The notes: a model not told the origin generated them from the sequence alone. 37,202 bases of DNA from a virus (IMGVR_UViG_3300025282_000103:1-37202); one strand, 5' to 3'; positions 1-37,202 are shown, numbered from the stretch's first letter. Made by a program: numbers and translations.

Positions 1-106
1 CTACAATGCCAAACTCACGCGCAGCCGCAGATTCGCTCACCAAAGGCACCAGTGAATCCAACCGCTCGAGCAACTCACCTTCCAATACCAACTTGATTTC
101 AGTCAT
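1..106 (-). CDS. Small hypothetical protein, N-terminal part only (possible ribbon-helix-helix)
   Basis: The gene reads leftwards and is cut by the window edge, leaving about 35 residues that begin MTEIKLVLEGELLERLD. A short basic/hydrophobic strand followed by an amphipathic helix with ELLERLDSLV is compatible with a ribbon-helix-helix regulator, but too little is visible to decide. The ATG is preceded by GGGGAG at 111-116, and a plausible promoter (125-153) would start transcription just upstream of that site. The function is unknown. Confidence 0.6.
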   Translation of the reverse strand, partial: MTEIKLVLEGELLERLDSLVPLVSESAAAREFGIV

Positions 107-124
107 CCGGCTCCCCGCTCATCA

Positions 125-153
125 GGTGTACCACGGGAAGGGATTCGTGGCAA
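125..153 (-). promoter_or_regulatory. Promoter for the left-edge minus-strand gene
   Basis: Read on the minus strand there is TTGCCA (148-153), a 17 bp spacer and TACACC (125-130), ending shortly before the ribosome binding site of the left-edge gene. Just upstream, at 162-174, the minus strand reads TACCACAGTGGCA, which matches 11 of 13 positions of the operator-like site TACCGCAGTGGTA in the 3034-3062 promoter. The -10 box is weak, so the promoter is tentative. Confidence 0.4.
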
Positions 154-174
154 GGCGGTATTGCCACTGTGGTA

Positions 175-543
175 GGGCAGTTTGAAAACGTGCTCGGTTC
201 GGGAAAGGCCCCCTTCGTATAGGTACCATCTATCGGCAATCTGGGTATGCCCCCCCTCCCCTACGGCAGAGGTGATCCGGTCCGGTCCGGCAACCTGATC
301 CTTCTTCCGGGCATCGTTGGTGGTGGGTTCAGTGTTGGTGGGGTGGATCGGTTCTTCCTCTCCGCGGCGGGGGATCGGATCGGCGTGGATACGGTGTGGG
401 GGATTGGTCCGGTACGGCAGGGTGGATTGGTTGGTGTGCTCTCTCGGGGTCGATGATTTTCCCTCACCCCCGTCAGCTTAGTGAGGGGGATGAGGAAAAA
501 TCCCCGGCCCCTCCAATGTTCCGTTCGCAAAAAGGAGAAAGAA
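175..543. other. Non-coding leader region with short repeats and a long dyad
   Basis: No convincing gene lies here. The stretch from about 270 to 445 is G/T-rich on the plus strand and repeats variants of GGATCGG, GGATTGG and GGTCCGG. At 457-499 there is an imperfect dyad with arms TTTTCCCTCACCCCC and GGGGGATGAGGAAAA; an alternative shorter stem pairs CCCTCAC (461-467) with GTGAGGG (481-487). It sits just upstream of the first early gene and could be a leader structure or a boundary hairpin. The long reading frames crossing it have no ribosome binding sites and look spurious. Confidence 0.5.
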
Positions 544-645
544 ATGGAACTCACTACCTTGATCCTCTTCTGCAACGTCGCCGCAGTCGCAGCGCTCGTC
601 GGCATTCCAGTGGTCATCATCGCGATGATCATCGAAGGAGTATGA
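544..645 (+). CDS. 33-residue single-span membrane peptide
   Basis: This short gene encodes a peptide that is almost entirely hydrophobic, from MELTTLILFCNVAAVAALVG to a C-terminal EGV, so it would form one membrane helix. A strong AAAGGAG lies a few bases before the ATG, and its stop is one base before the next start codon, with the next gene's AAGGAG inside its last codons. These signals support a real gene despite its size. No family is recognised. A second tiny membrane peptide occurs at 2188-2283 in the same operon. Confidence 0.7.
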   Translation: MELTTLILFCNVAAVAALVGIPVVIIAMIIEGV

Positions 646-646
646 C

Positions 647-847
647 ATGCCCCTCGACCTATTTACAGCAGAGCCTACGAAGGCCAAGTACCACCAAGAA
701 CTCGCTCTGGGACTCACCTGGACATTGTACGTCAACTACCACGGACACAGCCGACACCGAGTCGCACTGTTCGGTAACGAGCACGACGCCAAAATCGCGG
801 CTGAGTTGCATAACAAAGCGTCCAAGTCAATTGGTATGTGGAGATGA
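647..847 (+). CDS. Small hypothetical early protein (66 aa)
   Basis: A soluble protein of 66 residues beginning MPLDLFTAEPTKAKYHQ and ending SIGMWR. The middle contains a short beta-like stretch (LTWTLYVNYHGH) followed by a helix (EHDAKIAAELHNKAS). The ribosome binding site AAGGAG overlaps the end of the preceding membrane peptide gene, so the two are probably co-translated. No family is recognised; by position it belongs to the accessory early operon. Confidence 0.7.
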   Translation: MPLDLFTAEPTKAKYHQELALGLTWTLYVNYHGHSRHRVALFGNEHDAKIAAELHNKASKSIGMWR

Positions 848-903
848 AAATGAAAGTGAATGAACTTGAGAAAGAAACAACCAGAGTGCCTAAGGAGGCC
901 AAC

Positions 904-1656
904 ATGACCCCGAAAGTGAACGTTATTCCTCGTCCAATCTACGGCGACGTCACACACTATGTGAAGCAAGGATGGCAGCCGCCGTTCCTCCACATGGTCG
1001 ATACAACCGGGAACGGTCGCGTCGACCATGTGGCGTGGCACATCCGGCGAGACCTTGCAAGAGACTTCCTTGTTCAGGGAAGGAACTCGCAGCAGATCCA
1101 GCCGATGTTGTTCGACTTCCTCATCGACGAGCGCAAGACGCACTCCTTCGTTGAGCACGCATGGTCGCCTCGCTTCCGCGTTGGCGCTGATGAGCCGACC
1201 ATCTTCTGGTTCAAGGCCGAGCGTGCACGCAATGACGCAGAGAAAGCCTTCGACCTCATGCTCTCGCTGAACGAGAAGCCGGCAGGCCCAGCGCCTACCA
1301 AGTGCAAGAACCCGAACTGTGGCGAGCCCATCCTGGATATGCGCGTCGAAGCTGAGCACCTCAACTCGGACTTCTGCAAGGCTTGCTTCGTCCAGTGGGC
1401 GCTCAACCATCCATCCGATGACGACGTCAGGCGCAGCCTGCATGTACTCGGCAGCTTCGACATCTCGGACATCCGAGAGGCGTTCGACTCCGTCCGGTCA
1501 GAGACTCAGTTCTCGGAGACGCCCACTCCCTGCCAAGCCTCGCAGGAAATGGTCAACTGGGGCGACTCTCGAGACGAGTTGTACGAAACCGGGTGCCCCG
1601 ATCCGTACACGAAGATCGAACGCATCAGCCAAGATGTCATCCTTGTACGTACATGA
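904..1656 (+). CDS. Hypothetical early protein with a cysteine cluster (250 aa)
   Basis: The start MTPKVNVIPRP is chosen because AAGGAGG lies five bases upstream; longer in-frame starts (GTG at 838, ATG at 844) lack a good ribosome binding site. The middle carries a cysteine array CKNPNC followed about 24 residues later by CKAC, typical of a small zinc-binding module. The rest is mixed helical, with an acidic C-terminal third. No family is recognised. It is the largest protein of the first half of the early operon; a regulatory or host-takeover role is possible but not shown by the sequence. Confidence 0.8.
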   Translation: MTPKVNVIPRPIYGDVTHYVKQGWQPPFLHMVDTTGNGRVDHVAWHIRRDLARDFLVQGRNSQQIQPMLFDFLIDERKTHSFVEHAWSPRFRVGADEPTIFWFKAERARNDAEKAFDLMLSLNEKPAGPAPTKCKNPNCGEPILDMRVEAEHLNSDFCKACFVQWALNHPSDDDVRRSLHVLGSFDISDIREAFDSVRSETQFSETPTPCQASQEMVNWGDSRDELYETGCPDPYTKIERISQDVILVRT

Positions 1657-1697
1657 ACCCTCAACGGGGGGCGCAAGCCCCCCACTTGGAGACTCAC

Positions 1698-1847
1698 ATG
1701 CCAACTCAAAGCGAAATCCGCAAGAAGAAGCGTGCCGCGCTCCTCGTATTCCTTAGCCAAGACAAGGCCAAGGCGATGAAGCAAGCACTCGCATGGCGAC
1801 TCGCGAACGAGAAGCCCCAACCCAAACTGACCAGGAGGTCACAATGA
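1698..1847 (+). CDS. Small basic protein (49 aa)
   Basis: A 49-residue, strongly basic, helical protein (MPTQSEIRKKKRAALLVFL to PKLTRRSQ). The ATG is chosen because GGAG lies eight bases upstream. Its stop overlaps the start of the following gene as ATGA, so the two are translationally coupled. The charge would suit nucleic-acid or ribosome binding, but no family is recognised. Confidence 0.65.
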   Translation: MPTQSEIRKKKRAALLVFLSQDKAKAMKQALAWRLANEKPQPKLTRRSQ

Positions 1848-2191
1848 GACCGCCTAAGAACTACACGTTGATCCCACGGACCGACCCGCTGTGCCAGCAG
1901 TTGCAGGGTGGTCACGACTCGTACAGGCTGGGACTCATCCTCACCCCAGGCACACACTTCACCGACAGTACAGGTGAGTGGCTTATCGGACCAGTTGCCA
2001 ATGCACCGAAACGAGGTTTGAGCCGCAGTGAACCGTATGCCAACGTTCATCCGGGACATGTGCGGCACGATGGACAGAACGTCTACTGTATACGGTTCTG
2101 GACGGCAGCGTGCGAAGGATGCAACGCACCTCTGACCTACCGCGATTTCAAACTGTGTGCCAAGTGCAAGAGTGAAGGAGAGCAGACATGA
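1844..2191 (+). CDS. Hypothetical protein with C-terminal zinc ribbon (115 aa)
   Basis: The protein starts MRPPKNYTLIPRTD, with AGGAGG five bases upstream of an ATG that overlaps the previous stop. The C-terminal 30 residues carry CEGC and CAKC, a four-cysteine ribbon. The rest looks like a beta-rich domain with conserved-looking glycines and prolines. No family is recognised. It is coupled at its 3' end to a tiny membrane peptide gene by another ATGA overlap. Confidence 0.75.
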   Translation: MRPPKNYTLIPRTDPLCQQLQGGHDSYRLGLILTPGTHFTDSTGEWLIGPVANAPKRGLSRSEPYANVHPGHVRHDGQNVYCIRFWTAACEGCNAPLTYRDFKLCAKCKSEGEQT

Positions 2192-2283
2192 ACCTCATCC
2201 TCTCAACCTTCGTCGCGTGTGCCATCCTCGCGACCTACCTTTGCTTGTTCCTCACCCTCTTCCTCGACATCTACGCCTATTAG
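2188..2283 (+). CDS. 31-residue single-span membrane peptide
   Basis: The gene encodes MNLILSTFVACAILATYLC and continues hydrophobic to a C-terminal DIYAY, so nearly the whole peptide is one membrane helix. Its ATG overlaps the stop of the upstream gene as ATGA, and GGAG lies eight bases before it. The following gene begins ten bases after its stop. No homologue is recognised; small membrane peptides in early phage operons can inhibit host functions, but that is only a possibility here. Confidence 0.65.
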   Translation: MNLILSTFVACAILATYLCLFLTLFLDIYAY

Positions 2284-2293
2284 GGAGCCGACC

Positions 2294-2653
2294 ATGAACC
2301 TCATCGTATTGAACCGCAGCTACGGCGGCTTCTCAATCAGCCAAGAGTGTGCCCACTTCATGGCAGAAGCGGGTCATCAAGGCGCCCTCGAAATGCTCAT
2401 CCAGCATGATTGGAAACAGACAGATTCAGGCTGCCTCCCGGAGTACAAAGCTTGGGACGGAGACATCAAGTGTGACCGGCACGACCCCATCCTGATTGAC
2501 GCCGTCAGGACTCTCGGCGAGAAGGCCGGAGAGGACTGTCGACTGGAGATCGTAGAGGTCAAGAGTGATCGCTACGTCGTCAAAGACTACGACGGATTCG
2601 AACACTACCTGACCCCTGAGAAAATGAACTGGGTCGCTTTCAATAAGGAGTAA
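2294..2653 (+). CDS. Conserved phage protein of the 'YGGFS' type (119 aa)
   Basis: The N-terminus MNLIVLNRSYGGFSIS and the C-terminal stretch DRYVVKDYDGFEHYL are hallmarks I associate with a widespread, uncharacterised family of small phage and giant-virus proteins that begin with a short beta strand and a YGGFS or FGGFS turn. The middle has R/D-rich segments (CDRHDPILIDAVRTLGEKA) also typical of that family. The biochemical role is unknown. GGGAG precedes the ATG, and the gene follows closely in the operon. Confidence 0.8.
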   Translation: MNLIVLNRSYGGFSISQECAHFMAEAGHQGALEMLIQHDWKQTDSGCLPEYKAWDGDIKCDRHDPILIDAVRTLGEKAGEDCRLEIVEVKSDRYVVKDYDGFEHYLTPEKMNWVAFNKE

Positions 2654-2655
2654 GC

Positions 2656-3018
2656 ATGGCAAGACGAGCGTACTCATACCACCACTGGCTCGAGGACCGG
2701 ACCTATGACCTGGCGAAAGGACCGATGGGTAGCTTTGGTGCGAATGGAGGCTACGGAGTACCGGAGACGCGTACTGTGCCCAGCCGGATGCTACCTCAAC
2801 TACCCCGGCCCCGGTACATAGTGGGTGCCATCAATACACGTGACTTGTTCGACGCCTTGTGGAAGAGCCTCGCCTCTCCATACCAGCGCAAGATAGTCAC
2901 CCGGCTACGCAAAGCACAGCCCACGACCAGGCCCAAGACCACGGCCAGCCGGTTCGTGCTCGCATGGGACGTTCCCTGCGAAGGTCAGGGATGCCGTGTG
3001 CTCTGGAAAGATGAATAA
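2656..3018 (+). CDS. Hypothetical protein (120 aa)
   Basis: A 120-residue protein, basic in its C-terminal half (KIVTRLRKAQ), with an aromatic N-terminus (MARRAYSYHHWLEDRTYDL) and a glycine-rich segment near residues 24-35. AAGGAG precedes the ATG by about six bases and overlaps the end of the upstream gene. It closes the first sub-operon; a promoter for the next gene begins 16 bases after its stop. No family is recognised. Confidence 0.75.
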   Translation: MARRAYSYHHWLEDRTYDLAKGPMGSFGANGGYGVPETRTVPSRMLPQLPRPRYIVGAINTRDLFDALWKSLASPYQRKIVTRLRKAQPTTRPKTTASRFVLAWDVPCEGQGCRVLWKDE

Positions 3019-3033
3019 GATTACTGATTACCT

Positions 3034-3062
3034 TTGACATAACCGTACCGCAGTGGTACAAC
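3034..3062 (+). promoter_or_regulatory. Sigma70-type promoter with embedded operator, upstream of the DUF932-like gene
   Basis: TTGACA (3034-3039), a 17 bp spacer and TACAAC (3057-3062) form a good vegetative promoter. The dyad GTACC-GCAGT-GGTAC (3045-3059) fills the spacer and enters the -10 box, so a bound repressor would block polymerase. The same core recurs at the promoters at 9234 and 25089, and in part at 16622. Confidence 0.75.
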
Positions 3063-3109
3063 AGAGGTAGTTCAACAAGACCTGGTGAACCCAGGCAGGA
3101 GAGTGACCC

Positions 3110-4066
3110 ATGACCCTACACTTCAACGACCGTCCAGTAGCCGCGCCCAGGCTTGACACACAGATACCTCGTGCTCGAGTGGCTCCGCTACCCGCGCTCA
3201 AGTCGCAGCAGATCATGACCGTTGGTTCGCCCGACGCGTATCGAACTGACTACCACACTGTGTGTGATGTACCCGTCCCGCAGGAAGAGCACAACGAAAA
3301 GGGTCATCTGACCTATCAGCCCATGCCGTTCGCCAGCTTCATCAACGGGGCCAGGGATGCAATGGCCGATGCTCTCGACGCGCCACCCATGTTCGAAACC
3401 TACGCCCTCAACGGGTCCGGCGAGCAGATGTTCGGGATGCTTGGATTCCCCAGCCCCCTTCCAGGTACTGCAATCACCGTGGCCTTGAGGTCCAGCTACG
3501 ACAAGACACTGGCCAACGAGGTCGCCATCGGCTCTGCACCGTTCATCTGTGCGAACGGATGCTTCTCCGGCGAGCACATGATCAAGGCCAAGCACACACG
3601 CAACGTGTTCGACACGCTCGCAGGGATGCTGGCCGAGATCACAGAGACAGCAGTCGGCCCAGTCATCGAGCGAATCCGCATGGTCAACGAGTGGAAAGAC
3701 ATCCCCGTACAGGATGACCTGTTCGGTGCCTACATGGGAGTCCTATTCAGTCGCGGTCTGGTCAAGGCGCAAGAGTTCACCGCGGCACACCGCTACTGGA
3801 AAGCTTGCACCCTGGCAGCAGACGAGAGGGGCGACCCAAGCAAGTGGTTGCACGCTGAGCATGGGAACCGTGACCTCTTCGGTGCCTACCAGGCAGTAAC
3901 AGGTGCAGGTCAACGGACGAGCCCGCGCAATGCCTTCCGGCACTTCGCTGGAATCGACCACGCAACACGAGCAATCGCCGACGCAGGTGGCAGCGTGCAA
4001 GACGCAGTCATCCCAGCGTTCGATCTCAAGGTCCGTGAGTACATCGACATTGGCGAAGCCAAGTGA
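3110..4066 (+). CDS. DUF932-like phage protein (318 aa)
   Basis: The middle of the protein has the pattern of the DUF932 family found in phages and plasmids: ALRSSYDKTLANEVAIGSAP followed by FICANGCFSGE and a KHT segment about 30 residues later, then a long helical C-terminal half. Family members are often early-expressed and of unknown function. The start has GGAG eight bases upstream and lies about 40 bases after the predicted transcription start. It is the first gene behind its own promoter and is the largest protein of the left early region. The family call rests on motif memory rather than a search. Confidence 0.75.
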   Translation: MTLHFNDRPVAAPRLDTQIPRARVAPLPALKSQQIMTVGSPDAYRTDYHTVCDVPVPQEEHNEKGHLTYQPMPFASFINGARDAMADALDAPPMFETYALNGSGEQMFGMLGFPSPLPGTAITVALRSSYDKTLANEVAIGSAPFICANGCFSGEHMIKAKHTRNVFDTLAGMLAEITETAVGPVIERIRMVNEWKDIPVQDDLFGAYMGVLFSRGLVKAQEFTAAHRYWKACTLAADERGDPSKWLHAEHGNRDLFGAYQAVTGAGQRTSPRNAFRHFAGIDHATRAIADAGGSVQDAVIPAFDLKVREYIDIGEAK

Positions 4067-4131
4067 GGGGCGGCTGTTGCGGGATCAGCCTAATCAAAAC
4101 CCGCATGCCTCAACCACAAAGGAAGTGAACC

Positions 4132-4584
4132 ATGATCGATCTCGTTACCTCTGAAGTCATCCGCAAGTTCAACAGCGGCAAGAACGCTGAAGAACTCAAG
4201 AGCGACACACCCCTCGGGGCTGGCACCTGGCAACACAGCGTGACAGTCACCATCGAAGGCACCCTCGTCAAGAGGGAAGCCGGTACGGCAGACGTACGCA
4301 ACAACCAAGGTTGCGCTGACATCGTCCGATATCTACTCGACCGCCTCAACCCAGACGAGTTCAATGCTCTGGCAAGAGACCTCGTCAACATCCGGCACGG
4401 TGAGTTCGACCACAAGGATGACACCCTATTCGCTCAGCGACTGGACATCATCATGCCCAAGCGCACCGTCCAACGCGCAGGAAGAACAGAGTTTCATGGC
4501 CGGTGCATCATTGAAGACATGCACGACGCACCCAGCGAAGAGTCGCAGGGAGTGAAGGGCCTCACACTTGTAATGGGAGAGTGA
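4132..4584 (+). CDS. Hypothetical protein (150 aa)
   Basis: The protein starts MIDLVTSEVIRKFNSGKNAE, after AAAGGAAG. It has a central beta-rich segment (WQHSVTVTIEGTLVKREAG) followed by helices and ends VKGLTLVMGE. In phage genomes similar small proteins often follow DUF932 genes, but I do not recognise a named family. The 65-base gap before it carries a weak hairpin, TGCGGG/CCCGCA. Confidence 0.7.
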   Translation: MIDLVTSEVIRKFNSGKNAEELKSDTPLGAGTWQHSVTVTIEGTLVKREAGTADVRNNQGCADIVRYLLDRLNPDEFNALARDLVNIRHGEFDHKDDTLFAQRLDIIMPKRTVQRAGRTEFHGRCIIEDMHDAPSEESQGVKGLTLVMGE

Positions 4585-4587
4585 ATC

Positions 4588-4827
4588 ATGAGTACCGAAA
4601 CCATCAGACGCGCAATGGTCGCGACCATCAACGCCGAACCAGGCCCACGAGAACTACTTGAACTCGAGTACGGCCAGGTGTGGGACACAGGTCAGATGAC
4701 CAAAGACTTCGATGTGCTCGGCTTCGGCGCTCCGTTCGTCGTTGTCCAACGCAAGTCCGACGGCCAAAAAGGAACGCTCATGTTCCAACACAACCCCCGT
4801 TTCTACTTTGCATTCAGGGAGGAATGA
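4588..4827 (+). CDS. Hypothetical protein (79 aa)
   Basis: A 79-residue protein starting MSTETIRRAMVATINAEPGP. The C-terminal half reads as a beta-hairpin module (VLGFGAPFVVVQRKSDGQKG then TLMFQHNPRFYFAF). GGGAG precedes the ATG, and the gene begins three bases after the upstream stop. Its last codons contain the ribosome binding site of the next gene. No family is recognised. Confidence 0.7.
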   Translation: MSTETIRRAMVATINAEPGPRELLELEYGQVWDTGQMTKDFDVLGFGAPFVVVQRKSDGQKGTLMFQHNPRFYFAFREE

Positions 4828-5126
4828 TGAAACCCGAACTCTCAATACTCATCGACGCCCTGAAGGAAATCGCACGGTTCTCCGACAACGAGAATCAGTT
4901 GGGTCAAATCATGGAGTTCCGCTGGCAAGCGGTCTCCGGCGCACGCGCAGCCCTGAACCAAACCGGCCACGACTGGGTTGACACCTCACGCTGCCCCCAG
5001 TGCAACGAACCAGGCACACCGCAGACCCGACGAAACAGCGTGTTCATAATGGTCTGCGAAGAAACCTTCGACTGCAACTACGAGGATCAGTGGGAACACA
5101 TCGACCCCGAAGGAGAAGAAGAATGA
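4827..5126 (+). CDS. Small protein with CxxC ribbon (99 aa)
   Basis: Two adjacent ATG codons (4824 and 4827) are possible; the second has the better spacing to GGAGG and is used here. The N-terminal 45 residues are helical (MKPELSILIDALKEIARF). The C-terminal half carries CPQC and two later cysteines (VCEETFDC), arranged like a zinc ribbon, and ends in an acidic tail. Its stop overlaps the next start as ATGA. No family is recognised. Confidence 0.7.
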   Translation: MKPELSILIDALKEIARFSDNENQLGQIMEFRWQAVSGARAALNQTGHDWVDTSRCPQCNEPGTPQTRRNSVFIMVCEETFDCNYEDQWEHIDPEGEEE

Positions 5127-5794
5127 ACCCCACCATGCTTTGGGTTGGTGCCTCCAACAACCGCAAGACAGGTAACATCCCGCAAGGCTACGTCGGCATA
5201 GATAAAGCCGAGGTCGAGCGGTCCTGTGAAGGCTGCCCGATGCGGTACGATGGCTGCTACCACTGGCTCGGAAGCCGACGCGCACAAGCAGCCATGCAGA
5301 AAGTCGCCGCCGTGGACGCTGAACGGTACTCGCTGAGTAATGCCATCAGTAAGTCAGTAAGAGCAGCGCGATACATCCGTGCGGCTGTCGGTGGTGACCC
5401 GTGGATCTTCAGCCGTGAAACCGTTGAGGGGTGGCGCAGTAAAGCCATCGCCAAGGGGTTCAAGGGCATCATCATGTACACCCACTTCGCGAATGAGAAG
5501 GCCCGTCATCTCAAGGGATTGGCGCTGGCCTCTGTTCATTCTCTCGAAGAAGCAGACGACCGCATCCGGGAGGGGTGGCGTGTTGCAATGGTCGCACCTG
5601 TCAAGGTACCCGGCTCGAAGCGCTCGACGCTGAACCCCATAGCTGAATGGCAAGGTGAAAAGTTCATCACGCCCGACGGTGTAGAGGGGCGCGTCTGTCC
5701 GGCCCAAGTCAAGCGAGGTGTCAACTGCAACACCTGCGGACTATGTGACCCCGCCCGAGATGCAGATTCACTCATCGTTTTTCTCCAGCACTAA
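5123..5794 (+). CDS. Cysteine-rich conserved phage protein (223 aa)
   Basis: The N-terminus reads MNPTMLWVGASNNRKTGNIP and is followed by CEGCP and GCYHWLG, a pattern I associate with an uncharacterised phage family in which 'K-T-G-x-I-P ... C-x-x-C-P ... C-Y' recurs. Near the C-terminus a second cluster, CNTCGLC, completes a likely metal site. The central region is helical and basic. AAGGAG lies before the start, which overlaps the previous stop. The cysteine spacing could hold zinc or an iron-sulfur cluster. Function is not known. Confidence 0.75.
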   Translation: MNPTMLWVGASNNRKTGNIPQGYVGIDKAEVERSCEGCPMRYDGCYHWLGSRRAQAAMQKVAAVDAERYSLSNAISKSVRAARYIRAAVGGDPWIFSRETVEGWRSKAIAKGFKGIIMYTHFANEKARHLKGLALASVHSLEEADDRIREGWRVAMVAPVKVPGSKRSTLNPIAEWQGEKFITPDGVEGRVCPAQVKRGVNCNTCGLCDPARDADSLIVFLQH

Positions 5795-5802
5795 GGAACA
5801 AC

Positions 5803-6177
5803 ATGTCAAAGAGACGAAACTGGAAGGGCACAAAGAAGCGCCCACGAACCGAGGCACAACACAAGGCGCAACGAGAATGGGAAGCTTTGTCGCCCGAAGA
5901 AAAACGTGCAGCGCAACGAGAACAGTTCCTTGAATGGCTGGAAATGTTTCAAGGAGAAGAACCGATTCTACATCTGAACGGGAAACCCCAACCCCACAAC
6001 CCAATGAGCCAAGAGGAAGCGGACCTGCACTTGGCATTGTTCGACAAGGAAATCGAACCGACAAGAGACATACAAGTTCAGCTTGCCCAACTGGAACTCC
6101 TTCGACAACCCGACTCCGGGAAACACCACTTCAAACTTTGGAAGCTGATGTTCCCTGAGTTCTTCGCACGAGGATGA
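5803..6177 (+). CDS. Highly charged helical hypothetical protein (124 aa)
   Basis: A 124-residue, charged, mostly helical protein. The first 20 residues are very basic (MSKRRNWKGTKKRPR) and are followed by an amphipathic helix rich in E, K, R and Q. AAGGAA lies just upstream of the ATG. The basic N-terminus could bind nucleic acid. No family is recognised. Confidence 0.7.
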   Translation: MSKRRNWKGTKKRPRTEAQHKAQREWEALSPEEKRAAQREQFLEWLEMFQGEEPILHLNGKPQPHNPMSQEEADLHLALFDKEIEPTRDIQVQLAQLELLRQPDSGKHHFKLWKLMFPEFFARG

Positions 6178-6179
6178 GC

Positions 6180-6437
6180 ATGGTATATACATTCCACACC
6201 GACCCCGGCCACGGCTGGCTCGAGGTACCCACCAGCCAACTGGTTGACCTCGGCATCGAACACAACATCTCCACGTATTCTTACGTACAAAACGAAACCG
6301 CGTACCTCGAAGAGGATTGCGACGCTGGAGTATTCGTTGATGCGTACAAAAAGAAACATGGTTCGCAGCCTGAGTACGCAGAAAAGTACTCCGAACATAC
6401 TTTCATTCGAAACCTCTCACCCTTTAGGAGCACATGA
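6180..6437 (+). CDS. Conserved small phage protein, 'HTDPGHGWLEV' type (85 aa)
   Basis: The motif HTDPGHGWLEVPTSQLVDLG followed by IEHNISTYSY and YLEEDCDAGVF is very characteristic of a small uncharacterised protein found in many phages. The ATG at 6180 is preferred over the one at 6174 because GAGG is six bases upstream of it; the earlier ATG abuts the ribosome binding site. The conserved H, D and GHGW residues look like a binding or catalytic surface, but no activity is known to me. Confidence 0.75.
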   Translation: MVYTFHTDPGHGWLEVPTSQLVDLGIEHNISTYSYVQNETAYLEEDCDAGVFVDAYKKKHGSQPEYAEKYSEHTFIRNLSPFRST

Positions 6438-6628
6438 TGCACCCCAGTCACCAACTCCACTTGGAGCCGGTTCACACCATTCAACTTTCAACTGGGCTCG
6501 CTCATATGGTCGGGCACATCATCAAAGATGCGACCGACCGACGAACTCCGCGAGGACTTACGCGGGAACAGACCGAGATACTCGAGCAGTTGACTGCCGT
6601 ACTATTGGCGATGGAAGAGGAGGAATAA
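6437..6628 (+). CDS. Small helical hypothetical protein (63-64 aa)
   Basis: Tandem ATGs occur at 6434 and 6437; AGGAG lies three and six bases upstream respectively, so the second is slightly favoured. The protein has a histidine-rich N-terminus (MHPSHQLHLEPVH) and a C-terminal helix ending in four glutamates (LLAMEEEE), whose codons supply the GAGGAGGA ribosome binding site of the next gene. No family is recognised. Confidence 0.65.
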   Translation: MHPSHQLHLEPVHTIQLSTGLAHMVGHIIKDATDRRTPRGLTREQTEILEQLTAVLLAMEEEE

Positions 6629-6630
6629 AC

Positions 6631-6834
6631 ATGCTCCACCTAATCCTCGACAACATCGAAGCGTACGTGAACGCACGCATCGACCTCTACTCATTCCTCC
6701 AGGAGAACAAGACAGTAGGCGACGACTACGACTGGACGGAACGCAACGACCTGAATCAAGTCGTTCAACGCAGGCTCGATGGACTGATGTCAATCGTCAA
6801 GATGCACATCAACGAACAAACCAAAGGAAGGTGA
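6631..6834 (+). CDS. Small helical hypothetical protein (67 aa)
   Basis: The ATG is two bases after the upstream stop and follows GAGGAGGA. The protein (MLHLILDNIEAYVNARIDLY to NEQTKGR) is predicted to be wholly helical with an acidic middle. A much longer reading frame in the same phase overlaps two other genes and is not used. No family is recognised. Confidence 0.65.
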   Translation: MLHLILDNIEAYVNARIDLYSFLQENKTVGDDYDWTERNDLNQVVQRRLDGLMSIVKMHINEQTKGR

Positions 6835-6837
6835 GTG

Positions 6838-7104
6838 ATGGGTGAGCGGACATACGGGCACACGATGCTCGTCACACGGACTATCGAAATCAACGTCCAC
6901 TTGGGCGTCACGCCTTCCGAGAATGGAGTCGAAATCGTAGGTACATTTGATGCCGAAACCTCCGAGCCAATCCAACTCACCCACGAGGAAACCCAAATAA
7001 TCTACGACACGGCACTCACCGACTTCCAAGAGACAATCGAATCCCTTGCCCAGGAACAAACTTTCGACCGCTGGAAACATGAACGTAAATATGGAGGTGA
7101 ATGA
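6838..7104 (+). CDS. Hypothetical protein (88 aa)
   Basis: An 88-residue acidic protein starting MGERTYGHTMLVTRTIEINV, with a beta-rich N-terminal half and a C-terminal helix ending KYGGE. The ATG is preferred to a GTG three bases earlier, with GGAAGG upstream. Its last codons GGA GGT GAA TGA form the ribosome binding site and start region of the next gene, the same junction that recurs in the 9298-11697 operon. No family is recognised. Confidence 0.7.
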   Translation: MGERTYGHTMLVTRTIEINVHLGVTPSENGVEIVGTFDAETSEPIQLTHEETQIIYDTALTDFQETIESLAQEQTFDRWKHERKYGGE

Positions 7105-7433
7105 TGGAACAACCAGTTGAAGTAACCCATTGCAACGACGACCAAGGCAATCTCATGTACGCCGTCTACGTCTGCGAGGTCACCGGTGCTGCCGATGTCG
7201 GCATCTACGGTGAGCCGGGAGACGGTATAATGTTCCGCTCCCCTGAGTTTGCTGACGTTGACGAGGCTATGGACTGGGCGCACGAGCAGGCATCGTCCCT
7301 TCGCGCCCAGTTGCAAGGGAAAACTTCCCGTGGCCCACACGGCAAACTCGCAACCGCCGACCTTGCTGCCCGCAGTAAAGCCCGGAGATTGGAACTGCTG
7401 TATGAGGAGTACGAGGAGGGGCTCGACGAGTGA
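7104..7433 (+). CDS. Hypothetical protein, last gene of the left early operon (109 aa)
   Basis: The start uses the second ATG of GGAGGTGAATGATG, six bases after GGAGG. The N-terminal half is beta-rich (EVTHCNDDQGNLMYAVYVCE) and the C-terminal half is helical with a basic stretch (ARSKARRLELL) and an acidic end. A terminator-like hairpin follows 17 bases after the stop, consistent with the end of the operon. No family is recognised. Confidence 0.7.
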   Translation: MEQPVEVTHCNDDQGNLMYAVYVCEVTGAADVGIYGEPGDGIMFRSPEFADVDEAMDWAHEQASSLRAQLQGKTSRGPHGKLATADLAARSKARRLELLYEEYEEGLDE

Positions 7434-7449
7434 GCCACCAGACAAATCG

Positions 7450-7490
7450 AATAGCCGAGTAACCTGGCCTGGCCACGTTGCTCGGCTATT
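7450..7490 (+). terminator. Terminator-like hairpin closing the left early operon
   Basis: AATAGCCGAG (7450-7459) and CTCGGCTATT (7481-7490) are perfect 10 bp inverted arms with a 21-base loop that contains further short complementary bases. No long T-tract follows (CTTCTG), so it would be a weak or factor-dependent terminator. Its position just after the last gene supports the call. Confidence 0.6.
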
Positions 7491-7708
7491 CTTCTGAGAC
7501 CAACCCGGAGAGGGCAGTGGCGGGGCGCGAGGCCCCCAGCTTTGAAGGAGGCAGTACCGGAGGACAGCGGTCCTGGCGGTAGGCCATCGGCGCCGGGGAG
7601 AGGACAGCGGTACCGGCGATATGCCGGGGTTGACTCCACCGCACCTGCACGGTTACGCTACCCGTGACCATCTGGTCAGTCCGAAAGCACATCTGGGGCT
7701 ATGCCCTT
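7491..7708. repeat. GC-rich structured block with a 40 bp direct repeat
   Basis: No gene is supported. AGGACAGCGGT occurs at 7561 and again at 7601, each followed by GGCG-TA-GCC-like sequence, giving an imperfect tandem repeat of about 40 bp. The first copy sits inside a dyad (TACCG 7555-7559, AGGAC 7561-7565, GTCCT 7570-7574, CGGTA 7577-7581). The second is followed by CCGGC-GATAT-GCCGG (7613-7627). The block lies downstream of the terminase-small-like operon and could be a packaging or regulatory element. Confidence 0.5.
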
Positions 7709-7751
7709 GCGCCCATCCGGTTTTTTGTTCACTTTCCTGCCGGGTGGGCGC
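7709..7751 (+). terminator. 12 bp-stem hairpin between converging operons
   Basis: GCGCCCATCCGG (7709-7720) pairs with CCGGGTGGGCGC (7740-7751) with a single non-Watson-Crick position, around a T-rich 19-base loop. Reading rightwards the stem is followed by TTTATTTC, so it could stop plus-strand transcription before it meets the minus-strand genes. The last minus-strand gene stops immediately beside it, so it may act in both directions. Confidence 0.5.
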
Positions 7752-7752
7752 T

Positions 7753-8010
7753 TTATTTCAGATCCTTGGCCTCACCGTGGGTCTCATCCGACCCATGTGC
7801 CCCAGCGAGGCGCTCGAGACGCTCAGACAGGTGCTGGATCTCCTCCCGGAGGCCCTCCAACGTGTCTGACGGCTGTTCTGGGGCGCAACCTGCCCCATGC
7901 ACCATCGTTTTCTTCGCCTGAAGGAAATCTGGCCCCGAAAAGTCGGGCATTTCGTCACCGGCGGCCTCTCGGCGGGCGATAATCAGCATCTTCGGCTCGG
8001 ATCCGTGCAT
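7753..8010 (-). CDS. Small hypothetical protein with coiled coil (85 aa)
   Basis: The ATG giving MHGSEPKMLIIARRE is preferred because GAGG lies six bases upstream; a GTG 21 bases earlier would add seven residues. The C-terminal half has a heptad-like helix (LREEIQHLSERLERLAG), so the protein may oligomerise or bind a partner. It follows the terminase-small-like gene by 39 bases on the same strand, suggesting a shared transcript. No family is recognised. Confidence 0.65.
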   Translation of the reverse strand: MHGSEPKMLIIARREAAGDEMPDFSGPDFLQAKKTMVHGAGCAPEQPSDTLEGLREEIQHLSERLERLAGAHGSDETHGEAKDLK

Positions 8011-8049
8011 GTAGCACCTCGTTTCCAGCACCTTACCCTATTTTGCCGG

Positions 8050-8607
8050 TCAAGTCGCGCCCTTGACGGCAGATCCAGCCACGATTCGGGCCAATCGCTC
8101 GTCAAAATCGACGTCAACCGTGATTCCGACAGCGGTACTGGCCGATTCAGTGGCAGGAGCGATGCCACACCTGTCCAAAATCGCTTCTGACGCCTTCACT
8201 CGGTCCTTCGGCTGCGCCCCAACGTCAGTTGCGACCTCAATCAGAGCACTCAAAGCCGATTCAGCCGCCTCCTCGAGCCCCTGGCCCAGCACTTTCTTCC
8301 GTCGGTCGGCCCCAGCGGCGATTGCTGCGGCCAAATCAGGCTCCTTCGACCAGGACCAGACCGTCGAGGAGCGTACACCCAAGCGGCGGGCGGTGGATTG
8401 CACCGTGTACCCGGCTTCAAGAAGCTGAGCGGCGATAGCTTTCATCTCAGGTTCGTCATTGAACCTGGCTTGCTCGGCCAGCATGGCAGCTACCTCTTGC
8501 TCGCCTACTGGAACCACAGATGTGGGCACTAAATGTAGGGGTTGATTCGCAGGAGCAGCTTCCACGTTGGGAGGCGGCGGCAGTTCAGTCGTCGAGTCAT
8601 TATCCAT
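8050..8607 (-). CDS. Terminase small subunit-like HTH protein (185 aa)
   Basis: After a proline-rich, low-complexity N-terminus (about 35 residues) comes a helix-turn-helix of the kind found in small terminase subunits of the phBC6A51 type: LLEAGYTVQSTARRLGVRSS followed by TVWSWSKEPDLAAAI. A long helix follows, then RVKASEAILDRCGI, also typical of that family. Small terminases recognise the packaging site and load the large terminase. AGGA is eight bases before the ATG. No large terminase gene is adjacent, so a role as a different HTH regulator cannot be excluded. Confidence 0.65.
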   Translation of the reverse strand: MDNDSTTELPPPPNVEAAPANQPLHLVPTSVVPVGEQEVAAMLAEQARFNDEPEMKAIAAQLLEAGYTVQSTARRLGVRSSTVWSWSKEPDLAAAIAAGADRRKKVLGQGLEEAAESALSALIEVATDVGAQPKDRVKASEAILDRCGIAPATESASTAVGITVDVDFDERLARIVAGSAVKGAT

Positions 8608-9233
8608 GTACGCATCCTACCCGATCCAGCCCCGAACCACCAGCCGTAACGACCCCCCTCGATTTTGCAACTACATTGTAACGACCCCCGTCGTTGCAGC
8701 ATATCCAAGGGACAAAGCCCACAATATACAAGTGTAACTACATATCTACATATCATTTATATAGGGCACTCTCGTGAGGGTACCTCATAACTTACATTCC
8801 AACAGCCAAAGTAAACGGAGCAGCCCCACATATATGTGTACCCTCAACCATGTAGATAGGTCGTTGCACCAGCCATTACCCAGGTTCAACCTGACCTTTC
8901 GCGTAACGACTCCTACATGTAGGTCGTTGCAGCATATGCCAGGTTCAAACTGGTGTATCGAGTAAAGCCCAAAATCACCCAACTGCACAGACTTTCTAAA
9001 CCCTATACACATTCTCGGTGTAGGTCCTATCTCTGAGAGCGGAGCAGACTTTGCAATGCTCGAGAGCCCCTGGCGGGGCGAGGCGCAGGCGTGCTGGCGA
9101 GACAAGAGCGCAGGCTGACAAGCAGCGAGCGTGGGGAGAGACGCGGGCGCAGAGGCGGGGCGAATGGCAACGAGGAGAGCACAAGCATTGTCACCGTTCA
9201 AACTGGTGTATGCAGTTTATTGACCCAACGCCC
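8608..9233. other. Long intergenic region with iteron-like repeats and AT-rich tract (candidate origin/control region)
   Basis: No convincing gene. GTAACGAC occurs at 8646, 8678 and 8903, and its near-complement GTCGTTGC at 8690, 8860 and 8923; two pairs form dyads, one with a CCCC spacer and one with a 12-base spacer containing TACATGTA. Longer direct repeats also occur: GTCGTTGCAGCATAT (8690 and 8923) and TTCAAACTGGTGTAT (8944-8958 and 9197-9211, exact). Between the repeat groups, 8723-8765 is strikingly AT-rich. From about 9036 to 9185 the plus strand becomes purine- and G-rich with repeated GCGCAGG. Such a layout fits a replication origin or divergent control region. Confidence 0.5.
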
Positions 9234-9262
9234 TTGCACAACTCATACCGCTGCGGTATGCT
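9234..9262 (+). promoter_or_regulatory. Promoter with embedded operator for the ten-gene cysteine-rich operon
   Basis: TTGCAC (9234-9239), 17 bp and TATGCT (9257-9262). A perfect 17 bp dyad, CATACCG-CTG-CGGTATG (9244-9260), fills the spacer and the front of the -10 box. Its core TACCGCTGCGGTA matches TACCGCAGTGGTA of the 3034 promoter at 11 of 13 positions. Transcription would start near 9269, about 29 bases before the first gene. Confidence 0.75.
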
Positions 9263-9297
9263 TGTAGTGAGGGCAACCTCAAAGGAGAGTGAACCTG

Positions 9298-9558
9298 ATG
9301 AATGACAACGACAACAACAACATCTACATCGTGGCCCGTGAGTGGTTGCTGCCCGACAACGGCACCCAAGTCAACGTGCTTGGCGTCTACACCGACCGAG
9401 GTGTGGCCGAGGACGAAGCATCGAAGGCTGCTCGACTCGGTGGCCAGGACATGGACCGAGGGTACATCATACTCACCAGGTACGAACTGAACCCCAAACA
9501 CATCCGCACGGTGAACGACGCAGGCCACCGCCTGGACCTGATGTTGGGAGGTGAATGA
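9298..9558 (+). CDS. Hypothetical protein, first gene of the right early operon (86 aa)
   Basis: It begins MNDNDNNNIYIVAREWLLPD, an asparagine/aspartate-rich start followed by beta strands, and contains a GVYTDRGVAEDEASKAARLG segment. AAAGGAG is about ten bases upstream. The C-terminus LMLGGE is encoded by the GGAGGTGAATGA that also serves as the ribosome binding site of the next gene. No family is recognised. Confidence 0.7.
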   Translation: MNDNDNNNIYIVAREWLLPDNGTQVNVLGVYTDRGVAEDEASKAARLGGQDMDRGYIILTRYELNPKHIRTVNDAGHRLDLMLGGE

Positions 9559-9854
9559 TGTTTCAAGTAGGCGACCGCGTAATCATCAACCACGACAAAC
9601 CTGACGAGTGCCGAGGCACAATCACCCACCGAACCTGGGAGAACGCAAGCTACGTGCGCTTGGATTGGCCTCGCAAGTTGCGACCTTCGCACCGCCATTA
9701 TCCTGTAAACAGTGACGGACAAGAGGTCATCACCCGACACGAGAACCTGACCCGTGAGGTATGCAGCGAGCACGGCGAACCGTTCGACGACAACCCAGGC
9801 AAGGACATCTGCAAGACCTGCGAGGATTGGATCGTGACTGAAGGAGGTGAATGA
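9558..9854 (+). CDS. Small protein with SH3-like N-terminus and zinc ribbon (98 aa)
   Basis: The start MFQVGDRVIINHDKPDECRG resembles a KOW or SH3-like barrel (G-D-R-V-x-I), a fold often seen in proteins that contact RNA, ribosomes or polymerase. The C-terminal third has C-x-x-H-like CSEHGE and later CKTC, a possible zinc ribbon. It uses the second ATG of the GGAGGTGAATGATG junction and itself ends EGGE through the next junction. The function is unknown. Confidence 0.7.
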   Translation: MFQVGDRVIINHDKPDECRGTITHRTWENASYVRLDWPRKLRPSHRHYPVNSDGQEVITRHENLTREVCSEHGEPFDDNPGKDICKTCEDWIVTEGGE

Positions 9855-9994
9855 TGAAGATCAAGATCATCGAAAGTGACGAGTGCGACCAGTGCAACCG
9901 AGAGGTGTGCGAAGCGTATGAGTGCCAAGGTTGCGGTGACATTTACCGCGACTGTGACGGCGAGTGCTTGAACGATTGTGGGGAGGTGTCCTAA
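9854..9994 (+). CDS. Tiny cysteine-rich protein (46 aa)
   Basis: This 46-residue acidic protein (MKIKIIESDECDQCNREVCE to CLNDCGEVS) has eight cysteines, arranged as CDQC, C, CQGC, C and CLNDC. That density suggests one or two zinc sites. The start follows the standard GGAGGTGAATGATG junction, and the stop overlaps the next start as TAATG. It is shorter than most gene finders report, but the junctions on both sides support it. No family is recognised. Confidence 0.75.
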   Translation: MKIKIIESDECDQCNREVCEAYECQGCGDIYRDCDGECLNDCGEVS

Positions 9995-10227
9995 TGAACA
10001 ACCTGATGACCAACGACCAGTGCCAGGAGCAAGCCCAATCCATCCTCGACAACAACGACCACGAGTCCATGCAAACGGTTGCCAAGCGCATCGTTGAGAC
10101 ATGGAGCAAGGAAGAACTGGCGGCCTACGCTGTCGCCGCTCGGATGGATGAGTACCGTGACGGTGACCTGTCAGCGATTGAAAACACATTGATGAGTGAC
10201 CTATGGGAACTCGAAGGAGGTGCATGA
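9994..10227 (+). CDS. Small helical acidic protein (77 aa)
   Basis: A 77-residue helical protein (MNNLMTNDQCQEQAQSILDN) ending ELEGGA. GGGGAGG lies upstream inside the previous gene, and the ATG overlaps that gene's TAA. The conserved-looking WSKEELAAYAVAARM segment is amphipathic. Its last codons provide the GGAGGTGCATGATG junction. No family is recognised. Confidence 0.7.
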   Translation: MNNLMTNDQCQEQAQSILDNNDHESMQTVAKRIVETWSKEELAAYAVAARMDEYRDGDLSAIENTLMSDLWELEGGA

Positions 10228-10526
10228 TGAGTTTGATCCCTGATGGAACACTCGTCGAGGTGTTGACCACACTACGGCTAAAGCCCGTATACGAGCACCA
10301 GGTCTGGGGTTCTTGCAACCCGCACACACTGTGGCCCGGAACCTACCTTGTGAAACATGCCGCAGCCCACCCACGCACAGACCTGGGAACATACCGTTTC
10401 TATGCGACCGAGGGCTCCAAGCCCGTCCCTGACTGGCCTCTTCATCGCTGCATTGTCCATCACTATGCAGCGCCGATTGACTCCCGACTGAAAGATAACC
10501 AAATCACACTCGACGGAGGTGCATGA
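10227..10526 (+). CDS. Hypothetical protein (99 aa)
   Basis: A beta-rich protein starting MSLIPDGTLVEVLTTLRLKP and containing several aromatic and histidine residues (PLHRCIVHHYAAP). The first part could be another small barrel. It starts at the second ATG of the GGAGGTGCATGATG junction and ends DGGA through the next one. No family is recognised. Confidence 0.7.
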   Translation: MSLIPDGTLVEVLTTLRLKPVYEHQVWGSCNPHTLWPGTYLVKHAAAHPRTDLGTYRFYATEGSKPVPDWPLHRCIVHHYAAPIDSRLKDNQITLDGGA

Positions 10527-10696
10527 TGACACTCAAAGCAACACGCAGAAAGAAGGGGCCTTCAGTCTCCTGTGACAACGCCGACACGTGCGGGGCAACC
10601 AGCATCTACGGTTTTGATGTTGTCGACACCAAGACAAATACCCGCCGGATTCTCTGTGCGGACTGTGCATCCGAAGCAACCGAAGGAGGTGCATGA
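10526..10696 (+). CDS. Tiny zinc-ribbon protein (56 aa)
   Basis: The 56-residue product begins MTLKATRRKKGPSVSCDNA, with a basic N-terminus and four cysteines (C-x5-C early, CADC late), which fits a zinc ribbon. It lies exactly between two GGAGGTGCATGATG junctions and ends TEGGA. It is short, but the spacing and junctions are convincing. No family is recognised. Confidence 0.7.
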   Translation: MTLKATRRKKGPSVSCDNADTCGATSIYGFDVVDTKTNTRRILCADCASEATEGGA

Positions 10697-11100
10697 TGTA
10701 CCGATGCCCAGAATGTAAAGGAACCGACGTCCACGTGGCCGTGTGGATCGACGCCAACACGAAGGAGCCAGTGCGCGACGATGCCCCGGTAGACCCGTGG
10801 TGCAACGACTGTGAGGCTCACGTTGGGCGACTGGAGATCGTGGAAGAGAAACCCGCCATCAACGTGGGCACTGAGGATGACCCGCTCTGGTGGTCCGAGG
10901 GACTGTGCGAGGACTGCATGGGTGAGGACGGAACCAATCGCTGCTCATGTGGATGCCTTGCCTGTGCTGACTGCATGACTGAGCACGCCAATGAGGCAAG
11001 GAACGAGGGAAGCTGTCAACTCGGCATACGCCCCGAGATCCTGGCCAGCCCGGAAGCCATGAAGCGACGAGAAGCACACGCCAAGGGAGGTGACCAGTGA
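10696..11100 (+). CDS. Protein with multiple CxxC motifs (134 aa)
   Basis: The protein has CPEC at residues 4-7, then CNDC, CEDC, a CSCGC cluster and CADC, about twelve cysteines in all, enough for three zinc sites. The first pair (MYRCPECKGTDVHVAVW) looks like a rubredoxin-type zinc ribbon; the later ones could form a RING- or B-box-like arrangement. It starts at the second ATG of the junction and ends KGGDQ. A role in binding a protein or nucleic acid is likely, but none is shown. Confidence 0.75.
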   Translation: MYRCPECKGTDVHVAVWIDANTKEPVRDDAPVDPWCNDCEAHVGRLEIVEEKPAINVGTEDDPLWWSEGLCEDCMGEDGTNRCSCGCLACADCMTEHANEARNEGSCQLGIRPEILASPEAMKRREAHAKGGDQ

Positions 11101-11258
11101 ACCAGCCCTACCAATGCCCAGACGAACAGGAAGCACAGGCCCAGGCCAAGTGTCGAGACACGGCGCTGCGTAATGGCTTCACCACAGAGCAAGCCGACAC
11201 CTGTGATGACGGGGCCGTGGGTTGCCACGACTGCCCATGGGCCAAGGGAGGTGAGTGA
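11097..11258 (+). CDS. Tiny cysteine-containing protein with GTG start (53 aa)
   Basis: A GTG start overlaps the upstream stop (GTGA) and lies six bases after GGAGG. The protein, starting MNQPYQCPDEQEAQAQAKCR, has six cysteines including CHDC near the end, and finishes KGGE through the next junction. The GTG departs from the ATG pattern of its neighbours but the spacing is the same. No family is recognised. Confidence 0.65.
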   Translation: MNQPYQCPDEQEAQAQAKCRDTALRNGFTTEQADTCDDGAVGCHDCPWAKGGE

Positions 11259-11458
11259 TGGGCCGACGTAGACCACCACTTACGAGCAGGGTCGTGCGAG
11301 GGCTGTTGGATGTCATCATCCACGCCGAGGTTCAATGCGGTGATCAGGAGGATGACGTAATGTACGACAAGGCCGAAACAGCCGATATGCGGCGGGCCAT
11401 CGAGTATCTGAGTGACCTTAGACGATGGCACAGCCAGAAGCGCAAGGGAGGTGAGTGA
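11258..11458 (+). CDS. Small helical protein (66 aa)
   Basis: A 66-residue protein, basic at both ends (MGRRRPPLTSRVVRGLLDVI; HSQKRKGGE) with an acidic middle. It starts at the ATG of GGAGGTGAGTGATG and its own last codons repeat that junction for the next gene. Amphipathic helices dominate. No family is recognised. Confidence 0.65.
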   Translation: MGRRRPPLTSRVVRGLLDVIIHAEVQCGDQEDDVMYDKAETADMRRAIEYLSDLRRWHSQKRKGGE

Positions 11459-11697
11459 TGATTTGCATGACTGACTCACCCCTCGACCCGAGAACCATCG
11501 CAGAGGCAGAGAAGTGGGCCAGCTACACCATCGCTCGCCAGCACTTCAATCGGTACATCAGGCTACTTTACTTGACCTGTCGCGTGTGCGGTAAAGAACA
11601 AGGGCCCGTCTGGACAGACTACAAGTCCGTCAAGAAGCTGGGTGTCGACGGGAAGTGCTGGACATGCAGGAGGCTAACTCCCAAGAGCAAAGTCTGA
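11458..11697 (+). CDS. Small zinc-ribbon protein, last gene of the right early operon (79 aa)
   Basis: Helical N-terminus (MICMTDSPLDPRTIAEAEKW) and a C-terminal CRVC/CWTC pair about 29 residues apart, consistent with a zinc ribbon; the C-terminus is basic (RRLTPKSKV). Its last 24 bases overlap the 3' end of the converging DUF927-type gene. No terminator is obvious between the two. Confidence 0.7.
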   Translation: MICMTDSPLDPRTIAEAEKWASYTIARQHFNRYIRLLYLTCRVCGKEQGPVWTDYKSVKKLGVDGKCWTCRRLTPKSKV

Positions 11698-13794
11698 CGC
11701 CTCTCTGTCAAGGCAGTAGCAGCGGGTCGGAGCCCCGTCGATTCGGATGACTCGACTGCGGTTTCGGCCCGCGCCTCTGTTCAGCCATCCACGTTCTGAC
11801 CAACGAGTCAGAATCTCCTCTGGGTCGTGACCAATCTCACGGACCACTTCCCTGAATGTCATCGTGGCGATGGCGATGTAGTCCCAATCGTCACCACCTC
11901 CCCAGCTACCAGCCCAACCCTTCATGGGTGTACGTGGGTTGCCTTGAAAGTCGATCTCTGCTCGGCCCCAGAAGCGTGTCTGATGAGTCGCACACCAGGA
12001 GAGCAGGTCTTGCATGGCGGCAAGCGGTCGGTCGGCGTCCAGGCCCGCCATCTCTTGTGACTCCATGAGGTAGCCGAACGGGTCCACATCGGGCTGCGGG
12101 ACACCCAGGCTGTGTACGATGGCCGCAGCAACCTCGAGCACGGCCAGGTGACCTGCATGGCGACGAGCCACGGCTGTTGTGGCGATGGCTGCGTACTTGT
12201 CCCTGGCCTGCTGGAACACGGCACGAATGTCATCGTGACGCTCTTGATTGCTGACGAGGTACTGTGCGATGCGTCGGCCCAGGTGCCCGTAGTTGTCGGC
12301 CAGTGTGACCTGCACTTCCTCACTGACCCTCGAGCCGATGTCCACATCGCTACCCAACGGTTTGCCTTTCAAGGTGAGCACTCGAGCCCGCGTACCTGCA
12401 TCCTGAGAGAACGATGTAGCTGCACCCTCACCGCTGCTGATAAGAACAGAACGCCAAGACTCGGTGTGCCGTGTGCCCTCGACCGAACCACGACCACGAC
12501 CCTGACCCTGGCAGAAGTCATAGATGACGTCACGCACGATGCGAGGGTGGCGTGCTCGCTTGGTCTCGTCGAGGATGAGCGGGAGGTTGTGGAGGAAGCC
12601 AGCCGTGCGTTCAATCCAAACCTTGGTTGCATCCCAGGAGTACATGGCAGTCGGGTAGGACTCAGACGGTCGACCCCAAACCGAAGCAGCGAATCGAAGC
12701 GCAGTTGTCTTTCCACCTGACGTTTCACCTGAGAAATCCACCACGAACCCAGGGACCCGGAGGATATCGAGCAGCGGTGCTGCCGCGCCAGCGTACAAGG
12801 CGATGTACATGTAAGGGAATGATGAGACAAGCCCCACCGCACCAGCCCACTCGTCCCAGGTTCCAGCCGGGATCCACCCAGACGACATCGTCTCGAGACC
12901 GCTCGGCGGGGTCAGCGCAAAGTTGGAACTTGCCTCATCATTCGTAGAGTAGAATACGTCAGGCAACAGGAACCCGCCGTCCGGTTGCCAGCCCATGCGA
13001 GAAGCCGAGCGCACAGCAGGGAAGCGGTGGTTGTTCTCGGCCTCGAAGTCAGAGAGGTAGGCGACCATCTGACCTGCGGTGTTGGAACTGACGGGTGCCT
13101 CGAGGTTGGTGAGAGCCACTACACGGGACGCATCCAGGATGGTTCGCCGCTCGATCACACGGGAGCACCAACCACTTGGACCACGCCAGATGACCTGACG
13201 CTTGGCCTCGCCTGAATGCACATCGACCGTGCGACCTGCGATGAAGATGGGAGCCGACGCAATCCGGGTGCGGTTCAACTGGCCGTCCATGGTGGCGTTG
13301 AGTCGGTACACCCCAAAGACGTCGAGGTCGTAGCCACGGGGCATACACAGGGACTCGAGCGTGTGTGTCTGGACCACAGACGGAGGCGGTGCTCCGGTGT
13401 TGAGAAGCTGGGCGAGTGTCTGGGGTTGGCCCAGTTGCTCTTCCAGTTGGTCGATTAGACTCTCGGAGTCTCGTCGGCTGCGCTCCTCTGCCAGTCGCCG
13501 AACGGCTGACCGAAGAGTGCGGGCTCGTTGGACCTGACCAGGTATGGTTTCGAGGATGGAGAATGACGGGCTCAATGCAGCCTCATCTTGTCTCCAACCA
13601 TCTGCCAATGCTGCCATCACATCAGGGTCGTGTAAGTCCGCCCATGCTGCTCGTTGCTCGTCTCTTCCACCTGCCTGTACCGCCGAGAGAAGTTGGGCAA
13701 GAATATCCGCCGCCACTTCACTTGCTGGTTGACTGGGCTCAGCCTGTTCTGCGCTGCGAGGTTCTTCTACCGTCGCCGAGCCGTCAGCTTCCAT
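11674..13794 (-). CDS. DUF927-type ATPase, likely replicative helicase/primase-associated protein (706 aa)
   Basis: The C-terminal two thirds match my memory of the DUF927 ATPase family found in phages and plasmids. A Walker A, SGETSGGKTTAL, lies near residue 357 and a Walker B, LPLILDETK, near residue 405, followed by SVLISSGEG (sensor-like). The N-terminal 150 residues are acidic and helical, with a coiled-coil-like ERSRRDSESLIDQLEEQLG. Family members occur beside DNA primases and polymerases and are thought to be helicase-like. AGGTGGTGAACA precedes the ATG, close behind a TTGACA promoter. It stands alone, convergent with the cysteine-rich operon and divergent from the lysine-rich protein gene. 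Confidence 0.8.
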   Translation of the reverse strand: MEADGSATVEEPRSAEQAEPSQPASEVAADILAQLLSAVQAGGRDEQRAAWADLHDPDVMAALADGWRQDEAALSPSFSILETIPGQVQRARTLRSAVRRLAEERSRRDSESLIDQLEEQLGQPQTLAQLLNTGAPPPSVVQTHTLESLCMPRGYDLDVFGVYRLNATMDGQLNRTRIASAPIFIAGRTVDVHSGEAKRQVIWRGPSGWCSRVIERRTILDASRVVALTNLEAPVSSNTAGQMVAYLSDFEAENNHRFPAVRSASRMGWQPDGGFLLPDVFYSTNDEASSNFALTPPSGLETMSSGWIPAGTWDEWAGAVGLVSSFPYMYIALYAGAAAPLLDILRVPGFVVDFSGETSGGKTTALRFAASVWGRPSESYPTAMYSWDATKVWIERTAGFLHNLPLILDETKRARHPRIVRDVIYDFCQGQGRGRGSVEGTRHTESWRSVLISSGEGAATSFSQDAGTRARVLTLKGKPLGSDVDIGSRVSEEVQVTLADNYGHLGRRIAQYLVSNQERHDDIRAVFQQARDKYAAIATTAVARRHAGHLAVLEVAAAIVHSLGVPQPDVDPFGYLMESQEMAGLDADRPLAAMQDLLSWCATHQTRFWGRAEIDFQGNPRTPMKGWAGSWGGGDDWDYIAIATMTFREVVREIGHDPEEILTRWSERGWLNRGAGRNRSRVIRIDGAPTRCYCLDREASDFALGS

Positions 13795-13808
13795 TGTTCA
13801 CCACCTGT

Positions 13809-13836
13809 AAAATCAAAGTCCCTGTAAGGGTGTCAA
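13809..13836 (-). promoter_or_regulatory. Promoter of the DUF927-type gene
   Basis: On the minus strand TTGACA (13831-13836) and GATTTT (13809-13814) are 16 bp apart. The -35 box is part of TTGACACCCT, which is shared exactly with the helicase-operon promoter at 25051-25079. The transcript would have a very short leader, since the ATG is only 14 bases beyond the -10 box. The spacer holds a small dyad CCCT-TAC-AGGG. Confidence 0.55.
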
Positions 13837-13991
13837 TCCGAAATAGCACGCACACGGGAATACACCGCCCGTGTCTTGCACGGACGATGAAAACCCAAAG
13901 CCTGAACCACTCTCCTGGGGGGATGATGGGGCAGACATACCAACTCTATCGGGCGCCCCCCAACCGTGTCAAACCGGGAAGCACTACATCC

Positions 13992-14000
13992 TGTTATACT
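13992..14000 (+). promoter_or_regulatory. Extended -10 promoter of the lysine-rich protein gene
   Basis: TGTTATACT is an extended -10 box (TG-N-TATACT). No good -35 is seen at the standard distance, as is common for extended -10 promoters. Transcription would begin about 19 bases before the ATG at 14026, with GGAGGAACC as ribosome binding site. Confidence 0.55.
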
Positions 14001-14025
14001 CACATTGAGGTCACCTGGAGGAACC

Positions 14026-14358
14026 ATGCCGAAAGCCAAGAAAGCACCTACGAAGAAGGCTGCGCCCAAGAAGGCTGCATCCAAGAAAGCTGCACCCAAA
14101 AAGACAGCCGCCAAGAAAGCTGTGGCTCCCCCCGCACCGAAGAAAGTCCATCGTCGCATCGACCTATTGTCCGACGGAGGTCAGGTGGCACTGACCTTCA
14201 CCGACGACGCTGCGTTCGATGCTGCATTGGCGACGATCAAGGCGGCTCCTTCGGGCGGTGATGGTAGTCGTACACCACCACCACTCTGTGTGGTGACGGC
14301 TAACAACCGTGACTTCTCTTTCAGGACAGTCATGAGGTACTCGGTACACGAGGGCTAA
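14026..14358 (+). CDS. Lysine/alanine-rich, histone-H1-like protein (110 aa)
   Basis: The first 40 residues are a KAAPKKAASKK-type repeat of lysine, alanine and proline, like bacterial histone-H1-like or AKKK-tail proteins that bind DNA non-specifically. A small domain follows (RRIDLLSDGGQVALTFTDDA) that could be an alpha/beta module. The start has GGAGG and lies just after an extended -10 promoter; longer in-frame starts upstream have no support. It is the only plus-strand gene within the minus-strand replication block. It ends with a 4-base overlap with the converging NrdR-like gene. DNA compaction or a replication accessory role is inferred from composition only. Confidence 0.75.
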   Translation: MPKAKKAPTKKAAPKKAASKKAAPKKTAAKKAVAPPAPKKVHRRIDLLSDGGQVALTFTDDAAFDAALATIKAAPSGGDGSRTPPPLCVVTANNRDFSFRTVMRYSVHEG

Positions 14359-14576
14359 TCCTTAGGAGACCACCCCTTCTCGAGGTCCTCCATCGGGAGT
14401 TCAACAGTCAGGAATACCTTCTTGCAGTTGGGACATTGGCGGCGTCGACACACCCAGTCTTGGGTATACCAAGAAACGAGGTTTCGAATCCATCGTTGGC
14501 CCTTGAAGCCGCTTGAGGTGTTGCTGGGTCGCGAGTCAACAACCTTGGTTCTATGGTCGCAGGTCACGCACCGCAT
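14355..14576 (-). CDS. NrdR-like zinc-ribbon protein lacking the ATP-cone (73 aa)
   Basis: MRCVTCDHRTKVVDSRPSN followed by RRRQCPNCKKVFLTVE matches the N-terminal zinc ribbon of NrdR, the ribonucleotide-reductase repressor (C-x-x-C ... T-x-V-x-D-S-R ... R-x-R-x-C-x-x-C-x-x-x-F-x-T-x-E). Full NrdR is about 150 residues with an ATP-cone; that part is absent here. It starts nine bases after the SMC-like gene stop, with GGGAGG upstream, so it is the last gene of that operon. It may interfere with host nucleotide regulation or simply bind DNA. Confidence 0.7.
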   Translation of the reverse strand: MRCVTCDHRTKVVDSRPSNTSSGFKGQRWIRNLVSWYTQDWVCRRRQCPNCKKVFLTVELPMEDLEKGWSPKD

Positions 14577-14585
14577 GACGCCTCC

Positions 14586-16583
14586 CTACGCTTTGGGCGC
14601 AGGGGGCATCGGCAGTACGTTGCCGCCACGAACAATGTCGTAGGTTCCGTTCTCATTGACGCACACAACATCAGGCGACAGTCCATCACGGATGATGGCT
14701 GCAACGGTATCTCGAGACATCATATCGACATGACACGGGTCGAAGCCCATCTCCTCCAGCATCAGCGTACTGCGTGAGGTGACGCGCAACCCACCAGACG
14801 CATGGTTCTTGCTGGTCTGGGTAGGTTCTTCTTTCTCCTCGACCTCATCGACTTCGTACTCTTCGTCAGGCTCGCACCAGTCGGCACTCACTGTATCCAT
14901 ATCAAGGATGGTCCAACCCTTGGGCGGGCGTCCTGTGGGTCGAATAGTGCTCGCCATGATGACCTGACCTTCGAACTTGGAGAAGCCTTTCATGACAGCA
15001 GACAAAGTCTTGCCGTCCCATGCGCGGTCCTCCGGGATGAGTACTGCGGGCTCGTTGTCGGGTAGACTCTCGGACACAGCCATTGAGATAGCGCACACAA
15101 CCGAGGCCCACTCAGCACCAGAGAGAGCCGAGTGGAGCCTCCCGTCACGCATGACTCCCATACGGAACACCTCTCGGTCTCCGTCCAGTAGTTCGATGTT
15201 GAAATCCCAATGCTTCGGTAGGTACTTCTGTACCCGCTGGCTGAAGTCCTTGGCCTGTTCTGCGAGTAGTCGACCTACCGCAGTCTCACCACACTTCTTC
15301 AAGTCCTTGTACGTGTTGGCCTCTGCGTGCATGCTGAACATGCGGTCGCGTGCGTTGGCAAGATTCTCCCACTGTGACTGGATAGTTTCAGCCGCCGTCA
15401 ATGCCGCCGTTGCTGCTTCGAGGCGAGACTGAGCATCGGCGACGGAGATAGTCGTGGCGTCTCCATCGATGACAGGTACCTGTTTCAACCGCTCCACCTC
15501 GTTTCGGAACTGAGCCACATGCCGCTCAGCGGATTCGAGGTTTGACTTCCACTTGTCGAGAGCCATCAATGTCTGACTTGACTGTGCCTGCCATTGGTTC
15601 TCCTGCTCCTGGTAGAACGCTTGGCAGTTTTTCAAGTGGTCCAGACCTACTTGACTACTACATACAGGGCATGCGTCCAAGCTGTGTTTGACAGCGACAT
15701 CGACAATCTGGATGGCATGGCCGACGTTCTCCCCTTTCTGCGGAAGAGACGTCTCGGTTTCTTGAAGAGACCGTTCAGCCTGGAGCCGGTGGTTCTCCCA
15801 TTGGTTGTATCCATTCGCAGCCTCGGCGATGGCATCGCTACGAGCCTCAGCGGTCATACCTGCACCGGCAGCGTTGACAGCGACATCAAGTACCTTTCTG
15901 GCCTCGACCACGGCGATACGTATTCGAGCAAGGTCATCCTCAGAGGGTCGGTCCTCGACCGTGTCACCCATACTTTCCAGGATGATTTGGGCACCCTTGG
16001 CTTCCTTGGATGCTTCTCGCTGACGCTTACTTGAGTAAGCCACAATCTCCAGTAGGGTCTCGACGGGCGTGTTGCCGTGACTCTTGTGGTCAGCGATGTC
16101 TCGGTACTTGGCGTGTAGTTCTGCTGGTAGGTGAGCCAGCACATCTTCAAGTTGGATGTCGCCTCCGGCCCAGGAGAGAAAGGCTTTGCGGGCGTTCGCT
16201 GTCGAGCCTGCCAAGGCTTCACTCACCATACGATGTACCAGCGCAGACTTACCTGGCCCTTTGTGTTGTGGTCGCTTGACCTTGCCCGCCTCACGCTGGA
16301 CGTTGAACAGCGCGTGTTCTTCGTCAGACAGAACCGCGGATACCCCGAGTTCATCTGCGGGAGCCAGGGTCATGAGCAGCGCAGCGTCGGATACGGCACG
16401 TCGACCGAAGATGTCATCGGCTGACCCGGCAAGAGCCAACTCGACAGATTGAATGACGCTGCTCTTGTGGCTGGTATTCGTCCCGACCAGCAACGTGTGC
16501 TGTCCGAGTTCGACACTCCAGGCATCGCCACATGGACGCGGAGACTTGAGATTACTGTAAATGCTTTTGACAAAGGGTCGCAT
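14586..16583 (-). CDS. SMC/Rad50/SbcC-like ATPase with atypical P-loop (665 aa)
   Basis: The N-terminus has LLVGTNTSHKSSVIQSVELA (residues 31-50), in the position of a Rad50/SbcC Walker A but with His in place of the usual final Gly (G-x-x-x-x-H-K-S). Two helical arms flank a CPVC at 305-308, a zinc-hook-like motif. The ABC signature appears as SALSGAEW (485-492), followed by a Walker B AVLIPEDR (513-520) and IMASTI. After about residue 570 comes an acidic linker and a C-terminal region of unknown function. Such proteins act with nucleases in DNA-end processing, though no SbcD-like partner is adjacent. GGAGG precedes the ATG. Confidence 0.8.
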   Translation of the reverse strand: MRPFVKSIYSNLKSPRPCGDAWSVELGQHTLLVGTNTSHKSSVIQSVELALAGSADDIFGRRAVSDAALLMTLAPADELGVSAVLSDEEHALFNVQREAGKVKRPQHKGPGKSALVHRMVSEALAGSTANARKAFLSWAGGDIQLEDVLAHLPAELHAKYRDIADHKSHGNTPVETLLEIVAYSSKRQREASKEAKGAQIILESMGDTVEDRPSEDDLARIRIAVVEARKVLDVAVNAAGAGMTAEARSDAIAEAANGYNQWENHRLQAERSLQETETSLPQKGENVGHAIQIVDVAVKHSLDACPVCSSQVGLDHLKNCQAFYQEQENQWQAQSSQTLMALDKWKSNLESAERHVAQFRNEVERLKQVPVIDGDATTISVADAQSRLEAATAALTAAETIQSQWENLANARDRMFSMHAEANTYKDLKKCGETAVGRLLAEQAKDFSQRVQKYLPKHWDFNIELLDGDREVFRMGVMRDGRLHSALSGAEWASVVCAISMAVSESLPDNEPAVLIPEDRAWDGKTLSAVMKGFSKFEGQVIMASTIRPTGRPPKGWTILDMDTVSADWCEPDEEYEVDEVEEKEEPTQTSKNHASGGLRVTSRSTLMLEEMGFDPCHVDMMSRDTVAAIIRDGLSPDVVCVNENGTYDIVRGGNVLPMPPAPKA

Positions 16584-16621
16584 TGATCCTCCAAGGGGGG
16601 TTGTGCTTTGGGTTCTTGGTA

Positions 16622-16650
16622 AGCCTATCGAATCCGTACCGCAGCGTCAA
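16622..16650 (-). promoter_or_regulatory. Promoter of the SMC-like/NrdR-like operon with partial operator
   Basis: On the minus strand TTGACG (16645-16650), 17 bp and TAGGCT (16622-16627). The -35 box overlaps the end of the upstream gene. The plus-strand sequence at 16637-16649, TACCGCAGCGTCA, agrees with TACCGCAGTGGTA at 10 of 13 positions, one half-site being intact, in the same place between the -35 and -10 boxes as the other operator-like sites. Confidence 0.6.
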
Positions 16651-17078
16651 GAACTAAAGTCCAACCGTGCCCACGCAACCCAGTTGTCATCGGGTAGTTG
16701 CGTCACTTCAGACACTTTACGGAAAGTCTGTGACGCGGGGCACCATGCGTAGACGTGCTTCGATTCGCGTAGGAATCCTTGTAGGATCTGGGCGGTGGCT
16801 TTACCCACTGACGGTGCAGCGTCAACAGCATCTGCCGGAACGATGACACCGTGGAATAGGGGAGCCCCGGTATAGTCTTTGCCGCAGGGTACATCACGGC
16901 ACCAAGCCTTCCATCCACCGAGGGCCGCTGACCGTGTGGCGTAGTCGTCTCGACCTGGCACGACCTTTGCCTTCCAGCCTGACTGGCTCAGTGATTCTTC
17001 CAGTTGGGTACACCAGTAGTTGATGTCATTGTCATCGTCTCTCTTCGAATGGGCGAGAAACCATTGTGCCTTGTTCAT
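16647..17078 (-). CDS. Hypothetical protein of the replication operon (143 aa)
   Basis: MNKAQWFLAHSKRDDDNDI at the N-terminus, a central glycine-rich stretch (FHGVIVPADAVDAAPSVGKA) and a tryptophan-rich C-terminus (NWVAWARLDF). The alternation of short strands and helices suggests a small alpha/beta fold, possibly Rossmann-like; I cannot name a family. The ribosome binding site TAAGGAGGTGA includes the stop codon of the polymerase gene, which couples the two genes. Confidence 0.7.
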   Translation of the reverse strand: MNKAQWFLAHSKRDDDNDINYWCTQLEESLSQSGWKAKVVPGRDDYATRSAALGGWKAWCRDVPCGKDYTGAPLFHGVIVPADAVDAAPSVGKATAQILQGFLRESKHVYAWCPASQTFRKVSEVTQLPDDNWVAWARLDFSS

Positions 17079-17089
17079 TGTTCACCTCC

Positions 17090-19870
17090 TTAGACATCTT
17101 TCAAGCTACGACCTACATCGGCCTCAGCAGTCATGGTCACGCTCCATCCAGGGAGTTTGACCGTCATACATTCTTCTACTGTGCGCCGGGCTTCTTCAAG
17201 CGCAGCGGGTAGGGGCTCCCCTCTTGTAGGCTTCCAGTCCGGTGGAAGTCCAGGGGGCATCGGTATCTCAACCGCAATGGAGTCATGGCATTGATGAATC
17301 ATGCCTGTACCTTCACCTGCGTAGTTGAACGGGAAGGCTTCCATGACGGCGTGCTCTGCCAGTCGCATGATAGATGACTCAGCCGCGAGGATGGGGAAGT
17401 TGACCACTTCGTTCTTCTTCCCATCCGAGAGCGGTCCTGACCGCCGGAGCATGACAGGCTCCATCATGTAGCCCTGGTGCCCATAGCAACGCATCATGTG
17501 CTTCCACGCTGTCTCCCATTCAGGTTCGGCCTCCAACCACTTGTTGTGGAAGTGACGCACCTCTCGGGTCTCGAACTTGAGGTAGGGCATCCGACCATCA
17601 TCGGTCTCTGTGCTGGTCAGCACCTGCCAAACTGTGGTGGGGTCCGCCCAATAGATAGATGCGTACCTGAATGTTTTCATCACATCACGCATGGCCTTGG
17701 CTTCACCGCCCGGTGGCTTTCGATTCAGGCTGAATCCATCTGGCCCCCAGCCACCAGCGTTCTTGAAGTCGTTGCCGAACACATCGTAGGCCAGCAGGTT
17801 GTGTGGGTCCTTGCCTGTGTCGAAGCACTCGAGCAATCGAGGGATGCCCCAGAAGCATGCGGTGATGCGAAGGTGCGCTTGGTCAAGGTCAGCACCGACC
17901 AGGATGCGTCCAGGTGGTGCAGAGAAGATGGACTTGAGTCTGCCTTGTCCTTTGCGATTGCCGATGTTCTGGAGGTTGGGGCCGCTGCTACTGAGTCGAC
18001 CTACGCTGGTGACATGAGCGTTCCAGGTAGAGCGTACCCGACCGTCGTTGTGCACCAAGCCCTTGTCGGGGTCAGAGTCTCGTCGCCGGAGAGGAATCAG
18101 CACGGTACCCAGAATCTTGTTCTTCTCTCTGCGATACAAACGCAGTTCCTTGATGAAAGCTTCCTGCAACGAACCGAGTCGACCGCTGGCCAAGTGACCG
18201 CGTAGGACTGCGTCTCCGGTTCCTGGAGCCCCGGTCTCGGTGTAGAAATCCCGGGCCTCCATGGTGGCTGGGATGCCAAGCTGCCATCGGTCATACAACA
18301 AGCTACGAATCTGGTCTGCGCTGCCTGGGTTCAAGTCATTGATAGAATCTGCATCCAGGCCCTTCAGCCCTACATCTTGGGCCAAACTCTGAAGGTTCTT
18401 GTACCTCGCTTTCACTGAGCGTCCGTACTCAAACTCGAGTTCGCCGCGAAGTCTTTGGTCTACCCAGACACCTGTCTTGTGCATCCCAACACACATCTCT
18501 TGGGTGGCATGGTCAACTTCGTTGAGGTTCCATGGCCGCTCGACAGGCCAACCTTTCGGCTTCAGTTCGTTTCGCAGAGAGCGGAATGCACCTGCCGAGG
18601 TTGACGCGTCAATGAGTGGTGAAACGATGCGTGCATTCACCGTGGAGTCGATGATGTTGTACCGGAGAAGTTCGGTATCGTCTTGGCTACCTGTGCTGAT
18701 CTTGGTGCCCTTCTCTGTCGTCTCCCACCGCTCGACGTCTGTAAGGATGGAGCCGATGGTTTTCAACCACTTGGGCAGGTCAGGTGCGCGGAAGCGTGCA
18801 TGGAACAGTGTGTCTACCAGTGGCGCAGGTGTGACACCCAGACGCGACTCAATCACCATGCGGTCGTAGTACCCGGCGTTGTGCCCCACCCAGACGCGAC
18901 CATCGGTGAAGGCGTTGCGGAGGATGTCGAGGATGCGCTGCTCCTGATCCGGTGGGTACAGGCGCGTGATGCCGTCGGTCGAGAGGAGGCCCACTCCCAC
19001 GGCGCGGGCGTTCTGGCTGACAAGCCCCCGTGCGACGCTGCCTTTCTGGTCCAGGTCGGGGATGGCGATGGCAATGGTGCGTAGCTTGCACTCGAGCGGT
19101 TCGATGCCATCCGTCTCGACGTCGTATGCCCAGAAGGGTGCCTGCTGTGCAAGCCATTCTTCCAGTTGCTCTGGTGTTGGGTTGATGAGTGAGTCTGGTT
19201 GAGTCCATCGAAGTGTGTCGTCGAACCAGCGGAACGCCTTGGAGATGTCGGAGTGCAGCACATGTCGCCAGCTTGGCGCACGTAGGATGAAAGCAGGGTG
19301 CAATGTGGGTAGCAGCTTGCGGGTACCGTTCTCGGGCACCCAGTCCCAGTCGTCATCGACGTACATAGGACCACCTCGGGTCTTTTGGATGCTGCTTACT
19401 TGACCCGTCAAGGCTGATGTGGGTGTCTTACCCAAGGTGATAATCTTGCGGTACCTGGATGCGACGTCCAGTAGTCTTGGTCGGCAGCATGCCGCGGGGT
19501 GTGGGTATGGGTCCTCGCCTCGTTTGATCCTCTTCTTGTTGAGTCTGTCGAGGGACTTCTCCATTCGACGCCACGCACCGGACGCTTGGCCAGGGGGCTT
19601 GCATGAGATGACATTGTCAAGGTCTACGCTGATGCGCCTCTTGCCGGAGAACACCAAGGCGTTGTTCCACTCGGTACCTGAGCGACCAACGAGGGGTCGA
19701 CCATGCTGGACTTCGTCTGGTCCAGGAGACTCCGCGATGGCGAGGACATCGGCTCCATGGTGGAACTCTCCTCCCACAGGCTTCCACTCGTCTTTGCGTA
19801 GCGGCCCGTCTGGCCCAAGTGGACAGACATTGCACTGAGCACCGCAGCTTTGTGGATCGAAGTAGGGCAT
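17090..19870 (-). CDS. Uracil-DNA glycosylase / 3'-5' exonuclease / family-A DNA polymerase fusion (926 aa)
   Basis: Residues 1 to about 235 look like a family-4 uracil-DNA glycosylase: cysteines at 9, 13 and 16 (CNVCPLG), AESPGPDE at 46-53, GRPLVGRSG at 57-65, later CKPPG, CCRPRLL and TLHPAFILR. A 3'-5' exonuclease follows: YDVETDG (about 250), HNAGYYDRMV, and YNIIDS. The polymerase domain has TSVGRLSSSGPNLQNIG, motif A ADLDQAHLRI (about 660), O-helix RDVMKTFRYASIYW (about 728-741, Tyr at the position of E. coli Phe762) and motif C HQCHDS (about 859-864). The start MPYFDPQSC follows AGGAAAGTG; longer reading frames upstream run through a tRNA and are spurious. The fused glycosylase may remove uracil ahead of synthesis. 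Confidence 0.85.
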   Translation of the reverse strand: MPYFDPQSCGAQCNVCPLGPDGPLRKDEWKPVGGEFHHGADVLAIAESPGPDEVQHGRPLVGRSGTEWNNALVFSGKRRISVDLDNVISCKPPGQASGAWRRMEKSLDRLNKKRIKRGEDPYPHPAACCRPRLLDVASRYRKIITLGKTPTSALTGQVSSIQKTRGGPMYVDDDWDWVPENGTRKLLPTLHPAFILRAPSWRHVLHSDISKAFRWFDDTLRWTQPDSLINPTPEQLEEWLAQQAPFWAYDVETDGIEPLECKLRTIAIAIPDLDQKGSVARGLVSQNARAVGVGLLSTDGITRLYPPDQEQRILDILRNAFTDGRVWVGHNAGYYDRMVIESRLGVTPAPLVDTLFHARFRAPDLPKWLKTIGSILTDVERWETTEKGTKISTGSQDDTELLRYNIIDSTVNARIVSPLIDASTSAGAFRSLRNELKPKGWPVERPWNLNEVDHATQEMCVGMHKTGVWVDQRLRGELEFEYGRSVKARYKNLQSLAQDVGLKGLDADSINDLNPGSADQIRSLLYDRWQLGIPATMEARDFYTETGAPGTGDAVLRGHLASGRLGSLQEAFIKELRLYRREKNKILGTVLIPLRRRDSDPDKGLVHNDGRVRSTWNAHVTSVGRLSSSGPNLQNIGNRKGQGRLKSIFSAPPGRILVGADLDQAHLRITACFWGIPRLLECFDTGKDPHNLLAYDVFGNDFKNAGGWGPDGFSLNRKPPGGEAKAMRDVMKTFRYASIYWADPTTVWQVLTSTETDDGRMPYLKFETREVRHFHNKWLEAEPEWETAWKHMMRCYGHQGYMMEPVMLRRSGPLSDGKKNEVVNFPILAAESSIMRLAEHAVMEAFPFNYAGEGTGMIHQCHDSIAVEIPMPPGLPPDWKPTRGEPLPAALEEARRTVEECMTVKLPGWSVTMTAEADVGRSLKDV

Positions 19871-19902
19871 CACTTTCCTGTGTGTCCGAGACTGGAGCGA
19901 GG

Positions 19903-19975
19903 AAGCAGGGGGGGGATTTGAACCCCCGACCTCCGGGTTATGAGCCCAGCGAGCTACCAACTGCTCTACCCTGAC
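19903..19975 (-). tRNA. Initiator-type tRNA-Met (CAT anticodon)
   Basis: On the minus strand the cloverleaf reads D-stem GAGC/GCTC, anticodon stem CTGGG/CCCGG around CTCATAA, variable loop AGGTC and T-stem GGGGG/CCCCC around TTCAAAT. Initiator features are present: three consecutive G:C pairs next to the anticodon loop, A11:U24 in the D-stem, and a weak top of the acceptor stem (1:72 G-T and a 2:71 mismatch in GTCAGGG/CCCTGCT). CCA is not encoded. It lies 32 bases upstream of the polymerase start on the same strand. Confidence 0.85.
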
Positions 19976-20078
19976 TTATTCTCGCTCCTCGCTAATGAGT
20001 TGAGACATCTATGCGACCACCCACATGCCTCCCTGCTGGGTCTTCGGGGCCTGGAGGCCCTTGGTCTATACGAACGGC

Positions 20079-20687
20079 TCAGCTAACAATGTTCTGAGCC
20101 GCGCTGGCCGGTGGGGGCAGGGCCACACCAGCCGAGGGGATGGGTGCGCCGTTCGTGGGAGCGGCAGACGGAACCGGAGATGCGCTGACCGCAGGTGCAA
20201 CGTTTGCATCAGCGGGCTTGGCATCAGCAGCCTTGAGAGCATCGAACTGCTGCTTGGTGAGCCAGGTCTTGATCTCGCTGTACGAGCCCTGGACACCCTT
20301 CTGACCGGGAAGGAACTCGACGTACGCCTTGCGACCACCGTTCTGTGTTCCGAGGAACCAGTTGTCGTTGATCTCGGCAGCGTTCTCGATGTCTTCCTTG
20401 CTGTATCCCAGCGACTCAAGCACGGTGCGGATAGCAGCCATGCGACCTCGGACTTGCTTCTCGGTAAGACCTGGAAGCTGTTGGCCGTTGTCGTCGAAGG
20501 GAAGGCTGAAGAAGGTAAACATCTTGAAGCCGTTGTCGAACTGAACGTGGAAGCGACGGGTACCGGGCTTGTCATTGGCACCTGTCTCGATGTCGACAAT
20601 GGTTACGTCGTAGTAACCAGCGTCAGGGATGGAAGAGCCCAAAGAACTGATGCCTTGGAAAGCGCTGCCGGGAATCTTGATAGCCAT
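20079..20687 (-). CDS. DUF669-like / single-stranded-DNA-binding-like protein (202 aa)
   Basis: The start MAIKIPGSAF is chosen because GGAG lies six bases upstream; the reading frame continues upstream without support. An N-terminal beta-rich domain (YYDVTIVDIETGAND, RRFHVQFDNGFKMF) is followed by a helical segment and KAYVEFLPGQKG, the sort of arrangement seen in DUF669 and other phage single-strand-binding proteins. The last 50 residues are low-complexity Ala/Pro, ending QNIVS. It sits between a recombinase-like ATPase and the polymerase, as expected for an SSB-type partner. The family assignment is by pattern only. Confidence 0.65.
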   Translation of the reverse strand: MAIKIPGSAFQGISSLGSSIPDAGYYDVTIVDIETGANDKPGTRRFHVQFDNGFKMFTFFSLPFDDNGQQLPGLTEKQVRGRMAAIRTVLESLGYSKEDIENAAEINDNWFLGTQNGGRKAYVEFLPGQKGVQGSYSEIKTWLTKQQFDALKAADAKPADANVAPAVSASPVPSAAPTNGAPIPSAGVALPPPASAAQNIVS

Positions 20688-20733
20688 GATTGGCTCCATG
20701 GTTTGGTGTTGAATGGACGCAAGGTCCGATGGA

Positions 20734-20753
20734 CTTGACGGCAATCCGTCAAG
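20734..20753 (-). terminator. Hairpin spanning the stop codon of the Sak4-like gene
   Basis: CTTGACGG-ATTG-CCGTCAAG is a perfect 8 bp stem with a four-base loop, and the TGA stop of the upstream gene is inside the first arm. No T-tract follows, so it is more likely a transcript-stability or attenuation hairpin than a strong terminator. Confidence 0.45.
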
Positions 20754-21729
20754 AGACTGGTGGTGGCGGCGGGAGAGCAGGCGAGTTGCCTGTTGTCTCT
20801 TCAGCCTCCGAGAAGTCAAAGAGTGATTGGCTGGACTGTTGCGCCAACACGCCGCGGGCAATGCCGTCTTGGCATGCCCAACGAAGATGCAATGGATTGT
20901 CAGTCCGACCTGACACCGCCGCGTGGATCGCATCCTGCACGGTGGTACCTGAAATCATAGCCTGCGCGACAATCTCTGCAACCTCATCTTGCCACTCGAG
21001 ACCTTGAAGGCGGCTCAACTTGTAGTTGCTCTCGCTGGCTCTCATGATCTCTCTCAGGTTGCCGGGAGTCTTCTCCGAGCACACACCTGTCCGGTCTCCC
21101 GTGACCCATTCAGGGTCGGTCGGGTCGCAGTAGTAGATGCTTGGAAACCACGGGTCGGGGTAGTTGGGGTCGACCATGGCACGCACGTTGATGTCGCACC
21201 ATGCCGGTAGTGTCTCGACCTGGTTGCGCGAGGGCACATCGGGGCCGCCTGGACAGAACCGACCGTCTGCGTTGGTACCTGGCATGCGCTCGTGGAATGT
21301 CATCAGGAGATGGACACCCAGATGGCGAGACAAATGGGCAATCTGGAGTAGGTGCTGGTTCAACTGCTGGTACTGATAGAAGCGGTCTTTCTTTCCGCTC
21401 CTACCTGTGGGCGCTTCTTCGGCCCACTCCAGCATTGACCGCTGACAGAGATGGCTCGTGTCGTCGATGACAACCGCACCGTACTGCAAAGCACTTCCTG
21501 TCTTGGCCATGGCACTCAGCAACGCGACCAGGTCAGGCAAGTTCTTTGGTGAGTCAGGGTGCACCGAGGGGGTGAACCCAAGTTCGTTCTGCGCGACCAA
21601 GGTGACCGCCGAGGGTACACCAAGGAACAGGGCAGTAGGGAACGTCGCCAGCGCATCGCTGGTCTTTTTTTGCTTCGGCTTGCCGAACACCGTCGCCATG
21701 ACGGTAGGCAGCCCATTATTTTCGGTCAT
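20749..21729 (-). CDS. Sak4-like recombinase ATPase with atypical P-loop (326 aa)
   Basis: The N-terminus has TVMATVFGKPKQKKTSDALA (residues 9-28) followed by TFP, the layout of Sak4-type phage ATPases (G-x-P-x-x-G-K-T ... T-F-P), but with K-K-T where G-K-T is expected. A Walker B, AVVIDDTSHL, follows at 85-94. The central region (HLGVHLLMTFHERMPGTNAD) and later WQDEVAEIV are consistent with a RecA-like core and helical C-terminal arm; the extreme C-terminus is proline-rich. Two adjacent ATGs are possible; GGAG is six bases from the one chosen. Sak4 proteins load single-strand annealing and sit beside SSB genes, as here. Confidence 0.65.
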   Translation of the reverse strand: MTENNGLPTVMATVFGKPKQKKTSDALATFPTALFLGVPSAVTLVAQNELGFTPSVHPDSPKNLPDLVALLSAMAKTGSALQYGAVVIDDTSHLCQRSMLEWAEEAPTGRSGKKDRFYQYQQLNQHLLQIAHLSRHLGVHLLMTFHERMPGTNADGRFCPGGPDVPSRNQVETLPAWCDINVRAMVDPNYPDPWFPSIYYCDPTDPEWVTGDRTGVCSEKTPGNLREIMRASESNYKLSRLQGLEWQDEVAEIVAQAMISGTTVQDAIHAAVSGRTDNPLHLRWACQDGIARGVLAQQSSQSLFDFSEAEETTGNSPALPPPPPVS

Positions 21730-21794
21730 CATATTCTCCAGGATTGAAGTTGGCTTTGGGGTTTTAGAGTCTAACGTAGGTTGATGGCTGCGAC

Positions 21795-21811
21795 CGGTCA
21801 GTTTGTGACCG
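21795..21811 (-). terminator. Hairpin at the stop codon of the nuclease gene
   Basis: CGGTCA-CAAAC-TGACCG (minus strand) is a perfect 6 bp stem with the nuclease TGA stop in its second arm. As at 20734-20753, no T-tract follows. Short hairpins at gene ends in this operon may protect transcript ends. Confidence 0.35.
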
Positions 21812-22784
21812 CCTCTCCGTAAAAGCACATCTTGATTGCCGCGCATGCGCCGTAGCGGCCCACACAGGTAGTCTCGTGTTGCACCTTGGGCCAGTCCCAG
21901 TAGTTGGGCAGTTCAAGGTCCAGTCGAGCAAGGGTATGCTCGGCCCGCCAGAGCATATCGGCGAAGTGACGGTCTCGATGCGGAGTCGCAGGAACCATGG
22001 GCCGCGCCACGCGCCAAGGCTCTTGGGTCTGGATGAGATTCAACGCCACACCACCGAAGTGCTTCCCATACAACTGCTTGCCCATGATTCTGAAGGCGGC
22101 GAAGCCCCCATCGATGGCGTAGCCGTCCACTGAGCGGTTGGGCTCGACCTTGGCCTGGTGTTTGTGGTCCCAGACGAAGATTCGACCCGCTCGGTCCTTC
22201 GTGACCATGTCCAGACGGCGCGTGAGCACGATAGCTGAACCCGAGTCGGGATGACCGGGGCAGTTGAGTGGGGTCAACGTGATGATGTCGTCATCCCACG
22301 CTCTGACCGAGGCAACTTGGCGATTGAAGTGTTGTTCCTCTGGATGTACAACCCATAGACCCCAAACACCGCTCTTCTCTCCCAGCACAGCGGTGATAGG
22401 GTATTCGACTGCAACCACGCTACCAGGAGCCTCAGGGTGCTTGGCCATGTACCGACGAAACGTCTCAGTCATCCGATCAAGGTGCTTATGCCCACCATTG
22501 GCGTCGCACCACTGATGTACGGCTTCTTCCGGTGGCAGAAAGACGCTCGGGTCGTTGTGCCATGCCTCATCAACCCAAACACCTTCTGCGGTACGCGCCC
22601 CCCAGATGGCATGCTGATGTGCTTGGAGCACATGGCCCATGCTGCCGCGGGTGAGGGCATCGGCGGGGATTAGCTGCTTGTCGAGCCGGTTCTGGTACGC
22701 GAAAAGCTGCGGACACCGGAAGAACGAACCAATCCGTGACCAACCACGCGATGAGCGACCTGCATCAATGAGAAGCTGACTCAT
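21798..22784 (-). CDS. PD-(D/E)XK nuclease, Cas4/AddB-like with probable Fe-S cluster (328 aa)
   Basis: The N-terminus SRIGSFFRCPQLFAY supplies a first cysteine (C24). A GSMGHVLQAHQHAI segment matches the G-x-x-x-H motif, and RRLDMVTKDRAG then FVWDHKHQAKVEP give the D and D-x-K catalytic motif near residues 192-208, followed by a Q/Y-like helix (SVDGYAIDGGFAAF). Near the end, C307, C314 and C320 complete a Cas4/AddB-type iron-sulfur arrangement. Such exonucleases resect DNA ends for recombination. The gene overlaps its upstream neighbour by ATGA and follows the helicase, so helicase and nuclease may work together. The start is well defined by the overlap. Confidence 0.75.
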   Translation of the reverse strand: MSQLLIDAGRSSRGWSRIGSFFRCPQLFAYQNRLDKQLIPADALTRGSMGHVLQAHQHAIWGARTAEGVWVDEAWHNDPSVFLPPEEAVHQWCDANGGHKHLDRMTETFRRYMAKHPEAPGSVVAVEYPITAVLGEKSGVWGLWVVHPEEQHFNRQVASVRAWDDDIITLTPLNCPGHPDSGSAIVLTRRLDMVTKDRAGRIFVWDHKHQAKVEPNRSVDGYAIDGGFAAFRIMGKQLYGKHFGGVALNLIQTQEPWRVARPMVPATPHRDRHFADMLWRAEHTLARLDLELPNYWDWPKVQHETTCVGRYGACAAIKMCFYGEAVTN

Positions 22785-23125
22785 ACCTCACCTCCCAACT
22801 TCGTCACCATGGTCTGCAACTTCTCCTTGTAGCGCTCTTCGAAGTCTGCCTCCATCATCTGCAAGTGCAGCGCTTGTAAGCGCTCCTCTTGTTCACGCGC
22901 CTCTTTGATTTGTTGTTTCTTTTGTTGGCGGCTCTCAGACACTTTCTTGTTCTGCGCCCACTTCTTTTTTCCCATGAGTTTCTTACGGCACGCAGCACAA
23001 AGATGCTTTCCTTGGTAACCCCGGAAGCCCTCTGCCTGACCACTGGCCATAAGCGCGGAGAATGACTTGTGTCGGAGCAGTTTTGACTTGGCGCAGGTGT
23101 CGCACTCATACCGAACCTCGATCAT
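22781..23125 (-). CDS. Zinc-ribbon and coiled-coil protein (114 aa)
   Basis: The N-terminal 50 residues carry CDTC and CAAC in a typical zinc-ribbon spacing (MIEVRYECDTCAKSK; GKHLCAACRKK). The rest is a highly charged helix with long runs of K, E, Q and R (KKQQIKEAREQEERLQAL). The gene overlaps both neighbours by ATGA, linking the helicase and nuclease. It may be an adaptor between them; no family is recognised. Confidence 0.7.
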   Translation of the reverse strand: MIEVRYECDTCAKSKLLRHKSFSALMASGQAEGFRGYQGKHLCAACRKKLMGKKKWAQNKKVSESRQQKKQQIKEAREQEERLQALHLQMMEADFEERYKEKLQTMVTKLGGEV

Positions 23126-25044
23126 GCTACCTCCAGCTTGCTGATGATGCTGTTCACGAGGGATTCACTGTCTTCCATGCCCAGAAGCTTCTCTCCGAGG
23201 CCATCCAACTCGTCTGCCTTGAGGAACGACTCGATTGGGCCGAACTTATCCACAAGAATCTCAACAACGCGTTCGTCGTACGTCCCGCTGGCCACGACAA
23301 CCTTCAATAGGGTGGCACTACCGCCCAATCGGTCGAATCTGCCCTTCCACTGGACGAAATCACCGGGCTTCCAGGGGAGCATGGCGAAAATGGCGAGGTC
23401 CGCGGTCTGCATACCGTCAACACCAGTGCCAACGCTTTGTCCTGTCGCGATTAGACAGCAGGGACCTGTCGATTCCCTGAAAGCGTCGACCATTGTGTCC
23501 CTTTCGGATTCAGGGACACCACCATGCGCCATCCAAACCGGGACCTCACCTAAAGCTTCATCACCACGACTCAATGCCCGAAGAAGATCGTGCTCCCACA
23601 ACTCTGTTTCCCTTCTACGGGCGGTGAAGATGACAACTTTTCCCCCTCCCTTGAGTCCTTCAATCGCTTCACTCACTACATACCGTCGTTTGCGGCTACA
23701 TGCCTCTGCAAGTCGGGCCTCGACCACTCGCTCTCGTGCCAGCGGGTCGGTTCGGGTCTCCCGGATGAGTCCACGGAGCGCCTGACCGAAGGTCTTGTCG
23801 TCATCCCACCGCTCTGCACGGTTCAACTCAGACGCACTCAGGTACACGACCTGTACTCGGGTGTCTGGGAGGGCTGCATGTGACTCACTGTACGGAACCT
23901 CGTGCACCAGGAAGCTGCATCGTGCTTTCAACTCGTCCAGGTGGCTGGCCCCTGTGTCATCGAGGCCACCGTACTGCCCCGGGCGGGCGGCACAATACCG
24001 ATGGGCGAAGTTGGAGTAGCTGTGGCTGAACCCTCCGGGCGCCAGCAGGTCCAGTTGCGACCACAAACGCCGCGGCCTGCCGTCATCGAGGGGGGTTGCT
24101 GTGAGCCCTACCCGCAGCCGCACGCTCGAGAGCCGACTGAGGTCCATGACCGCCACGGCGCGGTTCTCCCTATTGATGCGGGAGTCAGCCCGATTGCTTG
24201 CAGCCGTACGCCGACGCTCGAAGGTCACGCTGCCGTCGGCCTCTTGAATAGCCTTCCACCGCTTGCGGCTTCCGTGTGTATGGATTTCATCGAGAATAAG
24301 GACGGTAGGTTGGATGCGTCGTGCGATGTCGAGGTTGTCGGCTAAAGCTTCCGCCCCCATGACAATCACAGGGCGACGGTATTCGCTTCGACATTCTCGA
24401 AGGTAGTCGTCCAGGCTTTGGTCGCGCTTTCGTTGGCCCGATGAGGGTCGAACGCGGAAGGGTTTGAGGTTGGTGTATTCCTGTATCTGGCTCCACCAGA
24501 CATGACGGGCCTTGGCTGGACATACGACCAGGATGGGGCCTGTTTGGCTGAGGGCTGCCATGATGGCCCCAAGTGTCTTGCCTGCACCACAGGACCAGAC
24601 GTTCATTGTCCATGGGCGCGTGCGTGCCCACTCGATGCCCATGAACTGATAGGGGGTTGCAAGGTCGACAACGTGTTCTCTGAGTTCCCCTGCTGCCGTC
24701 AAGTTCTCAGCGAGGTTTCTTCCTCTGCACTCGAGCCTTTCTCTTTCGGCGGGATCGTTCGACCATCCAGTGATACCCTCGATGCCCGTGGCCGAGAAGG
24801 TATATGGCAGTGAGTAATAGGCGAGCATGCCCTCGACGAGCCAAGCGGCGTGCAGCGGTGCGTAAATCTCGCATGATGTCATCCCCTCGATTTGCTCCGA
24901 CAACGCATTTTTGAGGCGCATGCGTCGACTCGAGTGGTTCCTACCATACACCATGGCTCCAGGAACTTGGCCTTCAAGACCCTGAAGCAGTTCGAACTGC
25001 GTACAAGGATCAACTCGATAGGTGATATGAGGTTGATTGTGCAT
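23122..25044 (-). CDS. SNF2-type superfamily-2 DNA helicase/translocase (640 aa)
   Basis: After an N-terminal 140-residue region come motif I SCGAGKTLGAIM (about 155), motif Ia-like LVVCPAKARHVWW, motif II LILDEIHTHG (about 250), motif III VGLTATPLDDG (about 314) and, in the second RecA domain, VIFTARRRE and motif VI QWKGRFDRLGG (about 566). The spacing fits a SNF2/UvsW-like enzyme acting on branched or damaged DNA. It is first in a three-gene operon with a zinc-ribbon protein and a nuclease. A TTGACA promoter places the transcription start at or next to the ATG, and no ribosome binding site is seen, so the transcript may be leaderless. Confidence 0.85.
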   Translation of the reverse strand: MHNQPHITYRVDPCTQFELLQGLEGQVPGAMVYGRNHSSRRMRLKNALSEQIEGMTSCEIYAPLHAAWLVEGMLAYYSLPYTFSATGIEGITGWSNDPAERERLECRGRNLAENLTAAGELREHVVDLATPYQFMGIEWARTRPWTMNVWSCGAGKTLGAIMAALSQTGPILVVCPAKARHVWWSQIQEYTNLKPFRVRPSSGQRKRDQSLDDYLRECRSEYRRPVIVMGAEALADNLDIARRIQPTVLILDEIHTHGSRKRWKAIQEADGSVTFERRRTAASNRADSRINRENRAVAVMDLSRLSSVRLRVGLTATPLDDGRPRRLWSQLDLLAPGGFSHSYSNFAHRYCAARPGQYGGLDDTGASHLDELKARCSFLVHEVPYSESHAALPDTRVQVVYLSASELNRAERWDDDKTFGQALRGLIRETRTDPLARERVVEARLAEACSRKRRYVVSEAIEGLKGGGKVVIFTARRRETELWEHDLLRALSRGDEALGEVPVWMAHGGVPESERDTMVDAFRESTGPCCLIATGQSVGTGVDGMQTADLAIFAMLPWKPGDFVQWKGRFDRLGGSATLLKVVVASGTYDERVVEILVDKFGPIESFLKADELDGLGEKLLGMEDSESLVNSIISKLEVA

Positions 25045-25050
25045 GAGCCG

Positions 25051-25079
25051 ACTCTATGTCAGCCGTGACAGGGTGTCAA
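25051..25079 (-). promoter_or_regulatory. Promoter of the helicase operon, probably leaderless
   Basis: On the minus strand TTGACA (25074-25079), 17 bp and TAGAGT (25051-25056). Only six bases (CGGCTC) separate the -10 box from the ATG at 25044, so the predicted transcription start falls on the start codon. The -35 lies back-to-back with that of the repressor promoter. Confidence 0.75.
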
Positions 25080-25088
25080 GGAATAAAG

Positions 25089-25128
25089 TTGACGCACCCC
25101 GTTCATCGCGCTACCGTTGTGGTGTAGC
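25089..25128 (+). promoter_or_regulatory. Repressor-gene promoter with operator-like dyad
   Basis: TTGACG (25089-25094), 17 bp and TACCGT (25112-25117). The dyad GCTAC-N9-GTAGC (25110-25128) covers the -10 box, and its core TACCGTTGTGGTG matches the cores at the 3034 and 9234 promoters. This is consistent with autoregulation. The -10 is weak, as expected for a repressor's own promoter. Confidence 0.6.
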
Positions 25129-25139
25129 ACGGAGAGACC

Positions 25140-25439
25140 ATGGATATAAGCGCCTTTTCTCGATTCATGAGACACGCACGTGAAGTGAGGCGATGGACGC
25201 TCGCTGATTTGGCTCGAGCCTCGGGCTTGAGTCAGTCAGAGGTCAGTCGCATCGAGTCAGGGGATAGGTTGCCGACGATGCGTCATGTCAAAGGGCTGTC
25301 CGAGGCTTTCTCGTCGGCGCCCAAGGAAAGTGTAAGCGAGCCGACTCGATATGAAAGCTGGGTTGCCCAGCTTGTGGACCTGGGTGAGCGTGCCCGAATC
25401 GACGCCAGAAGTGGTCCCGGTCGGTGGAAGCGACGCTGA
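25140..25439 (+). CDS. XRE/Cro-CI family HTH regulator (99 aa)
   Basis: Residues 10-65 form a classic XRE helix-turn-helix: MRHAREVRRWTLADLARASG followed by LSQSEVSRIESGDRLPT. The C-terminal 35 residues are basic (DARSGPGRWKRR) and lack a large dimerisation or cleavage domain, so it resembles Cro more than CI. GGAGAGACC precedes the ATG. The gene is divergent from the helicase operon, and its stop directly abuts the end of the converging lysin gene. The shared operator-like dyad at several promoters makes it the best candidate regulator of early and replication genes. Confidence 0.85.
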   Translation: MDISAFSRFMRHAREVRRWTLADLARASGLSQSEVSRIESGDRLPTMRHVKGLSEAFSSAPKESVSEPTRYESWVAQLVDLGERARIDARSGPGRWKRR

Positions 25440-26015
25440 TTAGAACTCGGGTTCGTCAATCAATGTGTACGTGAAGCTGTTGCCCCACTTTGTGCGTGCT
25501 GTGTGGCAAATGCTCATGAACTCAGAGAAGTCCTCTTCATTGGCGAAGACCTGACACCCAGCAGACCACTTGTCTACCTGGGTAGAGTGCGCTCCAGCCT
25601 TATGAATGTTGATGCCGTAGAAGCCCTCAGTGATGCTGTCACTTGACAGGTCAACGACGTCATCTTTGTTATCGTCCCTGTACGTCCGTACCTTGCCGTT
25701 TCGTTGGCAAAGCGCATCGTACTTTCCACGGTGCAAATCAATCTTGTAGACACCCCTGTACTGCCCCGGAACAAGGATTGCGGTACCGTCCACGTTGCCG
25801 GGGTTCTCAAGCCAGTACTTTCCGGGCTCTGTTGTGCATGCCCAAGTGTGCGTCATCCAACCCATGGGGTCCTTGAAAGCAACGCACATACGGTCATCGA
25901 AGCTGTTGGGCTTATGATCTTTGCTTCTTATTCCGATGATATTGACGTTGTAATCACCCTTCTCAAACACAGCGAGCCCGAGTGACGCTACATAGTCAAG
26001 AAGAACGGGCCTCAT
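25440..26015 (-). CDS. YkuD-like (L,D-transpeptidase-fold) phage lysin (191 aa)
   Basis: The C-terminal third has INIHKAGAHSTQVDKW followed by SAGCQVF: His138, Ser151 and Cys154, with the H-to-C spacing of YkuD L,D-transpeptidases (H-G-x ... S-x-G-C). Upstream, KYWLENPGNVDGTAILVPG and YRGVYKIDLHRGKYDAL match a conserved phage protein with this domain. The reaction would be cleavage or exchange of peptidoglycan cross-links by the cysteine. It overlaps the upstream coiled-coil membrane gene by TGATG and lies at the end of a membrane-protein cassette, as expected for lysis genes. No signal peptide is seen. A virion-associated role is the alternative. Confidence 0.7.
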   Translation of the reverse strand: MRPVLLDYVASLGLAVFEKGDYNVNIIGIRSKDHKPNSFDDRMCVAFKDPMGWMTHTWACTTEPGKYWLENPGNVDGTAILVPGQYRGVYKIDLHRGKYDALCQRNGKVRTYRDDNKDDVVDLSSDSITEGFYGINIHKAGAHSTQVDKWSAGCQVFANEEDFSEFMSICHTARTKWGNSFTYTLIDEPEF

Positions 26016-26302
26016 CAGTCACAGTCTGCGTTGGTCGCTTGGCAAATCTTGGCTTGATTGATTGCCTGTTGCTGCTGAATCTCCACCATCTTGCCCATCA
26101 AATCTTCCATCTTGTCGAGGCGCGTTTCAACACCTTCAATCTTCAGGTCGATGACTTCCTGCTTGCCCGACTTGGACTCGAGTTGTCCGACACGTTCTTG
26201 AAGTTCTTGAGTGTCTTCAGCCGTTGCCTCAAAACCTGCAACGGTAACTCCCGCCGCAAAAATCACGGTAATGGCGGGAATGGCCCAGTCTTTGTAAGTC
26301 AT
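26015..26302 (-). CDS. Membrane-anchored coiled-coil protein, spanin-like (95 aa)
   Basis: A single N-terminal membrane segment (IPAITVIFAAGVTVAGF) is followed by about 65 residues of charged heptad-like helix (LQERVGQLESKSGKQEVIDL and on). This is the layout of inner-membrane spanins (Rz type): anchor, then periplasmic coiled coil. It overlaps both neighbours by ATGA-type junctions inside the lysis-like cassette. No partner lipoprotein is obvious, so the call is by architecture only. Confidence 0.6.
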   Translation of the reverse strand: MTYKDWAIPAITVIFAAGVTVAGFEATAEDTQELQERVGQLESKSGKQEVIDLKIEGVETRLDKMEDLMGKMVEIQQQQAINQAKICQATNADCD

Positions 26303-26739
26303 TTCGTACCCCCGGAGCCATATTGATAAGCAGCCCCAAGCCCCACGGCAACTACTCCGACTGTAACCAGTGTCTCTATTCTACCAAACCAGCGCTGCGT
26401 TGTCGGTCTTTCCATGAAGGGCGGTGGCTTAGAAGCCTCCTCTAACCTGGCTTTATACCAATCACGTTCTCGTTCCAAATCTGATGTGTCGATTTGGTAG
26501 CGTGTCGCAACAAGCGTCGCCCATTCCTCTGTGGCAAGGAGGTCTGCGTAGTCGGAAAGAGGGACAGCCACAGCAGAGCATACAGCCGAGTTGACAGATA
26601 CAGCGAGGGCACTGGGGAGGGGCTGTCCCTCTGTGATGCCGTAAGACTTTTTGCATTGACCGTCGACAACCTTAGGGGGTGCGGGTCTTTCGGGTAGTTC
26701 TGATCCCCACGCAAATGCTGTCAATAGAAGTAGTATCAT
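26299..26739 (-). CDS. Secreted or membrane protein with signal peptide and C-terminal anchor (146 aa)
   Basis: MILLLLTAFAWGSELPE is a probable signal peptide; two cysteines in the mature part (near residues 28 and 54) could form a disulfide. A helical region (DLERERDWYKARLEEA) follows, then a C-terminal hydrophobic span (VTVGVVAVGLGAAY). A protein anchored at the C-terminus and exported at the N-terminus could span the envelope. It is coupled to both neighbours by ATGA overlaps. A spanin or envelope-disruption role is possible; no family is recognised. Confidence 0.6.
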   Translation of the reverse strand: MILLLLTAFAWGSELPERPAPPKVVDGQCKKSYGITEGQPLPSALAVSVNSAVCSAVAVPLSDYADLLATEEWATLVATRYQIDTSDLERERDWYKARLEEASKPPPFMERPTTQRWFGRIETLVTVGVVAVGLGAAYQYGSGGTK

Positions 26740-26981
26740 CGTCGTCGTCGCGTATTCCCTCGAGACGCCAAATCGTCTGCGGGAGAGTCACCTTTGAGGT
26801 CCTTATTGATGGCATCGAGGTTTTTTTGGAACTCCTCCTGAGCCACGGTACGTGCGACATTTGCGGCCTGGTTCTTTGGGGCCGCTGTTGCTTTGTCTTT
26901 CTTGTCCTGCCGCTTGATACCGAAGAATGTGAGCAGCAAGCCGAAGATAACAGACACCAGGATTGCAGTTGAGTCATCCAT
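26736..26981 (-). CDS. Small single-span membrane protein, holin candidate (81 aa)
   Basis: One N-terminal membrane segment (AILVSVIFGLLLTFFG) is followed by a long, strongly charged cytoplasmic-type tail ending in four arginines. The size and one-span layout fit class III holins or other small lysis proteins. It overlaps the next gene by ATGA and heads the four-gene lysis-like cassette. A better holin candidate may be the two-span protein at 27739-27930. Confidence 0.55.
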   Translation of the reverse strand: MDDSTAILVSVIFGLLLTFFGIKRQDKKDKATAAPKNQAANVARTVAQEEFQKNLDAINKDLKGDSPADDLASRGNTRRRR

Positions 26982-26987
26982 ATCGAC

Positions 26988-27368
26988 CTATGAAGCAACG
27001 AGTTTCACGACGACCGCGTTGGTTGGTGACGAGATGTTTTGCTTGGCGTTGTTGACCGTGCACCACATGCTCAACCCAGCGCTATATGCCTGCCCTTCGG
27101 GCATTGCGTATGACATCTTGGCGCCAGGGGGCGCCATGAATACCCAAGTTGGTACACCATTTGTCGCGTGACTCGGGGTGGCACTTGAGGCGTCTCTGAT
27201 CCTGACATACGCCGACTGACTTGGATTTGCTCTATTGTCGACGTCAACCAAGTACAGCGTCCCAGACGAGTTGCCTGTAACGTTGTTCTCCGAAGACGAG
27301 TCCGCCCTAAAATCAACGACAAGAACGCCTGCCAGTGCGGTGATTGTTGTGGTCTTGGTAACTGCCAT
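26988..27368 (-). CDS. Small beta-rich virion protein, paralogue 1 (126 aa)
   Basis: MAVTKTTTITALAGVLVVDF, then GTLYLVDVDNRANPSQSAYV, VPTWVFMAPPG and YAMPEGQAYSAGLSMWC. These segments line up with the product at 27937-28317, showing that the two are paralogues; the related proteins at 27375 and 28327 are more divergent. The composition (Ser, Thr, Val, no long helices) and position in a minus-strand run of structural genes suggest a small decoration or fibre-associated protein. No named family is recognised. Confidence 0.75.
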   Translation of the reverse strand: MAVTKTTTITALAGVLVVDFRADSSSENNVTGNSSGTLYLVDVDNRANPSQSAYVRIRDASSATPSHATNGVPTWVFMAPPGAKMSYAMPEGQAYSAGLSMWCTVNNAKQNISSPTNAVVVKLVAS

Positions 27369-27374
27369 GATTCC

Positions 27375-27731
27375 TCAACTACACACCAATGAGACATCAA
27401 CGTTGCCGGCGAAACTCGTGGTGTCGTCTTCGCCGCTATACTTGCTGACCCAGAAGTTCAACTCGTCAAATGTAAACCCGGTAGGTATCTGCAACGTCTT
27501 GATACCAGACGCTACTCCCTTGAATACGACCTGCGAGTTGACGGACTCTTCCCCGTCAAGGATATGCACAGACACAGGGTCTGATGAGTTGGTTGAGTTG
27601 ACGATGACTGCGTGCAAGGTTCCAGCGCCATTGGCTACATTCGATTGGGTGCCCGTCGCACTAATCGCCGTGCACTCGATGACCTTGTAGTCAACAGCTT
27701 CTTGAAACCCTGTACTCTTCAGTGTCGCCAC
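27375..27731 (-). CDS. Small beta-rich virion protein, paralogue 2 (118 aa)
   Basis: MATLKSTGFQEAVDYKVIEC, then GAGTLHAVIVNSTNSSD and GIKTLQIPTGFTFDELNFWV. The order of a 'GTL-x-x-V' strand, a 'P-x-G-x-x-F' turn and a final aromatic strand parallels the products at 26988, 27937 and 28327, though identity is low. The gene sits only seven bases from the next paralogue. The function is not known; a virion surface role is inferred. Confidence 0.7.
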   Translation of the reverse strand: MATLKSTGFQEAVDYKVIECTAISATGTQSNVANGAGTLHAVIVNSTNSSDPVSVHILDGEESVNSQVVFKGVASGIKTLQIPTGFTFDELNFWVSKYSGEDDTTSFAGNVDVSLVCS

Positions 27732-27738
27732 AACCTAC

Positions 27739-27930
27739 CTACTTCTTGCCAATCGCGGCCAATGCCTTTTCGGCAGAATCACCCGCAATGTAAGCAAGGC
27801 CCAAGTAAAGCCATTGCTCAGAGTTGAGCAGTCCTGCGGCCAAGAGTCCCGTACCAAGGCACAAGACAGCGAGACGACGCCACGACATTCGTTTTTGAGA
27901 GCAGAAAAGCGCTTCGATTAGTTTCTTCAT
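27739..27930 (-). CDS. Two-span membrane protein, holin candidate (63 aa)
   Basis: A basic N-terminus (MKKLIEALFCSQKRMSWRR) precedes two hydrophobic stretches (LAVLCLGTGLLAAGLL and WLYLGLAYIAG) and a short helical tail with a double lysine end. Small two-span proteins of this kind are common class II-type holin candidates. It is embedded between small virion-protein paralogues, not directly beside the lysin. GGAGG lies 13 bases before the ATG, a little farther than usual. Confidence 0.6.
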   Translation of the reverse strand: MKKLIEALFCSQKRMSWRRLAVLCLGTGLLAAGLLNSEQWLYLGLAYIAGDSAEKALAAIGKK

Positions 27931-27936
27931 GATGAT

Positions 27937-28317
27937 TCAGGTGCCTCCGAGAATCTTTACTGTAACGGTTCCACCGGACGGTGCCGTTTGTGTGTCTGTA
28001 CTATCAGTGGTCGAGGTAGCGATGAAGCTGATACCCGTAGAGAAGCTTTGCCCTTCAGGGAAGAGATACGTCACCGTGGCGTTCGCTGGCGCATAGAACC
28101 GCCAGGTAGGTGGGTTTGACGTATTGTACTGGGCGATGTCTTGCACCTTGAGGTACGTAGCTGCGTTGATATTGCTGTTATCCAACTCTACGTAGTAGAA
28201 CTTGTTGGCCAGAGTTGTACCGCTAAACACGGTTTCTTCCGCGCTAACATTGGCATCCACATCGATGACCAGTGTTTCGGCCAACCGTTTGGGTACATTT
28301 GCTGTTGTTACTGCCAT
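27937..28317 (-). CDS. Small beta-rich virion protein, paralogue 3 (126 aa)
   Basis: MAVTTANVPKRLAETLVIDV, NKFYYVELDNSNINAATYLK, PPTWRFYAPANATVTYLF and PEGQSFSTGISF align step by step with the product at 26988-27368 (same length, same order of motifs). This is the clearest pair of the family. The gene is part of the minus-strand structural run, and the next paralogue lies ten bases upstream. The function is unknown; a tail-tip or decoration protein is plausible. Confidence 0.75.
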   Translation of the reverse strand: MAVTTANVPKRLAETLVIDVDANVSAEETVFSGTTLANKFYYVELDNSNINAATYLKVQDIAQYNTSNPPTWRFYAPANATVTYLFPEGQSFSTGISFIATSTTDSTDTQTAPSGGTVTVKILGGT

Positions 28318-28326
28318 GCGGTTCTC

Positions 28327-28716
28327 CTACGATGTGACCATGGTAAGCGTGACGGAGGCTGAGTTGCCGGAAGTGGTTTGGGCTGTGCCATTGTCATCGG
28401 CAGAATCAACCATCCAAACACTGAGTGCTGTATATGCGACCCCTGCGGGCATATGTAGCTTTAGTTCAGTGTCTTGGGCAAGATACAAGACAAGGTCGGG
28501 CTCGGTGGTCCCGACAACAACTTCACCTGTCGTGAACTTGAACTTGACGTAGTAGTTGTTGTTGATGCCTGTCAACGCGTTCAATGTGACGTAGTATAGC
28601 GTCCCTGATTCCTGTGTGACGTCGACAATCGCTGCGCCGGTCAAGGAAGAGTCAGAGACGAGTTTATACCTTAGAACGGATGAGTCAAAGTTGGCAGTTT
28701 TGAGATTGCTACTCAT
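28327..28716 (-). CDS. Small beta-rich virion protein, paralogue 4 (129 aa)
   Basis: MSSNLKTANFDSSVLRYKLV, SGTLYYVTLNALTGINNNYY, LKLHMPAGVAYTALSVWMVD. The 'GTLYYV-x-L' and 'P-x-G-x-x-Y-x-x-L/G-x-S' signatures tie it to the other three paralogues. It is the first gene, in transcription order, of the small-paralogue cluster. A virion role is inferred from composition and neighbours. Confidence 0.72.
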   Translation of the reverse strand: MSSNLKTANFDSSVLRYKLVSDSSLTGAAIVDVTQESGTLYYVTLNALTGINNNYYVKFKFTTGEVVVGTTEPDLVLYLAQDTELKLHMPAGVAYTALSVWMVDSADDNGTAQTTSGNSASVTLTMVTS

Positions 28717-28744
28717 GGTGGGTCCTTATAGATGAGAAACGAAG

Positions 28745-28957
28745 TTACTCGGGCCTCTTGCTTTCAAGCCATTGTACAAAAACGAGGGCGTCAGCGGCAG
28801 AAGCCTTGATCTCATCCCACATGGTCGTCGGTAGTGTTGCTGAGAACCTAACAACATCCCAACTCGTCACGACTTTATCAGCATCTACCTCTGAAATAGT
28901 CGATTCTTGGGCACCTGCCCGTGCTTCTTGCTCATTGTTGAGATCGTCTTGTGTCAT
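28745..28957 (-). CDS. Small acidic hypothetical protein (70 aa)
   Basis: MTQDDLNNEQEARAGAQEST, an acidic helical N-terminus, then a middle of mixed strands and a C-terminal FVQWLESKRPE. The ATG overlaps the upstream stop as ATGA, which fixes the start; an earlier in-frame ATG six codons upstream is also possible. No family is recognised. Confidence 0.65.
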   Translation of the reverse strand: MTQDDLNNEQEARAGAQESTISEVDADKVVTSWDVVRFSATLPTTMWDEIKASAADALVFVQWLESKRPE

Positions 28958-29835
28958 CCTGTAAACCTCGCCCATCCAGATGGGTCGCTATTGACCATAT
29001 ACCAAAGTCGGCACTTCACAACTGCCGGATCGTTGCTTCCATCTGCTGCGCTATAACTGCCTGCGAACGCAAACAGGTAGATAGGACCATCTGTGTCGAT
29101 GGAAGCTGCATCAGTCGCCTGATACTGCCTGAGTGTTCCGTCAGTAGTGCTTGAAGGTTTGAACTTCGCGTAACTGTTTCCAGAAGTATCGAAGTTTGTG
29201 GCATGAATCCAGTTGGTATCCTCTTCTTTGTAAGTTCCAAGACCAGGCCCGATGTGGTAATCGGTGACAAGAAGCGGCTTTTGCCCAGCCACAGTATGAA
29301 CAACTGACCCGCCAGCACCCGAAAACCTAATCGCCCTGAACGTGGGTGTGTCAGTAATGACATTCAACCCACTTCCAAAACACTTGTTGTCGGATGTATT
29401 GATTGTCTCAGAACCAGTGCCCCCAGGCGCAAGCGTTGCAATGCCAAGGCCAAATGATGGTGTATGCTTGGTGCTCCCACTTGTCTGAACATCACCCGTA
29501 ACACTGATAAACTCAACCATTGTCATCAGCGTGAACGCGCTGGAGAAGTTGACAGGCACGCCGTACATGTCGGTCAGTGGGGTAGATTGACACCAGATAC
29601 CCATGTCGGCGGGGGGCGTAACCGCGCTGGTTGAGTCGGTTAGGGTGAACGTTGTGTGCCCATCGACAACACTGGTTCCTGTTGTTTCGGTAGCGCCGTC
29701 TACTTGATTGTTGGGATCTTCATGTACGATATTCGAATCGTTTGTATTGAACCGACGCCAACCATGGTAATGGGGGTAGTTTTTGCCCGTCGTTGTTTGA
29801 CTGAAATCACCTGGGCGACTGGATCTATACGGCAC
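28954..29835 (-). CDS. Virion protein, duplicated family copy B (293 aa)
   Basis: A GTG start with GGGGAGG upstream gives MPYRSSRPGDFSQTTTGKNY. The protein parallels the adjacent product at 29825-30745: both have S-R-x-P-G-D-F near the N-terminus, an 'I/V-x-E-D-P-N/L-N-Q-V' segment, 'E-T-T-G-T/A-x-V-V', and an 'F-T-L-x-x-M-V/L-E-x-x-S' strand. Low-helix, Thr/Ser/Gly-rich composition indicates an extended beta structure, as in tail spikes or baseplate decorations. It overlaps the upstream copy by 11 bases, so the duplication is in tandem. Confidence 0.75.
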   Translation of the reverse strand: MPYRSSRPGDFSQTTTGKNYPHYHGWRRFNTNDSNIVHEDPNNQVDGATETTGTSVVDGHTTFTLTDSTSAVTPPADMGIWCQSTPLTDMYGVPVNFSSAFTLMTMVEFISVTGDVQTSGSTKHTPSFGLGIATLAPGGTGSETINTSDNKCFGSGLNVITDTPTFRAIRFSGAGGSVVHTVAGQKPLLVTDYHIGPGLGTYKEEDTNWIHATNFDTSGNSYAKFKPSSTTDGTLRQYQATDAASIDTDGPIYLFAFAGSYSAADGSNDPAVVKCRLWYMVNSDPSGWARFTG

Positions 29836-30745
29836 CGCTACCTCCCCACGCTGGGGCAGCGGACACAAGGTAGTGAACCTTGAAGGTGACTACTGCGGGC
29901 GTTTCGGAGCCGTCAGACGCTGTCTTGTCGGTTACTGCCACAAAAATCTTGACCGAATTGGGGGCGGTAAATGTTCCTTGATTTGCGTTCAAACTGAGGT
30001 TGTCGAAGGCATCTCCATCCCATGGCGCACCCGATCTATGGGCGTCAAACGGGTCTGACCCGCCAACAGGCTGCAATGCGACAAATGAGCCATGGCAGTT
30101 TCCATCTGCATCAAGATCGGGACCACAGGTAAACTTCATTGATATTATCGGGTGGTTATCGTGGCCCGTCGTGTGATCCTCTGTGCGCTGCCCGGCCCCT
30201 GATGCGACACGGCTTACAACGATGGCGTCAGCATCTACGGCAATATCTTCGGACCCCGTGCAGTTGAGCCTGTACCCAATCGCCATGAAGGAGGCACCAC
30301 CGGCGTCAAAGTCTGAAAACTGCTGGGCTATCCCGCAGACAATCATGGGTTGATTTTTATTCGAGGCCGTTCCAGAGTAACCCCCAGAGATGCTGACCAG
30401 TTCAAGTACCATCCTGAGTGTAAACGGCGTCCCATAGTTGACCTCTTCACCGAAAGCATCTCGCAGCGGCTTGAATGCTACACAGCCATCAATGGCCACA
30501 GTGCTTCCACCATCGTGTCCGTCTGCGAATGTAACTACCGTGGCACCTGTCGTTTCAACGATTGAGCCGTCTCCTGAAGGTGACGCGGCCCTGAGCCCAT
30601 CGTCACCCACAACCTGATTCAGCGGATCTTCGATGACGCATTGATCATCTGTCATCATGAACTGTTGCCAGCCCAGATTGACGCGCCGAGCCGTACCCAC
30701 AGAATAATGGGCAAAGTCTCCAGGTACTCGACTGGTATGACTCAT
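29825..30745 (-). CDS. Virion protein, duplicated family copy A (306 aa)
   Basis: MSHTSRVPGDFAHYSVGTAR, VIEDPLNQVVGDDGL, VETTGATVVTFADG and YGTPFTLRMVLELVSISGG mirror the downstream copy. The last third contains SVKIFVAVTDKTASDGSETP and PAVVTFKVHYLVSAAP, which also match the end of copy B. The protein is probably a beta-sandwich attachment or baseplate component. It overlaps the upstream gene by four bases. No named family is recognised. Confidence 0.75.
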   Translation of the reverse strand: MSHTSRVPGDFAHYSVGTARRVNLGWQQFMMTDDQCVIEDPLNQVVGDDGLRAASPSGDGSIVETTGATVVTFADGHDGGSTVAIDGCVAFKPLRDAFGEEVNYGTPFTLRMVLELVSISGGYSGTASNKNQPMIVCGIAQQFSDFDAGGASFMAIGYRLNCTGSEDIAVDADAIVVSRVASGAGQRTEDHTTGHDNHPIISMKFTCGPDLDADGNCHGSFVALQPVGGSDPFDAHRSGAPWDGDAFDNLSLNANQGTFTAPNSVKIFVAVTDKTASDGSETPAVVTFKVHYLVSAAPAWGGSGAV

Positions 30746-31107
30746 GAAACATCCAGTCGATTGACGTATCCAAAGACGTTGACCTTATTTGCAACTGATG
30801 CAAACCCCTTGACCAACAACCCATTTTGCAGCGGAAGTCCAGGTACAACCAACACGGTTTCGTCAGGCTGAATGACCATCTTGATGTTGTCGTCAACATC
30901 GACACCACCAAACTCAATGGTCAACGTCACCGCGGCTGTATTGGTATTACATGCCCAGACCCAGATTTCGTCAATGTCGGTGGTGCCTGAAACAGCGGTG
31001 TGAATCAGGTACCCGGCGTCCGAGTTGCCTGATGTGGATGTATCCGTCAGCTTGATACCCGTTCCCTGGGTTGAGCCGCTAAGAAGTACTTTGCTGATCG
31101 TTGACAT
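30742..31107 (-). CDS. Small beta-rich virion protein (121 aa)
   Basis: MSTISKVLLSGSTQGTGIKL, then TTDIDEIWVWACNTNTAAVT and IQPDETVLVVPGLPLQNG. The pattern 'D-E-I-W-x-x-A-x-N' followed by beta strands and 'P-G-L-P-L-Q-N-G' resembles small phage virion proteins that wrap a jelly-roll. The four-base ATGA overlap with the next gene suggests coordinated expression. No family is named with confidence. Confidence 0.7.
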   Translation of the reverse strand: MSTISKVLLSGSTQGTGIKLTDTSTSGNSDAGYLIHTAVSGTTDIDEIWVWACNTNTAAVTLTIEFGGVDVDDNIKMVIQPDETVLVVPGLPLQNGLLVKGFASVANKVNVFGYVNRLDVS

Positions 31108-31115
31108 TGTTGTTC

Positions 31116-32216
31116 CTATCGTCCAAACACTTGTTGGTGAAGAATGTGATCAAGGTCGTTGGCGTCGGCCCCACCGCCACCGCCGCCGATGGTGGAGTGG
31201 TCAGCCGACACATCCATGAACTGAAGAAGATACCAGTTGGTGCCATCAAAGCACCACTGAGTAACGTCACCGTTTGCAGTCACGATGTCGGCGCTACCAC
31301 CTTTCAGGTTAGTGCCGGTAACGTCGTATGTGATGGCTGCGGTAGAGATGACCGTGATGATTTGACCGGAAATCCCATCGTCAAACATCGTGATGGTCTC
31401 AGTAGACGCATGGTGCTTGAACAAGTTTCCAGTCGCAACAGAGGGGGTACCATCTCCATCAGCAAAGGTGACGAAGGTATTGCCCGGCCCACTCGATGCC
31501 ATCGCACTGAGGGCGATAACCGGCCCCGTGAACGTGGCTGATTTGTCATCGCTGATAGTCAGCGCTGTCGCAAGGCTGTTTAGGGTGCTACCCGAACTCC
31601 CAGCATTGGCTGTCTGGAATACAATATCTCCACCGGCTCCAGTGCCTTTGCCCTGTCCAGCCTGGATGGTGAGGCTTCCACCAGCGATGTTGTTGGTCGT
31701 GCCTGCCGTCGTGGCCCCAGAAGTGATCGTCAGGTTCTTTCCTGCGGTATCGTGGGCCGTGGCTGCAACAGACGCCGTGGCGTTTTGTCCGTTGCCATAC
31801 GTGATGTCACCACCACTCACAGTAACGTCACCCGCGAACGTCGCTGCCTGCGCTTCACTAATGGTCAACGCAGTCTGCAACCCTGAGTCGTTGTTCGTTT
31901 TGAGGATCAACTGACCCTTCTCATCATCCGACGACCCAACGTGACTGACTTCAATCTGACCAAGCGCGTTGTTGCCATGGTCCTCAAAGATCACCTTTGA
32001 CTCGCAGCCGCCAGCAGTGTTCTCAGAGGTATCGTTCTTCAGTGTGACGTAGGGTGCATTACTTTCAACCTGAAGCTGTGTTCCTGGAGCGGTCGTACCC
32101 AAACCAACGCGGTTGTTGGTTTCATCAACAGAGATTGTTCCGCTGTCTACATCGAGATCCGTGACAACAAGACTGCCGCCACTGTCGTCGAATAGGCTAC
32201 CGACAATACGCCCCAT
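31116..32216 (-). CDS. Tail-fibre-like protein with repeated strands (366 aa)
   Basis: The sequence has the features of phage tail fibres and spikes: an N-terminal VGLGTTAPGTQLQVES segment, repeats of the type ALTIS-E/D-x-x-A-T-F (as ALTISEAQAATFAGDVTVSG and ALTISDDKSATFTG), a glycine/threonine-rich middle (AGGSLTIQAGQGKGTGAGG) and a C-terminal WCFDGTNWYLLQFMD. These repeated beta strands probably form an intertwined trimeric shaft. No intramolecular chaperone domain is visible. The gene's start is immediately adjacent to the upstream stop. Confidence 0.75.
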   Translation of the reverse strand: MGRIVGSLFDDSGGSLVVTDLDVDSGTISVDETNNRVGLGTTAPGTQLQVESNAPYVTLKNDTSENTAGGCESKVIFEDHGNNALGQIEVSHVGSSDDEKGQLILKTNNDSGLQTALTISEAQAATFAGDVTVSGGDITYGNGQNATASVAATAHDTAGKNLTITSGATTAGTTNNIAGGSLTIQAGQGKGTGAGGDIVFQTANAGSSGSTLNSLATALTISDDKSATFTGPVIALSAMASSGPGNTFVTFADGDGTPSVATGNLFKHHASTETITMFDDGISGQIITVISTAAITYDVTGTNLKGGSADIVTANGDVTQWCFDGTNWYLLQFMDVSADHSTIGGGGGGADANDLDHILHQQVFGR

Positions 32217-32647
32217 TACGACCTCCAGTTGAGTCGAATGTTCTCAGCGACACACGCAGCACTTGCCTTCGCGCAGACGTAAATGGTGCCGCTATTGGCG
32301 TTGGTCGTCGTGGTATCGAAGTGATAATCTTTACTGATTGTAAAGGACACAGCACCCGTAGTCGACGCGGCAGCACTCAGTGTCACCGCTTGGGTTGCGC
32401 CAGAAAGAATGTCTGAAGTAATCGGAACCAGACCTGCCGAGTCACGTGCGATGAAGATGGTAAGTGTATCAGCGGCAGCAATTGCACTCAGTTCGAACTC
32501 GATTGACTCGAGAAAACAATCATCGGGTACAACGCTGGCCTTCTTATTCGACGCAAGATTTGTAAGCGCGATTACGGCGTATGAAGTGCCGATGGCTTCT
32601 TGTAGTGCGGAACACGAATAGCCATATTTCGTAAACTGCTGAATCAT
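32216..32647 (-). CDS. Small virion protein (143 aa)
   Basis: MIQQFTKYGYSCSALQEAIG, then an Ala/Thr/Ser-rich beta region (VTLSAAASTTGAVSFTIS) ending ENIRLNWRS. It contains three cysteines and no obvious family motif. The ribosome binding site GGAG lies eight bases upstream. Its single-base overlap with the following fibre-like gene indicates an operon. A structural role is inferred from position and composition. Confidence 0.7.
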   Translation of the reverse strand: MIQQFTKYGYSCSALQEAIGTSYAVIALTNLASNKKASVVPDDCFLESIEFELSAIAAADTLTIFIARDSAGLVPITSDILSGATQAVTLSAAASTTGAVSFTISKDYHFDTTTTNANSGTIYVCAKASAACVAENIRLNWRS

Positions 32648-32715
32648 GGGAGCGGCTCCTGGCGGGGTGGTGCGGCTATTGTAACACCAAAGGGTGCGTT
32701 ACCAGTAACCTGCAT
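32644..32715 (-). CDS. Possible tiny leader peptide (23 aa)
   Basis: MQVTGNAPFGVTIAAPPRQE... ends with a stop that overlaps the start of the next gene (ATGA), the same junction used elsewhere. However, no ribosome binding site is visible before the ATG, so the call is weak. It occupies most of the 91-base gap behind the giant gene. Confidence 0.25.
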   Translation of the reverse strand: MQVTGNAPFGVTIAAPPRQEPLP

Positions 32716-32738
32716 GTTTAGTGTGTGGTACTTTAGAC

Positions 32739-35700
32739 TCACTTGCCTTTTAGCTTCTTCTTTACTCGTTGCGCTCCAGGCTCATCTGCGGCCTCGTAAA
32801 GTGCCGCTGCCGTGGTGCGTTTGGGTATGGTTTCTCGTTGGTCAAGCCCTGTAATGACCCGGCACAGCCTGAGTAGTTCTCCCTGGAGAGCCGCGGCTTC
32901 TTCCACAGGTGACTTCTCAATCTTGAGCATGATGTCGTTGATCTCTCCAAGAGGACTGTTGGCAAAAATCAACTGGTGGACACCCGGCATCATGTAGTGG
33001 TTCTGTTTGGTTCCGACCGGGATGCCTTCTTGTGGTACCGGCTCCCAGGCTTCTCCTCCTTCGGGCACGATCAAGAAGGGATCCTTCCGTGAGTCGACGG
33101 AAAGAATGTCAAGTCCGACTCGTTCAGCAAGTGACACCAAGCCCGATGCGATTTTCTTCGGGTGTGCTGCTTGGTTGACACCAAAGCTGGTGAGTATATC
33201 GCCCATGATGGGGGCGCGAGCGGGGTTGAGTACCTCATTCAATGGCGTGTATGGACTAACGATGTCGAAGCCATCGTCGGCGTCAGAGAAGAACTCTGGT
33301 CCCATGTTCTTGACCTCGTAGGCCATAAGAACCATTGTGGCCGTGAGGTTGGCCATGTGCTTGAAAGCGGCATCGTACACCGGCTCTGGCATGAACAACG
33401 TGGTGTACGGCACGTCGGGGTTGTCTTGCCGAAACAGGTCAATCCACTCCTTTGTCGTACGACGAAGAACCTTGGTAGGGTTCCCCGGTTCCGGGAGTTC
33501 CGCCCAGTCTTCAGGTACGTATGGAATATCAACGCCGGGTCGATCACGCAGGAATGTGGGCCGCCCGGATACTCGTGGTCGGGGGATGTAGTAGGTTGAC
33601 ATGTCCGCGAGACGAAATGTGCCTGGAGCCAACTGCAAGAACTCTTTCCGTCGATCTATATCGTCCGCCCGTGCCTCAATCAGTTGACCGCGGGTCCACA
33701 GGAACGTAGCCCCCGAAAGCCATAGCTTGACGTCTTGGCGTACATCAGGCGGTACGTTCTCAAGCCCGTCATACTTGTCTGCCAGAGCGTTCTTGAAGAG
33801 GTCGTAGTCGTTCTTCAAGTCGGGGGGCAATGCCTCAGTTCGGATGCCGAAGTCATCCACCATGCGGTCGTAAATAATGTGACTGATATACTCGGTGCCC
33901 TTGGTGTACGCACGACGCATGACACCCAGGCGGTAGGCTCCCCAGGGACTGAACACGGCATCCAGGACCTGGCGGTTGGCGTTCTTCTGGAAGGCCCAGA
34001 ACGGGAAGAAGATGTTGATGAGGAAGTTTCGGTCCCACTTCGACATGCTTCCTGCGTAGTCGTACAGTGCTTTGATGGTAATCTTGGCTGCCGTTCTTGG
34101 CTCGATACCCATCTCCATCAACGTGACCATGCAGCCTATGCGCTCGCGTTCGGCCCAAGCCTCGGCGATGTCCTCGGAGATTTTTCCGATGTCTCTCAGA
34201 AGTTCTTTCCCCTTTGCCGTTAGATCACCCTTTCGTTGGGCCTCGCTCAAGAACATGTCACCGACTTTACGGATCTTGATACCAAGCTGCTTGGTGTCGA
34301 ACGACGCGAAGATACCGGCCTCGAGAGCAATCTGACGGATCTTCGTCCGAGCGTAGGGACGGCCCCCGAGAATGACGAAGCCACCCGCACCTTCCAGAAT
34401 CGGGTTCACCTCGATGTGCCATTTCGATGCACGAGTCAGTGTGCCCATCAACTTGGCTGACTTGTCGCCCGCTTCTTGGAGGACCCGACGTACAGCCTCT
34501 GGTGCCCCCTCTGCACCGGCCTTCTGTGCCGTAAGCAATACAGCCTGACCCAAAGGATTAGACAAGACGTTTTGCCAGATCATTCGGCTGGTGTGCACCA
34601 TGGCAGCACGGAACCCCGCCTCGAGGGCCAACTGGTTGAACGTGTCAAAGGTGTTCATCCAGAAGTACCGTGACTTCAGTACGAAGTGACCCCGCACCAT
34701 ACGCGTCTTGATGTATCGGTAAGTCCACGCGAAGCTAAGCTGACTATTGGTCGCGGCTGCCTTGGTACCTGATCCAAGCTGCTCGATGAGGTCACCCTTG
34801 AAGATGCCCGCAGAGATTTCAGGGTCCAACGCTTGTGACAGTGCGAGGCTCAAACGGTTCCGTGCGGCTTTGGGCACGTACATCTTGACGCCGTACAAGT
34901 CCATACCTTCCACGTAGTTGGGACTAAATCCCATGACCTGGAAGGCTTGCTTGACCTGGACCACCTGTTTTGGGCTGATGGCTTCGCCGCTGATCCATTT
35001 CTTGTAGGCGGTTGCGGTACCTTCGTCGACAGCAATACCCAGCTTGACCCACTCGTGTTTGGCTGCATCAGCCATTCCATGTCCGGCAACAAGCACAGCG
35101 GTTCGATTGGCTACTCGCTCATCAGGGAACAAGCCCGTGACGTCTCGGTAGAGGCGCTCAAAGGTTTCGGCTGATTTGCCTTCACGGACCCACAGTTTCT
35201 TGTCTCGTGTGGTGACACCACTGTAATACATGAGGGTTTCCAGCAATCCCGCAGCTTCATCTTTGTCCAACTCAGCCGTGGTCTTGACCGGCTGCGCGAC
35301 CATTTTGGGTTCGATTCTTCGGGTCTTGCTGAGTTCAGCGGATTCGAAGACATCTCGCACGAACCGACTGGACATCGGCCCACGAATCACGTCGTCAAGG
35401 ATACCCTCGAGTTTGGCCACATCCTCAGCGTCCATCTCTGCGACGACATCAGCGACTTTTTCGCGTATTCGAATCTTTTCGATATAAGGTACAAGGATTG
35501 CCAAGTCTTCTTCTGCGATAGAAGTGAAGTACTTGTTGGCGTTCTTGAGGACCGAGCCCACAGAATCGTGGCCCGCACTCATCGCGGAGCGTCCACCAAA
35601 CTTGAACTGGATTGACGGGTCACCTGACAGGTACTTGATCAAGTTTTGCGAGTCGCCTTCGGCGATCAAGGTAACGGTGTCACCAATAGCCTGCTGGGTA

Positions 35701-37202
35701 CGACGCGCACCGGCCATGATACGGTCGCGGATTTCAGGGGGTAGATGCCGCATGTCATCGAACGCGTCACCGCCAATGTAGATGTTGCGGGCAAACTGCA
35801 TGACGCCACCAGCCTTCGACCCTTTGATGTACTGGTCGACAATCTCTGACGGCGTCAGTTCTGTGATAGCTTCTGAGCGGCTTTTGATTGCAAGCTTCGG
35901 TGCCGCATGAGTCTCAAACCGCTTCGCGTTCTCGAGGCCCAACTGAATGTCAGCCAACTCATTGATCGTCAAGACTTTCTTGCCCTTCTTGGGACCAATC
36001 CATCCAGCCATTTGCACGGCGACGGGAAGTTCAATGACCGCATCTTGAAACCGGCCTTCTGAGTGCGCCTTGTTTGCTTCGTCCAGTTGCTTGATAAGAT
36101 CATCCCGAGACACAGGCTTACCCAGCCGATGAGTTTCACGGACCAGTTCATCGACAATGTTGACCTTGAGTCCCTTCTTGACTGGTCCCAGGATCTCGTC
36201 TTTCACGACCTTGACGATGTTGGGCATCCCTACACGCTCAGGCGCCTCTGTCTGCAACAGGTCATCAAGTGTCCGCCGAAGGTCAGCACTGATGGCCAAC
36301 GCGGCTCCATCAGTTTCTGCTCCTTTGAGTGCTGAGTATGTCTCAGCCACCCAATCCTTGACTTGGTCAAACGCGCCGATGACTTCCGGCTTATCGGCTC
36401 GGCCTGATGCGACATACTCCTGGAATGCCCGGGCAAACACGGCCTCTGCTTTCTCGATGGTTGCTGGGTCGTCGGCCACGAAGTGTGCGCCCTTGGCTGT
36501 GACCGCCACCCCCTTGGTCGCCAGCCACGCCACAAGGGATGACATCTGCCGCTCGCTGAGGTCTCTTCGTGAGATACGACCGATGGCTCGGACGAAGTCC
36601 TCCACAGTCGCGCTGTCATCCATGGCACGAATGATGGCCTGACCGTTCTCCAACATCTGAACGACCAGCGCATCCGCGTCTGTTCCTGCTCTCAACGTAG
36701 CTGTCGGATCAAACTTGGCCAGGTCCTCTGCGGACATGACGTATCGAATGGCTCTCGCACCCTCATCAAGAGAGACTGGCTCCACCACCAATGGTACACC
36801 TCTCTGGATCAAGCGCTCATACACTCCGGTAGCATCCAAGCTGGGGCCGATGTCACTGGCGAACCTAAGTCCCTGCTCTTTGGCGTGCTGCATCGCTTGT
36901 AGGTACAAATCGGTACCAAGACCTTGACCGCGAAGCGCCTCCGGCAACTCAACCGAATGGATTGCCAATGTCCCATCTTCAATCTTGAACACGAGACCGC
37001 CACCTTCGCCTGTATCGCGGATGGCCTTACTGGAAATCTCAACGAGACCCTCATCCAGTGGCTTGAACTGAACTTCCTTGGCGGCCCGTTCGATACCTGC
37101 GAAGCGTTCTTGGTAGTAGTCGCCTACGGTTCGGTCGGTTTTCTTGGCAAACTTCTTGGCTTCCTTGTCGATCAGACGAACGATCTTGGTCGCTGCGTCT
37201 CC
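32739..37202 (-). CDS. Giant polyvalent virion protein, 5' end beyond the window (at least 1487 aa)
   Basis: The frame is open to the right edge, so the N-terminus is missing; the GTG at 36992 is not a real start, because upstream codons remain in frame (for example KFAKKTDRTVGDYYQERFAG). Near visible residues 70-130 is a GNAT-like segment (VELPEALRGQGLGTDLYLQA). Long helical stretches fill the middle. Around residue 1045 is ALYDYAGSMSKWDRNFLINI followed by FFPFWAFQKNANRQ, resembling the LPD38-type domain of large polyvalent phage proteins, which often ride in the virion and enter the host. The C-terminus is lysine-rich. It is first of the minus-strand late run seen here. Confidence 0.75.
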   Translation of the reverse strand, partial: GDAATKIVRLIDKEAKKFAKKTDRTVGDYYQERFAGIERAAKEVQFKPLDEGLVEISSKAIRDTGEGGGLVFKIEDGTLAIHSVELPEALRGQGLGTDLYLQAMQHAKEQGLRFASDIGPSLDATGVYERLIQRGVPLVVEPVSLDEGARAIRYVMSAEDLAKFDPTATLRAGTDADALVVQMLENGQAIIRAMDDSATVEDFVRAIGRISRRDLSERQMSSLVAWLATKGVAVTAKGAHFVADDPATIEKAEAVFARAFQEYVASGRADKPEVIGAFDQVKDWVAETYSALKGAETDGAALAISADLRRTLDDLLQTEAPERVGMPNIVKVVKDEILGPVKKGLKVNIVDELVRETHRLGKPVSRDDLIKQLDEANKAHSEGRFQDAVIELPVAVQMAGWIGPKKGKKVLTINELADIQLGLENAKRFETHAAPKLAIKSRSEAITELTPSEIVDQYIKGSKAGGVMQFARNIYIGGDAFDDMRHLPPEIRDRIMAGARRTQQAIGDTVTLIAEGDSQNLIKYLSGDPSIQFKFGGRSAMSAGHDSVGSVLKNANKYFTSIAEEDLAILVPYIEKIRIREKVADVVAEMDAEDVAKLEGILDDVIRGPMSSRFVRDVFESAELSKTRRIEPKMVAQPVKTTAELDKDEAAGLLETLMYYSGVTTRDKKLWVREGKSAETFERLYRDVTGLFPDERVANRTAVLVAGHGMADAAKHEWVKLGIAVDEGTATAYKKWISGEAISPKQVVQVKQAFQVMGFSPNYVEGMDLYGVKMYVPKAARNRLSLALSQALDPEISAGIFKGDLIEQLGSGTKAAATNSQLSFAWTYRYIKTRMVRGHFVLKSRYFWMNTFDTFNQLALEAGFRAAMVHTSRMIWQNVLSNPLGQAVLLTAQKAGAEGAPEAVRRVLQEAGDKSAKLMGTLTRASKWHIEVNPILEGAGGFVILGGRPYARTKIRQIALEAGIFASFDTKQLGIKIRKVGDMFLSEAQRKGDLTAKGKELLRDIGKISEDIAEAWAERERIGCMVTLMEMGIEPRTAAKITIKALYDYAGSMSKWDRNFLINIFFPFWAFQKNANRQVLDAVFSPWGAYRLGVMRRAYTKGTEYISHIIYDRMVDDFGIRTEALPPDLKNDYDLFKNALADKYDGLENVPPDVRQDVKLWLSGATFLWTRGQLIEARADDIDRRKEFLQLAPGTFRLADMSTYYIPRPRVSGRPTFLRDRPGVDIPYVPEDWAELPEPGNPTKVLRRTTKEWIDLFRQDNPDVPYTTLFMPEPVYDAAFKHMANLTATMVLMAYEVKNMGPEFFSDADDGFDIVSPYTPLNEVLNPARAPIMGDILTSFGVNQAAHPKKIASGLVSLAERVGLDILSVDSRKDPFLIVPEGGEAWEPVPQEGIPVGTKQNHYMMPGVHQLIFANSPLGEINDIMLKIEKSPVEEAAALQGELLRLCRVITGLDQRETIPKRTTAAALYEAADEPGAQRVKKKLKGK

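Follow-up and report, generated by a model that had tools for sequence, protein, structure and literature searches.

This locus raises the question whether a palindrome that recurs at several promoters of one viral contig, TACCRYNRYGGTA, marks a regulon, and which protein would bind it. The window, i.e., the whole analysed stretch of 37,202 nucleotides, is one IMG/VR contig of an uncultivated phage lineage without a near DNA match among isolated phages; the best match of its DNA polymerase to isolated phages reaches only 23% identity. We found no description of this regulon in the open-licence literature.

Operator-like sites and their promoters

All five sequences that the initial annotation had named as operator-like copies are present where it placed them (Table 1). 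Across the 37 kb window, the exact 13-mer pattern has three occurrences, with copies of TACCRYNRYGGTA at 3046-3058, 9246-9258, and 25112-25124. The core ACCRYWRYGGT is likewise found three times against 0.3 expected, a number reached in none of 300 simulations, and the enrichment over shuffled DNA holds when up to three mismatches are allowed (97 matches versus 65 +/- 8, with 0 of 100 shuffles reaching 97). A further match at 10153-10165 lies inside a gene and was taken as chance.

Table 1. Genes and candidate sites of the putative regulon in the window.
Feature	Coordinates	Strand	Evidence and context
Left-edge gene, truncated at the contig boundary after 106 bases	1..106	-	homologues in 12 relatives, most with site upstream
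Site TACCACAGTGGCA	162..174	-	8 bp upstream of promoter TTGCCA(153-148)-N17-TACACC(130-125)
Weaker copy TGACATAACCGTA	3035-3047		beside 3046 site; 1 mismatch
Site TACCGCAGTGGTA	3046..3058	+	in spacer of TTGACA(3034-3039)-N17-TACAAC(3057-3062); same position in G017
Weaker copy TACAACAGAGGTA	3057-3069		beside 3046 site; 2-3 mismatches
DUF932-related protein, first gene of early-type operon 3110-7433	3110..4066	+	PF06067 4.9e-5
Site TACCGCTGCGGTA	9246..9258	+	in spacer of TTGCAC(9234-9239)-N17-TATGCT(9257-9262); related sites in G003, G004
Operon of short early-type genes behind 9246 site	9289..11697	+	ORF list; ATGA overlaps
SMC/SbcC-like protein gene	14586..16583	-	phrog_77 1.9e-8
Half-site fused with -35 box, TTGACGCTGCGGTA, of SMC-like promoter	16637..16650	-	site upstream of SMC in 16/17 contigs
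DNA helicase gene, first of minus-strand replication block	23122..25044	-	phrog_62 1.5e-46; divergent from HTH gene
Second palindrome TGACAGGGTGTCA, over helicase -35 (25074-25079, minus)	25066..25078		conserved in window clade
Candidate autoregulatory site TACCGTTGTGGTG	25112..25124	+	conserved 5' of HTH gene in relatives
Cro/C1-type (XRE) HTH protein, 99 aa, proposed regulator	25140..25439	+	Pfam HTH_31 1.5e-10, HTH_3 2.2e-10, both over cut-offs

The positions of promoter elements were read directly on the sequence. The copies had been described as sharing one place relative to the -35 and -10 boxes, whereas the sequence and its relatives show four positions. The 3046 and 9246 palindromes occupy the downstream part of the 17-bp spacer, and their terminal TA is where the -10 box starts. 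The 25112 site lies further downstream, its first six bases TACCGT being the -10 box of TTGACG(25089-25094)-N17-TACCGT. At the SMC-like promoter TTGACG-N17-TAGGCT (-10 box TAGGCT at 16622-16627), the left half of the palindrome is merged into the -35 box, and the site at the left edge is upstream of the -35 box. The 17-bp spacing reported for 3046, 9246, 25112, and the SMC-like promoter is seen here too, and the 162 copy, set apart earlier, has an N17 promoter as well.

The sites at both early-type operons have counterparts in related contigs. The 3046 site corresponds in G017 to TTGACG-N6-TTCCGCTGCGG-TAGGCT, and sites at the DUF932-related gene or operon were also identified in G020, G021, and G023; in G003 and G004, sites related to that at 9246 lie in the interval separating the p11455 homologue from the gene of the terminase small subunit. 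Several local features accompany these operons. The three site-like 13-mers of 3035-3069 (TGACATAACCGTA, TACCGCAGTGGTA, and TACAACAGAGGTA) follow each other in 11-bp steps, which could permit side-by-side binding on one face. The gap after the first operon holds a 26-nt repeat, GAGGACAGCGGT..., in two copies 40 bp apart (7560-7625). The stretch 8610-9245, just upstream of the 9246 promoter, is non-coding and rich in the short direct repeats GTAACGACCCC, TAGGTCGTTGCA, and GTTCAAACTGGTGTA; it is possibly a replication origin or a further regulatory region. Gene junctions within 9289-11697 carry a recurring GGAGGTGAATGATG or a close variant together with ATGA stop-start overlaps, suggesting translational coupling.

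Conservation of the site in related contigs

Queries with HTH, helicase, DUF932, and SMC retrieved numerous related contigs, the longest of 74 kb, and the comparison set comprised 20 of them (1.0 Mb in total, simple gene call). In upstream intergenic DNA, ACCRYWRYGGT has 21 matches in 14 contigs and outnumbers every other palindrome in a set of 2560 of identical form; the runners-up, mostly degenerate versions of it, have at most 10 matches, and decoys of the same composition average 0.5. TACCRYNRYGGTA itself is upstream in 10 of 11 cases, upstream DNA as defined making up 18% of the total. When orthologous promoters were compared (up to 120 bp upstream, one mismatch allowed, half-sites TACC or TGAC), a site was present upstream of the HTH gene in 18 of 19 contigs, the helicase gene in 16 of 18, the SMC gene in 16 of 17, and the left-edge gene in 12 of 13, with 0.3-0.4 expected for each from the genome-wide rate; these counts are drawn from related contigs, which are not independent draws, with a generalised half-site derived from the same data, and those for HTH and helicase are not independent because both genes share one intergenic region. 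Among the negative-control genes, primase has a site in 0 of 16 contigs and the terminase small subunit (terS) in 2 of 14, both matches lying between terS and the divergent early operon; polA is a weak control owing to its uncertain start. The tRNA-Met call at 19901-19975 (minus strand) overlaps the initial codons of the DNA polymerase ORF (TTG at 19960), the true start of which is probably further in, since many relatives align only from residue 9-37. Relatives with as little as about 40-65% protein identity still have the site at orthologous promoters. A chance origin of the sites is ruled out by the decoy ranking, the negative controls, and this conservation. The copy noted at the HTH gene's own promoter is thereby confirmed, and those at 162-174 and 16637, initially labelled partial or doubtful, prove to be orthologous sites among the best conserved.

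Each promoter has its own pattern of conservation. Upstream of the HTH gene, TACC is invariant and both halves are strongly conserved, while the preceding 17-bp spacer is mostly variable (22 aligned rows, of which L056, L061, and L154 are anchored on the neighbouring helicase-side site, slightly blurring the right half). The helicase -35 region that carries the second palindrome reads TTGACGYAGYGGTA, or close to it, in other clades. The helicase mRNA (25042-25079, minus strand) looks leaderless or nearly so, the -10 box TAGAGT (25051-25056) ending 6 nt before the ATG. Across 36 distinct SMC promoters, GGTA at spacer positions 5-8 after TTGAC carries 0.9-1.3 bits per base, compared with less than 0.6 bits at most other spacer positions; the 16637 copy has this same form and is thus a genuine conserved site. 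The 162-174 arrangement is common to seven relatives (G001, G002, G004, G006, G014, G015, and G016), and the order in relatives is palindrome, a short conserved stretch (mostly ATTACCRCC), and a TTGCCA-type promoter; in four contigs the left-edge promoter has the perfect TACCGCTGTGGTA. Directly upstream of the left-edge palindrome, G001, G002, G020, G021, G025, and G026 share another conserved element that reads TTTTCAAAACACC or nearly so; G026 keeps it although its palindrome differs.

Other candidate motifs were examined and set aside. TGACRYNRYGTCA was rejected as a separate lineage-wide motif because it is rare in upstream DNA overall, and is retained only as a variant at the helicase promoter and, in G026, at the SMC and left-edge promoters. 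The perfect intragenic matches TACCACGGTGTCA (one of them TACCATGGTGTCA) occupy the same coding place of the p16650 gene in five relatives, apparently reflecting conservation of the encoded protein rather than a site. In G024, a single near-match was found in the entire contig and none of these promoters carries one, and a palindrome search within G026 and G024 alone gave no clear winner.

Candidate regulators of the palindrome

The HTH protein belongs to the Cro/C1-type (XRE) family according to its HTH_3/HTH_31 domain and its AlphaFold (AF2) model (pLDDT 89.4), which displays a four-helix Cro/C1 HTH followed by one long C-terminal helix and nothing further beyond the HTH domain. Its best fold matches are HigA antitoxins (Z 10-11, 12-18% identity), followed by the DNA complexes of P22 c2, 434, and SinR (Z near 8); such likeness alone leaves the function of the modelled protein unproven. 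Several observations tie the protein to the site: it is the sole HTH_3 protein in each of the 12 contigs tested, a site is present at its promoter in almost every contig, and a shift in gene position (G025) and a change in the recognition helix (G026) are accompanied by changes in the sites. The HTH gene of G025 has been relocated and now follows primase; the new promoter has the site TGACGCTATGGTG, and none is present at the helicase promoter. In G026, the recognition helix has SCSEIS in place of SQSEVS, ACCRYNRYGGT is absent from all 70 kb, and the left-edge gene has TGACAACATGTCA where others carry the TACC palindrome. The tie is imperfect, since L063, from a divergent HTH clade, keeps a nearly identical helix (SQPEVSRLESG) without the palindrome at the HTH -10 box.

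The main rival binder is the left-edge protein, the N-terminus of which resembles a ribbon-helix-helix by eye only and which has no Pfam match over cut-off. Its gene is likewise conserved in the lineage and has the site at its own promoter in nearly all contigs, including the four perfect palindromes; however, G022 and G023, contigs that may be incomplete, have the HTH site and other sites with no detectable left-edge homologue, and the G025 site tracks the relocated HTH gene. In addition, the left-edge protein is without a confirmed DNA-binding family, and its site upstream of the -35 box would be unusual for autorepression. We therefore consider it quite unlikely that this protein, rather than the HTH protein, binds the palindrome. 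Less likely still is binding by a regulator of the host, either co-opted by the phage or controlling it, with the HTH protein acting on another target. A search of genomes from bacteria and archaea (about 85,000) for a helicase relative that might point to the host gave none. Against a host regulator, the site lies in an autoregulatory position and differs in G026 together with the recognition helix, which links it to the phage gene. Finally, the right halves GTGGTA and GCGGTA at 3046 and 9246 abut the -10 box and resemble an extended -10 element, as if the sites formed part of promoter recognition, either as an extended -10 (TGG-TA) or through a spacer sequence favoured by the host's sigma factor, instead of acting as operators; this is highly improbable given that the palindrome takes four positions relative to the -35 and -10 boxes, including upstream of the -35, and that its left half is as strongly conserved as the right.

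Predicted repression circuit and known phage systems

We propose that the 99-aa HTH protein is a repressor that regulates its own gene and acts as a dimer on early and replication promoters, probably as a Cro-like shut-off. Promoter conservation, the decoy ranking, and the sole HTH_3 protein in 12 of 12 contigs support the single HTH-tied regulon of early and replication genes that had been postulated initially; its repressive nature is what we infer from site positions over the -35 box, spacer, and -10 box, and repression through the HTH protein appears likely on these grounds, whereas lytic timing in particular is the less certain part. The protein would bind as a dimer to an inverted repeat of 11-13 bp with half-sites TACC-RY or TGAC-RY, the latter being the half-site written into a TTGAC -35 box. 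The exchanges at the helicase and G026 left-edge promoters suggest that the two halves are alternatives, TGAC being forced where the half-site doubles as the -35. By covering the -10 box it would repress its own gene, by covering the -35 box the SMC-like and divergent helicase promoters, and by covering the spacer and -10 box the two early-type operons. The left-edge site, whose centre falls some 50 bp before the transcription start, may mediate either repression or activation; a site at about -50 fits poorly with simple blocking of RNA polymerase.

Neither tyrosine or serine integrases (PF00589, PF00239) nor resolvase, ParA, or ParB genes were detected in 12 contigs of 37-74 kb, none known to be complete. 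A Cro-like timer or shut-off in lytic growth is thus most likely, rather than lysogenic immunity. The HTH protein might instead be the lysogeny repressor of an extrachromosomal temperate phage, with an immunity regulon like that of cluster A mycobacteriophages. Immunity repressor systems have a site overlapping the -35 box, to which the sites described here can be likened, and the dispersal of sites at early promoters is in keeping with such a role; the lack of detected integrase and ParA/ParB genes in these contigs and the single helix beyond the HTH domain make it unlikely. The pattern suggests that one small protein controls early genes in viruses with no detected integrase. More tentatively, and with less than even confidence, we propose that in this lineage, with no integrase detected, one small Cro-like protein forms a whole-genome early-gene switch, in which TACC and TGAC half-sites evolve, an operator half doubles as the -35, and specificity shifts with the recognition helix. 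An uncultivated phage lineage thereby gains a defined, testable circuit of regulator, site, and target promoters kept over wide divergence, and the contigs offer a natural series of regulator/operator pairs for the study of specificity change and of an operator merging into the -35 box.

By analogy, the circuit would work like a repressor circuit of the Cro/CI type. It shares with the lambdoid Cro and CI proteins (434 Cro and CI, P22 c2) the small Cro/C1-type HTH fold, palindromic sites over promoter elements, and predicted autoregulation; however, its sites are dispersed over at least five promoters rather than arranged in OL/OR triplets, a half-site is written into the -35 box, and no integrase was found. 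Where a lambdoid switch has two opposing repressors sharing OR and OL, each of the 12 contigs encodes one HTH_3 protein. L5-type sites include one with the -35 complement TGTCAAG, a likeness to the sites described here. As in the cluster A phages L5 and TipsytheTRex (PMC9283540, PMC3029335), one phage regulator would serve many dispersed 13-bp sites. The TipsytheTRex/L5-type stoperator repressor binds an asymmetric site as a monomer with two domains (PMC9283540), whereas the protein studied here has 99 aa with one HTH. L5-type sites are asymmetric 13-bp sequences, many within transcribed DNA, and the candidate sites found here are palindromic and concentrated at promoters; the circuit would thus differ from an L5-type stoperator system. 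HigA-type antitoxins share the HTH and C-terminal helix as best fold matches, but a HigA gene has the HigB toxin gene in the same operon. The sites here are found at several operons, and the HTH gene is isolated, flanked on both sides by minus-strand genes and with no toxin gene adjoining; the next gene shows matches to one endolysin family and one family of unknown function.
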